DNA from: Bacteroidaceae bacterium
GTDB taxonomy: Bacteria; Bacteroidota; Bacteroidia; Bacteroidales; Bacteroidaceae
Assembly (NCBI GenBank): GCA_017649485.1
Contig: JAGCGS010000069.1
Span: 1-51,079, forward strand
DNA: 51,079 bases
Direction of reading: 5' to 3'
In this document: positions 1 through 51,079 of the stretch, piece after piece
Layout of the letters: every line of letters starts with the position of its first letter
Position numbering within the stretch: the first letter of the stretch is position 1
Made by a program: the position numbers and the translations under genes
The notes under the pieces: generated by a model
What the model was told of the DNA's origin: nothing
Database searches by the model: none
The model's input: only the letters and a program-made list of their open reading frames with translations

Positions 1-1054
1 CGGAATAATGGCAGCCCTTGACGGATATGGTGGACTGCTTATCCGCCGTGCACTGAAGCAGGTCGAAGCATCCAAAGTCACCAGGGAAGTGCAGCATGCA
101 CTCCATATCCCTGCGCAGAGCCTCCTGCTTATTACCCGTGGCGATGCTGCCACTCTCCTTATTAATATTGTCACATATGCGGCTCAGCCATTGCTGTGCA
201 CTCTGGATGGAGTCAAAGTCCACACGGGTAGTAAAGGCACGTCCCCTGACGTAGTCCACACTACGCTCCACATGTCCCTTCTCCCATCCTGCACGTGCAT
301 TGCAGAAGCGGTATCCGTAACCATAGAAGGCACACATGCGGAGCAGCGTCTCGGTGGGTTTCTTTCCGTCAGGCTTGAGGATGACAGCCACCTTCATGTT
401 ATCGTATACCATCGTGTGAGGCACACCATGCACGTCATGGAAGAAATTGCGGTGTGACTCCATAAACGCCAGGTTATCCTGATGGCGGAAAAGGTAGGCC
501 CAGCGTCCTTCGCTGTGGCACAAGGCAAACACGGCCATTGTAAACGTGACAGGCTTGCCGCCAATGCGCAGTTTGACCTCGCCCCAGTCAAACTCACACT
601 CATCTCCAGGCTCATAGTACTGCTTAACGAAGACATCCTTAGGCTTCTTTGACTTCTCCACCTTGCGCTGCTGGATGTACTTGCAGACACTTGAATAGCT
701 GATGGTGAAACCCTTCTCTATCAGCGCACGATGAATGTCCTGTTTTTTCAAGCATTGCTTGCGCATACCAGTCAGCCTGCGCTTCGCATTTTCACTGAGC
801 CAATACTCAATCTCTGCGCACACTGGCTCAGTCAGGCGGCTACGCTCTGTCTTACGTCTGGGATACTTAGGCTCACTGGCCAAGCACATGTTAATCCCTT
901 CCTCGGGATCAGCCTGCGACAGAGTCTCATACTCCGTAATGTAGCGTTTGACAGTCTTCCGGCTGACGCCAACTCTGCGGGCTATCTCCCGCTGACTCAA
1001 ACCATCAATGCGATGGTAATGGAGAATTTGTTCTTTCTTGTCCATGTCTACCAT
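1..1054 (-). CDS. istA: IS21-family transposase IstA, N-terminal ~350 residues (partial)
   Basis: This is a DDE transposase that catalyses IS21 transposition together with the ATPase IstB. The reading frame is open from ATG 1054 (or ATG 1045, three codons later) to the window edge. Near residues 16-37 there is an N-terminal helix-turn-helix (GLSQREIARRVGVSRKTVKR). The core follows in the family order: first Asp in EFDWGEV, second Asp in VYDNMKVAV, and the Glu in EKGHVERSV. No frameshift or stop is seen, so the part present looks intact. The C-terminus and istB are outside the window. Confidence 0.9.
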   Translation of the reverse strand, partial: MVDMDKKEQILHYHRIDGLSQREIARRVGVSRKTVKRYITEYETLSQADPEEGINMCLASEPKYPRRKTERSRLTEPVCAEIEYWLSENAKRRLTGMRKQCLKKQDIHRALIEKGFTISYSSVCKYIQQRKVEKSKKPKDVFVKQYYEPGDECEFDWGEVKLRIGGKPVTFTMAVFALCHSEGRWAYLFRHQDNLAFMESHRNFFHDVHGVPHTMVYDNMKVAVILKPDGKKPTETLLRMCAFYGYGYRFCNARAGWEKGHVERSVDYVRGRAFTTRVDFDSIQSAQQWLSRICDNINKESGSIATGNKQEALRRDMECMLHFPGDFGCFDLLQCTADKQSTISVKGCHYS

Positions 1055-1123
1055 GTTTTAACTAATTATACGATTACAGCACTCTTCTGAGCTACCGTAT
1101 ATATAACGTAAAACTCTGGTCTA

Positions 1124-1178
1124 CGTGGTACCCTTTTCAATTATTATGGTGGTATACTTTTCGTTTACTATTTACACA
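1124..1178 (-). repeat. IS21 terminal direct repeats (probable transposase binding sites)
   Basis: Two near-identical blocks, GGTGGTATACTTTTC at 1148-1162 and CGTGGTACCCTTTTC at 1124-1138, are spaced 24 bp apart between the element tip and istA. Multiple terminal repeats bound by IstA are known for IS21 elements; the assignment here rests on position and similarity. Confidence 0.65.
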
Positions 1179-1784
1179 TAGAGGCAGATGAGGGTTGGCT
1201 TCCACCAACTGTAGCATCCAAATTTCATCATCCTCAAAACTTGAGTTGTGGTTGTTGAGGTTCTTGTCAAGATGACTTTCCAACTTGTCCATGAATTGTT
1301 GCTCGTTGAAACCGTCAAGTTTCTCCGGAACATAAGTCTTATTGTGACGTAGTGCGGTAACGACACCATGCTCCAGAGCGAAGCCTTCAAAGCCAATGCC
1401 CATCTCACGTGTTCCGCGACGTATAACCCAACGCTTGGCAAGGAGTCCTTCAATTTCCTCGGAGTAGCACATTGTGGCAAGACGGCTACAGTGGAGGAAG
1501 TTGCCAAACTTACGCCATGAAAGAGGTTCTCCTGCTTCAGCCATGATAGCTACCAAGACAATCTGAATGTTTGTCAACTCCAGTCGCTCGCGCAGATAAG
1601 CAAGAGGATTATTCACAGAACTCCAGAATTCATCAGAGAGTTCGCTGTCACGTGCCTTGTCGAGGACTCGGTCTAAAGCGGTGATGATAGTCCATTCTTT
1701 GGGTTCTACATAAGCTTTCTCTTCTTTCTCAAAATCATTGTCTTCAAAAATGTCAGAGTTGTGTTGGTTTTCAAGTATTCGCAT
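1179..1784 (-). pseudogene. N-terminal part of an AAA-family ATPase-like gene, interrupted by the IS21 element
   Basis: The frame starts at ATG 1784 and encodes about 200 residues: an acidic N-terminus, then a winged-helix-like segment (QIVLVAIMAEAGEPLSWRKF, then LLAKRWVIRRG). It runs into the IS at 1178 and ends on a stop inside the IS, giving a foreign tail. I recall this N-terminus from long Bacteroidales ATP-binding proteins that carry a C-terminal AAA domain with Walker motifs; that domain would lie beyond the IS, outside the window. The ATPase call is therefore from memory of the family, not from a visible Walker motif. The gene is very likely inactivated. Confidence 0.55.
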
Positions 1785-1787
1785 AGT

Positions 1788-1891
1788 CGTATAACGGTAT
1801 TTATTTATGAATGTTAGCCTATATATCTGAAATCGTCCACAAAGGTAAAGTAAATTACCGGTGCGGATAATTGCTATATACGTATAACGGT
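1788..1891. repeat. Pair of 11-bp direct repeats flanking a promoter
   Basis: CGTATAACGGT occurs at 1788-1798 and 1881-1891, on either side of the minus-strand promoter box of the disrupted ATPase gene. This could be an operator pair or chance; only the repeat itself is seen. Confidence 0.4.
1840..1847 (-). promoter_or_regulatory. Bacteroidota -7 box (TACCTTTG)
   Basis: The minus strand reads TACCTTTG, matching TAnnTTTG, about 55 nt upstream of ATG 1784. No clear -33 TTTG was found. Confidence 0.5.
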
Positions 1892-1920
1892 CTTAATGCC
1901 GTTGTCTTTAGCTCTTTATA

Positions 1921-3357
1921 CTATTTGCGATATTCATTTTCCGGTCTTGCATGAGCTGGTGTGACAGGTGATTCCGGTACAAGTTTGAGCAGTTCCTTGG
2001 AAAGTTTTATCGACTCTGACGAAGGAAGGTCAATCTCATAGAACTTTCCTTTGCTGTCTTCTCTAGCTTGAAGCGTACAGAAATAGATGGCTTTCCTATA
2101 TTCCTTTAACGTTTTGGATATTTTACTATTACATGCAGACTTGCCTTGATAAATAGGATGACCAGGACTCTTGTCTTGGAAGTTGAATAGAGAAGCATAC
2201 CATTCGGGGAAGTCTTTTTCAGCTGATGGCACAAATACTTTATATATTTGCTTTATCCATTCAAGAGTAGCATTCTGATATTTCTTTTCAGATGTATTCT
2301 GATTGAATCTCGACAGTTCACCTTTCCGAATCTTTAAGTCATCAAGGTAAAAGCGGGCACCTGTATACTGCTTGAGCAATGTACATGCGTATATCATTGC
2401 TGCCTCGGTGCCACCGATATACATTTCTACATTATCTCCATCTATGTTATACACAAAGCCATAGTTTTCTTTCTTTGATCCATCTTTTCTATTGAGCACA
2501 GTTATCTTTTTGATCTCAATACTAATGGTCGGAACCTGTGATGATGGATGGCGAGTATAGGTATCCTCTTCCAAAGTTTCTGACTTGGTATTGTCGACTG
2601 CGCCAGTAAGGACTTTCTTTGAATATCCAGAAGACGGAGCGTCAAACCAACCTTCAATCATGGCGATGAGACGTTTCTTGGCATCTTCTTTCTTTCGTCC
2701 TTCCTTACTACCCATGGCATAACGTATGTCGTCCTCTATGCCACGCGGCATTTTACTGGCATTGCTATTGGAAACTGAACCACATGAAACCAGTTTGCTT
2801 GGATAGTCAAAGTCGGATACAAAGTCAACATCATTGGAAGTTGATGGCACATATAAAGACCTTCTGGAAGCGATGGCATGTATCTTGTCAAAACCGAAGT
2901 CATTCACTACGTCTGTAAATGACTTTAAGAGTATCTCAACAGCTCCCTTTCGTTCTTTTGATGGAGAATTGCTAAGTCGTTTCTTCTCTGCCTTCAGATT
3001 CTTGACATTGAGTGTGCATACATCATAAAGGAAACTTTCTATCTGACTTTCGAAATAACCTTCCTTGAACTCGACGGTCTCAAAGGCATAGGAGAATATT
3101 TCATCATCATTGCCAGAGAGTTTGACTATGACGTTGTTTTCCTCCATGTTTTTGATAAGCCCTTTTGTCAACACATTATTGTTAAAACGAGCGCGCACAA
3201 CAGTGTGGAACTCGAAGAGATTATGGTTCATCGTCTTCGACCTGTTCAGACGCTCAATGTCTCGTGCGTGTTGCTCCTTCTCTTCCAGTGTCATTATAAA
3301 ATAGACCACCAGAGGATTGATAATGAGCTGCTTTTTGTAGTCTTTAAATATCTTCAT
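1921..3357 (-). CDS. Hypothetical protein, 478 residues, unrecognised
   Basis: I do not recognise a family. The protein is soluble: no signal peptide and no membrane segment. It is rich in Lys, Glu and Ser, with charged N-terminal helices (EEKEQHARDIERLNRSK), a beta-rich stretch near residues 45-110, a polar low-complexity middle (residues about 180-280) and a more structured C-terminal half (FLYDVC and WIKQIYKVFVPSAEKDFPEW regions). ATG 3357 is the first Met after an AT-rich leader. It lies 136 bp upstream of, and on the same strand as, the interrupted ATPase-like gene, so the two probably formed one accessory module. Function is unknown. Confidence 0.6.
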   Translation of the reverse strand: MKIFKDYKKQLIINPLVVYFIMTLEEKEQHARDIERLNRSKTMNHNLFEFHTVVRARFNNNVLTKGLIKNMEENNVIVKLSGNDDEIFSYAFETVEFKEGYFESQIESFLYDVCTLNVKNLKAEKKRLSNSPSKERKGAVEILLKSFTDVVNDFGFDKIHAIASRRSLYVPSTSNDVDFVSDFDYPSKLVSCGSVSNSNASKMPRGIEDDIRYAMGSKEGRKKEDAKKRLIAMIEGWFDAPSSGYSKKVLTGAVDNTKSETLEEDTYTRHPSSQVPTISIEIKKITVLNRKDGSKKENYGFVYNIDGDNVEMYIGGTEAAMIYACTLLKQYTGARFYLDDLKIRKGELSRFNQNTSEKKYQNATLEWIKQIYKVFVPSAEKDFPEWYASLFNFQDKSPGHPIYQGKSACNSKISKTLKEYRKAIYFCTLQAREDSKGKFYEIDLPSSESIKLSKELLKLVPESPVTPAHARPENEYRK

Positions 3358-3814
3358 ATCATTTACTATTTTTGAATCCTAACAATACAATGTATTTAAG
3401 CGTATTGAAAGCGGTGTTGCGGTTTGAGGTGAAGTGTAAAGTGTATCCATATTATACTAGTTTTTAATATTATTCCTTGTTTGAGAAGTAGGTTACAAGT
3501 GAGAGGATGTCGTTAGTTTTCTAAAAGTCTGTCATAAGGCTATTCGTTTCCATATGGCAATACAATAGAAAATATAACGGAAAACCAAGTCGAAACAACC
3601 TTATTTTAAAAAAATGTGCAAACTTTTATATTATCATTAAACTTTAAACTAAATTGTGGTGCGATAGTTCAGCACTCATCCATTGTCTGGATTTCAGTTG
3701 CAAAATTAGGATGTAAGTGCGCAGTCTTTCTGCGTAACCCAAACTATTTTAAAGAAAATCAACGGAAAAATGTGTTTTCTTGGTTCTGCGCAAATAGGTT
3801 GCGTAGAAGTTTCG

Positions 3815-3822
3815 TATATTTG
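3815..3822 (+). promoter_or_regulatory. -7 box TATATTTG without an obvious gene
   Basis: A perfect TAnnTTTG match with a TTG about 16 nt upstream. The nearest downstream ORF is the 42-codon one at 3991, which leaves a leader of roughly 165 nt. Confidence 0.4.
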
Positions 3823-3990
3823 CAATGGGTTTTATTCTAAAGCCTCAACTCTAACTTTTATTTTGGCAATGATATAGCAGTTGACCTATAATTATCTATA
3901 TTGTTAGTGTTTTTGTTGCTTTTCTCAAATATTTTGCATATCTTTTAGATAATGATATTTATCGTTGAATTAATTAATGTAATTGAAATT

Positions 3991-4119
3991 ATGAAAAAGA
4001 ATAATAAGAAACTCATCATTGAGGGTAAAAACATTAAAGTTATTGATATAACTGGAAAACTTAACAGTTATGTCTCTCTAGATGAGTTTATGAGAAGGAC
4101 AGCGTTTTTAGAAAAATGA
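3991..4119 (+). CDS. Small ORF, 42 residues, possible KilA-N/Bro-like remnant
   Basis: The frame begins ATG AAA AAG AAT AAT and encodes MKKNNKKLIIEGKNIKVID followed by a short segment ending VSLDEFMRRTAFLEK. The pattern of a short beta hairpin followed by 'VSLDEFM' loosely recalls the start of KilA-N domain proteins (typically 'YISLTDMA'), so it may be a truncated phage-type gene. It is preceded at a distance by the promoter box at 3815. Coding status is uncertain. Confidence 0.3.
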   Translation: MKKNNKKLIIEGKNIKVIDITGKLNSYVSLDEFMRRTAFLEK

Positions 4120-4279
4120 CGGTCATTGTTTAATTATACACTATTGTCATTTACTGCCAACAAGTATATAGTTCCCAGAAGATAAATGGAGTTTGGGGTA
4201 TTTATGGAAACTTCTATATTGTTGCCATATAGTTCCCTTTTAGGGCAGTACAGATTTCTATTCATAAAAGACATAAAAC

Positions 4280-4451
4280 GGTTACAGGTTACAAGTGTAA
4301 CCATGTAACCGCACGGTTCTCAAATCTTGACATTATCTTACCATAAATGCCATTATGTAAAGTAATTATAACAAGAACTATACAAATATTACAGCTCTGA
4401 GGGGATATGGTTACAGTGTAACCGTGTAACCTTTTGGGCGGTTACATGTAA
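4280..4451. repeat. Cluster of GGTTAC/GTAACC dyads
   Basis: At 4280-4310 two GGTTACA copies are followed by two TGTAACC copies, a near-perfect inverted repeat with a 2-nt centre. At 4409-4431 GGTTACAG is followed by two GTGTAACC copies, and a further GGTTACATGTAA lies at 4440-4451. The hexamer is far above chance here. No gene lies within 400 bp. Confidence 0.65.
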
Positions 4452-4829
4452 ACTATTACAGGATCTTTACTGAACCAGTTGACTGTCGTACTGACATTGT
4501 TGACAACATGCCTTGCTTAGGAAACATGTTACCTGATTAGTAGTAAACAGGGAGAGAGCCCCAAGTAATTAATCGTTTGGCTAAGCCCAAACGACCGTGC
4601 GGCTATACGCAAATGATCATGTGCCTATACCCAATTTGAAACGCACTTATTATTCCATCTTTTTCCTTGAAAAGACTTAATCTTAGGCACCTTAGGGTTA
4701 TCTCGCTTCATTGAGTCGCCAACTTCAACGTAAAACGTTTGATTGACCTTAAGAAGTCACGCTAACAATAAATATCACTTGGGGTCAAAAAGTATATAAT
4801 TACCAAGATTCTTGCTTTTCAATAACAAA

Positions 4830-4865
4830 GAAGGTTCCCCCAAATCAACTATTGAGGGAACCTTC
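4830..4865 (-). terminator. Rho-independent-type terminator of the C-deglycosidase-like operon
   Basis: GAAGGTTCCC and GGGAACCTTC form a 10-bp perfect stem around a 16-nt centre. On the minus strand it is followed by a T-rich run, 33 bp beyond the stop of the DUF6379 gene. Confidence 0.65.
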
Positions 4866-4897
4866 GCTTAAGCCTTCAAAACTTCAGACACCAGCAG

Positions 4898-5338
4898 TTA
4901 TACAATAATAAGACGGCGGGTGTTGTGAATATGTCCAAACTCTACCAGATAAACCGTTTCTTCCTTATCAGGTTGCATCAGGTTTTCCATCATAGGAGGC
5001 ATGTAAGAGTGTGTGCAGGCATAGCTGTACTTCAGGTCGTGGAAGCCTTGCTTCAAGCCACCAGGCTTATCCACTATCAGGGTAACCAGTTCCAGCGGAT
5101 TCCAATGCACATTGCCCGACTTCAGCATCTCCTGCCAAGTATAGTCGGCACCTTTCAAACGCCACAGGATATGGTCTTTGGTGATTTCCTCACCATCCAC
5201 AACGATGGAGCCAACCTTTACCTGGCTCAAGAACACGCCTCTGTAATATGGCAGGCGAATCTTCACCTGGAAGCCAGTAACCTTGCCTCCCTCGCTAATA
5301 TTTCTAAATCCTACAGATTGTATGACTTGTTTTTCCAT
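4898..5338 (-). CDS. DUF6379 protein, C-glycoside deglycosidase beta-subunit-like
   Basis: This 146-residue protein matches my knowledge of the small beta subunit of bacterial C-glycoside deglycosidases (DfgB/CarC type, DUF6379). The family pattern is visible in order: GFRNISEGGKVTGFQVKIR, LPYYRGVFLSQ, VDGEEI, ADYTWQEM, DKPGGLKQGFHDL and the C-terminal HSYMPP. In characterised systems this beta-sandwich subunit packs against a TIM-barrel alpha subunit that cleaves the C-C bond of 3-keto C-glycosides. Its partner is encoded 18 bp upstream. It has no signal peptide although the partner carries a Tat signal, which raises a localisation question. Confidence 0.8.
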   Translation of the reverse strand: MEKQVIQSVGFRNISEGGKVTGFQVKIRLPYYRGVFLSQVKVGSIVVDGEEITKDHILWRLKGADYTWQEMLKSGNVHWNPLELVTLIVDKPGGLKQGFHDLKYSYACTHSYMPPMMENLMQPDKEETVYLVEFGHIHNTRRLIIV

Positions 5339-5356
5339 AATGTTTCCTCCTACGTT

Positions 5357-6349
5357 TTAATCACCCAAAATTCTCTTCATCATGATATGCTGCTTGCGCA
5401 GTGTCTGACCCACTTCATAGCCTTGGTCGTACTTGTCGCTGCCTTCATATTCGCTGAGCAAGTAACCATTCCAGTTGTGGTCAATCATGATCTTCAACAC
5501 TTCCTCGTATGGAATCTCAGTCTCACGGAAGTCGTCGCTCATGTGGAACAACTTGGCATGACAACAGTAGATGTATGGCAACAATGGAATGATGTCTTCA
5601 GGCTTGCTGTAGAATGCCCTCTGTCCAGGATTCTCCCTGCCCCTTGAGGTGCGGAACACACTGAAGTCGATGTTCAAACCGAAGTTCTTCGTGCCTGTCT
5701 TCTTGATGAAATCAACATAATCGTTGATAAAGCCTTCCGTCAAACTGGAAGGGGTATGAATCTCTGGCAACATCACAAGACCTAAACGCTCAGCTAATGG
5801 CAAAGCCTTGATAATGATATCTTGCCAGTTGTCGATAGGAGCCAGCTGACCGTCCTTCACAGTCATCTTGGTACGCAGGAACTTGAAGCCCAGGCGATGA
5901 GCCAGGTAGAGGTCGCGACTCAGGAACTCAACAGCCTCATCAACATCCAATAAACGGTCTTGATACAAGCGGCAATCCAACCAATGGCCATACTCTACGG
6001 GTTCGATGTCGTACTTACGGCAAAGCGACCACCAGTAGTTGATCCACTCCTCGGTTGGATAAGGATAATTGGCGATATGGGCATTAGCCAAGATCTCGAT
6101 GCCGTGGGCACCCATGTCACACACATCCTCAAAGCAATCTTCAAGGTTCTTTTCAAAGCCGAACTCGGCAGAATAGCTGTAGAATGAGACTCCCCTCTTC
6201 GGACCTTTGCGTTCAGCAGGAGCAGATGCCGTTTGAGTGGCCTCAGCCTTGGCATTTGATGCCATCACAGAACCAGGCAAGACGCTTGCCATAGCCACCG
6301 CAGATGCTCCACGAAGGAAGTTTCTTCTTGAAATCTGATTATCTTTCAT
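5357..6349 (-). CDS. Tat-exported TIM-barrel protein, C-glycoside deglycosidase alpha-subunit-like
   Basis: The 330-residue protein starts with a twin-arginine signal (SRRNFLRG, residues 7-14; hydrophobic stretch to about 30) and continues as a xylose-isomerase-like TIM barrel of the sugar phosphate isomerase/epimerase superfamily. Metal ligands expected for the fold are present: E196 (LPEIHTP), D228 (NIDFS), H264 (CCHAKLFH) and E300 (LLSEYEG). On its own it would be called a generic isomerase/epimerase, but pairing with DUF6379 points to a C-deglycosidase-type lyase. It is transcribed first, ahead of the beta gene. The 3-OH oxidoreductase needed to prepare the substrate is not in the window. 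The natural substrate is unknown. Confidence 0.7.
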
Positions 6350-6381
6350 GGTTATAAAATTGTTTAATAAAGTTAGTGATG

Positions 6382-6389
6382 CAAATATA
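6382..6389 (-). promoter_or_regulatory. -7 box TATATTTG of the C-deglycosidase-like operon
   Basis: The minus strand reads TATATTTG about 33 nt upstream of ATG 6349. No -33 match is clear. Confidence 0.6.
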
Positions 6390-6453
6390 TGGTTTTTTTT
6401 CTAAAATAAATAAAAAAGCGGGGATAATATGGGGATGGTAAAGCAAAAATGGT

Positions 6454-6461
6454 TACTTTTG
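6454..6461 (+). promoter_or_regulatory. -7 box TACTTTTG upstream of the glycosyltransferase
   Basis: A TAnnTTTG match 12 nt before ATG 6474. It decides the start: an upstream in-frame start at 6429 would precede the promoter. Confidence 0.55.
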
Positions 6462-6473
6462 CCAAAAATAAAC

Positions 6474-7214
6474 ATGAAAAACGACATGCATCAAGGAAGT
6501 GACAGTATTGTAATTATTCCCACATACAACGAGTGCGAGAATATTGAAAAGATAATCCGGGCAGTGTTTGCCCTGGAACACGGATTCCACATATTAGTGG
6601 TTGAGGACAACTCGCCCGATGGCACAGCGGACATTGTAAGGCGTATGCAGGAGGAGTTTCCCGAGCGTCTGTACATGATTGAGCGTACAGGTAAGTTAGG
6701 ACTTGGCACGGCTTATATCGCAGGCTTTAAATGGTCGCTTGAGCAGGGATATGATTACATATTTGAGATGGATGCCGACTTCAGTCACAACCCAGCCGAC
6801 CTGCCAAGGCTCTACGATGCCTGTGCCCATGATGGTGCAGATGTGTCGATTGGCTCACGCTATGTGTCAGGTGTGAATGTGGTGGATTGGCCATTAGGGC
6901 GTGTGCTGATGAGCTATGGAGCATCAAAATACGTGAGGCTCATTACGGGCATTCCAGTGCATGACACAACAGCTGGGTTCGTATGCTACCGCAAGGAAGT
7001 GCTCCAGATGATGGATCTGGACAAGATCCGCTTCAAGGGCTATGCCTTCCAGATTGAAATGAAGTTTACTGCCTGGAAACTGGGCTTCCTCATCAAAGAG
7101 GTGCCTGTTATCTTTGTCAACCGCAAAGAAGGCACGTCGAAGATGAATAGCAGTATTTTTGGCGAAGCGATGTTTGGGGTGATTAGGTTGAAGTGGGATT
7201 CGTTATTCCATTGA
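6474..7214 (+). CDS. Polyprenol-phosphate mannosyltransferase-like GT2 (Dpm1 family)
   Basis: The 246-residue GT-A fold enzyme is expected to transfer a hexose from a nucleotide sugar to undecaprenyl phosphate on the cytoplasmic face of the inner membrane. Visible motifs are IIPTYNE at the N-terminus, VVEDNSPDGT, the metal-binding FEMDADFSHNP near residue 96, and GSRYVSG followed by TAGFVCYR, all typical of dolichol-phosphate mannose synthases. There is no C-terminal membrane domain, so it is the short soluble type. I chose ATG 6474 because the promoter box lies just before it. The TGA stop lies inside the first unit of a heptamer array that fills the spacer to dihydroorotase, a frequent neighbour in Bacteroidales. 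Confidence 0.85.
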   Translation: MKNDMHQGSDSIVIIPTYNECENIEKIIRAVFALEHGFHILVVEDNSPDGTADIVRRMQEEFPERLYMIERTGKLGLGTAYIAGFKWSLEQGYDYIFEMDADFSHNPADLPRLYDACAHDGADVSIGSRYVSGVNVVDWPLGRVLMSYGASKYVRLITGIPVHDTTAGFVCYRKEVLQMMDLDKIRFKGYAFQIEMKFTAWKLGFLIKEVPVIFVNRKEGTSKMNSSIFGEAMFGVIRLKWDSLFH

Positions 7215-7286
7215 CGATTGACGATTGACAATTGACAATTGACCATTGAAAATTGACAATTGACCATTGAGAATTGAGAATTGAAG
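7210..7286 (+). repeat. Heptamer array, 11 units (ATTGACG/ATTGACA/ATTGAGA type)
   Basis: Eleven consecutive 7-bp units starting ATTGA run from the last codons of the glycosyltransferase, whose TGA is in unit 1, to 3 nt before ATG 7290 of dihydroorotase. The array makes up the whole spacer. Confidence 0.95.
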
Positions 7287-7289
7287 ATT

Positions 7290-8645
7290 ATGGGTAGGAC
7301 ATTGATTCATAATGTGATGATAGTGAATGAGGGCAAGCTATTTAAGGGTGCTGTCATCATTGAAGGGGAACGTATTGTAGCCGTAATAGACGGACAAGTT
7401 TACAACGAAGACGACTTTGACACAGTTATCAACGGTCAATGGTCAATGGTCGATGGTCAATCTCTTTATTTGTTGCCCGGTGTGATTGACTCACATGTTC
7501 ATTTTCGTGACCCAGGTTTGACGCATAAGGCTGACATCAACTCTGAGAGCAGAGCTGCTGTTGCCGGAGGGGTGACTTCGGTGATGGATATGCCAAACAC
7601 CAATCCACAGACCACCACCTTAGAGGACTGGGAAGCGAAGATGGATAACTTCGCTCAACATAGTTTGGTAAATTATAGTTGCTATTTCGGAGCAACCAAC
7701 ACAAACTATGACCTGTTTGACAAGTTGGACAAGAGTCGTGTGCCTGGCATCAAGCTTTTTATGGGCTCCAGTACAGGCAATATGCTAGTGGATAGAAAAG
7801 AAAGCTTACGCCACATCTTCGGTGGTACTGACATGCTGATTATGGCTCATTGCGAAGATCAACATACCATCAGTGAGAATACGGCAAAGTACAGAGGAGC
7901 AGATGGTGATGCCCCCATCGAGTTGCATCCCATCATCCGTTCAGAGGAAGCGTGTTGGCTCTCTTCTAAGTTGGCAGTAGAATTAGCCCAGGAGACTAAT
8001 GCCCGCCTGCATATAGCCCATATATCAACGGCTCGCGAGTTGGCTCTGCTATCTGACAAGCCTTTGGAACAGAAACGCATTACTAGTGAGGTATGTATCT
8101 CTCACCTGATGTTTAATGATACTGATTATCAAAGATTAGGGGCAAGAGTGAAGTGTAACCCTGCGGTGAAAAGCCTGGCAGACCAACAGGCATTGCAACA
8201 TGCTCTGCAAGGCAATTTGCTGGACACAGTGGCAACAGACCATGCCCCTCATCTGCTGAGCGAGAAGGAAGGGGGAGCATTGAAAGCAATGTCGGGCATG
8301 CCGAGCATTCAGTTCTCATTGAATTGTATGCTGGAGTTGGTAGATAAGGGAATTATCACTATGGAGACATTGGTGCAGAAGATGTGCCACAACCCCGCCC
8401 TGCTCTATCACATCCAAGGACGAGGCTTTATCCGACCAGGCTATCAGGCGGATTTGGTGTTAGTCAGACCATGTAATCCTTGGACGGTTTCGGATGAGAT
8501 GGTGCAGAGCAAGTGTGGCTGGAGTCCTCTTGCTGGTCATCAGTTTAATTGGCAAATAGAACGTACTTTCGTTAATGGCAACCAAGTATATTTCGACGGA
8601 AACATTTCAAACAATCATAAAGGACAATCATTAATTTTTAATTAG
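7290..8645 (+). CDS. pyrC: Dihydroorotase
   Basis: This amidohydrolase cyclises carbamoyl-aspartate to dihydroorotate in pyrimidine synthesis. Metal-binding HVHFRDPG (His69, His71), the lysine of PGIKLFMGSS, the histidines of MAHCED and HIAHIST, and the Asp of ATDHAPH are present, so it should be active. Length (451) is normal. I chose ATG 7290; a TTG three codons upstream lies in the heptamer array. Residues 48-57 (NGQWSMVDGQ) are encoded by four heptamer units and sit in the N-terminal small beta domain just before the barrel, where a loop insertion would be tolerated. The next gene starts 1 bp after the stop, so it is operonic. Confidence 0.92.
   Translation: MGRTLIHNVMIVNEGKLFKGAVIIEGERIVAVIDGQVYNEDDFDTVINGQWSMVDGQSLYLLPGVIDSHVHFRDPGLTHKADINSESRAAVAGGVTSVMDMPNTNPQTTTLEDWEAKMDNFAQHSLVNYSCYFGATNTNYDLFDKLDKSRVPGIKLFMGSSTGNMLVDRKESLRHIFGGTDMLIMAHCEDQHTISENTAKYRGADGDAPIELHPIIRSEEACWLSSKLAVELAQETNARLHIAHISTARELALLSDKPLEQKRITSEVCISHLMFNDTDYQRLGARVKCNPAVKSLADQQALQHALQGNLLDTVATDHAPHLLSEKEGGALKAMSGMPSIQFSLNCMLELVDKGIITMETLVQKMCHNPALLYHIQGRGFIRPGYQADLVLVRPCNPWTVSDEMVQSKCGWSPLAGHQFNWQIERTFVNGNQVYFDGNISNNHKGQSLIFN
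7434..7461 (+). repeat. Intragenic heptamer array in pyrC, 4 units (GGTCAAT)
   Basis: GGTCAAT, GGTCAAT, GGTCGAT, GGTCAAT lie back to back within the coding sequence. This orientation has no stop codon in any frame. Confidence 0.95.
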
Positions 8646-8646
8646 C

Positions 8647-9498
8647 ATGAAATATAATAGACGATCATTTCTCAAGACAGGTCTGGCAGGTGGTGCCGCT
8701 TTGGCAATCAGTGGTTGCAACTCCTCTTCAGTTAAAATGGAAGCACCCAAGACCACAGCTGCCGACAATAAGTTTCATCTGAGTTGCGCAGATTGGACTT
8801 TCCATCTATTTGACATCGACACGGCACTGCAGACATTGCAGAAGTGCGATATCCACTACCTCTGCATCAAGGATTTCCATTTGCCTCTGGATGCTACCGA
8901 CGAGCAAATCAAGGCATTTCACGAGAAATGTGCCTCTTATGGTGTTACAGGGTATGGTGTAGGTCCAATCTACCAAAACACCGAGGAAGAGGTGGACAAA
9001 GCCTTTGCTTATTGCCGCAAGGTGGGTGCCAAGGTGATGTTGTCAGTGCCTCCTTACGAACTGCTTCCCTATGTGGATAAGAAAATCAAGGAATACCCCG
9101 AAATCAAATATGCCATCCACCTGCATGGACCAGATTTGGATGTATATCAGGATGCCACAGTGATATGGGACAAGGTGAAAGACCTCGACCCCAATATAGG
9201 CATGTGCCTGGATATCGGTCATGATTTCCGCAATGGAGCCGACCCTGTGGCTGATCTTGAGAAATACCATACCCGTGTGTTTGACATGCACATCAAGGAT
9301 GAGACTGACAACTCCAAGGAGGGCCAGTGCATAGAGATGGGACGAGGCAAAATCGACTTCCCCGCTTTTGTACGCATGATGCGACAGGTGGGTTACGATG
9401 GCATGTGCAGCCTTGAGTATGAGAAAGACATGGACAATCCTTTCATAGGTATTGCCGAGTCATACGGATATATGAAAGCTGTGTGCCAACTGGCTTGA
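8647..9498 (+). CDS. Tat-dependent lipoprotein, sugar phosphate isomerase/epimerase-like TIM barrel
   Basis: The 283-residue protein has a combined Tat and lipoprotein signal: NRRSFLKTG (residues 4-12) and lipobox AISGC with Cys24. The rest is a TIM barrel with candidate metal ligands in AIHLHGPD, CLDIGHD, DMHIKDE and SLEYEKD. Relatives are often annotated as xylose-isomerase-like proteins and several act in periplasmic 3-keto-glycoside degradation, but no partner oxidoreductase or DUF1080 gene is beside it here, so the reaction is unknown. It starts 1 bp after pyrC. Its stop codon lies inside the next heptamer array. Confidence 0.75.
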   Translation: MKYNRRSFLKTGLAGGAALAISGCNSSSVKMEAPKTTAADNKFHLSCADWTFHLFDIDTALQTLQKCDIHYLCIKDFHLPLDATDEQIKAFHEKCASYGVTGYGVGPIYQNTEEEVDKAFAYCRKVGAKVMLSVPPYELLPYVDKKIKEYPEIKYAIHLHGPDLDVYQDATVIWDKVKDLDPNIGMCLDIGHDFRNGADPVADLEKYHTRVFDMHIKDETDNSKEGQCIEMGRGKIDFPAFVRMMRQVGYDGMCSLEYEKDMDNPFIGIAESYGYMKAVCQLA

Positions 9499-9550
9499 CC
9501 ATTGACCATTGACCATTAACCATTGAAGGTTGAAGATTGAAGATTGATAA
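9495..9550 (+). repeat. Heptamer array, 8 units (TTGACCA to TTGAAGA)
   Basis: The units are TTGACCA three times, TTAACCA, TTGAAGG, TTGAAGA twice and TTGATAA. The array includes the stop of the preceding gene (9496-9498) and the only plausible start codon (TTG 9537) of the following one. Confidence 0.95.
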
Positions 9551-10436
9551 TTCTATAAGGTTTGCATTTAGTATAAGCGAGGTCGCTGACTTCGTGAATT
9601 GGCTATACTTCTTCCATGCTTGGGGATTCAAGCCTCGCTTTGCTTCTATCTCTCAGGTGCATAATTGCATGGCATGTCAGACAGCCTGGATGAATAGCTT
9701 TCCTATAGAAGAACAGGCAAAGGCCAAAGAAGCCATCAAGCTGATGGAAGATGCCCGCCAAATTTTGCAGGAGTTAGATGGCAAGCTGACATGCCAGTGT
9801 GTCTTCCAACTGTTTGATGCCAACACATCGGGTGATAATTTACTGATAAACGGTGTTTTGTTCCCGCTATTAAGACAACAATATGAGCATGAGGCTGGGA
9901 AACCTAATCTCTGTCTAAGTGACTTTGTAAGGCCTGTGGAAACGGGTGAATCTGATAAGGTGGGGATATTTGCCGCCACAATAGATGATACATCACAGTT
10001 GGAAACAGACGATGCCTACCGCAAGTTATTGGTGCAAACCTTGTGCGACCGACTGGTGGAGGCATCTGTTGAGAGGCCTCACCTATTGGTGAGGAAGGAG
10101 ATATGGGGATATGCTCCTGAAGAACATCTCAGTATTCCTGACCTATTGTTGGAGAAGTTTCAAGGTATCAGACCTGCCGTGGGCTATCCCTCCCTACCCG
10201 ACCAGTCGGTAAACTTCATCATCGACCAGCTGATAAACCTCAGTAGTATTGGCATTACACTCACAGAAAACGGAGCCATGCATCCACATGCTTCAGTGAG
10301 TGGACTGATGTTGGCACATCCGCAAGCCCGTTATTTCAGTATAGGGAAAATTGGTGAGGACCAACTAACAGATTATTCACAACGACGGGGACTTCCCATA
10401 GAGACGATGAGGAAGTTCCTGGCGGCAAACTTATAA
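9537..10436 (+). CDS. Vitamin B12-dependent methionine synthase activation-domain protein
   Basis: The C-terminal half matches the AdoMet-binding activation domain of MetH (EIWGYAPEEHLS, GIRPAVGYPSLPDQ, TENGAMHPHASVSGLM). In cobalamin-dependent methionine synthase this domain supports reductive remethylation of inactive cob(II)alamin. The N-terminal 100 residues contain MACQTAW and CQC motifs. Stand-alone copies occur in Bacteroidales, whose MetH may lack this domain. No ATG lies before the conserved region; the first in-frame start is TTG 9537 inside the heptamer array, just after an in-frame stop at 9531. The true start is therefore uncertain. It lies 4 bp ahead of the metallophosphoesterase. 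Confidence 0.8.
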   Translation: MKIDNSIRFAFSISEVADFVNWLYFFHAWGFKPRFASISQVHNCMACQTAWMNSFPIEEQAKAKEAIKLMEDARQILQELDGKLTCQCVFQLFDANTSGDNLLINGVLFPLLRQQYEHEAGKPNLCLSDFVRPVETGESDKVGIFAATIDDTSQLETDDAYRKLLVQTLCDRLVEASVERPHLLVRKEIWGYAPEEHLSIPDLLLEKFQGIRPAVGYPSLPDQSVNFIIDQLINLSSIGITLTENGAMHPHASVSGLMLAHPQARYFSIGKIGEDQLTDYSQRRGLPIETMRKFLAANL

Positions 10437-10440
10437 GATT

Positions 10441-11607
10441 ATGTTACAACGCTTTGCATTCATATTTGTACTCTTGCTCTTTGTGCCAGATGCCTATATC
10501 TTTTGGTTGTACATCTGGAAGAAATGTTCCAAGCTTTGGGAAAGGCTTTGGTGGATACCCTCTATTTTACTGGCTTCTGGCTTCATGGCGGCTCGCTACA
10601 TCGGTACCGACAACCCCATGTCGGAAAGGCAGAGCATCATCGCCTGGTTAGGAGTGCTGATACTCTGCATTGGTGTACCCAAGCTCATCTTTATGCTTGT
10701 TAGCTTGGTCGGCAAATTGCTACATTGGGTTATCAAGCCCATTCCCACCAAGCTCTTCGACTGGGCAGGCATCGCTTTGGCACTCTGTATGTTTGGCATC
10801 GCCTTTTACGGAAGTTTCTTAGGCATTGGGAATATACAGGTAAAGCAGGTGAGCTACACCTCCCCTCGCTTGCCCAAGGGCTTCGACGGCTATCGTATCG
10901 TACAAATATCGGATATCCACTCTGGTAGTTTCAAGAATCGCCCTGGCATTTTGAAGAAAATGGTGGAAATAGTGAATGCTCAACAGGCAGATTTAATCGT
11001 GTTTACGGGTGACCTGGTGAATCAAAGAGCCACTGAGGTTGATCAGTTCATAGAGACTTTAAGTCAGTTGCAGGCGCCAGATGGCGTGTATTCCATCTTG
11101 GGCAACCACGACTATGGCAGGTATTTCCGTTGGGCAAGACCTAACGATGAGAATTTAAACAATGAGCATCTGGAGCAACAACAGTTCAAAATGGGTTGGA
11201 AGTTTCTGAAGAACCAGCATGACATCCTGCATCACCAAGGGGATAGCATCGCAATCATAGGCGTTGAGAACGATGGGAAACCACCCTTCCCACAATATGC
11301 CGACCTGCCCAAGGCCTCAGAAGGCACAACTGGTATGTTCCGCATACTACTGAGCCACGATCCCACACATTGGCGCAGGGAAGTATTGCCCACTACGGAT
11401 ATCGACCTGATGTTGGCAGGCCATACACATGGTGCCCAGTTCATGCTATTTGGTTGGTCACCTGCCTCTTGGATCTACGATGAATGGGGAGGCATGTATC
11501 AAGATGGCACACAAAGTCTGTATGTCAATGTGGGTATCGGTTACGTAGGACTCCCCTTCCGTTTCGGTGCTTGGCCGGAAATCACTGTGCTTACCCTCCA
11601 CGAATAA
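10441..11607 (+). CDS. Membrane-anchored calcineurin-like metallophosphoesterase
   Basis: The 388-residue protein has three or four N-terminal membrane segments (residues about 1-25, 37-53, 65-90 and 105-127), then a metallophosphoesterase domain with the full dimetal motif set: SDIHSG, FTGDLVN, LGNHDYG, LLSHDP and AGHTHGAQF. Related YkuE/YaeI-type enzymes act on phospholipid-type phosphodiesters or phosphates at the membrane; the substrate here is unknown. The last 67 bp overlap the convergent MFS gene. Confidence 0.85.
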   Translation: MLQRFAFIFVLLLFVPDAYIFWLYIWKKCSKLWERLWWIPSILLASGFMAARYIGTDNPMSERQSIIAWLGVLILCIGVPKLIFMLVSLVGKLLHWVIKPIPTKLFDWAGIALALCMFGIAFYGSFLGIGNIQVKQVSYTSPRLPKGFDGYRIVQISDIHSGSFKNRPGILKKMVEIVNAQQADLIVFTGDLVNQRATEVDQFIETLSQLQAPDGVYSILGNHDYGRYFRWARPNDENLNNEHLEQQQFKMGWKFLKNQHDILHHQGDSIAIIGVENDGKPPFPQYADLPKASEGTTGMFRILLSHDPTHWRREVLPTTDIDLMLAGHTHGAQFMLFGWSPASWIYDEWGGMYQDGTQSLYVNVGIGYVGLPFRFGAWPEITVLTLHE

Positions 11608-12761
11608 GCCAACACTACCAAATAGCCTATGAGGGGCACTATAAAGGCGAATGACAGGGAAGTCTGGTCTCCAATGCTTCCCATAAGCATTGTGCCGATA
11701 GCCCCTCCGATGGTGGACATCATCAGGATGGCAGAGGCACGTTTAGTAAGCTTACCCAAACCTCGCAAGGCTAATGAGAAAATGGTTGGAAACATGATGG
11801 CCTCAAAGACGAAGTTCAGCATTAAAGCTATCATCGACACCTTGCCAAAATCCATCAATATAAGTACATTGGCAACCACTGTACCAATGGCACAAACCAA
11901 CAGTAAATACTCAGTACGCATGTGTTTCATCAACCAACTACCCACAAAACGAGCCAACATAAACAACACGAAACCCACGGATAGCCACTGGGCAGCAGAT
12001 AGCTTATCAATGCCTTGTACCGACTCGGCATAATTAATAAACAGACTGTTGATGGAGATTTCCGCTATCTCATAGAAGAGCAATGCCACGAAGCCATACA
12101 CAAAAAGCTTGTGTTGCCACAGCCCTTGTCCGGCAATGGTATCATCAGTCGATTCATTCTCAATAATCTCTGGCAATTTGGCGCGCATGAACGCAAAGGC
12201 AATCATTGAAACCAATAAGCCGAAACAAACGTATGGCATGGCAATGTTGCCATGGTCGCCTGTGAACAACAACAATCCACCTATCCAGGGACCGAAGATA
12301 TTACCCAAGCCATTAAATGACTGGGCTAAGTTCAACCTGCTGGAAGCTGTTTCTTTATCGCCTAAATAAGTGACGTAAGGATTCGCTGCTGTTTCCAACA
12401 TAACCAATCCACAGGCTATGACAAACAACGAAACAAGAAAGAAATAGAACAAAGGCATTGTTCCTTCAACAAACAGATTGTAACCCAATCCGAACGACAA
12501 TGCACCCAATGCAAAGAGTGCCAACCCAAACACCATGCCCTTGCGATAGCCATACCTCATCAACAGCCTACCCGCAGGCAAGGCAAAGAGGAAATAGCCC
12601 AAAAAGAAAGTACCTTGCACCCACGTTGATTGGGAAATGGATATCCCCATCTCTGTCTGAAAGTGCTTGTTGAGCACATCCATGATGGAACGTGCGAATC
12701 CCCAAAGAAAGAACAGAGAGGTAATTAAAAAAAACGATGTACGATAATTTTGTTTTGCCAT
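11541..12761 (-). CDS. FucP-type sugar:H+ symporter (FHS family MFS)
   Basis: The 406-residue protein has about 12 membrane helices. The N-terminal FLWGFARSIMDVL and the helix-4/5 segment MLETAANPYVTYLGD match the fucose/glucose-galactose permease family, including the Asp and Glu positions used for proton coupling and sugar binding in FucP. Its ATG overlaps the stop of the upstream nucleotidase gene (TAATG), so the two are translationally coupled. The substrate may be a sugar freed by the nucleotidase operon, which is inference. The C-terminal 22 codons overlap the convergent metallophosphoesterase gene. Confidence 0.85.
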   Translation of the reverse strand: MAKQNYRTSFFLITSLFFLWGFARSIMDVLNKHFQTEMGISISQSTWVQGTFFLGYFLFALPAGRLLMRYGYRKGMVFGLALFALGALSFGLGYNLFVEGTMPLFYFFLVSLFVIACGLVMLETAANPYVTYLGDKETASSRLNLAQSFNGLGNIFGPWIGGLLLFTGDHGNIAMPYVCFGLLVSMIAFAFMRAKLPEIIENESTDDTIAGQGLWQHKLFVYGFVALLFYEIAEISINSLFINYAESVQGIDKLSAAQWLSVGFVLFMLARFVGSWLMKHMRTEYLLLVCAIGTVVANVLILMDFGKVSMIALMLNFVFEAIMFPTIFSLALRGLGKLTKRASAILMMSTIGGAIGTMLMGSIGDQTSLSFAFIVPLIGYLVVLAYSWRVSTVISGQAPKRKGSPT

Positions 12762-14497
12762 TATTTGAATAATAATTTGTAATCACGATCTGAAGCTGGT
12801 TTCGTCCACTCCTCTGGCACCAACTTCCACTGATTCAGAGGTTGAGGATTCACATCTGGATGTTGCTCGATATACTCCATCAGGTAATAGCGAAGATCCT
12901 TATCCGTTGAAACAATCACACGTTTGATAAGGTCATCATGAGGAATACCTGCTCCCTTTGTGAGATGCTCACCCCCACCGTTGCCCCTATAAGAATTGAT
13001 TGCCACTTTGTAGTGCTTGTCTAAGTCGAAAGGCGTACCATCTGCCATGCTTTCTATCTTCACCTTCTGTCCGGCAGGCTTTGTGGCATCCACCGTATAG
13101 ATGATACCAGCGGCAGAATCAAAGTTGAACATAGGGTTCAGGAAATTATATCTTCCGTCGCCCGCATTCTCTTGTTTCATATCAAACAGTAGCACATGGT
13201 CGTTCTTGGACTTCATCTCATTAATCCATAAACTGTAAGAATACTCCAAAGCACCCAGGATCTCACGGCCGGTCAAGTCCATAGTATAAAGCATGTTCTC
13301 ATACTTATACAGATTGAACATATCACTCACATACACATCCCCCTTCTTAATCTGTGCGTCATACGACAAGGGAGCAGCAAATGAGATATCAGCCCCAGTA
13401 AGGGTTAATTGCAAGGAATGTATCAAGTCGATAAAGGCTGACGGACCAAAGTATGCAGGACGTGTAGTAATGGTTGAAGAGAAAGTACCTATTTTCCTGG
13501 ATATAAATTGAGTAACATCATCAAATTGTTTAGAGAAGTGTTGCATGAATGACTCACTTACGGGTAGGTCGTCCACTGAAGCCAAGTGTCCTTCCACCTC
13601 CTTGCTGATGACCTTTTTACCTTTCACCACGCACTTGATCGTAACATCAGATACCAAGTGAGCCGCATTGGCAGGGTTGATCAACAACACACTATCGCCC
13701 TCTACATTCACCACTTTCTCGCAATCACGACTATGGTCATGGCCAAACAAAACAACATCAAAGCCAGGCACCCTTTGTGCTACCTCAGAGGCTGCATGTT
13801 CCCTATACTGGCCACTCAACCATTCGGCATCCTTACCCGTGTGGAACAGTCCTATCACCACATCGGCCTTCTCCTTCTTCTTCAAGATAGGCATATACTT
13901 GCGGGCGGTCTCTTCCATATCGTCAAAACGTAAACCCTCCCACAGGTTTTCCGACAACCAAGCCGGAATGCCAGGAGTAATCATACCCAACACGGCAATC
14001 TTAACCCCTTCACGCTCAAACATCACATAAGGTTTGAAATGAGGCTTTCCCGTGTCTGTCTCGATGATGTTGGCACCTAAAATGGGGAAGTCGCAATCAG
14101 CTGCCCAACGGTCGAATACCGGGCGACTCACCTCCACATCGTGGTTACCCATATTACCGGCATCATAGCCCATGAAACTCAACATTTCACCCGCGATATG
14201 ACGCGATTGCTGGTCGATGTAGTTATAGTAATACACAGAAGGTTGTCCTTGCAGGATATCGCCATTGTCAAACAGCAACAGGTTATCACCATACTGTTTA
14301 CGTTGCTCCTCCACATAGGTAAATACACGTGCCAGACTACCTTTTACATCCCTGCGATTGATAAAATCGTAGGGATAGAAACTGCCATGTAAGTCGCTTG
14401 TCTCAATCAGTTTCAGTTCCACTGTCCTCTGTTCCCCTGACGTCATACACGATGTCATCATTAGCAGACTCATCCAAAACAACAACTGTTTCTTCAT
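12761..14497 (-). CDS. 5'-nucleotidase / 2',3'-cyclic phosphodiesterase family lipoprotein (UshA-like)
   Basis: A periplasmic or surface nucleotide hydrolase. The start at ATG 14497 gives a lipoprotein signal (MKKQLLFWMSLLMMTSC); a longer start at 14518 is possible but adds a charged leader. The metallophosphoesterase domain shows ETSDLHGSF, NGDILQG, GNHDVE and FGHDHS; the C-terminal nucleotidase domain shows AINSYRGNGGGEHLTKG. About 578 residues is the usual length. The 5' end overlaps the upstream CPBP gene by about 95 bp and the stop overlaps the MFS start. The cluster suggests nucleotide salvage with uptake of the product. Confidence 0.88.
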   Translation of the reverse strand: MKKQLLFWMSLLMMTSCMTSGEQRTVELKLIETSDLHGSFYPYDFINRRDVKGSLARVFTYVEEQRKQYGDNLLLFDNGDILQGQPSVYYYNYIDQQSRHIAGEMLSFMGYDAGNMGNHDVEVSRPVFDRWAADCDFPILGANIIETDTGKPHFKPYVMFEREGVKIAVLGMITPGIPAWLSENLWEGLRFDDMEETARKYMPILKKKEKADVVIGLFHTGKDAEWLSGQYREHAASEVAQRVPGFDVVLFGHDHSRDCEKVVNVEGDSVLLINPANAAHLVSDVTIKCVVKGKKVISKEVEGHLASVDDLPVSESFMQHFSKQFDDVTQFISRKIGTFSSTITTRPAYFGPSAFIDLIHSLQLTLTGADISFAAPLSYDAQIKKGDVYVSDMFNLYKYENMLYTMDLTGREILGALEYSYSLWINEMKSKNDHVLLFDMKQENAGDGRYNFLNPMFNFDSAAGIIYTVDATKPAGQKVKIESMADGTPFDLDKHYKVAINSYRGNGGGEHLTKGAGIPHDDLIKRVIVSTDKDLRYYLMEYIEQHPDVNPQPLNQWKLVPEEWTKPASDRDYKLLFK

Positions 14498-15332
14498 GCT
14501 TTCTCTTTTTTGTTTCAAACCAATAGATTATTAAACCTGTAGCCACTATCATCAGGATGGTACAAGGCAACGAAGCCTCAAAGCCAAAGTCACCCCCATT
14601 CATCAACACATTGTCGGATATATTCAGCTTCAGCAGAGTGTTTTTACCCCCAGTACCACTCACGTCATAGCCTAGGATAGGTCCTTGGATGAAGTTCCAG
14701 AACAGATGCAAACTGACAGGGAACCAGAGGTTACGGGTATAAACATAAGCTATACCTAACAAGATGCCTGCCAATGTAAGGTTGAGGAATGAGAAGTTGG
14801 TCATGCCTGGGTTGCCCAAATGCAGACTGGCAAATATGAGGGATGAGAGCAACAAGGCCAGGAATTTGTTCATGCCCACGTCGAGCATGTGACCCAGTAC
14901 GAAGCCACGCATCATAGACTCCTCCATCAAGGCGACCATGATGTAAAACAGGAACTGCAAAAGCAGATAGGCAGGATCAAAATGCACACCTTCAATGCTA
15001 ATCCATCCCATAATCAGAGAAACTATATAGCCAATGGCATAGATAGCAGCTGCCACACCAAAGCCACAGAGCAGATCCTTGCCCCTGCCACGAATGCCAA
15101 AACCCATATTTTCAACAAATGGCAACTCATCCCAGTAGTGGATTATCAGCCAAGTAGGCAATAGTACTGAAACCAGCTGAATGCCTTCAATCAGCAATAT
15201 GGCCCAACGCTCGGGGTTGTTCACATCTATGAGTCCCGAAAAGGCCAGTGGCAACAGCAAAACAACCATGAAAAAGCCAGCCGCCATGGCAAATACGATG
15301 AGCTTGGCCAACAATATTAGATATTTCTTCAT
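14403..15332 (-). CDS. CPBP-family intramembrane metalloprotease
   Basis: The 309-residue protein has about eight membrane segments. The CPBP (CAAX protease/bacteriocin processing) motifs are present: EESMMRGF (motif 1), FASLHLG (motif 2) and SLHLFWNF (motif 3). After the last helix it carries a charged, acidic C-terminal tail of about 35 residues (starts KKRKHEE) that overlaps the start of the nucleotidase gene in another frame. It is the first gene of a three-gene minus-strand operon. The substrate is unknown. Confidence 0.85.
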   Translation of the reverse strand: MKKYLILLAKLIVFAMAAGFFMVVLLLPLAFSGLIDVNNPERWAILLIEGIQLVSVLLPTWLIIHYWDELPFVENMGFGIRGRGKDLLCGFGVAAAIYAIGYIVSLIMGWISIEGVHFDPAYLLLQFLFYIMVALMEESMMRGFVLGHMLDVGMNKFLALLLSSLIFASLHLGNPGMTNFSFLNLTLAGILLGIAYVYTRNLWFPVSLHLFWNFIQGPILGYDVSGTGGKNTLLKLNISDNVLMNGGDFGFEASLPCTILMIVATGLIIYWFETKKRKHEETVVVLDESANDDIVYDVRGTEDSGTETD

Positions 15333-15355
15333 AATAATTGGGTTTATTTTGGCTA

Positions 15356-15363
15356 CAAAGATA
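15356..15363 (-). promoter_or_regulatory. -7 box TATCTTTG of the CPBP-nucleotidase-MFS operon
   Basis: The minus-strand box lies 23 nt upstream of ATG 15332, in the spacer shared with the divergent cstA promoter. Confidence 0.6.
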
Positions 15364-15372
15364 ATAAATCTT

Positions 15373-15380
15373 TAACTTTG
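15373..15380 (+). promoter_or_regulatory. -7 box TAACTTTG of cstA
   Basis: The box lies 28 nt upstream of ATG 15409. Confidence 0.65.
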
Positions 15381-15408
15381 CACCTAAATTCGTAAAAACA
15401 AAAATTAT

Positions 15409-16836
15409 ATGGTATCGTTTTTTATTGCCTTGGTGGCATTATTGATAGGTTATTTGGTGTATGGTAAGTTTGTGGAGAAGCTGTTTGCACCTGACAATCG
15501 TCCTACACCTGCTTATTCTCATTCAGATGGTGTGGACTATATCCCTTTGCCTGGCTGGAAAGTTTTTATGATTCAGTTCCTCAACATTGCAGGCACAGGA
15601 CCTATTTTTGGTGCTATCATGGGTGCCCAATTCGGTCCTTCTTCGTACCTGTGGATTGTGCTGGGTTGCATCTTCGCTGGTGCCGTACACGACTACCTCT
15701 GTGGCATGCTCTCCGTACGCCATGATGGTGTGGGAGTACCTGAGTTGGTAGGTACATACTTAGGTGATAAAGCCAAGAAAATCATGCTGGTGTTCTCTGT
15801 TTTCCTACTATTGATGGTGGGTACTGTGTTCGTTTATAGTCCTGCTATCATTTTAGGCGATAAGATGGGTGGAGACACGCAGATGGTAATGATGTGGTGT
15901 CTCATCATTTTCTTCTACTACATCATCGCCACGATGTTACCCATTGACAAGATCATCGGACAGATATATCCCCTATTTGCTTTCTCATTGATGTTCATGG
16001 CAATAGCTTTATGCGTAGTGTTGATTAAAGATATGCCTGACATCCCGGAAATATGGGATGGACTGGATAACCTGAAGCCATCGGCTGGTCCCATCTTCCC
16101 TTGTCTGTTCATTACCATCGCCTGTGGTGCCTTGAGTGGTTTCCATGCCACCCAGAGTCCGCTGATGGCTCGTTGCATGAAGCATGAGAAGGAAGGCCGT
16201 CCCATCTTCTATGGAGCCATGATTGCCGAAGGTGTTGTGGCACTGATCTGGGCTGCGGTGTCTTCTTATTTCTTCTATGGCGGTGCCGCTGAAGCTTTGG
16301 GTGCTTCTCTGAAGTCGAGCGCTCCTCAAGTGGTGACACTGGTATCTGAGGGTTGGCTTGGTACCCTCGGTGGCATTCTCGCCCTGTTGGGTGTAGTAGC
16401 AGCTCCCATCACCAGTGGCGATACAGCTTTCCGTAGTGCCCGTCTGATCATTTCTGAGTTCGTGCATTTGAACCAAAAGAAGATTGTGAATCGCTTCATG
16501 ATTTGCATCCCCCTGTTCCTGATTGCACTCGGACTGTTGTGGTTCAACATTGCCGATGAGAATGGCTTCAATGTGATTTGGAATTACTTCGGATGGGCAA
16601 ACCAATCGTTGGCTACCATCGTTCTATGGACTGAAACTGTTTATTTAGTAAAACAACGCAAGAATTTCTATATCACACTGATACCTGCCATGTTTATGAC
16701 CATTGTAACGGTATCTTTCCTTATGCTATCGCCCATCGCATTTGGCATGGACAAGATCATTGCCTATATCATTGGTGGCGCAGCTTTAATCATCGCCACC
16801 CTGTGGTTCTGTCTGTGGTATCGGAAGAATAGCTAA
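15409..16836 (+). CDS. cstA: Carbon starvation protein CstA family transporter
   Basis: A polytopic inner-membrane protein of 475 residues, the short form common in Bacteroidota. The family signature is visible: IPLPGWKVFMIQFLNIAGTG, GPIFGAIMGAQFGP, then GAVHDYLCGMLSVRHDG, and later GALSGFHATQSP and APITSGDTAFRSARL. CstA proteins take up peptides or pyruvate during nutrient limitation; which substrate applies here is unknown. The 15 bp encoding its C-terminus (ATCGGAAGAATAGCT) are repeated just after the stop, a small duplication. Confidence 0.9.
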   Translation: MVSFFIALVALLIGYLVYGKFVEKLFAPDNRPTPAYSHSDGVDYIPLPGWKVFMIQFLNIAGTGPIFGAIMGAQFGPSSYLWIVLGCIFAGAVHDYLCGMLSVRHDGVGVPELVGTYLGDKAKKIMLVFSVFLLLMVGTVFVYSPAIILGDKMGGDTQMVMMWCLIIFFYYIIATMLPIDKIIGQIYPLFAFSLMFMAIALCVVLIKDMPDIPEIWDGLDNLKPSAGPIFPCLFITIACGALSGFHATQSPLMARCMKHEKEGRPIFYGAMIAEGVVALIWAAVSSYFFYGGAAEALGASLKSSAPQVVTLVSEGWLGTLGGILALLGVVAAPITSGDTAFRSARLIISEFVHLNQKKIVNRFMICIPLFLIALGLLWFNIADENGFNVIWNYFGWANQSLATIVLWTETVYLVKQRKNFYITLIPAMFMTIVTVSFLMLSPIAFGMDKIIAYIIGGAALIIATLWFCLWYRKNS

Positions 16837-16892
16837 CCGATTCTGTCACCGCATCGGAAGAATAGCTGACAGTGTGGCATATTATTATGGTA

Positions 16893-16908
16893 TGGCAAAC
16901 AATTTGTT
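16893..16908 (+). promoter_or_regulatory. Possible sigma-54-like element upstream of grpE
   Basis: TGGCAAACAATTTGTT resembles the -24/-12 pattern TGGCAC-N5-TTGCT, with GG and GT 12 nt apart instead of GG and GC. It lies 26 nt before ATG 16934. No TAnnTTTG box was found in this spacer. Confidence 0.35.
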
Positions 16909-16933
16909 GAGCGTTTAACAAAAACAAGCAATT

Positions 16934-17590
16934 ATGAAAAAGAAAACTAACCTAAAACAGCATAAAAAGAGGAAAAACAATATGGACACTCAAGAGAAAA
17001 TGAATGAAGAATTAAAGGCAACTGTTGAAGAGGCAGTTGAGAATGCTATGGAAGAACCTACTGAAACAACATCTGCGGAAGGTGAAGCCCCAGAGACTGA
17101 AGAGTCTGAGAAAGAGCTATCTCCAGAAGAACAATTGCAGGTACAGGTGGATAATCTCACCCAAGAGTTAGATGATTACAAGGACAAATACTTACGCCTT
17201 TCAGCCGAATTCGACAACTACCGTAAGCGCACCATGAAAGAGAAGGCTGAGCTGATACTCAACGGAGGTGAGAAAGCCTTTAAAGCCATTTTGCCTGTGA
17301 TTGACGATATGGAAAGAGCTTTGGCTACTATGCAGAAGGCTACTGACGTAGAGGCTGTAAAAGAAGGTGTAGCGTTGATTTACAATAAATTCATACAGAT
17401 TCTCGGTCAAAATGGCGTAAAAACCATCGAGACGCAAGAAAAGGAATTGGATACTGACTTCCACGATGCCATTGCCATCATCGATGCCCCCACAGAGGAA
17501 CTGAAGGGCAAGATTCTGGATTGCGTGGAAACAGGCTATACGTTGAACGACAAAGTGATACGCCATGCGAAAGTAGTGGTGGGCAAATAA
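16934..17590 (+). CDS. grpE: Nucleotide exchange factor GrpE
   Basis: The DnaK co-chaperone that releases ADP. An N-terminal acidic, low-complexity region is followed by a long coiled coil (EEQLQVQVDNLTQELDDYKD) and the core (YLRLSAEFDNYRKRTMKEK), ending in DKVIRHAKVVVGK, all standard for GrpE. A second in-frame ATG at 16982 (MDTQEKMNEE) gives a more usual N-terminus and may be the real start. It lies 14 bp before dnaJ and is co-transcribed with it. Confidence 0.93.
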   Translation: MKKKTNLKQHKKRKNNMDTQEKMNEELKATVEEAVENAMEEPTETTSAEGEAPETEESEKELSPEEQLQVQVDNLTQELDDYKDKYLRLSAEFDNYRKRTMKEKAELILNGGEKAFKAILPVIDDMERALATMQKATDVEAVKEGVALIYNKFIQILGQNGVKTIETQEKELDTDFHDAIAIIDAPTEELKGKILDCVETGYTLNDKVIRHAKVVVGK

Positions 17591-17604
17591 AATAATCTGA
17601 TTGT

Positions 17605-18777
17605 ATGGAAGAAAAAAGTTACTACGAAATATTAGGTGTTGAGAAGAACGCCACAGCCGATGAGATCAAGAAGGCTTACAAGAAGAAGGCCATCCAATAT
17701 CATCCTGACCGAAACCCCGGCAACAAAGAGGCTGAGGAGAAGTTCAAGGAAGCTGCAGAGGCTTATAGCGTGCTCTCCGACCCCGAGAAACGCCAGCGTT
17801 ACGACCAGTTTGGCAAAGCAGGCGTAAGTGGAGCAGCAGGCAATGGCGGTCCATTTGGTGGAGGCTTCGGAGGTGGCATGTCAATGGATGATATCTTCAG
17901 CATGTTTGGTGATATCTTCGGTGGCAGAGGCGGTTTCGGAGGCTTCAGCGGCTTTGGAGGTGGAGGAAGCAGTAGCCAGCAACGCAGGTTTAGAGGCTCT
18001 GATTTGCGTGTTCGTGTGAAGCTGAACCTGAAGGAGATCTCTACTGGTGTGGAGAAGAAGTTCAAGCTGAAGAAATATGTGGCTTGTCCTCATTGCCATG
18101 GCAGTGGTGCCGAGGGCAATAGCGGCACAGAAACCTGTCCAACCTGTAAAGGTCGTGGTACTGTTATCCGTACACAGCAAACCATCTTGGGCACAATGCA
18201 AACACAGACAACCTGTCCAACCTGCGGTGGTGAAGGCCATGTCATCAAGAACAAGTGTACACATTGCGGTGGTGACGGCATCGTGATGGGAGAAGAAACG
18301 GTAACTGTAAAGATTCCTGCCGGTGTAGCTGAGGGCATGCAACTGTCAATGACGGGCAAGGGTAATGCCGGCAAGCACAATGGTATCCCAGGCGACTTGC
18401 TCATTGTTGTGGAGGAAGAGAAGGACAAGGAATTGATTCGCGATGAAAACGATTTGGTATATAACCTTTTGCTTAGCGTTCCAGTAGCTGCCTTGGGTGG
18501 TACGGTGGAAATACCTACCGTGGATAACAAAGTAAAAGTGAAGATTGACCCAGGTACCCAGCCTGGCAAGGTACTACGCCTCAGGGGTAAGGGCTTGCCC
18601 GATGTGAATGGTTATGGCACTGGCGATCTTTTGGTGAATGTCAGTGTATATATCCCAGAGACGTTAAGTCGTGACGAGAAGAAAGCACTCGAACAAATGC
18701 AGGATAGCGACAATTTCCGACCATCAAGCTCCGTAAAAGAGAAAATCTTCAAGAAGTTCAAAAGCATGTTTGATTAA
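17605..18777 (+). CDS. dnaJ: Chaperone DnaJ
   Basis: A 390-residue Hsp40 co-chaperone of DnaK. The J domain has the HPD motif ([10 protein letters not shown]), followed by a Gly/Phe-rich linker, four zinc-binding CxxCxGxG motifs ([32 protein letters not shown]) and the C-terminal substrate-binding domains. Length and order are normal. A strong hairpin terminator follows directly. Confidence 0.97.
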
Positions 18778-18780
18778 TAT

Positions 18781-18805
18781 AAAGGCTGCATCCGCAGCCT
18801 TTTTT
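18781..18805 (+). terminator. Terminator of grpE-dnaJ
   Basis: AAAGGCTGC and GCAGCCTTT form a 9-bp perfect stem with a 4-nt loop followed by further T residues, 3 bp after the dnaJ stop. Confidence 0.85.
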
Positions 18806-18869
18806 CATATCCTGTATCATCAAATAAACCTATGAATGACATCCAAAGATTGAACGATAATAAATGAAA

Positions 18870-18933
18870 GTGTGACTGCCCTTATTATTTATTCCTTTGA
18901 ATGTCAATATTCTCTTTTTGGAAAGTGTGACTG
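18870..18933 (+). promoter_or_regulatory. Paired GTGTGACTG boxes upstream of the TPR regulator promoter
   Basis: GTGTGACTG occurs at 18870-18878 and 18925-18933 (within the longer repeat GAAAGTGTGACTG), 55 bp apart. The proximal box ends 31 nt before the -7 box at 18965. The same layout recurs before the TonB receptor gene, which suggests a shared operator. Confidence 0.6.
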
Positions 18934-18964
18934 TTTAGAAGTAGTTTATTTGTAATAATTGTCT

Positions 18965-18972
18965 TATATTTG
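18965..18972 (+). promoter_or_regulatory. -7 box TATATTTG of the TPR regulator-serpin operon
   Basis: A perfect TAnnTTTG match 19 nt before ATG 18992. Confidence 0.6.
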
Positions 18973-18991
18973 TAAGCAGAATTTATAAGCT

Positions 18992-20572
18992 ATGAGGTTA
19001 CACCTATTGGGATATATTGCATTAGCGTGGATGATGGTGGCTTGTGGGCGCAGTCATCCCCAAGTGGAGGCTCTTTTCAGGCAGGCTGAAGCTGTGATGA
19101 CAGAGCATCCAGACAGTGCCTTCTCCATGCTCAGCTCATTCAGCGAACCACTTACCAAGCAAGAAGCTGCCCGATATGCCGTTTTACTAACCAGAGCTGC
19201 CAACAAGAGTTATCAGTCCATTGATAAACCTCCATACGATTCTTTGCTCAACATCGCATTGAGAGAATACAAAAGTGCATCCAAGGAACGTGCCATAGCC
19301 TTGCTATATTTGGGCCGAGTACGGATGGAACAGCAACGCTGGCAAGAGGCTATGACTTCGTTGCAAGAAGCGCATACGCTCATGTTGCGATACCCGGAAG
19401 AAAAAGAATACCTCAGACATACACTCAGTAGCCTTTCTGCCAACTATCAGGTATTGGGCTACGAGGATGAAGCGTTGCAATCTACAAAAGAATTGCTGGC
19501 TCTTTGTGAGACTGCCGCTGATAGATCTGTGGCTTTAAGTCAAATAGGTGATTATTACAATAACAAGGATATGCTCGACTCAGCCTTGGTTTATCAAAAA
19601 CAGGCTTTGGATTTGGCACTTGAGGCAAGAGAGGACAATCTTGCCCGTATGTATGGCAACCGCATCGGATATATTTTCCTTTCTATGGAACGCTATGAGG
19701 ATGCGTTGGCATGGTTGAACAAACCAGGCCATCCCGTATATCTGGATGGCAGGATTGGTGAAGCGTTTTATCATATCGGGCAGACAGATAGTGCCTATCA
19801 TTACCTGATGCAATTTATCAACAGTGATGCACAACCCAAGGACATTGAAGCTTACCGACTGCTCTATCAGGTTGAGAAAGAACGTGGTGAGCTTTCACAG
19901 GCTTACGCTTTTCTCGAGACCTCAGTCTTGCTGGCAGATTCCATTGCTGCCACCCTCGACCGTGGGGACAAGATAGATAGCCTGATCATGGCGCATCGTA
20001 CGGAGATGGCAACTCAGAAACAAAGAGCCAAGGCGACAGAGGAACGCAATTGGCTGATAGCCTTGTTTGTGGTAATCGCTCTATTGGGTTTCATTATCTA
20101 TCAGTACAGACTTCGCCAAAAAGACCACCAGCTGAAAGAGAGTATTGACAAACTGTTGGAGAAAGACCGTATTATCTTAGACAGTCGACAACAGTTAGAG
20201 GAATATAGCCGTTCTATTAATGGACTGAACCAAGAAAAGATGTTATTACAGAACTGGCTCTTTACCCAAACACCCATATACAAGAAGATAGAGAAGCTGA
20301 GTCATCAGGATTTCTCCGACCCCATGCAATGCAAAGTATTGTCATACAAGGAACGCAAGGAGTTGAGTTCCACGCTCTTTGATTATTGTGCTGCCTTCGT
20401 GGAGGAGATGAGAAAAACACATCCCCGTTTAGAAGAAGACGACATACTCTTGCTTTGTTTGGAAAAATACACTAACTTTGATGCCAATACGGTGGCTTTG
20501 TGCTTCGGAACAACCTCCAAGCACACCATCAACCAACGACGGTATCGCATGAAAGAACGATTTGAAAAATGA
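18992..20572 (+). CDS. Membrane-spanning TPR lipoprotein with C-terminal HTH (candidate regulator)
   Basis: The 526-residue protein has a lipoprotein-type signal (lipobox MVAC, near residue 18), a periplasmic stretch of TPR-like helices (about residues 25-320), one transmembrane segment (WLIALFVVIALLGFIIYQY, about 354-372), a cytoplasmic coiled coil, and a C-terminal segment with a helix-turn-helix look (NTVALCFGTTSKHTINQRR). This architecture is known from Bacteroides one-component regulators; ligand and DNA site are unknown. Its stop overlaps the serpin-like gene start by 4 nt. I infer that it controls the GTGTGACTG-box promoters here. Confidence 0.7.
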   Translation: MRLHLLGYIALAWMMVACGRSHPQVEALFRQAEAVMTEHPDSAFSMLSSFSEPLTKQEAARYAVLLTRAANKSYQSIDKPPYDSLLNIALREYKSASKERAIALLYLGRVRMEQQRWQEAMTSLQEAHTLMLRYPEEKEYLRHTLSSLSANYQVLGYEDEALQSTKELLALCETAADRSVALSQIGDYYNNKDMLDSALVYQKQALDLALEAREDNLARMYGNRIGYIFLSMERYEDALAWLNKPGHPVYLDGRIGEAFYHIGQTDSAYHYLMQFINSDAQPKDIEAYRLLYQVEKERGELSQAYAFLETSVLLADSIAATLDRGDKIDSLIMAHRTEMATQKQRAKATEERNWLIALFVVIALLGFIIYQYRLRQKDHQLKESIDKLLEKDRIILDSRQQLEEYSRSINGLNQEKMLLQNWLFTQTPIYKKIEKLSHQDFSDPMQCKVLSYKERKELSSTLFDYCAAFVEEMRKTHPRLEEDDILLLCLEKYTNFDANTVALCFGTTSKHTINQRRYRMKERFEK

Positions 20573-21588
20573 AAAAGCTCCTATTTATACTATCAGTCAT
20601 CATGCTGGCATGTCTCACTTCATGCAGCAAAGAAGAAACGGGCTTGCTGCCTTGGTTGCAAGATCCCGAAGAGTTGTCAAGACATCCAGTCAAACCGACT
20701 GTTAACGAGACACCTATCACAAGACCTATGTTCTTAAGCAAGGAAGATATGAAAAAGATGGCGCGCAATGGTTTGCGGAGCTATTCATGGAAGCTGTTCC
20801 GTCAATTATACGAAGAAAGGCAACAGGACAAGAGCGCTCAACAGAACCTGTTGATTTCTCCTTATAATATAATTACTACCTTAAACGAGCAAGTAGGTGA
20901 TTCCAATAAGCTGAAAAAGTTTGAGTTAATGAGAAAGATAGGCATTAACGACTGTTCTGAGGAAGTGATTGAAGAGCTATATGACCATATCAATACTTTT
21001 CTATCTTTGGATGACAAGGTCAGTGTAATCAATGATGCTAACAATCCACGCTTCAAGGCTCATTGGGGCACACTTTTTAAGATGGATTATACTCAGGAAG
21101 GTTCATTCCGCCAAGCTGACGGAAGCTATAAGCAAATGGAAATGATGATAAGTGCTGGCAACTTTTGCTATAGCCGGAAAGCGGAGAATTACATCTTAAC
21201 CAAAGTGCGAATAGGCTCATACCTCATGTTGTTCTTTGTCATTCCTTTCTATGGTCATAGCATTGACGAAGTTGTCAAGTCATTTGATATAACTGATCTT
21301 GATATGAACTTTAACAGGTACTTTAATTTTAAAGTGCCTAAGTTCAGCGTGCAGGACAGCACAAGTTTAGACTTGTCCGTGTTTGGGGAGAATATCAGTA
21401 TCCGACAAAATGTAGCGTTAAGCATTTCAGAATACGGTGTCAATTATGAGCCAGAACCTTGGGAAAAGAAAACAGAAAGAAGAGAATGGATGGGTGAGGA
21501 CTTTTTCTTTCTCGACCAGCCCTTCATTTACGGCATTATAGAGAGAACCACCAACATTCCACTCTATATTGGATACTACGGATACTAA
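20569..21588 (+). CDS. Serpin-like lipoprotein, reduced
   Basis: The 339-residue protein has a lipobox (LTSC). The rest aligns by eye with serpins: YSWKLFRQLYEE plus NLLISPYNI (helix B region), GSFRQADGSYKQMEMM (s3A/s4C region), YLMLFFVIPFYGHSIDEV (usually LPY/LP), FKVPKFSVQDS, and a C-terminal DQPFIYGIIERTTNIPLYIG. About 60 residues between helix D and strand 3A appear missing, and the reactive-loop hinge lacks the Ala-rich consensus, so inhibition is doubtful. It may be a divergent or non-inhibitory serpin. It is translationally coupled to the regulator gene. Confidence 0.6.
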   Translation: MKKLLFILSVIMLACLTSCSKEETGLLPWLQDPEELSRHPVKPTVNETPITRPMFLSKEDMKKMARNGLRSYSWKLFRQLYEERQQDKSAQQNLLISPYNIITTLNEQVGDSNKLKKFELMRKIGINDCSEEVIEELYDHINTFLSLDDKVSVINDANNPRFKAHWGTLFKMDYTQEGSFRQADGSYKQMEMMISAGNFCYSRKAENYILTKVRIGSYLMLFFVIPFYGHSIDEVVKSFDITDLDMNFNRYFNFKVPKFSVQDSTSLDLSVFGENISIRQNVALSISEYGVNYEPEPWEKKTERREWMGEDFFFLDQPFIYGIIERTTNIPLYIGYYGY

Positions 21589-21589
21589 C

Positions 21590-21654
21590 GTGTGACCAAT
21601 AGTTTTCCTTAACACATTGACAGATAGCAGGAAAGCCATCTCTATGTGTGACTG
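21590..21654 (+). promoter_or_regulatory. Paired GTGTGAC boxes upstream of the TonB receptor promoter
   Basis: GTGTGACCA at 21590-21598 and GTGTGACTG at 21646-21654 are 56 bp apart. The proximal box ends 30 nt before the -7 box at 21685. Spacing is nearly identical to that upstream of 18992. Confidence 0.6.
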
Positions 21655-21684
21655 CATTTGTTTGTGTTTCATTTGATTTCAGTT

Positions 21685-21692
21685 TACCTTTG
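21685..21692 (+). promoter_or_regulatory. -7 box TACCTTTG of the TonB receptor operon, with -33 TTTG
   Basis: A TAnnTTTG match with TTTG at 21661-21664, 20 nt upstream, the usual Bacteroidota spacing; 17 nt before ATG 21710. Confidence 0.65.
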
Positions 21693-21709
21693 CCAGTGAA
21701 CTAAATAAA

Positions 21710-24124
21710 ATGCTTATGAAACACTTCTATTATTCAATTGGTTTCCTATTGGCCTTCTGCCTGCCCGCCTATGGACAGGATGTGGCTAAGGAGTATAATT
21801 TGCAAGAAGTCCAGGTTACAGCCAAGCGTCATGATTTCGGAGCCAAAAGTTCACAGATGAGTGCTATCGCCATTTCTGCTGAACGTATCAAGAAGTTGCC
21901 TATGTTGCTGGGTGAGGTGGATGTAGCTAAGTCGTTGCAAACTTTGCCAGGTGTACAAAGTGGTGGTGAAGGCAGAGCAGGCATCTTTGTGAGAGGTGGT
22001 GACTACGACCAGAACCTATTTATGCTTGACGGCATTACTTTTTATAATCCTGAGCATTTACAAGGTTTCACCTCCGCTATCAATGCCGACTTACTGGATG
22101 ATGTGGTATTATATAAAGGTGCATTCCCCTCAAGATTCGGCAGCCGATTGTCAAGCGTCATTGATATCAGTCTGCGTGAGGGTGACATGGAGAAACACCA
22201 TGCTTCCATTACAGCAGGCATGTTGGCATCAAGGATACAAGCGGAAGGTCCTCTTTGGAAAGGCCACACCTCTTTTAATATAGGTGCCCGCATAAGCTAC
22301 TTCAATGCGATTGTCAACCCTCTACTGAAAGAAGTTGTGTATGACAACCCCGGGCAGATGAACAACTTCAGCCACATGAAGTATTACGACATCAATGCCA
22401 AACTTACCCATCGATTCAGCGATAAAGCAAAACTTAACGCTATGTTCTACTATGGGCGTGATGACAACAATGCTACGCCGAATGAAACCACACGAAGCGC
22501 TGATTATAATAATAACATAGAATTTGGTTATTTAGCCAAAGGGATTATTGATAATACCAGTCTAACCCAACGCACTAATAAATGGAACAATTTGTTAGGC
22601 GGATTATTCTATGAACACCAGCTACTACCTTCTTTAAGATTGAACGCATCTGTCAGCTACAGCGGATATGACTATAGACTGAAATACACTACGCAAACTT
22701 CTGAGAAGAAAGTGATTGATAATCTCGGACTTGATAAGCCTGCTTTGTATTCTCTCAAAACACAGGACTATAATACTAATTATATTTCAAAAGTTCAGGA
22801 TGTATCCATGCAGGCAAGTATCAGCTATGTCTTGAAGGATAAACATGAATTACAGGCTGGTGTCCAGTTGGGTTTATATAAGATTTCTCCTGAAATTAAC
22901 TTTAGCAACTATCTATATACAAAGAAACTGGCATCTGATTTGCTGGCTGAACTGATAAGCCTCGGATACGGTATTACAATTGGAGAAGAAGATTATGGGA
23001 TTGCAGAACAAAACAAGCAGAACAGCATCGCCGGCAAAGGCTCTGTCACCAGCCTATCGGCATATATAGAAGATGACATGAACCTGACCGACTGGTTAAA
23101 AATAAATATGGGTTTGCGCCTGCAAGGCTACGATGCCGACGGTCAGACCCACTTGCAGTTGGAACCACGTGCTTCCATGCGTCTGATGATGTCGAAAGGG
23201 TTGGCCCTGAAAATGTCATACGCCAGGATGTCTCAGGGATTATTCATGCTCACCAGTGCCAGTTTGATAACACCTTCAGAGGTATGGATGCCGCTAAACA
23301 AAGAGATGAAACCTGGCATCTCAGACCAAGTTTCTGCAGGTTTGGCGAAAGACTTTGACAATGGAATTCAGTTATCATTGGAAGGCTATTACAAATGGTT
23401 GGACAATGTGGTGGATTATCGTGAAGGGGTATCTATTGCCTCAGTCAACAAATGGAACGCACTGGTGGCACAAGGCAGAGGCAGGGCTTACGGTATAGAG
23501 TTTATGGCACAAAAAACGGAGGGTAATACGCGTGGCCATATCAGTTACACTTGGTCGAAATCACTGAGAACTTTCGACCGGCCAGATATGGAGTTAAATA
23601 GTGGCAAGGAATTCTATGCACCTGGAGATCGTCGTCATAATTTCAACATCAGCATCACCCAGCGGCTTAGCAAGAATTGGGATTTCTCTGCTTCATGGAC
23701 TTTCCAGAGCGGACGGCGTGCCAACATCAGCACCACCACCATCACAGGCGGATCACTGGATGAATATAATGACTTCCACCCCGGAGTAACAGAAACTAAT
23801 TATAACTACGCGCTGAACCCCAATTTCAACTATCTTGCACCAAGGGAATACGAAAATACCTGTTTTGAGGATATTGTGCGTATAGACACCTATCGGAACC
23901 GTAACAGTTACACCTTGCCTCCTGTGCACCGCTTAGACATAAGCCTGAGTCATCATGGCAATATCGGCATTGGAGAGTTGATTTGCGATATCGGCATTTA
24001 TAACCTCTACAACAGACAGAACCTGTCGTCTGTCTATTGGGGATATACCGATAATAAGCCAGCTCTGAAGGGTGTTTGCCTTTTCCCCATTATGCCATCT
24101 ATCAGTCTAACCCTTAAACTCTAA
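21710..24124 (+). CDS. TonB-dependent outer-membrane receptor
   Basis: The 804-residue protein has a Sec signal (ends at about AYGQ), a TonB-box-like EVQVTAK segment, a plug domain (VAKSLQTLPGVQSGGEGRAG, FVRGGDYDQNLFMLDG) and a long beta-barrel ending in aromatic SLTLKL. The N-terminal carboxypeptidase-like beta-sandwich common in this subgroup is missing or very short. ATG 21716 is an alternative start. It pairs with the DUF4249 gene 5 bp downstream, a standard Bacteroidota pair likely to import an unknown ligand. Confidence 0.9.
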   Translation: MLMKHFYYSIGFLLAFCLPAYGQDVAKEYNLQEVQVTAKRHDFGAKSSQMSAIAISAERIKKLPMLLGEVDVAKSLQTLPGVQSGGEGRAGIFVRGGDYDQNLFMLDGITFYNPEHLQGFTSAINADLLDDVVLYKGAFPSRFGSRLSSVIDISLREGDMEKHHASITAGMLASRIQAEGPLWKGHTSFNIGARISYFNAIVNPLLKEVVYDNPGQMNNFSHMKYYDINAKLTHRFSDKAKLNAMFYYGRDDNNATPNETTRSADYNNNIEFGYLAKGIIDNTSLTQRTNKWNNLLGGLFYEHQLLPSLRLNASVSYSGYDYRLKYTTQTSEKKVIDNLGLDKPALYSLKTQDYNTNYISKVQDVSMQASISYVLKDKHELQAGVQLGLYKISPEINFSNYLYTKKLASDLLAELISLGYGITIGEEDYGIAEQNKQNSIAGKGSVTSLSAYIEDDMNLTDWLKINMGLRLQGYDADGQTHLQLEPRASMRLMMSKGLALKMSYARMSQGLFMLTSASLITPSEVWMPLNKEMKPGISDQVSAGLAKDFDNGIQLSLEGYYKWLDNVVDYREGVSIASVNKWNALVAQGRGRAYGIEFMAQKTEGNTRGHISYTWSKSLRTFDRPDMELNSGKEFYAPGDRRHNFNISITQRLSKNWDFSASWTFQSGRRANISTTTITGGSLDEYNDFHPGVTETNYNYALNPNFNYLAPREYENTCFEDIVRIDTYRNRNSYTLPPVHRLDISLSHHGNIGIGELICDIGIYNLYNRQNLSSVYWGYTDNKPALKGVCLFPIMPSISLTLKL

Positions 24125-24129
24125 CGATT

Positions 24130-25292
24130 ATGGGAACTACAAAGAATACTTATTATACCCGGTGCTTTGAAGTCATGCTATATGCTTGCCTCTTTATCTT
24201 GTCGGGTTGTGAAAAAGATGTAGAATTTGAGAGTCCTTCTGAGGACAAAGAGAACAATATAGTCATCAACGCATTGGCAACAGAAGGCGAGCCTCTGACT
24301 GTATTCGTGAACTACGCTTATCCGATTGGGGAAAAACCTCCTTTCCTATCCTCCGATTATTGGAAGGCTATTTCTATGATGATGAATACATAACTGATTA
24401 CCGCTCTGCGAACTATTATATGAGTTCCCGCATTCTCGATGCGGAAGTTACAGCTATTGTGAATGACAATCAGACTTATCACCTGAGATTGGCTCCAGAC
24501 AGCATTGGCTATGTGTGTAATTACCGTCCACAAGTGAACGACCATATTGTGCTAAAGGCAATGAAACGGTCACAAGGCGATAGTCTTGGTAAAGAAGCAA
24601 CTGCAGAAACCACTGTGCCTGCCAAACCCTCGATTGAAGTACTGAGCCATGAGGTGTTGAGAGACAACTCTTATCGCGAGGTAAATCAGTTGTATTCTGG
24701 TGCAGATACGATTATGCGCATCACTTGTCGCATCAACGACGCAGGAGGTGAGCAGTATTACCGCCTACGCATCAGGGGGGAGAAAGGTATCGTCACGGAA
24801 ACATGGAATAATCCTGAGTTTGAAAGAGAGGGTGTACAAGAATATGAATATGATTACTATTTAACAATGCAGGATATTTTTTTCTCTGATGACCCATTGT
24901 TTGTTGACTCTCGTTTAAATAGTAATTTCGGAGGATGGCCAGCCTATTTCAGCAATGTGTTCGATAATTCTATTATTAAAGGAGCTTCCTACACAATTAC
25001 CTTAGATAGCCCAATACCCGGTAATAATTTTTACACCATATCAGGATACGATTCTGGCACAGGAAAGACAGTATGGGAGCAAATAATAGTTGATAAATAC
25101 TCACCACGGGTGATGGTGGAGTTGCAGGCCATATCGCATGATTTCTATCGATATTTGAAAAGCTTGCAGCTCTATCGCATCGTACAGTCCGATGCCTTCT
25201 CCGAGCCAGTGCAGATATACAGCAATGTGCAGAACGGCTGGGGCATCTTCGGAAGCCTCTCCAGTCAGCGCATCTTAATTCCCTACGACTAA
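24130..25292 (+). pseudogene. DUF4249 lipoprotein gene with a -1 frameshift near 24360
   Basis: The first frame (24130-24393) encodes a lipoprotein signal (lipobox LSGC) and the start of the DUF4249 domain (NNIVINALATEGEPLTVFV). It runs out of frame after SSDYW. The second frame carries the rest from about 24360 (GYFYDDEYITDY, then SRILDAEVTAIVNDN) to the stop at 25292. One extra base at TTGGAAGG would restore a continuous protein of about 387 residues (SSDYWEGYFYDDEY). This could be a true mutation, phase variation in a G run, or a sequencing error. DUF4249 proteins partner TonB receptors at the outer membrane. Confidence 0.75.
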
Positions 25293-25339
25293 AAAACTCT
25301 GTCTCATTTATAAATTTTTAGGTTAATGATTCCTTAGAC

Positions 25340-25365
25340 AGGCGGGGCAAATACCCCGCCTGCTC
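25340..25365 (+). terminator. Terminator of the TonB/DUF4249 operon
   Basis: AGGCGGGG and CCCCGCCT form an 8-bp perfect stem with a 6-nt loop, 47 bp after the DUF4249 stop. The following run is only weakly T-rich. Confidence 0.6.
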
Positions 25366-25412
25366 TTGTATTCCTCCAGCATTGTATTTCCAAGCGAATG
25401 ATTACATTCTTC

Positions 25413-25778
25413 GCATTACAAATGCTCATATTCACTACGTTCGGTTTGCAAAATCGCGAGTAAGCGAGAGCAGAGTCAAGCTTGCCTTGAACTATGCCGA
25501 GCATGAGCGATTTATCTAAATCCGAACGAACGAAGGGGACCGAACGAACGAAGGGGACCGAACGAACAAGGGAATGCCGAGCATGAGCGATTTATCTATA
25601 TCCGAACGAACAGGGAAACGAACGAACGGGGAACGGCGTGAACGAACGTGATAACTGTGTATCTGTTCGTTCGGATTTGTAATCCGAACGCATCGAATAT
25701 TAGGATTTGCAATCCGATAAGATTTTTTCCGCATTACAAATGCTCATACTCAGCCCGTTCGGATTACAAATCCGAACG
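25413..25778. repeat. REP-like palindrome cluster (GGATTTGTAATCC family) with CGAACGAACG tracts
   Basis: Perfect stems with 3-nt TGT/ACA loops occur at 25413-25425 and 25731-25743 (GCATTACAAATGC), 25668-25690 (arms CGTTCGGATT/AATCCGAACG), 25703-25715 (GGATTTGCAATCC) and 25756-25778 (arms as at 25668, inverted). Between them lie tracts of CCGAACGAACGAAGGGGA and two copies of GCCGAGCATGAGCGATTTAT. No protein-coding signal is seen; the ORFs here are translations of the repeats. Confidence 0.75.
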
Positions 25779-25842
25779 AACGGGGTGATAACTGTGTGTT
25801 TCATGTTGTCAAAGATCGCTTTTCTGGAACAACGAGCAAAAA

Positions 25843-25968
25843 CTCAATTGTCAACGGTCAATGGTCACTTCTCGGAGCAGCGAGTGCAGAGCGATGCTTG
25901 CATCAGCTATGCCGAGTCGCGACGAGATTGGAGCGAAGCTCAACGGTCAATGGTCAACGGTCAACGAC
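25843..25968. repeat. Two short heptamer runs (GTCAACG/GTCAATG units)
   Basis: Runs of three to four units occur at 25843-25867 and 25940-25968 in otherwise non-coding DNA. Between and after them (to about 26180) I see nothing gene-like. Confidence 0.75.
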
Positions 25969-26185
25969 AACACCTCCGCAAAGGCAAGCCAACGCCTGCT
26001 TCAGGTTGTCCCGATATCTCCCATTACCCGTCGGAAAGCTTCCTTTCCCCCTATAGGAATGCTTCCCGTCAGTCGTGGGAGATACTGCGACAGGTCGTGG
26101 GAACGTCTTCCCTTGACCATAGCAGATATTACCATCCCGGATGACGATGCAAAGTTACAACATGGCAAAATAAATACTATACCCA

Positions 26186-26248
26186 TTGGTACTCTTTGGT
26201 ACCCATTGGTACCCTTTTGTGCTTTTTGGGCAGCATTTGATATCTTTG
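26186..26248 (+). promoter_or_regulatory. Promoter with three phased TTGGTAC boxes
   Basis: TTGGTAC occurs at 26186, 26196 and 26206, exactly 10 bp apart. It is followed by TTTG at 26216-26219 and the -7 box TATCTTTG at 26241-26248, with 21 nt between. This is a complete Bacteroidota promoter with a helically phased operator next to the -33 element. Confidence 0.6.
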
Positions 26249-26252
26249 CGTA

Positions 26253-26424
26253 TGAACGATCGACAGCCTGGATACCGGGAAACGGTTGCGCCAGGTATAA
26301 ACCACTACGCAACCGTTTCAGTCGGGCTAGGTCTGGACGACCCATTTCCCGATAGCTAAATTGAAAACCTTTTCGTAATACTGTGCACTAAAAACAAAAA
26401 AGGTTGCTGAATCGCAACCTTTTG
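26253..26424 (+). ncRNA. Candidate small structured RNA (or leaderless 35-codon gene)
   Basis: Transcription from the promoter at 26241 would begin at about 26253 and end at the hairpin at 26396-26424, giving about 170 nt. A perfect 12-bp inverted repeat (GAAACGGTTGCG at 26275-26286 region, CGCAACCGTTTC downstream) forms a strong hairpin, with further pairing possible outside it (GACAGCC with GGC..GTC). An ORF of 35 codons (26252-26359, starting MNDRQPGYRETV) fits the same span, but its ATG is only 3 nt after the -7 box, so translation would have to be leaderless. I favour an RNA; neither is proven. Confidence 0.4.
26396..26424. terminator. Bidirectional terminator
   Basis: AAAAAGGTTGC and GCAACCTTTT form a strong stem with a 6-nt loop. 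The minus-strand side has the longer T-run (serving the DUF4369 gene); the plus side ends TTTTGATTT. Confidence 0.8.
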
Positions 26425-26428
26425 ATTT

Positions 26429-27199
26429 CTACTGATTAGCCGCATTGATAGCAGCCCGTTCTTTCTCGGCAATGTTCTGCTGAAGTCGTTGATGCTCCTC
26501 CATCAGTCTCATATTCTCCTGTGCCTTGGTAATAAAGTCCTGCACCATAGGATGCTGCTTAAAAATCATTGGGGCACTACGCATGATATCCTCCACCTGA
26601 TCTGTCATCATCGGATAAGGCATCGAGCTACACATCATCATAAACACACTCGGACCCAATACGTTGTTATAGTTATCCTTGATAAACGAAATAACGAAAT
26701 CGTTCATCTTGCGAGTCAGATCCTCGCTCTCACGTTGTATCTGGGCATGCACCTCGTCAATATTGGCTCCATTCATCACCATTTGTGCTTCACGACGGTC
26801 GAGGTTATCCAACTGTTGCACTAAATTGTTTCGATGGTCGAAGAAAGAATAGAGGGCATTATTAAGGGGAGTACCCGATGCGCGTGTCTCACTTGTAGTG
26901 ATAGACACCTGGATAAAACCGTTCTCCAAAATCAGTGGCATGATACTCTCATCGTCCATATAGAGCGAAACCATGATGGTGGAATCTGACACACCCTCCA
27001 TGGAGAACAGGCCATGTTCCACAGATGCAGAATCCACAGGCATCCAGCCACTCTCAGACAATGTCTTGAGATACAGCTTCTTGCCATCAAGGCTATTTAT
27101 ATCCGACTTCCCAGCTATCTGATAGGCACTGCTACAAGATGACAAAGCAGCTACAAACAAAGTCCCTAAAAATAACTGACTTAACGTCTTTTGTATCAT
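26429..27199 (-). CDS. DUF4369 domain lipoprotein
   Basis: The 256-residue protein has a lipobox (LSSC, near residue 22) and an N-terminal beta-rich DUF4369 domain (DGKKLYLKTLSESGWMPVDSASVEHGLFSMEG), followed by a helical, Met- and Gln-rich C-terminal half. In many Bacteroidales proteins DUF4369 precedes a thioredoxin-like domain; no CxxC domain is present here, so its role is unclear. It is monocistronic with its own promoter, and is divergent from the DPP7-like gene. Confidence 0.75.
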   Translation of the reverse strand: MIQKTLSQLFLGTLFVAALSSCSSAYQIAGKSDINSLDGKKLYLKTLSESGWMPVDSASVEHGLFSMEGVSDSTIMVSLYMDDESIMPLILENGFIQVSITTSETRASGTPLNNALYSFFDHRNNLVQQLDNLDRREAQMVMNGANIDEVHAQIQRESEDLTRKMNDFVISFIKDNYNNVLGPSVFMMMCSSMPYPMMTDQVEDIMRSAPMIFKQHPMVQDFITKAQENMRLMEEHQRLQQNIAEKERAAINAANQ

Positions 27200-27229
27200 A
27201 ACAATTGATGTTTATGTTGATGTCGATGG

Positions 27230-27237
27230 CAAATATA
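27230..27237 (-). promoter_or_regulatory. -7 box TATATTTG of the DUF4369 gene
   Basis: Minus strand, 30 nt before ATG 27199. Confidence 0.6.
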
Positions 27238-27260
27238 TTGCTTTATTTAAAATAAAGTAC

Positions 27261-27268
27261 TATCTTTG
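27261..27268 (+). promoter_or_regulatory. -7 box TATCTTTG of the S46 peptidase gene
   Basis: TTG at 27238-27240 lies 20 nt upstream; ATG 27294 follows 25 nt downstream. This is a good Bacteroidota promoter. Confidence 0.7.
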
Positions 27269-27293
27269 CTGAAATTTTAAACATCTTTAGAAT

Positions 27294-29447
27294 ATGAAAG
27301 TCAAAGTCTTAATTATTGTAGCGTTGGCAACCTTGGTTTTTGGTACCACAAGAGCCGACGAAGGTATGTGGCTGTTGCAACTGATGCAACAGCAAAACAG
27401 CATTGATATGATGAAGAAACAGGGGTTAAAACTCGAAGCCTCTGACATTTACAACCCTGATGGCGTATCACTGAAGGATGCTGTGGGCATCTTCGGTGGT
27501 GGTTGCACAGGCGAGATTATCTCTCCTAATGGTTTGGTGCTTACAAATCACCACTGCGGCTTTGGTGCCATTCAGAGTCACAGCTCAGTGGAGCATGACT
27601 ACCTGACCGATGGTTTCTGGGCTGCATCGTTAGCAGACGAGTTGCCCAACGAGCGTCTGTCGTTCCGCTTCGTGCATCGCATTGTGGATGTCACCGACTT
27701 GGTGAATGAGGATATCAAAAGTGGTGCTGTAAGCGAAATCAACTCCCTCACTCGCCCCTATCTGAACATGTTGGCTGAAAAAGAGTTGGCCAAGAGCGAC
27801 CTGAACGGTAAGCCTGGTATTGTGGCTCAGGCATATCCATTCTATGCAGGTAACAAATTCTACCTCATCTATTATAAGGTATATACTGACGTGCGTATGG
27901 TAGCTGCTCCTCCTCAGAGCATTGGTAAGTTTGGTGGTGAGACCGACAACTGGATGTGGCCTCGTCATACCTGTGACTTCTCTGTATTCCGCATCTATGC
28001 CGACAAGAATGGTGAGCCTGCTGACTATTCTCCAGAGAATGTGCCTCTGAGCACTCCTAAGTACCTCAACATCTCTATCAAAGGTTTGGATGAAGGCGAC
28101 TACGCTATGATCTTGGGCTTCCCAGGCAGCACCAGTCGTTACCTCACGGAATCAGAGGTTACCGAACGTATGTACACCACTAACCAGTCTCGCATTGACA
28201 TGCGTACCGTACGTCTGGATGTGTTGCGTGAGGCGATGGCCAAGAGCGATAAGACTCGTATCCAGTATGCCAGCAAGTTTGCAGGCAGCAGCAACTACTG
28301 GAAGAACTCTATTGGTATGAACCAGGCTATTGCTGACAATAAGGTGTTGGAAACTAAAGCTGAGGTGGAGAAGCAATTCAAAGCTTTCGCACAGGGCAAG
28401 CCTGAGTATGAAGGTGTGGTTGACAAGATCAATAATATCGTTGAAAAGTCTATCCCTGTGGAACGTCAGATTGACTACCTGAGTGAGTTCTACAGTGCCA
28501 TTGAATTCAGGACTCCAGAAGAGCCTATGAAGAAGATGAAAGAGGCCATCAGCAAGAAAGATAATGCTGCTATCAATGAAGCCAAGGAACTGATTCGTGC
28601 ACAATATGCACGCATCCACAACAAGGACTATGACCACGAAGTGGACCGTCAGGTGGCAAAGGCTATGATTCCTGCATTACAGAAAGCGCTCAGCAGCAAC
28701 GAACTGCCTAACTTCTACCAGACCATACAGCGTGATTTCAAGGGCAATGTTGATGCGTTTGTTGACAACATTTATAACAACTCTATCTTAGCCAACGAGG
28801 CTAATCTGGAGAAATTCCTCAAGAAGCCTACCACTAAGGCTATCGACAAGGACCCATCATTTGCTTTTACAAGTTCAACTATGGATTGTATATCGAAAGC
28901 AATGGATGTCTATGGTGAAACTGAGGATTTGTCACTGCTGCACAAAGCTTTTATTCGTGGCTTGAACGAGATGAAGCAGCCTACCCCATCTTATCCTGAT
29001 GCTAACTTCACCATGCGTCTTACTTATGGTAATGTGAAGTCATACGATCCTAAGGATGGTGTGCACTACAAGTATTATACTACTGGCGACGGTGTGCTGC
29101 AGAAGGAAAATCCTGACGATCCTGAATTTGTGGTTCCTGCTAAGTTGAAAGAACTTTTGCAGAAGCGTGACTTCGGTCGTTATGCCATGAAGGATGGTTC
29201 ATTGCCAGCTTGCTTCCTGACTACCAACGATATTACTGGTGGTAACTCTGGTAGTCCTGTGATGAATGATAATGGTGAACTGATTGGTATTGCTTTCGAC
29301 GGCAACTGGGAATCACTGAGTGGTGACATCAACTTCGACGATAACCTGCAGCGTTGTATCGCAGTGGATATCCGCTATGTGCTGTTCGTTATTGACAAGT
29401 TAGGTGGTGCTCAGCGACTGATCAACGAAATGACAATCATTGATTGA
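27294..29447 (+). CDS. S46-family dipeptidyl-peptidase, DPP7-like
   Basis: A 717-residue periplasmic serine peptidase that releases dipeptides for amino-acid fermentation. A signal peptide (cleavage near TTRA/DEG) precedes the chymotrypsin-like halves. The catalytic His lies in [10 protein letters not shown] (about residue 86) and the Ser in [11 protein letters not shown] (about 652). The residue after FD in AFDGNWES is Gly, as I recall for DPP7 (hydrophobic P1 preference); DPP11 (acidic preference) has Arg there. Length is typical. Its TGA overlaps the ATG of the serine ammonia-lyase, so dipeptide release and serine catabolism are co-transcribed. Confidence 0.9.
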
Positions 29448-30658
29448 TGAAAAGTATCAAAGAAATATTTCGCATTGGCGTGGGGCCTTCAAGTAGTCAT
29501 ACCATGGGTCCCAAGCAAGCCTCCCAACTATTCAAGGAGCGTCATCCTGATGCCTTCCGCTTCAAGGTGACCCTCTATGGTAGCTTAGCAGCCACCGGCA
29601 AGGGTCACTTGACAGATGTAGCCATCCGTGAAGAGCTGGAACCTGTGGCTCCTGTGCAAATCGTATGGGAGCCAAAAGTATTCCTACCCTATCATCCCAA
29701 TGGCATGAACTTCAAAGCGATGGATCAAAACGAGCATATAACGGATGATTGGACAGTCTATAGCGTGGGAGGTGGCGCACTCGAAACAGAGGAAGGTCCT
29801 GTAGGCTTAAACAACGTTGGTGACATTTATCCGATGACAAACCTTACTGACATCATGGAATGGTGCGACCGCACAGGACGAAGCTATTGGGAATATGTGG
29901 CGAAATATGAAGATACGGATATTTGGGACTATTTGCAGGAAGTGTGGACAGTGATGAAGCAAGCCATTGAACGAGGTCTTGAGGCTGAGGGTGTCTTGCC
30001 TGGTCCGCTGAACCTGCGACGCAAGGCCATCACTTACTATCTAAGGGCAAAAGGCTATCAGGGTACCCTGCGTTCCAGGGGTATGGTGTTTGCATACGCC
30101 TTGGCTGCGAGCGAGGAAAATGCCTCAGGTGGTAAGATTGTAACTGCACCTACCTGTGGTAGCTGCGGCGTATTGCCTGCCGTGCTCTACTCCCTGCATC
30201 TGACGCATGATTTCAGCGATACACGCATCTTGCGAGCTTTGGCAACAGCCGGTCTGATTGGTAACATCGTCAAGGAAAACGCTTCTATATCAGGTGCCGA
30301 TGTGGGTTGTCAAGGTGAGGTGGGTGTAGCCTGCGCTATGGCATCAGCAGCTGCTTGCCAACTCTTTGGAGGCAGTCCTTCTCAGATTGAATATGCAGCC
30401 GAGATGGGATTGGAGCATCACTTGGGCATGACTTGCGACCCTGTCTGTGGCTTGGTGCAGATTCCTTGCATCGAACGCAACGCATACGCAGCTGCCAGAG
30501 CCTTGGATGCCAATATCTATGCCACCTTTACAGATGGCCACCACCGTGTATCCTTCGACCGTGTGGTGGATGTCATGAACAAAACTGGCCATGACCTGCC
30601 TTCACTCTACAAAGAGACCAGTGAAGGAGGGTTGGCGAAATTGAAGATTGAACATTGA
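29447..30658 (+). CDS. sdaA: L-serine ammonia-lyase, single-chain iron-sulfur type
   Basis: Converts L-serine to pyruvate and ammonia. The beta-domain start (GVGPSSSHTMGPKQA) and alpha-domain cysteines for the [4Fe-4S] cluster (PTCGSCGVLP, DVGCQGEVG, MTCDPVCGLVQIPC) are present. I chose ATG 29447, which overlaps the preceding stop as TGATG; a TTG one codon earlier is unlikely. The last codons (KLKIEH and TGA) are encoded by the start of the heptamer array, so the original C-terminus appears replaced or extended by repeat DNA. Confidence 0.92.
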   Translation: MKSIKEIFRIGVGPSSSHTMGPKQASQLFKERHPDAFRFKVTLYGSLAATGKGHLTDVAIREELEPVAPVQIVWEPKVFLPYHPNGMNFKAMDQNEHITDDWTVYSVGGGALETEEGPVGLNNVGDIYPMTNLTDIMEWCDRTGRSYWEYVAKYEDTDIWDYLQEVWTVMKQAIERGLEAEGVLPGPLNLRRKAITYYLRAKGYQGTLRSRGMVFAYALAASEENASGGKIVTAPTCGSCGVLPAVLYSLHLTHDFSDTRILRALATAGLIGNIVKENASISGADVGCQGEVGVACAMASAAACQLFGGSPSQIEYAAEMGLEHHLGMTCDPVCGLVQIPCIERNAYAAARALDANIYATFTDGHHRVSFDRVVDVMNKTGHDLPSLYKETSEGGLAKLKIEH

Positions 30659-30787
30659 AGATTGAAGATTGAAGATTGAAGATTCAACATTGAAGATTCA
30701 ACATTGAAGATTGAACATTGAAGATTCAACATTGAAGATTGAACATTGAAGATTCAACATTGAAGATTCAACATTGAAGATTGAAAA
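30641..30787 (+). repeat. Longest heptamer array, 21 units (TTGAAGA/TTCAACA/TTGAACA)
   Basis: Twenty-one contiguous 7-bp units with a higher-order pattern: four TTGAAGA in a row, then TTGAAGA alternating with TTCAACA or TTGAACA. It runs from inside the sdaA 3' end to the bidirectional terminator. Confidence 0.97.
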
Positions 30788-30811
30788 ATAGGCTGCTGTT
30801 GCAGCCTATTT
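30786..30811. terminator. Bidirectional terminator between sdaA and hisB
   Basis: AAATAGGCTGC and GCAGCCTATTT form an 11-bp perfect stem with loop TGTT, directly next to the hisB stop codon. Confidence 0.8.
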
Positions 30812-31984
30812 CTATAATTTACCTTTTGAAGATGGCAATTCGTAGTGATATATATCACGGCGGATTGCCATTTTTATTGCCCTGGCAAAAGCCTTGAATA
30901 TCCCTTCTATCTTATGATGCTCATTCTGTCCCTCAGCCTTGACATTCAGGTTCATCTTGGCTGAATCACTGAGTGACTTGAAGAAATGCAGGAACATCTC
31001 CGTTGGCATCTCCCCTATCTTCTCACGCTTGAACTCTGCATCCCAAACCAACCAGGGTCTGCCACCAAAATCCAAGCTCACCTGACAGAGGCAATCGTCC
31101 ATCGGCAGGCAATAGCCATATCGCTCAATGCCTCGTTTACTACCTAAGGCTTTATAAAGGCATTCGCCCAAAGCTAAAGCAGTATCTTCAATGGTATGAT
31201 GCTCATCCACATACAAATCGCCTTTCACCTCAATCTGCAGGTCAATGCCTCCATGCTTGCCAATCTGTTCCAGCATGTGGTCAAAGAAGCCTAAACCAGT
31301 ATTAATGACGCACTCACCATGTCCGTCCAAGTTCACCGCCACACGGATATCAGTTTCCTTCGTTGTACGCCTTACCTCCGCTTTACGTTCACCAGCAAAC
31401 AGAAACTCAGCCACTTTGTCCCAATCATCAGTTGTCAATACACAACATGCCTGGAGGTCTTCACGCCCCTGCAAGCAACTCGTATCTGGTTGCAACAAGA
31501 TAGCCTGACATCCCAGGTTCTTAGCCAACTCAACATCCGAAGGTCTGTCACCTATCACATAACTGTGTGCCAAATCGTACTCAGGATTATCGAGATAATG
31601 CTGAAGCATCCCCGTTCTTGGCTTGCGGTTTGGAGAATTATCTTCTGGCATGGAAGGGTCAATACATACCTCATCAAACGCGATGCCCTCACCCGCCAAA
31701 GTCTGCATTACCAGATTATGCACAGGCCAGAACGTTTCAGACGGAAAAGAACTCGTACCCAATCCATCTTGGTTGGTCACCATCACAAAACGAAAGTCCA
31801 ACTTACTACGGATGAAGCTCAAGTTTCGCATCACCTTGGGATAGAACTGCAACTTCTCAAAAGCGTCAAGCTGATAATCCACTGGCGGTTCTATCACCAA
31901 TGTGCCATCACGGTCGATAAAAAGCATGCGCTTTATTGAGCCATTGACCATCAACGATTGACTATTATCTTTCATCATTTCCAT
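30812..31984 (-). CDS. hisB: Bifunctional histidinol-phosphatase / imidazoleglycerol-phosphate dehydratase
   Basis: Catalyses two steps of histidine synthesis in the cytosol. The N-terminal HAD phosphatase shows [13 protein letters not shown] and a metal-binding loop; the C-terminal dehydratase starts at about residue 200 with the His motifs ([21 protein letters not shown]). The stop of hisD-hisC overlaps the start; ATG 31978, giving an ATGA overlap, is an equally good start to ATG 31984. Residues just after the start ([12 protein letters not shown]) are encoded by heptamer-type repeat and extend the usual N-terminus by about 15 residues. Third gene of the his operon. Confidence 0.93.
31936..31965 (-). 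repeat. Heptamer-derived segment at the hisB 5' end
   Basis: On the coding strand the units GTCAATC, GTTGATG, GTCAATG and GCTCAAT, slightly degenerate, encode residues before the HAD domain. They are in the stop-free orientation. Confidence 0.7.
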
Positions 31985-34311
31985 CTCTTTAATGCTGCTA
32001 TTAAGGTATCATTTTCATCAGGAGTTCCAACCGTGATGCGCAAACAGTTGCCACATAAGGTTACAGAATTGCGATTCCTCACAATAATGCCCTCTCCCAC
32101 CAAATACTTATAGATGGCATTAGCATCCTGCACACGGGCGAGGAAGAAGTTGGCGTCCGAAGGAAACACCTGCTGTGTCAAAGGCAACTCAGCAAACAAC
32201 GACATCAATCGGCTTCGCTCTGTTTTCAGTACTTCAACCCATGCCTTTGTCTGTGCTGCGTTACGCAAAGTCTCCAACGCCTGGCGTTGTGTGAGCATAT
32301 TCACATTATAAGGATATTTCACCTTATTAAACAATCCAATAATCTCTACTGAGGCAAAAGCCATTCCTAAACGGATAGCAGCACAGCCCCATGCCTTCGA
32401 GAATGTCTGCAACACAATCAAGTTAGGGTACTTGTCCAACAACTTGGTAAAAGATGGCTGCTCGGAGAAGTCGATATAGGCCTCATCCACCACCACAATG
32501 CCCCAGAAATTTTGCAGCAACATCTCCACCTCTGCATGACTCATGTCATTGCCAGTAGGGTTATTCGGTGTACAGAGAAACATCAATTTAGTATGATTAT
32601 CTGAAACTTTCAATAAATCATCAGCATGGAATTGATAATTAGCATCAAGCTGCACCTTGCGATATTCTACGTCGTTCACATCGGCACAAACCTGATACAT
32701 ACCATAACTGGGGTCTATTGCCACAGCATTATCCACTCCAGGATTACAGAAGATGCGATATACCAAATCGATGGCCTCATCACTACCATTACCGCAGAAG
32801 ATTCTATCTTCACTCACGCCTTTCACCTTAGAAATCTCATGCTTCAGCTCTGTCTGCAACGGATCGGGATAACGGTTGATCGGACCATTATACGGATTTT
32901 CATTGGCATCTAAGAACACACTAGCATCCACACCGCTATATTCATTACGGGCACAAGAATAAGGTGCAAGGTTCCAGATGTTCTTACGTACAAATGATTG
33001 AAGATTGAAGATTGAAGATTGAAGATTATTATCTATGTTGGTCAGTCTTACGGTTACGGCATTCTTATGGGCATCGAGTTGTTCGTTGGCTGCCATCACT
33101 TCTATAGCCTTGCCTATATTGCCTATGCCTTGGGCAGAAAGTTCCTGATAGGTAATCTTGCGACAGAAGCTGTCGAGATTCACGCCATTATACGCCTTGG
33201 CATAACCGTTCGTTGGCAAGGTGTGGTTGGTACCAGAGGCATAGTCGCCTGCACTCTCACAAGCAAAGCGACCTAAGAACACTGACCCGGCATTGACAAT
33301 TCGCTTCGCCACATCACGATAGTCACGCGTCTGAATAATCAAATGTTCTGGTGCATATTCATTGGTTAGATTAATGGCTTCATCCATGGAGCTAACCACA
33401 ATCAGCTTACTGTTAGCTAACGACTTCTGCGCAATCTCCTGACGAGGTAATTCTTTCAGTTGACGATCTACTTCCTCTTTCACTGCCTGGAGCATCTCCA
33501 TAGAGGTAGTCACCAGCATCGCCTGACTATCCACACCATGCTCAGCCTGACTCAGTAAGTCGGCAGCTACAAACACTGGATTAGCTGTTTCATCTGCCAA
33601 GACCAATACCTCAGAAGGTCCTGCAGGCATATCAATCGCCACATCGCCCATGCTCACCAACTGCTTGGCAGCGGTAACATATTGATTACCTGGACCGAAT
33701 ATCTTATATACCCGAGGTACTGTCTCTGTGCCATAAGCCATTGCGCCAATGGCTTGCACACCACCTATTTTAAATATCTTACTAACGCCAGCTGTCTTGG
33801 CAGCAAACAGAACGGCAGGATGCACTTTGCCATTACGTCCAGGAGGAGTGCACAGCACAAATTCCCGACAACCTGCAATCTGAGCAGGTACGGCGAGCAT
33901 CAGTACTGTAGAGAACAAAGGAGCTGTACCACCAGGGATATAGAGTCCAACCTTCTCGATGGCCACTGACTCTTGCCAACAGGTAACACCAGGTTGTGTT
34001 TCTACCTGTACACCTGCAAAACGCTGAGCTTCATGAAACTTGGCTATATTCTCCTTTGCCAGTCGGATAGCAGCTTTCAGCTCATCAGAAACCAAGCCTT
34101 CTGCTTCCATTATCTCAGCATCCGATACAGCAAGGGTAGCCAGCTGAACATGGTCGAAAGTTTCCTCATAGCCCAATACAGCCTTGTCACCATTAGCTTT
34201 CACGTCATTCAGGATGACACGTACCTTATCATGCAGCTGCCCAGTGTCCATCATGGGTCTTTTAAGCAGCTCACTCCATTCCTTCCTCTCAGGATTATTT
34301 ATTATTCTCAT
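31975..34311 (-). CDS. hisD-hisC: HisD-HisC fusion: histidinol dehydrogenase joined to histidinol-phosphate aminotransferase
   Basis: One frame of 778 residues. Residues 1-425 are HisD with zinc/active-site motifs ([24 protein letters not shown]) and end at [13 protein letters not shown]. Residues from about 440 are HisC ([17 protein letters not shown], substrate/PLP motifs [19 protein letters not shown] lysine in [14 protein letters not shown]). They are normally separate genes. The junction is four CTTCAAT heptamers, read as LQSSIFN, with no stop and no ATG for an independent HisC. I chose ATG 34311; an upstream TTG at 34338 lies in repeat DNA. Both enzymes look intact. Confidence 0.9.
32997..33024 (-). 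repeat. Heptamer array at the HisD-HisC junction, 4 units
   Basis: Four perfect CTTCAAT units on the coding strand join the two enzymes in frame. Confidence 0.97.
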
Positions 34312-34325
34312 ATTATCTTTCAAAT

Positions 34326-34360
34326 GGTCAATCGTCAATGGTCAATCGTCAATCTTCAAA
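34326..34360 (-). repeat. Heptamer array in the hisG-hisD spacer, 5 units
   Basis: On the minus strand the units are ATTGACG and ATTGACC in alternation. The hisG stop codon lies in the first unit. The array makes up most of the 44-bp spacer. Confidence 0.93.
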
Positions 34361-35207
34361 CTATCATCTTCTCAATCGGAATAACCAAAATACCCTGAGC
34401 TCCCAGTTCCTTCAGTTTTCCAATAATCTCCCAAAAGCGTTTCTGATCCAAAACCGTATGCACAGAGCACCAACCCTCTTCTGCCAATGGCATCACCGTC
34501 GGACTCTTGATACCTGGCAAAACGGCAATAATCTCCTCCAACTTATCCTTTGGAGCATTCATCAACACATACTTCTTATCCTCAGCAGCCCTCACAGCAT
34601 CAATGCGGAACAACAGCTCGTCCAACACGGCACGCTTATCATCACTTATGTTACGGTTTCCTATCAGCAATGCCTCACTCTGCATCACCACCTCCACCTC
34701 TTTCAGGTGATTGCTCACCAGTGTAGAGCCAGAGCTCACAATATCAAATATAGCATCAGCCAAGCCAATGCCAGGACTGATCTCCACTGAACCAGTTATC
34801 ACATGGATATCGGCTTGCACTCCCTTTTCTGCCAAAAACTTTCGCAGAATCACGGGATAGCTCGTGGCGATTTTCTTGCCTTCAAACCATTGCACACCCT
34901 GATAATCCACACTCTTTGGCACAGCCAACGACAAGCGGCATTTGCTGAAGCCCAATCGCTTCACGATTTCAGCATCTTCGTCGCGTTCCATAAACTCATT
35001 CTCCCCTACTATTCCTATATCTGCCACGCCACTTGCCACCGTTTGGGGAATATCATCATCGCGCAAGAAAAGCACCTCCAGGGGGAAGTTGCTCGACTGC
35101 ACCAACAGTGTTCGTTTCATCAAATTCAACTTGATGTCTGATTCCGCCAGGAAAGACATCGTTTCGTCATACAGACGACCTTTAGATTGTACTGCAATTC
35201 TTAACAT
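34356..35207 (-). CDS. hisG: ATP phosphoribosyltransferase, long form
   Basis: First enzyme of histidine synthesis. The 283 residues include the catalytic domain (RIAVQSKGRL, GVADIGIVGEN, and the PRPP loop SVEISPGIGLADAIFDIVSSG) and the C-terminal ACT-like regulatory domain for histidine feedback (SPTVMPLAEEGWCSVHTV). No hisZ is needed for this form. First gene of the hisG-hisDC-hisB operon with its own promoter. Confidence 0.95.
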   Translation of the reverse strand: MLRIAVQSKGRLYDETMSFLAESDIKLNLMKRTLLVQSSNFPLEVLFLRDDDIPQTVASGVADIGIVGENEFMERDEDAEIVKRLGFSKCRLSLAVPKSVDYQGVQWFEGKKIATSYPVILRKFLAEKGVQADIHVITGSVEISPGIGLADAIFDIVSSGSTLVSNHLKEVEVVMQSEALLIGNRNISDDKRAVLDELLFRIDAVRAAEDKKYVLMNAPKDKLEEIIAVLPGIKSPTVMPLAEEGWCSVHTVLDQKRFWEIIGKLKELGAQGILVIPIEKMIV

Positions 35208-35233
35208 CGTTCAAGATTGTAATTTCAAAACTG

Positions 35234-35241
35234 CAAAATTA
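35234..35241 (-). promoter_or_regulatory. -7 box TAATTTTG of the his operon
   Basis: Minus strand, 26 nt before ATG 35207, with a TTG about 20 nt further upstream. No leader peptide rich in His codons was seen. Confidence 0.6.
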
Positions 35242-35305
35242 CGCTGTTTGTAACAAAATCCCAAAAGTTTACCCGATTTTATGATGTTTTTAAGGAAAAA
35301 CTGCT

Positions 35306-35313
35306 TATATTCG
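35306..35313 (+). promoter_or_regulatory. Weak -7 box TATATTCG of the serine hydrolase gene
   Basis: One mismatch to TAnnTTTG, 24 nt before ATG 35338. Confidence 0.35.
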
Positions 35314-35337
35314 CATCATAAACCAAATTATACGACC

Positions 35338-36828
35338 ATGAAAAAACGATTAATGACAACCATGCTGGCCGTTTTACTTCTTGCCAGCCCCGCTTTAGCA
35401 CAAGTCAATGAGTTACCTCGTTCCCGTCCTGAACGTGAGGGCATTCCGTCATCAACCATATCTGCCCTGCTCGACTCCCTGTTTGCCATCCCCCAAACTG
35501 ACATACACAGCGTGATGGTGCTTCGCCATGGGAAAGTGATTGCCGAAGTATATCCTGAACCGTTCAAGGCAGAATACCAACACACACAATACTCCTGCTC
35601 CAAGACTTTTGTGAGCGCAGCTGTGGGACTGGCTGTTGATGCCAACCTGCTTCGGGTGACCGATCGGGTAGCCACCTTCTTCCCAGACAAGTTGCCTGCA
35701 GAGGTTACTCCGGAACTGGCATCCATGACCATTCACGACCTCCTCATCATGGCTTCGGGAATTGACCCTGATGGCAACTTGCGCGCAGTAAACACCAATT
35801 GGCTCGAGCCTCTGCTTGCCAAGCCTGTGAGTACCCCTGGCAAGCTATTCAAGTACGACTCACTCTGCACCTATCTGCTCAGTGCCATTGTTCAACGAGT
35901 TACGGGCAAGACTGTATTTGCCTATCTGCAAGAAAAGATATTTAATGATTTACATATAGAAAAGGTATCTTGGGAAGAAAGTCCCGAAGGCATCACAACT
36001 GGTGGTTGGGGACTCTTCATCCAACCTGAGAGCCTTGCCAAGATGGGACAGTTCCTGCTTCAGAAAGGTCGTTGGAACGGCAAGCAATTACTCTCTGAGG
36101 CATGGGTAAATCAGATGATGCAGTCGCACATCGACACTGGTGGTGGCAGAGGTTATGGCTATCAGATGTGGGAGGCTTCTAAAGATGGTGCCTTCCGTGC
36201 CGATGGACGATTCGGGCAATATATCGTCGTTATGCCCAAACAAGACATGGTGGTGGTCATTACCCAATGCAGCAATGCCCCAAATCCTTGGATAGTATCA
36301 CAAGTCCTCGCTCCTGCCGTACAGCCAGGTGCCCTCATACCAGGTAAAGGTTATGAATTACTTCAGAAGAAACTGCAAAGTTATCGTTATGCCACCCCCA
36401 CAGGCAAAGCCAAGAGTAGCCTCACCAAGAGTTTGACAGGTAAGACCTTCAAGTTGTCCGACAACCAATTCGGTTGGCGTGACATCAGCTTCAAGCAAGG
36501 CGACAAGCAACTTACTGTTGTCATCACCGACCAGCAAGGCATCCGCACTGAGTTATCTGCCGGCTATCGTCAATGGCTCACCACCTGGACTCCTGCCCGT
36601 CCTCCCTATTCCATGAATGCGCAGCAGAAGTTTAAAGGCATTGAAGGTGATTTTGCCGTAGCCGCCAGCTATGGTTGGACATCCACCAGCACCCTTCATC
36701 TCAACCTGCAATATGTCAACTGGATCAGTGCTTTAGATGTTACCCTCACCTTCCAGGGAAACCAGGTGAACATCACTGTTCACAAGAATTATGAGCCTGA
36801 TGTCCCCGTGTTTACAGGATCTATTTAA
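35338..36828 (+). CDS. Beta-lactamase-fold serine hydrolase, exported
   Basis: The 496-residue protein has a Sec signal (MKKRLMTTMLAVLLLASPALA). The class C beta-lactamase/DD-peptidase domain shows the nucleophile motif SCSK (in QYSCSKTFVSAAVG), a YDS/Tyr motif (FKYDSLCTYLL) and a GYGYQMW segment; the C-terminal 150 residues form an extra beta-rich domain. ATG 35338 gives the clean signal peptide; the ATG at 35281 is upstream of the promoter box. It could be an esterase, peptidase or peptidoglycan-related enzyme; resistance is not implied. Confidence 0.8.
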   Translation: MKKRLMTTMLAVLLLASPALAQVNELPRSRPEREGIPSSTISALLDSLFAIPQTDIHSVMVLRHGKVIAEVYPEPFKAEYQHTQYSCSKTFVSAAVGLAVDANLLRVTDRVATFFPDKLPAEVTPELASMTIHDLLIMASGIDPDGNLRAVNTNWLEPLLAKPVSTPGKLFKYDSLCTYLLSAIVQRVTGKTVFAYLQEKIFNDLHIEKVSWEESPEGITTGGWGLFIQPESLAKMGQFLLQKGRWNGKQLLSEAWVNQMMQSHIDTGGGRGYGYQMWEASKDGAFRADGRFGQYIVVMPKQDMVVVITQCSNAPNPWIVSQVLAPAVQPGALIPGKGYELLQKKLQSYRYATPTGKAKSSLTKSLTGKTFKLSDNQFGWRDISFKQGDKQLTVVITDQQGIRTELSAGYRQWLTTWTPARPPYSMNAQQKFKGIEGDFAVAASYGWTSTSTLHLNLQYVNWISALDVTLTFQGNQVNITVHKNYEPDVPVFTGSI

Positions 36829-36851
36829 TCTAACCTCATAAGATGATAATG

Positions 36852-36889
36852 ATAATCTTGCAAGATATTTAGCTATCTTGCAAGATTAT
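36852..36889. terminator. Bidirectional terminator with palindromic arms
   Basis: ATAATCTTGCAAGATA and its exact complement are 6 nt apart, a 16-bp perfect stem. Each arm also contains the self-complementary 12-mer ATCTTGCAAGAT. It touches the stop of the convergent minus-strand gene. Confidence 0.75.
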
Positions 36890-37401
36890 TACTTAAGATG
36901 ATGCTCAATAGATGCTATAAACATATTTATTAATACCTTGTGATCCAACTCCAATTGAGCTTTTTCCTTCTCGGTCAACAACAAACTGTTCAGCTTCTTG
37001 TTTACCAAATCATAAGTACGATCGATAGCTAAATGTTCATCCTTTGCCCTGAACACCCTGAATTGTGTAGCAAAATCAAAACAGAGCTGGAAGAAAGTAT
37101 TGTTTTGCAATTCCTCCCATGTTGGGCCTGCTTTCATCATCTCTTGTATAATGTGTAGGCAAAAAAGATGAAATCTGTTAGTCCCCAGCCAAATAGCTTC
37201 TTTTATATCATCACTATTCATTATTTGGATCACAAAATCATCACCGTTTCTAACATAGAGATGTACCAGATTAGGATTTGTTCCATCAGATTGGACGCAC
37301 AAACAAAAAGCACGACAATCCACTGTAGACGACTTCTTGGCTATAACATGATACCATACGCCCACTGTTGGTACCACAAGCCTTCTTGGTTCTTTAACCA
37401 T
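36889..37401 (-). CDS. Hypothetical cytosolic protein, 170 residues
   Basis: I do not recognise the family. There is no signal or membrane segment. The N-terminal half is beta-rich with several Cys (CRAFCLCVQSDG); the C-terminal half is helical and charged (NKKLNSLLLTEKEKAQLELDHK). The promoter lies about 134 nt upstream, so the mRNA has a long leader containing a strong inverted repeat (37430-37494). It is convergent to the serine hydrolase gene. Confidence 0.6.
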   Translation of the reverse strand: MVKEPRRLVVPTVGVWYHVIAKKSSTVDCRAFCLCVQSDGTNPNLVHLYVRNGDDFVIQIMNSDDIKEAIWLGTNRFHLFCLHIIQEMMKAGPTWEELQNNTFFQLCFDFATQFRVFRAKDEHLAIDRTYDLVNKKLNSLLLTEKEKAQLELDHKVLINMFIASIEHHLK

Positions 37402-37429
37402 TACTCTTGCTAATTTAAGTCAATATTAT

Positions 37430-37494
37430 GTACTTACCTCAAAAATTAGATGGGCGTTTTTCGAAACTCGATTCCAAGACAGCTTGGTAAGTAC
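37430..37494 (-). promoter_or_regulatory. Structured 5' leader (possible cis-regulatory RNA)
   Basis: GTACTTACC (37430-37438) and GGTAAGTAC (37486-37494) form a 9-bp closing stem; inside it CCAAG-ACAG-CTTGG (37474-37487) can form a competing or stacked hairpin. It lies between the -7 box at 37535 and ATG 37401. Confidence 0.4.
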
Positions 37495-37534
37495 GTTAAG
37501 ATGGCGCGCAGCCTTTTTTCTATTAAGATTGGCG

Positions 37535-37542
37535 CAAAGGTA
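37535..37542 (-). promoter_or_regulatory. -7 box TACCTTTG
   Basis: Perfect TAnnTTTG on the minus strand, upstream of the 170-residue hypothetical gene. From 37543 to 37756 I see nothing further. Confidence 0.55.
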
Positions 37543-37756
37543 CGGTTATTATTGACAACGCTACTATATAATCAAATTTATTTTTCGCCTTGACTCAATA
37601 TTTAACATTCCAGCATAGCTTTTACCATATTTTACACAAGAATATCCTTTATGGCTGAGCACACTGGTTTGAAAATGATTTAGCAGTGACCATTAATTGC
37701 GGATTGAGACATTACTATGTTGATGCCTTGCAACATACTAATGTGAGGCTAGAGAG

Positions 37757-37840
37757 ATTACTAATAAGTAGGCAGAGCTATTAGTAATAAGTAGGATGAG
37801 TTATTAGTAATAGGTGGCATGAGCTATTACTAATAGCTCA
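37757..37840. repeat. 23-bp tandem repeat, 3.6 units, ending in a palindrome
   Basis: Units begin at 37757, 37780, 37803 and 37826, each starting ATTACTAATA or ATTAGTAATA and ending in GAGCT or GAGTT. The last junction, GAGCTATTACTAATAGCTC (37821-37839), is a perfect 9-bp inverted repeat that may end the minus-strand PatB transcript or a nearby one. Confidence 0.75.
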
Positions 37841-37857
37841 CTTAGCAGCCAGTAACC

Positions 37858-39135
37858 CTACGAGTTATTTCCTCCAAACTCTCTCGCGATTCTTTCCAAT
37901 GCCTGGTTAAGGGTGCTGCGAGGGCAACCAACATTCATGCGGACAAAGCCTTCGCCACCTGGGCCATAGGAGGCACCATTGCTAAGGATAATCTTGGCAC
38001 CATCCTTGAAACGAGCCATCAGTTGGTCTTGGGGCATACCTAAACTACGGCAATCAATCCATACCAGGAATGAGGTGCTGGGGCGATGGGCAGTCATACC
38101 TAATTTATTAGTAGAGAAGAAATCCACTACCCGCTCTACATTGTCTTCGATGTAGCGCTTCAAGGCTTCAAGCCATCGGGTATCGTCACGATAAGAGGCA
38201 ATGACTGCCAGGAGTGTGGGAATGGAGGGCTCTTCCAGCTTGCAGTTCTTCAGCCAGGAAACATACTGATTACGCTTTGCCTGATCGGGAATGATGCAGA
38301 AGGCAGTACCTGTCAATCCTGCCAGGTTGAAAGATTTAGTAGGACCAGAGAAAATCATGCCCACCTTAGCTGCTGACTCACTCACACTGCAGAAAGGCAA
38401 GTGGCGAACGCCATAGAGGGTAAGGTCGCTGTGTATCTCGTCTGAAATGACTATAATGCCGTGACGCTCACAGATATCTGCCAACTGAGCCAGCGTTTCC
38501 CTATCCCAATGGATGCCACAAGGATTGTTGGGGTTGCACAACACCAGCATCTTGGTTTTGTGGTCAATCAACCGCTCCAATCCCTCGAAGTCCATGCGAT
38601 ACTGACCATTCTCCAAAATCATGGAATTGTCAACGGCAATGCGTCCCAAACGTTCAATATAAAGCTTGAAATGGTCATAAACCGGTGGTTGAACAATGAT
38701 TTTATCACCAGGATTGGTAAATGCCAAATAAGCCTGATTCATGGCAGTAATCACTCCTGGGGCATAGCTTATCCATTCACGATCAACTTGGTAGCTATGA
38801 TAATGCTCCATCCAATGAGCGATGGCATCGATGAACTCAGGTGGCGTTGTGGTATAGCCCAAGACATCCTTGTCGATACGAGCAGAGAGAGCTGCTTTTA
38901 CGTAAGGGTCAGTGGCAAAGTCCATATCAGCTATCCACATGGGAATCTCGCCATTGGTAGCCCTACCATATTTGATGCTCCAAGTACCTGAGCGGTCAAA
39001 AACGGTATCGAAATCAAACTCGGCTGTCTGATTCTTGGAAGCACAGGCAGAGATGGCCATGCTGAGTGAGCCTGCAGGAAGTAAGGTAGTAAGTCCTGCC
39101 GAAGTCAAAGTCTTGATAAAGCCCCTGCGTTCCAT
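37858..39135 (-). CDS. PatB/MalY-type PLP-dependent C-S lyase or aminotransferase with Tat lipoprotein-like signal
   Basis: ATG 39135 gives a 425-residue protein starting MERRGFIKTLTSAGLTT, a twin-arginine signal with a lipobox-like AISAC. The rest is a class I/II aminotransferase of the cystathionine beta-lyase (PatB/MalY) type: FDRSGTWSIKYG, PMWIADMDFAT, CNPNNPCG, SDEIHSDL and the PLP lysine in GPTKSFNLAG. A longer frame from 39273 overlaps the upstream gene and is unlikely. PLP enzymes are normally cytosolic; Tat export of a folded holoenzyme would be unusual. It starts 10 bp after the COG0523 gene, so it is co-transcribed. Confidence 0.85.
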   Translation of the reverse strand: MERRGFIKTLTSAGLTTLLPAGSLSMAISACASKNQTAEFDFDTVFDRSGTWSIKYGRATNGEIPMWIADMDFATDPYVKAALSARIDKDVLGYTTTPPEFIDAIAHWMEHYHSYQVDREWISYAPGVITAMNQAYLAFTNPGDKIIVQPPVYDHFKLYIERLGRIAVDNSMILENGQYRMDFEGLERLIDHKTKMLVLCNPNNPCGIHWDRETLAQLADICERHGIIVISDEIHSDLTLYGVRHLPFCSVSESAAKVGMIFSGPTKSFNLAGLTGTAFCIIPDQAKRNQYVSWLKNCKLEEPSIPTLLAVIASYRDDTRWLEALKRYIEDNVERVVDFFSTNKLGMTAHRPSTSFLVWIDCRSLGMPQDQLMARFKDGAKIILSNGASYGPGGEGFVRMNVGCPRSTLNQALERIAREFGGNNS

Positions 39136-39145
39136 AAACAAAAGA

Positions 39146-40384
39146 TTAATCCACCAAACACTTATCGAGTGCTTCTGCAATAGCCTCCTTGTCGAGATGC
39201 TGGCCAATGAACACCAACTTCTGCATGCGATCACCATATTTTTCGTCCCAATCACGGCGAAGACCTGGCTCACGATCCATCATCTCCAAAAGCTCATTCT
39301 TAGGCATAGTAGCATACCACTGACCCGCATTGCGAAGGTTTACTTGCTTACCTGCCTGTTCGAACACATAGCAGATGTCACGCTCTTCAACAAAGTAACA
39401 CAAGCCCTTGGCACGAATCACATTCTTTGGCCAAAAACGTGCTACAAACTCATCGAAACGGGAAGAGTCGAATGCCTGGCGACGGTAATAGACGTATGTA
39501 CCAATGCCGTATTCCTCCGCCTCTCCTTCATCGTGATGATGGTGGTGATGATGGCCATTGACCATTGATTCATCTTCATCATCGTCGTCATGATGGTGGT
39601 GGTGATCATGTTCGTCATCATCATCGTCATCATCATCGTGATATTCCGCCTCTACCTCACTAATCCAACGAGCTGAGGTTGCCACCTTGTCGAAATCAAA
39701 CATACGGGTATTGAGTATCTTATCCAACTCCACATCCCCATAGTCACAAGGAATAATCTCTGCCTGTGGTTGGAGAGCTTTCACGATTTCCTTGAGGCGT
39801 TGTAACTCCTCCTCACTCACCTCACTCGCCTTGTTCAGTAGCACAATGTTACAAAACTCTATCTGTTGAATCACCAGATTCTCGATATCCTCCTCACCAA
39901 TCTGCGCATTCAATAAATCCAGTCCACCAGCAAACTCATCTTTCATACGCAAAGCATCAACCACAGTCACTATGCAATCCAGTCGCACAGATCCAATACC
40001 TGCATAAGGGGGATAAATCTTGTCCATCGAACAGATGGTTTGTGCAATAGGGCCAGGCTCGCAGATGCCGCTTGCCTCGATGACGATATAATCGAAACGA
40101 CGCATACGCATGATGTCACTCAACTGTTCCACCAAGTCCATCTTCAAGGTACAACAGATACAGCCATTCTGCAATGCCACCAAGCTATCGTCTTTTTGTC
40201 CCACAATGCCACCCTTCTCAATCAGGTCGGCATCTATATTCACTTCACCTATGTCGTTCACTATCACGGCAAACTTAATACCGCGTTCATTGGTCAGGAT
40301 ACGATTAAGCAACGTAGTTTTGCCACTGCCCAGATAACCTGTAAGCAACAGCAAAGGCAATTCATTTTTCAGCTTTATTTCCAT
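39146..40384 (-). CDS. COG0523 (CobW/ZNG-like) GTP-dependent metallochaperone with His/Asp-rich loop
   Basis: The 412-residue G3E GTPase has Walker A (GYLGSGKTT, residues 16-24), the metal-binding GCICC motif (C75-C78), and a CobW C-terminal domain. Between them (about residues 244-288) is a stretch of alternating poly-Asp and poly-His blocks, a likely zinc reservoir. Inside it, ESMVNG is encoded by two heptamer units. COG0523 proteins deliver zinc or other metals to client enzymes. The co-transcribed PatB-like protein has no known metal need, so the link is not obvious. Start ATG 40384. Confidence 0.88.
   Translation of the reverse strand: MEIKLKNELPLLLLTGYLGSGKTTLLNRILTNERGIKFAVIVNDIGEVNIDADLIEKGGIVGQKDDSLVALQNGCICCTLKMDLVEQLSDIMRMRRFDYIVIEASGICEPGPIAQTICSMDKIYPPYAGIGSVRLDCIVTVVDALRMKDEFAGGLDLLNAQIGEEDIENLVIQQIEFCNIVLLNKASEVSEEELQRLKEIVKALQPQAEIIPCDYGDVELDKILNTRMFDFDKVATSARWISEVEAEYHDDDDDDDDEHDHHHHHDDDDEDESMVNGHHHHHHHDEGEAEEYGIGTYVYYRRQAFDSSRFDEFVARFWPKNVIRAKGLCYFVEERDICYVFEQAGKQVNLRNAGQWYATMPKNELLEMMDREPGLRRDWDEKYGDRMQKLVFIGQHLDKEAIAEALDKCLVD
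39554..39570 (-). repeat. Intragenic heptamer pair in the His-rich loop
   Basis: On the coding strand TCAATGG occurs twice between the two poly-His blocks, in the open orientation. Confidence 0.75.
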
Positions 40385-40404
40385 GTTTTTCAGTTTTTAA
40401 TATG

Positions 40405-40412
40405 CAAAGATA
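40405..40412 (-). promoter_or_regulatory. -7 box TATCTTTG of the COG0523-PatB operon
   Basis: Minus strand, 21 nt before ATG 40384. I saw no obvious palindromic Zur-like site in the spacer. Confidence 0.6.
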
Positions 40413-40479
40413 GCGGATTTATTAGAATATTTTGTAACTTTACCTCGAAATAAATCTAAATCAATAAAATATTTTGACT

Positions 40480-41478
40480 ATGGCTATCTATAAACAACCA
40501 GGAAGCAATGGAGAAATCTATGTTCCCATTGAACAGAGAACAGGTAATGAATCTATTGTTTATTTCACCCGTGATCTATCTGCTGAAGGATTGGTCAAGG
40601 CTTACGAGCAAGTGAACGGTCAGATTCAGGGAAATGTGGGTGTTAAATTGCACACAGGTGAACAGAACGGTCCTAACATCATCCCACGTGAATGGGTTAA
40701 GGCTTTGATGGAGAAACATCTGCCAAAAGCTAACATCATTGAGACAAATACGTATTATGATGGCGACCGCTATACCACAGAGCTGCATCGCAAGACTTTG
40801 GAGGTGAACGGTTGGACTTTCTGCTACGTGGATATCCTCGATGACGAAGGCACTGCCCTGCTACCAGTGAAAGGTGGCAAATGGTTTAAGAATATGTCAG
40901 TGGGCGTGAATCTGACCAATTATGATTCTATGGTAACGCTCACTCACTTCAAAGGCCATGTGGCTGGTGGTTTTGGAGGTAGTAACAAGAACATCGGCAT
41001 TGGTTGTGCCGATGGACGCATTGGCAAGGCTTGGATTCACACCACACCTGGTCAGCCCGATCAGTGGGATATTGTGATGGAAGAGTTGATGGAGCGTATC
41101 AGTGAGTCAACGAAGGCTACCATTGATTTCTTTGGCAAGCACGTGACTTACGTGAATGTGATGCGTAACATGTCTGTATCATGCGACTGTGAGGGTTTGG
41201 CAGCAGAGCCTGTGGTAACACCCAATGTGGGTATCCTCTCCTCTACCGATATTCTGGCCATTGACCAGGCTTGCATCGACATTGTTTTTGCGATGAAGGA
41301 GGAAGAACATAACGCACTGGTTGAGCGTATCGTGAGTCGTCACGGATTGAGGCAGCTGTCTTATATGAAGGAGCTGGGTATGGGTAATGATCGCTATGTG
41401 CTGATTGACCTTGACAATGGTGGCAGAAGGATGACTGTGCAGGAAGCTGTGCAAGGGCTGAAGCCGTTTACTTATTGA
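40480..41478 (+). CDS. DUF362 domain protein
   Basis: The 332-residue protein matches DUF362 proteins by VGVKLHTGEQNGPNIIP, IETNTYYDGDRY, VNLTNYDSMVTLTHFKGH, and GGFGGSNKNIGIGCADG. Many DUF362 proteins carry a [4Fe-4S] ferredoxin domain; here only scattered Cys (SCDCEG) remain and no signal peptide is present. The role is unknown. I chose ATG 40480 over a TTG two codons upstream. The TGA stop falls in the first unit of the following heptamer array. Confidence 0.8.
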   Translation: MAIYKQPGSNGEIYVPIEQRTGNESIVYFTRDLSAEGLVKAYEQVNGQIQGNVGVKLHTGEQNGPNIIPREWVKALMEKHLPKANIIETNTYYDGDRYTTELHRKTLEVNGWTFCYVDILDDEGTALLPVKGGKWFKNMSVGVNLTNYDSMVTLTHFKGHVAGGFGGSNKNIGIGCADGRIGKAWIHTTPGQPDQWDIVMEELMERISESTKATIDFFGKHVTYVNVMRNMSVSCDCEGLAAEPVVTPNVGILSSTDILAIDQACIDIVFAMKEEEHNALVERIVSRHGLRQLSYMKELGMGNDRYVLIDLDNGGRRMTVQEAVQGLKPFTY

Positions 41479-41529
41479 CCATTGACAATTGAACATTGAA
41501 CATTGAACATTGACAATTAAGAACTGAGA
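41474..41529 (+). repeat. Heptamer array filling the DUF362-GH16 spacer, 8 units
   Basis: Eight 7-bp units (ATTGACC, ATTGACA, three ATTGAAC, ATTGACA, ATTAAGA, ACTGAGA) run from the DUF362 stop codon exactly to the base before ATG 41530. Confidence 0.95.
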
Positions 41530-42345
41530 ATGAATAAGTTTTTGTTTTGGGGCTTTGCAGGTTTGCTATTAGCTGCTTGCGGAAGCAAACAAGTGAATGA
41601 AAATGATATTGTGGCACCAGAAGGATATAAATTGGTGTGGCACGATGAGTTTAATGAGGGTACTACCTTGAGTGATGAATGGATACACGAGGTGAAGGAT
41701 GACCATTGGGTGAATAATGAGCTGCAGAACTACCGAGATGGCGAGGCAGACGGCAAGCGTGTGACAGAAATCAAAGACGGCAACTTACTGATTCATTGCT
41801 TTAAAGGATCTGACGGCAAGGTGTATTCTGGTCGTGTGTATGCTCATCGGAACACTGGCTGGGAATATGGCTATTTCGAGGCCCGCATCATGCTGCCTAA
41901 GGGTAAAGGTACCTGGCCTGCTTTCTGGATGATGCCTGTAAAAAGCGAATACCGTTGGCCTAAGTGTGGCGAGATTGATATCATGGAAGAAGTGGGCGTA
42001 GTGCCTAATGATGTATCTTCTTCACTCCACACAGCTACTTATAACCACGTGAAAGGCACACAGAAAACGCATCACCTCGACATTGAGAACGCTGAGGGAG
42101 GATGGCACGTTTATGCCTTGGAATGGACACCTGATGCCATCACAACATTCGTTGACGGACAGGTACAACTATCCGCTACCAAGGCTGAAATGGGTGAAGG
42201 TCACGATGAATGGCCGTTCCACTATGCCTTCTACCCTATCCTGAACCTGGCATGGGGTGGCGACTGGGGTGGCATGGAAGGCGTGAATGACAATGCACTT
42301 CCCATTACAATGAAAGTAGATTATTTGCGAATATTTCAAAAATAA
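41530..42345 (+). CDS. GH16 family beta-glucanase-like lipoprotein
   Basis: The 271-residue protein has a lipobox (LLAAC, near residue 17). The GH16 jelly-roll shows WHDEFNEG near the start, the catalytic EIDIMEEVG (nucleophile and acid/base Glu), and the ending MKVDYLRIFQK. The family hydrolyses beta-1,3/1,4-glucans such as laminarin or lichenan, or galactans; the exact substrate cannot be told. There is no SusC/D pair nearby, so it is not in a canonical utilisation locus. Confidence 0.9.
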   Translation: MNKFLFWGFAGLLLAACGSKQVNENDIVAPEGYKLVWHDEFNEGTTLSDEWIHEVKDDHWVNNELQNYRDGEADGKRVTEIKDGNLLIHCFKGSDGKVYSGRVYAHRNTGWEYGYFEARIMLPKGKGTWPAFWMMPVKSEYRWPKCGEIDIMEEVGVVPNDVSSSLHTATYNHVKGTQKTHHLDIENAEGGWHVYALEWTPDAITTFVDGQVQLSATKAEMGEGHDEWPFHYAFYPILNLAWGGDWGGMEGVNDNALPITMKVDYLRIFQK

Positions 42346-42349
42346 TTCG

Positions 42350-42357
42350 TAACTTCG
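42350..42357 (+). promoter_or_regulatory. -7 box TAACTTCG of the M13 peptidase gene
   Basis: One mismatch to TAnnTTTG, with TTTG at 42324-42327 about 22 nt upstream. Confidence 0.45.
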
Positions 42358-42396
42358 CAGCCGAAATGATGTTTAAACATTAAAATGTTATTTAAA

Positions 42397-44430
42397 ATGA
42401 AAGCAAAGTATCTTTTCGCAATGGCCGCAGCTTGCCTCACAATGGTAGCTTGCGACCAAGCTCCCAAGCAGACTTCTGGCCTGCACTTGGAGTACATGGA
42501 CCAGACTCAGAAGCCTGGCACAGATTTCTATCAGTACGTGAATGGTGGATGGCAGAAGCTGCATCCACTTCCTGGTGACAAGGCTCGCTTCGCTACTTTT
42601 GACATGTTGTCAGAACGCGCATCTGAGGCACTGAGTACTATGGTACAGGATTTGGCAAAGACCAAGCATGCCACTGGCACCAACGAGCAGAAGGTGGGTG
42701 ATTTGTTCACCTTAGTAATGGACAGTGCACGCTTGAACGCTGAGGGTGCAGACCCAATCAAGGCAGATATGGCTGAGATTGCTGCCCTGAAGAACAAGAA
42801 GGATGTATATGAATTGTTAGCCAAGCTGAACAAGCGTGGTGTAAGCGCATACTACGGATTAAATGTAGGCACTGATGCCAAGAACTCCAAAGCTCACATC
42901 ATGAGTCTGCGTCAGGGTGGTCTTTCTCTGGGTCAGGTTGACTATTACAAGGAAAACGATGCCAATACAGTTCGTATCCGTGAAGCCTTTAAGCAGCATA
43001 TTGTCAACATGTTCAAGTTGGCTGGTTACAGTGATGCTGTAGCTCAGAAAGCTCGCGATGTGGTGATGGATGTGGAGAACGAGTTGGCTAACAACTTCCG
43101 CGACCGCGTGAAGATGCGTGACCCAGAGGCTAACTATAACAAGATGACCATCGACGAGGTGAAGAAGCTCTATCCTTCTATTCCTTTCCAGAAGATTTTC
43201 GACATCATGGGCATCAAGGGTGAGGTAAAGGAAATGGTGGTTGGTCAGCCAGAGGCTATCACAGCTGCCATGAAGCTGATTGACAGACTGCCTGTTGACA
43301 AGCAGATCCTCTACCTGCAGTGGAAGCAGATTTCAGCAGCTGCCAATAACCTGAGTGATGCTTTCGTAACTGAAAGCTTCGACTTCAACAGCCGCGTCAT
43401 GGCTGGTGTTCAGCAGCAGGAGCCACGTTGGAAGCGTGCCTTGCGTGCGACTGAAGGTTCACTGGGCGAGGTACTTGGTCAGCTCTATGTGGAGAAGTTC
43501 TTCCCACCCGAAGCTAAGGCTCGTATGGTGGAACTCGTGAAGAGCGAACAGGAAGCACTGGCTGAGCGTATCAAGGCACTGACCTGGATGAGCGATGCTA
43601 CCAAGGAGCAGGCTTTAGCTAAGTTGGCTTCATTCCGCGTAAAGATTGGCTATCCAGATGAGTGGAAAGACTATTCCGGCCTGACCGTTGACCCACAGAA
43701 GTCTTATTATGAGAACTCTAAGGTATCTCGTCTGTGGAGATATCAGGAGCAGATTGACAAGTTTGGCAAGCCTGTTGACCCAACAGAGTGGCACATGACT
43801 CCTCAGACTGTGAACGCTTACTATAGCTCAACTACCAATGAGATTTGCTTCCCAGCTGGTATTCTCCAGCCTCCTTTCTTCGACATGAATGCTGATGATG
43901 CCTTCAACTATGGTGGTATCGGTGTGGTAATCGGTCATGAGATGAGCCACGGCTTTGATGACTCAGGCCGTCAGTTCGACAAGGATGGTAATATGTCTGG
44001 CTGGTGGAAAGAGGAAGACAACCAGAACTTCAAGGAACGCGCACAGGTGTTGGTTGATTTCTTCTCAGGCATCGAGGTGGCTCCAGGCGTTTATGGCAAT
44101 GGTGCTATGACTCTGGGCGAGAACATTGGCGATCACGGCGGTTTGAAGATTGCCTATACCGCTTATAAGAAAGCTACTAAGGACAATCCTCTGCCTGTTA
44201 AGGATGGCTTCACCGCCGACCAGCGTTTCTTCCTGGCTTTCGCAGGTGTATGGGCTAACAACATCACCGATCAGGAGATTCTGCGTCGCACCAAGACCGA
44301 CTCTCACTCACTGGGTCGTTGGCGTGTAAATGGTGCCCTGCCTCAGATTGACGCATGGTACGAGGCATTCAACATCACAGAGGCTGACCCAATGTTCATT
44401 CCAAAGGAGAAGCGTGCTGATGTTTGGTAA
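42397..44430 (+). CDS. M13-family zinc metallopeptidase (neprilysin/PepO-like) lipoprotein
   Basis: A 677-residue protein with lipobox (TMVAC). The N-terminal M13 helical domain starts PGTDFYQYVNGGWQ; the C-terminal peptidase has substrate-binding NAYYSSTTNEICFPAG, zinc site VIGHEMSHGFD, and ENIGDHGG for the third ligand; the protein ends with the Trp typical of the family (KRADVW). ATG 42397 is preferred; 42385 adds four residues before the signal. It digests oligopeptides in the envelope. Confidence 0.93.
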   Translation: MKAKYLFAMAAACLTMVACDQAPKQTSGLHLEYMDQTQKPGTDFYQYVNGGWQKLHPLPGDKARFATFDMLSERASEALSTMVQDLAKTKHATGTNEQKVGDLFTLVMDSARLNAEGADPIKADMAEIAALKNKKDVYELLAKLNKRGVSAYYGLNVGTDAKNSKAHIMSLRQGGLSLGQVDYYKENDANTVRIREAFKQHIVNMFKLAGYSDAVAQKARDVVMDVENELANNFRDRVKMRDPEANYNKMTIDEVKKLYPSIPFQKIFDIMGIKGEVKEMVVGQPEAITAAMKLIDRLPVDKQILYLQWKQISAAANNLSDAFVTESFDFNSRVMAGVQQQEPRWKRALRATEGSLGEVLGQLYVEKFFPPEAKARMVELVKSEQEALAERIKALTWMSDATKEQALAKLASFRVKIGYPDEWKDYSGLTVDPQKSYYENSKVSRLWRYQEQIDKFGKPVDPTEWHMTPQTVNAYYSSTTNEICFPAGILQPPFFDMNADDAFNYGGIGVVIGHEMSHGFDDSGRQFDKDGNMSGWWKEEDNQNFKERAQVLVDFFSGIEVAPGVYGNGAMTLGENIGDHGGLKIAYTAYKKATKDNPLPVKDGFTADQRFFLAFAGVWANNITDQEILRRTKTDSHSLGRWRVNGALPQIDAWYEAFNITEADPMFIPKEKRADVW

Positions 44431-44450
44431 TCAAAGAGATTTGACTTATA

Positions 44451-44484
44451 AAAAAAGGCTGCATTCAATCGTGCAGCCTTTTTT
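44451..44484. terminator. Bidirectional terminator between M13 peptidase and TSCPD genes
   Basis: AAAAAAGGCTGCA and TGCAGCCTTTTTT form a 13-bp perfect stem with an 8-nt loop, followed by T-rich sequence on both strands. Confidence 0.9.
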
Positions 44485-44487
44485 GCA

Positions 44488-44739
44488 TCATTGAGCCAAA
44501 GCTTGACCAACGGCTTTCGCGAATTGGTCAGCACAAGAAGTGTTTTTGTTGCCGCAGGTATTGCCACGTAAGCGGTTAACCGCCCACTGAGCATCAGCAC
44601 CTTCCAACAACTTGGAAATAGCTTTCAGGTTACCGTCACAACCATTGGTGAAACGGATATTATGCAACTTACCATCTTCAATATCGAAATCAATACACTT
44701 GGAGCAAACTCCCTCTGGGATATAAGAATAATGTGCCAT
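44488..44739 (-). CDS. TSCPD-domain protein (TIGR03905 type)
   Basis: An 83-residue protein: EGVCSKCIDFDIEDG, FTNGCDGNLKAISKLLEG and NTCGNKNTSCADQFAKA match the TSCPD domain, a Cys-rich zinc-binding module also found at the C-terminus of vitamin B12-dependent ribonucleotide reductases. Stand-alone forms have no known function. Single gene with its own promoter, divergent from metA. Confidence 0.85.
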   Translation of the reverse strand: MAHYSYIPEGVCSKCIDFDIEDGKLHNIRFTNGCDGNLKAISKLLEGADAQWAVNRLRGNTCGNKNTSCADQFAKAVGQALAQ

Positions 44740-44766
44740 AACGTTAATGTGTTAATAATTTTGCCG

Positions 44767-44774
44767 CAAAGATA
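44767..44774 (-). promoter_or_regulatory. -7 box TATCTTTG of the TSCPD gene
   Basis: Minus strand, 27 nt before ATG 44739. Confidence 0.6.
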
Positions 44775-44796
44775 AGAAATATATTTTTATAATCCG

Positions 44797-44804
44797 TATC
44801 TTTG
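44797..44804 (+). promoter_or_regulatory. -7 box TATCTTTG of metA
   Basis: 23 nt before ATG 44828. The leader is too short for a SAM riboswitch, and none is seen. Confidence 0.65.
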
Positions 44805-44827
44805 CACCGAAATAAAGCAAATGAACT

Positions 44828-45745
44828 ATGCCACTTAATATACCCAAGACATTGCCGGCAGTAGATCTGCTGAAGAAAGAGAATATTTTCGTGATGGATG
44901 ACCTCAGGGCAGGCTCGCAGGATATTCGTCCCCTGCGCATTGCCGTACTGAACCTGATGCCCTTGAAAATCACTACGGAAACAGACTTGATAAGGTTGCT
45001 TTCCAACTCTCCTTTGCAGATTGAGTTATCGCTGATGAAAATCAAGAGTCACACATCAAAGAATACACCTGTGGAACACATGCGCATGTTCTACACCGAC
45101 TTCGAGGAGATGCGCCATCACAAATATGATGGCATGATTATCACAGGTGCTCCTGTCGAGCAGTTTGAGTATGAGGATGTGACCTATTGGGACGAGCTGA
45201 CGGATATCTTCGACTGGGCACGTACCCATGTCACTTCTACTTTATATATCTGTTGGGCAGCTCAGGCAGGTCTGTATCATTTCTATGGAGTACCCAAATA
45301 TCCCCTCGACAAGAAGATGTTCGGCATCTTCGAGCATCAAGTATTGGAACCCTTCTGTCCCATCTTCAGAGGCTTTGATGATCGTTTCTTTGTGCCACAT
45401 AGCCGTCATACGGAAATACGCAAGGAGGACATTCTGAAGGTTCCCGGATTGACTGTCCTCTCAGAATCAGCCATTTCGGGTGTACACATGGTGATGGCAC
45501 GTGGTGGCAGGGAGTTTTTTGTGACAGGTCATTCTGAGTATTCACCCATGACACTTGATAATGAATACAAGCGTGACCTTGGCAAAGGCTTGCCCATTGA
45601 GATGCCGTTGAACTACTACCAAAACGATGACCCTGAGCAAGGGGTGATTGTGCGATGGCGTGCTCATGCCAACCTGCTCTTTACCAACTGGCTGAACTAT
45701 TACGTATATCAGGAAACTCCTTACGATATTGAAACAATTCACTAA
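44828..45745 (+). CDS. metA: Homoserine O-acyltransferase MetA (predicted acetyltransferase)
   Basis: First committed enzyme of methionine synthesis, 305 residues. The catalytic triad is C142 (YICWAAQAG), H235 and E237 (TGHSEYSP). Residue 111 is Glu (GAPVE); work on Bacillus and E. coli MetA showed that Glu here selects acetyl-CoA while Gly selects succinyl-CoA. Databases often name such proteins succinyltransferases, but this residue predicts acetyl transfer. Its stop overlaps the start of the U32 gene (TAATG). Confidence 0.93.
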   Translation: MPLNIPKTLPAVDLLKKENIFVMDDLRAGSQDIRPLRIAVLNLMPLKITTETDLIRLLSNSPLQIELSLMKIKSHTSKNTPVEHMRMFYTDFEEMRHHKYDGMIITGAPVEQFEYEDVTYWDELTDIFDWARTHVTSTLYICWAAQAGLYHFYGVPKYPLDKKMFGIFEHQVLEPFCPIFRGFDDRFFVPHSRHTEIRKEDILKVPGLTVLSESAISGVHMVMARGGREFFVTGHSEYSPMTLDNEYKRDLGKGLPIEMPLNYYQNDDPEQGVIVRWRAHANLLFTNWLNYYVYQETPYDIETIH

Positions 45746-47574
45746 TGATTAAAGGTCAATGGTCAATCGAGTTATTAGCTCCTGCAAAGAATATAGAATG
45801 TGGCTTAGCTGCCATAGACCATGGAGCTGATGCAGTGTATATCGGAGCCCCCAAGTTTGGAGCACGAGCAGCTGCTGGCAATTCCATTGAAGACATTGCC
45901 AAGCTGGTGGACTATGCCCATTTGTTCAATGTGCGTATCTATGTCACAGTAAACACCATACTCAATGATGAAGAACTAGCGGAAACGGAGCAACTGATAT
46001 GGGAGCTGTATCGCATCCATGTTGATGCGTTGATTGTACAGGACATGGGCATCACACAGTTGAGCCTCCCCCCTATCCCCTTGCATGCGAGTACTCAGAT
46101 GGATAACCGGACTGCTGAGAAGGTACGCTTCTTGGCTGATGCTGGGTTCAAACAGGTGGTGTTGGCTCGCGAACTGTCATTAGAAGAGATCAGGCATATC
46201 CATGAGGCTTGTCCTGATGTGGCATTGGAAGTGTTTGTACATGGTGCTTTGTGTGTGAGTTTCAGCGGACAATGCTATGCCTCACAGGCTTGTTTCGGCA
46301 GAAGTGCCAACCGTGGGGAGTGTGCGCAGTTCTGTCGTTTGCCCTTCAACCTGTTAGATGCAAACGGAAAAGAGATTCTGCACGAAAAGCACCTATTGTC
46401 ATTGAAAGACATGAATCAGCTTGACCACCTGGAGGCATTGTTGGATGCAGGTGTAACTTCATTCAAGATTGAAGGACGACTGAAGGATGTGGGTTATGTG
46501 AAGAATGTTACAGCAGCTTATCGTCAGCAACTGGATGCCATCTTCAAACGCAGGAAAGAATATCGCAAAGCTTCATCTGGCACTTCTACCTATACTTTTA
46601 CTCCCGACTTAGCTAAGAGTTTCAACCGAGGCTTCACGCATTTTTTCTTGGAAGGCAGAAAGGACAACATAGCTCAGTTCAACACCCCCAAGGCAATGGG
46701 TGAGGAAATGGGACGCGTTAAGGAGGTGCGAGGCAACCAGATAGTCGTGGCTGGCATCAAACCATTCAACAATGGCGATGGTTTATGTTTCTTAGATAAT
46801 GAAGGACATTTGCAAGGGTTCCGTGTGAATCGTGTGGAGCAAAACCGATTGTTCTTAGCATCAAAAGTAATCGGTTTGATTCCCAAGACCATACTATACC
46901 GTAACCTCGACCAACAGTTTGAGCAGGCCTTGGCTAAGCGCAGTGCGGAACGCAAGATATCCATCTCTTGGCATCTATATGATAACTCTGTTGGATTTGC
47001 CCTATCTGCCCGCGATGAGGATGGCAACGAAGTTACCCTCTCCTTCCCTTGCGAAAAGCAGTTTGCAGAGAAACCTCAACAGGAGAATATTATCAAACTA
47101 CTCTCAAAACTCGGCAACACCGTTTATTCCATTGACCATTTACCATTGACCGTTGACCATTATTTCATTCCTTCTTCTTTGTTGGCTGATTGGCGCAGGC
47201 TGGTAATAGATGAGCTTACTCGCCTTCGTCGCATCAACTATCGACAGGAAGTAGCTGTATGGAAACAGACGGAGCATCCTTATCTGCAAAAGAGCCTAAC
47301 CTATTTGGGCAATGTCATGAACCAGCAAGCTAAGGCATTCTATGCCGGCCATGGGGTTACTCAGATTGACGATGCTTTCGAGAAGAAACCCACCGACCAG
47401 GCAGTGGTGATGTTCTGCAAGCATTGCATTAGGTTTGCTATGGGTTGGTGCCCTACCAGGCAACAAGGAAAGTCGCCTTACAAGGAGCCATATTTCCTTC
47501 AGAGCTTGGATGGCAAGGAGTTTAAGTTGGAGTTTGATTGTAGGAACTGCCAAATGAAAGTCGTTAAACAGTGA
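45745..47574 (+). CDS. U32-family peptidase-like protein (RlhA/TrhP type), with repeat insertions
   Basis: The 609-residue protein matches the U32 family, whose characterised members hydroxylate 23S rRNA or tRNA rather than cleave proteins. Visible are LLAPAKNIECGLAAIDHGADAVYIG at the N-terminus in shorter form, HASTQMDNRTAEK, the Cys cluster for [4Fe-4S] (CVSFSGQCYASQACFGRSANRGECAQFC), SFKIEGRLKD, and a C-terminal domain with CKHCIRFAMGWCP and CRNCQM. Residues 3-8 (KGQWSI) and about 463-472 (SIDHLPLTVD) are encoded by heptamer repeats; the second sits in a linker region. It is coupled to metA. Confidence 0.85.
   Translation: MIKGQWSIELLAPAKNIECGLAAIDHGADAVYIGAPKFGARAAAGNSIEDIAKLVDYAHLFNVRIYVTVNTILNDEELAETEQLIWELYRIHVDALIVQDMGITQLSLPPIPLHASTQMDNRTAEKVRFLADAGFKQVVLARELSLEEIRHIHEACPDVALEVFVHGALCVSFSGQCYASQACFGRSANRGECAQFCRLPFNLLDANGKEILHEKHLLSLKDMNQLDHLEALLDAGVTSFKIEGRLKDVGYVKNVTAAYRQQLDAIFKRRKEYRKASSGTSTYTFTPDLAKSFNRGFTHFFLEGRKDNIAQFNTPKAMGEEMGRVKEVRGNQIVVAGIKPFNNGDGLCFLDNEGHLQGFRVNRVEQNRLFLASKVIGLIPKTILYRNLDQQFEQALAKRSAERKISISWHLYDNSVGFALSARDEDGNEVTLSFPCEKQFAEKPQQENIIKLLSKLGNTVYSIDHLPLTVDHYFIPSSLLADWRRLVIDELTRLRRINYRQEVAVWKQTEHPYLQKSLTYLGNVMNQQAKAFYAGHGVTQIDDAFEKKPTDQAVVMFCKHCIRFAMGWCPTRQQGKSPYKEPYFLQSLDGKEFKLEFDCRNCQMKVVKQ
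45754..45767 (+). repeat. Heptamer pair at the U32 gene start
   Basis: GGTCAAT occurs twice, codons 4-8 of the gene, in the open orientation. Confidence 0.85.
47131..47158 (+). repeat. Intragenic heptamer array in the U32 gene, 4 units
   Basis: ATTGACC, ATTTACC, ATTGACC, GTTGACC lie in the normally stop-bearing orientation. The second unit has T for G, turning the in-frame TGA into TTA, so the frame stays open. Confidence 0.9.
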
Positions 47575-48533
47575 AAAGGTTGGTTTACATATTGATTGGT
47601 TTGATGTGTCTGGCAGGTTGCCACTACCCATACAAAGCGATGCTGGAGAGCGAGGAACTTGAGCAGCAGACGAGGGACTCACTGACCATGCTATACGAGC
47701 GTCATTATGCCCCGGGAATCAACCTGGAGTTGGAAGCCGACTCGCTGAACTTGGCTTGTCTGCCTCTGCAGAATTGCATCAACATGATATATAAAGGCGA
47801 CCGAGTTGTGGTGGCTGAGATACGTAAGGATACTACTGATCAGGTTGATAGCATCTGGGTGAAACTTGCGCACTCTGACGAGGTACAGGGATGGGTGCAT
47901 GAAACCGACCTCAAGCATTTATTTGTACCCATCGACAGCATTTCGCAAGCCATTCATGTATTCAGTGGTACTAACAAGGCTGTTTTCGCCTTTATGCTGG
48001 CCATTTTCATTGCGTTTTTCCTTATCAGAGATTATCAGCAGCAACCTTTCAAACTGGTATGGTTCAACGATATAGACAGTCTTTATCCCCTATTCCTCTG
48101 TCTGGTGGTATCCTGTAGCGCCACGCTCTATGAAAGCATGCAGCTATTCACCCCTGACACATGGGAAACCTTCTACTACTACCCCACTTTTTCACCCTTT
48201 AAATTACCTTGGATATTAACGCTTTTCATAGGTAGCCTATGGCTCATCATCATCGCCACCATCACTGCAGTGAGCGAGGTGTTCCGTCATCTCTCGGGTT
48301 GGAGCATTGCCTACTACTTGGTGGGACTCATGGCAGCATGTGTATTCTGCTATCTGTTCTTCATGCTCACCACCCACCTGTACATCGGCTATTTCTTCCT
48401 CCTCCTCTTCCTATTGGTTTTCCTTCGCCGCCTCTACCTCCGTACCCTACGTTATCCATATAGATGCGGACAATGCGGGGGAAAGCTCCGCCAAAAGGGA
48501 ATTTGCCCGCACTGCCATGCAATGAATAATTAA
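47571..48533 (+). CDS. Membrane lipoprotein with SH3-like domain and C-terminal zinc ribbon
   Basis: The 320-residue protein starts at GTG 47571, overlapping the U32 stop (GTGA). It has a lipobox (LAGC), a beta-rich SH3-like segment ending VQGWVHETDLKHLF, four to five transmembrane helices (about residues 140-300), and a terminal zinc ribbon (CGQCGGKLRQKGICPHC). Such zinc-ribbon membrane proteins are widespread in Bacteroidales without known function. The N-terminal half would be periplasmic and the ribbon cytosolic if the helix count is odd. Confidence 0.7.
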   Translation: MKRLVYILIGLMCLAGCHYPYKAMLESEELEQQTRDSLTMLYERHYAPGINLELEADSLNLACLPLQNCINMIYKGDRVVVAEIRKDTTDQVDSIWVKLAHSDEVQGWVHETDLKHLFVPIDSISQAIHVFSGTNKAVFAFMLAIFIAFFLIRDYQQQPFKLVWFNDIDSLYPLFLCLVVSCSATLYESMQLFTPDTWETFYYYPTFSPFKLPWILTLFIGSLWLIIIATITAVSEVFRHLSGWSIAYYLVGLMAACVFCYLFFMLTTHLYIGYFFLLLFLLVFLRRLYLRTLRYPYRCGQCGGKLRQKGICPHCHAMNN

Positions 48534-48614
48534 GGCAATAGCAATTGACCCATAACGCCCTGAAGAGCATCAAGCCCATAGACTTCATTCTGCTTAAGAA
48601 TGATTAATAAAGAC

Positions 48615-48648
48615 AAAAGCCACTGCGAGTTGCAGTTGCTTTTATCTT
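48615..48648 (+). terminator. Terminator of the metA-U32-zinc ribbon operon
   Basis: AAAAGC-C-ACTGC and GCAGT-T-GCTTTT form a stem with one mismatch and a 5-nt loop, followed by T-rich sequence, 82 bp after the stop. Confidence 0.55.
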
Positions 48649-48752
48649 TACAGGTAGATTGTTGAAGCGTAGCCTAATTTTCTAAAGTTATGAATATACG
48701 TGAGCAGAACAAAGATTATTCTCACAGATTTGTAAAAAAAGGAACTAATTGT

Positions 48753-48760
48753 TATTTTTG
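48753..48760 (+). promoter_or_regulatory. -7 box TATTTTTG of the GH35 gene, with -33 TTTG
   Basis: TTTG at 48729-48732 lies 20 nt upstream. ATG 48813 is 52 nt downstream. Confidence 0.65.
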
Positions 48761-48812
48761 CAATTGATAATGCTGAAGAAAATGCCAAGAATCAGCATCA
48801 GGAAGAGATTAA

Positions 48813-50561
48813 ATGAAAACTAAATATAACCTTATGAAACAAATGCGTTTTTTATTGTTGATGATTTCAACGTTGTTCTTCACGGTGGCTCAAGCACAGC
48901 CTGCGTTAGTGAAGAAAAACGGAAGCACTCATTTTGAGATTGATGGGAAACCTTTCGTGATGTTTACTGGTGAATTGCACAACTCTACCAGTACCAGCGA
49001 AAGCTACATGCAGGAGATCGGTGTATGGAAGCAGATGAAAGATGCTAACTTCAACACCGTCATCGCTTCTTGTTCATGGGATGTCATTGAACGTGAAGAG
49101 GGGAAATATGATTTCACTTCGGTGGATCATGTGATACGAAATGCCAGAGAAAACGGTATGAAAGTGGTGATGATATGGTTTGCCAGTTGGAAGAACGGTA
49201 ATTCTACCTATGCACCCAGCTATATCAAGAGAAATCCTGCGAAATATCCGCTGGTGAAAGATGAAAACGGCAAGACGCTGAATGTGCTCTCTGCATTTGC
49301 TGAATCTTCTAAGAATGCTGATAAGGCAGCCTTTGAGGCTCTTATGAGGCATATCCGTGAGGTGGATAAGGACTATACGGTTATCATGATGCAGGTGGAA
49401 AACGAAATGGGTATCTTGGGCTCTAAGAGAGATTTCTCTGCTATTGCGGAGAAGGCTTGGAAGGGTCAGGTGCCTGCCGATCTTACCAATTATCTGGTGG
49501 CCCACAAGGGTAAGCTGTTCCCTGAATTGGAGAAGGTATGGGCTGCCAATGGTAATAAAACCAAAGGAACATGGGAGGAGGTATTCGGTAAAAGTCATGC
49601 CAATACTGAGGATTGGAAGGAATATCCTTTCTATACTGAGGAGATTTTCCAGGCTTATTATTATGCCAAGTATGTGGGTGAGATTACGGCTGCAGGTAAG
49701 GCGCAGCATAATATACCGATGTACGTGAACAACTGGCTTAAACAACCGGGTATGGGAGCACCGGGTGGATTCCCGTCAGGAAGTCCTCTGCCCGAGGTGA
49801 TCGATGTATGGAGAGCTGCAGCTCCTGCGGTAGATTTCACTGCACCTGACATTTACATTAATGAATATGAATGGGTGTTGAGCCAGTTCGCACTGAGCGA
49901 TAATCCTATCTTCATACCTGAATGTAGAAGTGATGTGAGCAAGGCGCTCTATGCTTACGGCGAATATGATGCCCTGGGCTTTGCACCTTTCGGCTTTGAT
50001 GGGCCTCAAGGTATGGGTGCCGGTGGCATGTCGGCAGAGGAACACGCTAACTTCCAGAAATGTTATGGCTTACTCTCGGGCATGGGCACTATGCTGACCG
50101 ACAACTATAATTCAGATAAGATGCGTGGCTTCTTTGTGACAGAAGAAAATCCAAATCCTAGTGTGGAGATGGGTGATTATATCATCACATTCTCATCCAC
50201 ACAACGCATGCGTGCGTTCAACTATGGGCAGGGTGAGGAACAACTTGCGGCTGAGAATGCGGCGCTTGCGGCCAGGAATCAGAACAGAACGCAATCTGGT
50301 GGTCTTATCATCCAAACAGGTGCTGATGAGTTTTATGTGGTGGCGATTAACGGAACTCTCAGTTTCGCTCCAAAAGATCCCAAAGCTAAGGGAAGAGTAC
50401 TGTTAGATACGCTTGAAGAAGGAACCTTCAAGGATGGGAAATGGATTCCCGGCAGGAATCTGAATGGTGACGAAAACCGTCCGAACATAAACGGGGTTGG
50501 TGCGCGCAGGATCATTCTCTATCAATCTACAGTGGACGCACCTGCTGGCAGGTTTGGTTAA
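48813..50561 (+). CDS. GH35-like glycoside hydrolase with DUF5597 C-terminal domain
   Basis: The 582-residue exported enzyme has a signal peptide ending AQAQ; an internal start at 48834 (MKQMRFLLLM) gives a more usual signal. The TIM barrel has the acid/base motif MQVENEMG and a nucleophile motif IFIPECRSD. The C-terminal third matches the DUF5597 beta-sandwich found in GH35 beta-galactosidases of the xyloglucan-active Bgl35A type. It likely removes terminal beta-galactose from plant glycans in the periplasm. Single gene with its own promoter and terminator; no SusC/D neighbours. Confidence 0.87.
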   Translation: MKTKYNLMKQMRFLLLMISTLFFTVAQAQPALVKKNGSTHFEIDGKPFVMFTGELHNSTSTSESYMQEIGVWKQMKDANFNTVIASCSWDVIEREEGKYDFTSVDHVIRNARENGMKVVMIWFASWKNGNSTYAPSYIKRNPAKYPLVKDENGKTLNVLSAFAESSKNADKAAFEALMRHIREVDKDYTVIMMQVENEMGILGSKRDFSAIAEKAWKGQVPADLTNYLVAHKGKLFPELEKVWAANGNKTKGTWEEVFGKSHANTEDWKEYPFYTEEIFQAYYYAKYVGEITAAGKAQHNIPMYVNNWLKQPGMGAPGGFPSGSPLPEVIDVWRAAAPAVDFTAPDIYINEYEWVLSQFALSDNPIFIPECRSDVSKALYAYGEYDALGFAPFGFDGPQGMGAGGMSAEEHANFQKCYGLLSGMGTMLTDNYNSDKMRGFFVTEENPNPSVEMGDYIITFSSTQRMRAFNYGQGEEQLAAENAALAARNQNRTQSGGLIIQTGADEFYVVAINGTLSFAPKDPKAKGRVLLDTLEEGTFKDGKWIPGRNLNGDENRPNINGVGARRIILYQSTVDAPAGRFG

Positions 50562-50609
50562 GATTGGCTACAGCAATTGCAGGCGATGCTGCAATCGAGT
50601 GATTATAAG

Positions 50610-50645
50610 AAGCCCGGTAAGAATTAACTTATCGGGCTTTGTTGT
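50610..50645 (+). terminator. Terminator of the GH35 gene
   Basis: AAGCCCGGTAAG and CTTATCGGGCTT form a 12-bp stem (one G-T pair) with a 6-nt loop, then TTTG and T-rich sequence. Confidence 0.85.
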
Positions 50646-50654
50646 CAAATATAG

Positions 50655-50898
50655 ATGGACCTATGTTTCATTAAACAGACAATTCAAAACAAGATTTATG
50701 AGATTCGTGACCAGTGTGTAATGCTGGATCGTGATTTAGCAGCACTTTATGGCGTGGAGACTGAGAAGCCGTTAAGAGAATCATTCAACAATTTGAGGGA
50801 GACGATTTCATGTTTCACCTGACTTAAGACGAAGCAGTGTTTATTCTTTCAAGATCATAAATTGTGAACTTGAAAACAAAGAGAGGTTCCAATGTCAG
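50655..50898 (+). pseudogene. Decayed ORF6N-domain gene fragment
   Basis: The first frame encodes IQNKIYEIRDQCVMLDRDLA then ALYGVETEK, the start of the phage-type ORF6N DNA-binding domain. The frame then breaks at about 50770; the match continues in another frame (VKRIIQQFEGDDFMFHLT, stop, DEAVFILSRS, stop, IVNLKTKRGSN). One frameshift and two stops show it is dead. It ends where the 46-bp tandem array begins. Confidence 0.8.
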
Positions 50899-50914
50899 CC
50901 CAGCCAAATATTGG

Positions 50915-51079
50915 GGGGATTTGTAATCCCCGACTGAATAATTGCCAACCTGATGTTGGAGGGGATTTGTAATCCCCGACTGGGGAGCTGCCAACCTATT
51001 GTTGGAGGGGATTTGTAATCCCCGACTGGGGAGCTGCCAACCTATTGTTGGAGGGGATTTGTAATCCCCGACTGGGGAG
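50915..51079. repeat. 46-bp tandem repeat array, at least 3.6 units, runs off the window
   Basis: GGGGATTTGTAATCCCCGAC starts at 50915, 50961, 51007 and 51053, exactly 46 bp apart. Each unit holds two hairpins: GGGGATT-TGT-AATCCCC and CCAAC-CTATT-GTTGG. Units 2 to 4 are nearly identical and unit 1 is diverged. There are no unique spacers, so it is not a CRISPR array. Confidence 0.92.

Follow-up and report, generated by a model that had tools for sequence, protein, structure and literature searches.

Dispersed ATTGANN heptamer arrays and a partly associated hairpin in rumen Bacteroidaceae

Introduction

Heptanucleotides have been reported as the most abundant long simple repeats of most genomes, and polymerase slippage has been proposed as their origin (Mrazek 2007, cited in PMC4679880). 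As far as the available sections of MacGregor (2015; PMC4679880) extend, one of the closest described systems is that of TAACTGA heptamers in the Beggiatoaceae, Cyanobacteria and five Bacteroidetes, for which the same argument from stop codons in three frames was made as is made below. Copies upstream of start codons were proposed to bind a regulator that acts on translation or at the RNA level, and the abstract states that no transfer mechanism was evident. The GGGNATC heptamers of Xanthomonas and Nostoc are described, in the accessible part of PMC4692102, as preferring spacers of aligned ORFs and as under-represented in coding DNA and in spacers of divergent ORFs. Here we analyse a 51,079-nucleotide stretch of a Bacteroidaceae genome (assembly GCA_017649485.1, contig JAGCGS010000069.1; hereafter the window), in which a preliminary description had noted a heptamer family and knew of no earlier account of it in Bacteroidales, a claim that is too strong for heptamers as such in view of the five Bacteroidetes already covered by PMC4679880.

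Results

In the window, ATTGANNATTGA pairs were observed 36 times against 0.34 expected from dinucleotide shuffles (maximum 2), and ATTGA recurs 36 times at a spacing of seven bases as against 0 to 2 times at any other spacing from 5 to 12. A strict array detector called nine arrays in the window, and the reversed sequence gave none. The 2.6 Mb genome G000 contains 449 three-unit matches compared with one for a reversed-pattern control, and the repeat is therefore not confined to the window, which would have spoken against the family. Across the genus, at least one match was found in 98 of 149 genomes and at least 100 in only six, indicating a patchy distribution, although the control pattern reaches up to 96 in some genomes other than G000. 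A dispersed family occupying both spacers and coding sequence, as first described, is thus borne out genome-wide and in related species. Heptamers of the ATTGANN type are present at all twelve loci originally listed, of which those at 31936, 39554 and 45754 consist of only two clean units or a handful of degenerate ones and carry little weight by themselves; entries 25843 and 25940 are one single site with a hairpin in between.

The unit repertoire includes ATTGACC, ATTGAAG and ATTGACA, and the family resembles heptameric STRR/LSSR repeats in having seven-nucleotide tandem units above chance, in being dispersed and mainly non-coding, and in varying in unit number among relatives. Ordinary long simple-sequence repeats, in which slippage amplifies heptamers under weak selection and the hairpins form a separate family in the same tolerant spots, are a possible explanation, if a rather unlikely one. 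It is consistent with the general commonness of heptanucleotides (Mrazek 2007, via the available part of PMC4679880) and with dominant units that differ per array, adjacent units being identical at a rate of 0.211 as against 0.130 in a global shuffle and about the same as in a within-array shuffle (0.220). However, slippage alone would not place one unit at many unrelated sites. Unit order inside arrays carries no nearest-neighbour signal; of six lags tested, those of 3 and 6 units show a weak excess (p 0.02 and 0.01).

Read forward, ATTGANN places stops in all three frames, whereas read backward seven of the eight units tested contain no stop, and some reverse arrays carry an ATG. In three contigs (DNA 89% coding), 25 of 44 arrays lie outside ORFs, where approximately 11% of bases are found, and 18 of the 19 arrays in ORFs have the opposite, mostly stop-free orientation. 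Two forward arrays were said to fill the interval between neighbouring genes almost exactly: an 11-unit array between a glycosyltransferase and an amidohydrolase gene (Pfam; 7210..7286, + strand), for which the orthologous site in a second genome, G013, has no array, and an 8-unit array between a DUF362 and a GH16 gene (41474..41529, +), with four units in the same orientation in G013. This holds true but is partly circular, as each array itself supplies the TGA that serves as the stop (7212-7214 and 41476-41478). The TTG start listed at 7281 likewise falls within the first array, and alignment with G013 points to ATG 7290-7292 as the likely amidohydrolase start. Other arrays at gene ends include one at the end of an AP_endonuc_2-family gene ahead of a Met_synt_B12-domain gene (Pfam; 9494..9549, +), where G013 heptamers have the opposite orientation, one spanning the hisG stop/hisDC start junction (34326..34360, −), and a 21-unit array in a convergent spacer 3' of a serine dehydratase gene (30640..30786, +). 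The last contains the ORF stop (30656-30658), and its G013 counterpart has AATGAAG-type heptamers and a hairpin. The proposed gene-boundary preference therefore stands as a real enrichment in non-coding DNA, but its exact fit is largely built in because the forward repeat carries stop codons. For the same reason boundary targeting is rejected as the main cause, and the pattern probably reflects mainly tolerance and built-in stop codons.

Arrays in tandem spacers are oriented like the genes in 10 of 15 cases (13 of 18 in an overlapping, array-chosen sample), as would be anticipated for binding sites of a translational or RNA-level regulator such as MacGregor proposed for TAACTGA. We regard such a role as very unlikely here, since the orientation bias is weak and arrays also occupy convergent spacers (9/44) and ORFs (19/44). 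Only one of 25 intergenic arrays, itself a miscall, lies in a divergent spacer; avoidance of these spacers was not upheld, since the deficit is significant when spacers are weighed by length (p 0.006) and loses significance when they are counted (p 0.16).

Within the genes examined, which include conserved enzymes, arrays mostly occupy linkers, loops and N-termini. In the window these are an open-orientation array in the amidohydrolase ORF directly ahead of its Pfam domain (7427..7461, −; no array in G013), degenerate heptamers at the N-terminus of a hisB-like ORF whose gene is on the − strand (31936..31964, +; array and hairpin in G013), and four units open in the gene direction in the HisD-HisC linker of a fused ORF (Pfam; 32997..33024, +). 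The last linker has an array in G013 too and is free of heptamers in relatives G137, G029, G027, G008, G153 and G124. As array-less relatives likewise lack a stop at the junction, the array was rejected as the cause of the fusion. Two units lie in the linker of two CobW domains (39557..39570, +; five in G013), two in open orientation at the N-terminus of a U32 peptidase (45754..45767, −; absent in G013), and four inside the U32 peptidase (47131..47158, +), with TTA where a regular unit would put an in-frame TGA. The U32 loop bears heptamers in either orientation in six of 13 species, two of them with a hairpin; this is the loop of the 47131 array, and in five further species hairpins or reverse arrays sit there. 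An ABC-ATPase linker consists of an in-frame array-hairpin-array in G000 and of a hairpin-free array of nine units in G013, with other linkers in 12 relatives. A period of seven is coprime with three, so each unit gained or lost shifts the frame, and arrays occur in ORFs and at gene starts, as expected of contingency loci that switch genes on and off. The arithmetic is correct, but two proteins compared across species keep their frame on both sides of the repeat and the genes affected are housekeeping genes (HisDC, CobW, U32, ABC-ATPase and XseA), making phase switching very unlikely.

The hairpin that accompanies part of the arrays is a new finding, missed by the preliminary description. In the window, a covarying core (GGAGCAGCGAG ... 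CGAGTCGCGAC) with a GAA-loop hairpin (25861..25948, +; 93.5 bits) is flanked by a heptamer array on the left (25842..25869, −) and another in the same orientation on the right (25940..25966, −). A second copy differs in its middle (GAGTAAGCGAG / CGAGCATGAGC; 25444..25532, +; 50.5 bits). The hairpin is approximately 88 nt long, and like a MITE it is small, palindromic and multi-copy. Seventeen of its 21 pairs change on both sides, giving 182 compensating cells compared with 49.9 when shuffled (0/500) and at most 37 in slid controls. Three copies folded as single strands have unremarkable energies (z −0.36 to −1.66). A strict sequence pattern found it in 16 of 158 genomes and a covariance model then in 65 of 157, and restriction to the closest kin of G000 was consequently rejected. 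Rfam gave no gathering-level match in the window, and at six hairpin loci all 12 matches listed were below gathering, the best of these being MIR7504 (E 2.4e-8) beside the L075 hairpin. The window hairpin was unmatched in named phage and plasmid carriers; viral contigs yielded nine hairpin and four heptamer stretches. Of 119 hairpins, 16 lie in long ORFs (some share one ORF, and only part were checked as genes), 11 of these in one frame and 15 on one strand, and in-frame insertion is seen in the unrelated conserved genes for the U32 loop and the ABC-ATPase linker.

Nine of 17 hairpins in the window, G000:C8 and G013:C5 touch an array, compared with a mean of 0.92 (maximum 6 in 2000) for random intergenic placement. 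The word common to both hairpin flanks averages 8.06 nt against 5.48 when permuted (n=141; maximum 5.85 of 200), and flank autocorrelation at lag 7 is 0.43/0.41 as against 0.23-0.30 at other lags. In 30 out-of-sample copies lag 7 is just ahead (0.350, next 0.321). The flanking heptamer varies by genome and tends to agree on both sides, with period and phase constant. Contact above intergenic chance, and flanks that repeat one heptamer in fixed phase left and right of the hairpin, argue against slippage with an independent hairpin family. In favour of that alternative, only 12 of 44 arrays have a hairpin within 30 bases and 32 have none, and hairpins are missing from some heptamer-bearing genomes. 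Each of the six genus genomes that reach 100 heptamer matches has 13 hairpins or more, whereas seven of 17 with at least 30 matches have 0-1 (G061 with 74 matches, G007 60, G136 58, G047 56, G142 44, G038 43 and G109 42). Conversely, G027, G124 and G145 have many hairpins and few ATTGANN heptamers, heptamer flanks are absent from the hairpins of G105 and G145, and the genus-wide Spearman correlation, uncorrected for descent, is only 0.22.

Comparison of G000 with G013 covered 24 clusters, of which 21 were comparable. Reading the alignments, G013 has the same orientation at nine, the opposite at two, a different or mixed heptamer at three and none at seven. Some orthologous sites have arrays and hairpins, while others lack them or show them inverted or substituted. 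Unit number also differs (8 in G000 and 4 in G013 at 41474, 2 and 5 at 39557, 11 and 5 at C8:18110). Position, orientation and units frequently unlike those of G013 are a further argument against regulator sites, and the lack of an ATTGA seed at the 7210 and 45754 sites in G013 is one against slippage. At xseA, the extra DNA of G000 starts with the 3' tail of the hairpin. By eye, no target-site duplication relative to G013 was seen at 7210, 45754, xseA or L209, where array edges are blurred by divergence.

Y1 transposase (PF01797), the sole family searched as a partner, was matched in only five of 16 genomes and in none of eight of the 13 hairpin-rich genomes searched, including G013 with 37 hairpin matches, all counts being from incomplete MAGs. 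A RAYT/Y1 transposase is therefore unsupported as partner. A different palindrome family borders the Y1-like ORF at G000:C14, and a heptamer array lies only at a distance of approximately 500 bases.

Discussion

We consider that the arrays and the hairpin are probably the two halves of one non-autonomous repeat element that is dispersed in rumen Bacteroidaceae and filtered by selection. Covariation, contact with arrays above chance and matching in-phase flanks speak for this reading; the many arrays without a hairpin, the genomes rich in only one of the two, the ordinary folding energies, the sparse Y1 matches and the absence of an observed target-site duplication speak against it. A putative cellular or element-encoded machinery would insert hairpin and heptamer, after which slippage or recombination would lengthen, shorten and diversify the heptamers locally. 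Arrays may subsequently lose the hairpin, and purifying selection would remove copies that break a domain or promoter. A bolder proposal, which we find doubtful, is a new kind of bacterial repeat element with a conserved hairpin core and direct seven-nucleotide tandem repeats at both ends, its period fixed by mechanism and its heptamer free and lineage-specific, that moves through genomes and writes linkers, loops, starts and stops of housekeeping proteins. If true, a fixed period with a free heptamer would be compatible with repeats being added from a template, or in a locked register, as the element inserts.

Because a covarying hairpin sits in fixed phase with lineage-specific heptamers, the dispersal of bacterial heptameric repeats becomes testable, namely what fixes the period of seven and what moves the pair. 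Conserved enzymes bearing repeat-written linkers and loops offer a natural experiment in protein tolerance, and heptamers that supply start and stop codons call for caution in gene calling.

Among known systems, REP elements with RAYTs (available part of PMC3733652) are also small, high-copy spacer hairpins, but a Y1 transposase match is missing in G013 and seven further of the 13 hairpin-rich genomes (incomplete MAGs). The BrickBuilt MITE of Porphyromonas gingivalis (PMC4596501, in part) similarly combines a tandem repeat with a small inverted-repeat element in Bacteroidales; its unit is 23 nt, it is described as always intergenic, and the repeat lies within the element rather than around it. 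Rickettsia palindromic elements offer a functional likeness only, as short palindromes in frame in unrelated genes that encode a conserved peptide, which the one-frame bias of the hairpin in long ORFs (11/16) recalls; they belong to a different phylum, and the accessible text of PMC10969869 mentions no flanking heptamer arrays. GGGNATC repeats are likewise dispersed heptamers, but are described as G-quadruplex-forming with four units preferred (PMC4692102, in part), whereas ATTGANN units lack G-tracts and often insert into coding sequence. The TAACTGA repeats, in the sections of PMC4679880 available, share with ATTGANN a seven-nucleotide unit, many dispersed short, mostly intergenic arrays, patchy taxonomy, one orientation with stops in all frames and the other open, and occasional ORF overlap at the protein periphery. 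They differ in that ATTGANN has two variable bases and is not a TAACTGA unit, and those sections do not mention an accompanying hairpin, whereas ATTGANN arrays are partly hairpin-linked, enter inter-domain linkers and loops, and include several lineage-specific heptamers around one hairpin.

Distribution of the heptamer family

Tandem ATTGANN heptamers (ATTGACC, ATTGAAG, ATTGACA and similar units), described preliminarily as a dispersed repeat, were confirmed in the window at every locus then listed, and exact ATTGANNATTGA pairs number 36 against a shuffle mean of 0.34. A strict detector found nine arrays in the window; in 14 further stretches of the same genome (G000; 2.6 Mb, 82.6% complete), picked for their array content, it found 31, and in reversed versions of the same sequences none. 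Scanning the genome and its relatives extended the family beyond the window: G000 has 449 three-unit matches (212 forward, 237 reverse) compared with one for the reversed pattern, and 98 of 149 genus genomes have a match, with very uneven counts (the six highest being 449, 330, 299, 224, 193 and 162). The closest relatives are ruminant MAGs: G013 (RGIG6796, sheep rumen), G029 (RGIG3355, goat) and G006 (RGIG4876, roe deer).

The reversed control, AGTTANN, is itself frequent in some genus genomes (G056, 96; G142, 91; G045, 86; G031, 48; G078, 44), and its complement strand, TAACTNN, is a heptamer of the MacGregor type (2015; PMC4679880). Judging by these control counts, TAACTNN arrays may stand in for ATTGANN in certain other species of the genus. 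A 46-base tandem repeat that includes a GGGGATTTGTAATCCCC palindrome occupies window positions 50911-51079, reaching the contig end, and 3.4 copies of a 23-base tandem repeat, ATTACTAATAAGTGGCATGAGCT, lie at 37757-37835.

Position of arrays relative to genes

An array read as ATTGANN has TGA every seven bases and therefore closes all three frames; the stops at 7212-7214 and 41476-41478 come from the arrays themselves. The reverse strand is open in seven of eight unit types tested (the exception is ATTGACT) and supplies ATG for ATTGACC and ATTGAAC, and a likely start codon lies inside the array at xseA, where the start is uncertain, and at an ABC-ATPase. On three contigs taken whole (the window, G000:C8 and G013:C5; 328 kb, 89% coding by a simple ORF caller), 19 of 44 arrays lie within ORFs, 15 in tandem and nine in convergent spacers; the single divergent call is the hisG-hisD junction and thus a miscall. 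All but one of the 19 ORF-internal arrays are oriented against the gene, the exception being that of a U32 gene, in which TTA replaces the in-frame TGA of the regular unit. An overlapping sample of 40 array-chosen arrays gave 11 in ORFs (nine opposite, two in the same orientation), 18 tandem, 11 convergent and none divergent.

Arrays are present in the HisD-HisC linker, between both CobW domains and between two domains of a GH2 enzyme; N-terminal arrays occur in hisB-like, U32, XseA and PAP2 proteins, and internal ones in a sulfatase-family protein, an FAD-dependent protein and the ABC-ATPase. One array of the FAD-dependent protein and the U32 array do overlap Pfam matches, the latter a DUF3656 match. 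The ABC-ATPase linker comprises array, hairpin and array in G000 (~75 residues, frame kept) and a nine-unit array without hairpin in G013; it differs in the 12 remaining relatives, where it is mostly shorter, and by eye resembles one or two units in G006 and G058. Among 13 species compared, a comparison leaving out G155 (contigs break at the loop) and G058 (distant paralogue only), the U32 loop holds a forward array in G000, reverse arrays in G013, G153 and G008, hairpin plus reverse array in G029, hairpin plus another heptamer in G006, and at most one unit in seven. HisD and HisC form a single fused ORF at window positions 31975-34338; close relatives have no stop at the junction, and the aligned genus members G040, G150, G017, G024 and G105 have one.

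Twenty-four G000 array clusters were compared with G013, three of which could not be anchored. At the 21 comparable sites, as read from the alignments, the G013 heptamers share the G000 orientation at nine, are opposite at two, are different or mixed at three and are absent at seven, the G013 arrays at C8:12099, C8:18792 and the U32 site (reverse) being counted by eye against an automatic label of none. At one of the seven, C8:14888, G013 has 528 bases of dissimilar sequence. The G013 sites orthologous to 7210 and 45754 lack any ATTGA seed, and at neither could a target duplication be seen in this comparison. For the FAD-dependent gene, the additional DNA of G000 may instead reflect a loss from G013.

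The associated hairpin

Part of the arrays are accompanied by an ~88-nt hairpin, of which one window copy (25861-25948) is flanked by arrays. Pattern searches found 17 copies in G000 and at least 109 stretches in named genomes; the 80 matches listed are mostly from Bacteroidales MAGs, many ruminant-derived. Four matches in Gammaproteobacteria, Gallionellaceae, Polaromonas and Thermoflexus appear chance-like (core similarity just 0.44-0.58) and were missed by a longer pattern, with which 143 distinct copies were collected from the loci examined. Across 73 aligned copies, 21 proposed pairs have 88.9% of cells paired, and 17 pairs change on both sides (182 such cells versus 49.9 shuffled and at most 37 in slid controls), a result favoured by drawing the structure from the same sequences. 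For the conserved middle, GGAGCAGCGAG / CGAGTCGCGAC, a helix containing two tandem G.A/A.G steps can be proposed. Next comes a second, small hairpin (best stem 3.08 versus 2.36 shuffled), most commonly with a GAA loop (32/73). Folding energies of three copies were unremarkable. More short tandem repeats (CCGAACGAACGAAGGGGA; TACCCTTTGG) lie near the two window copies of the main hairpin (25444-25532 and 25861-25948), at window positions 25522-25633 and 26180-26217.

Period 7 is prominent on both flanks of 141 copies (0.43 and 0.41 versus 0.23-0.30 at other lags), the word shared between the two flanks of a copy is longer than when permuted (8.06 versus 5.48), and flanks share at least seven bases in 69 of the 141, many of which are related and so not independent events. 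Flanking units vary by genome (AATTGTC/AATGGTC, AATTGAG, AATGGAG, AATAACC, AATAATG, AACATTG and others). On the three whole contigs, nine of 17 hairpins contact an array versus 0.92 expected in intergenic DNA; 32 of 44 arrays have no such contact. A simpler explanation, that slippage repeats and hairpins share tolerant sites, keeps real weight.

A covariance model, scoring at most 28 hairpins per genome, found them in 65 of 157 genus genomes, including at least 13 in each of the six with 100 or more heptamer matches. Having at least 30 heptamers is associated with at least eight hairpins (table 10/7/3/129; Fisher p 4e-9, ignoring descent), and the Spearman correlation of counts over the genus is 0.22. 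In G058, G114 and G023, most hairpins recovered by the model have a different middle but resemble the others in the tip and the GAA hairpin, and AATTGAG, AACATTA or AATGTTC-like heptamers flank several of them; such flanks are absent from the G105 and G145 copies. Over 30 copies from these five genomes, lag 7 (0.350) slightly exceeds lag 6 (0.321). Beyond the genus, 395 genomes sampled from the phylum gave two single matches. Three G145 loci (L298, L303, L318) hold apparently tandem hairpin-like elements (TATAGTGAAAGCC ... CCTATATTCTGCAAA) without heptamers, and among viral-collection stretches (L319-L331), of phage or host origin, nine have the hairpin pattern and four ATTGACC arrays.

Interpretation and comparison with known systems

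We read arrays and hairpins as one hairpin-plus-heptamer repeat element and infer its dispersal through insertion; arrays would grow locally at a later stage, and coding and regulatory constraint would filter copies strongly. A Y1 family search of 16 genomes found no partner gene, and Y1 transposases fit poorly. At L089 (G000:C14:3131-3382), a 183-residue Y1-transposase-like ORF adjoins a CGTTCGGATTTGTAATCCGAACG palindrome and is possibly a RAYT with a REP family of its own.

Exact-sequence literature searches with heptamers and hairpin returned nothing relevant in open-licence papers, an absence that is not proof. Long open frames contain 16 of 119 flanked hairpins; of these, 15 occupy the same strand and 11 the same frame, although some share an ORF and only part of the ORFs were checked as genes; the peptides encoded are like FLEQREQSDACIGYAESRQN, and three further frames of the consensus are open too. 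This in-frame pattern resembles that of the Rickettsia elements, as described in PMC10969869. By word search, the nearest systems are the MacGregor TAACTGA heptamers, GGGNATC heptamers and BrickBuilt, a MITE of Porphyromonas gingivalis (PMC4596501).
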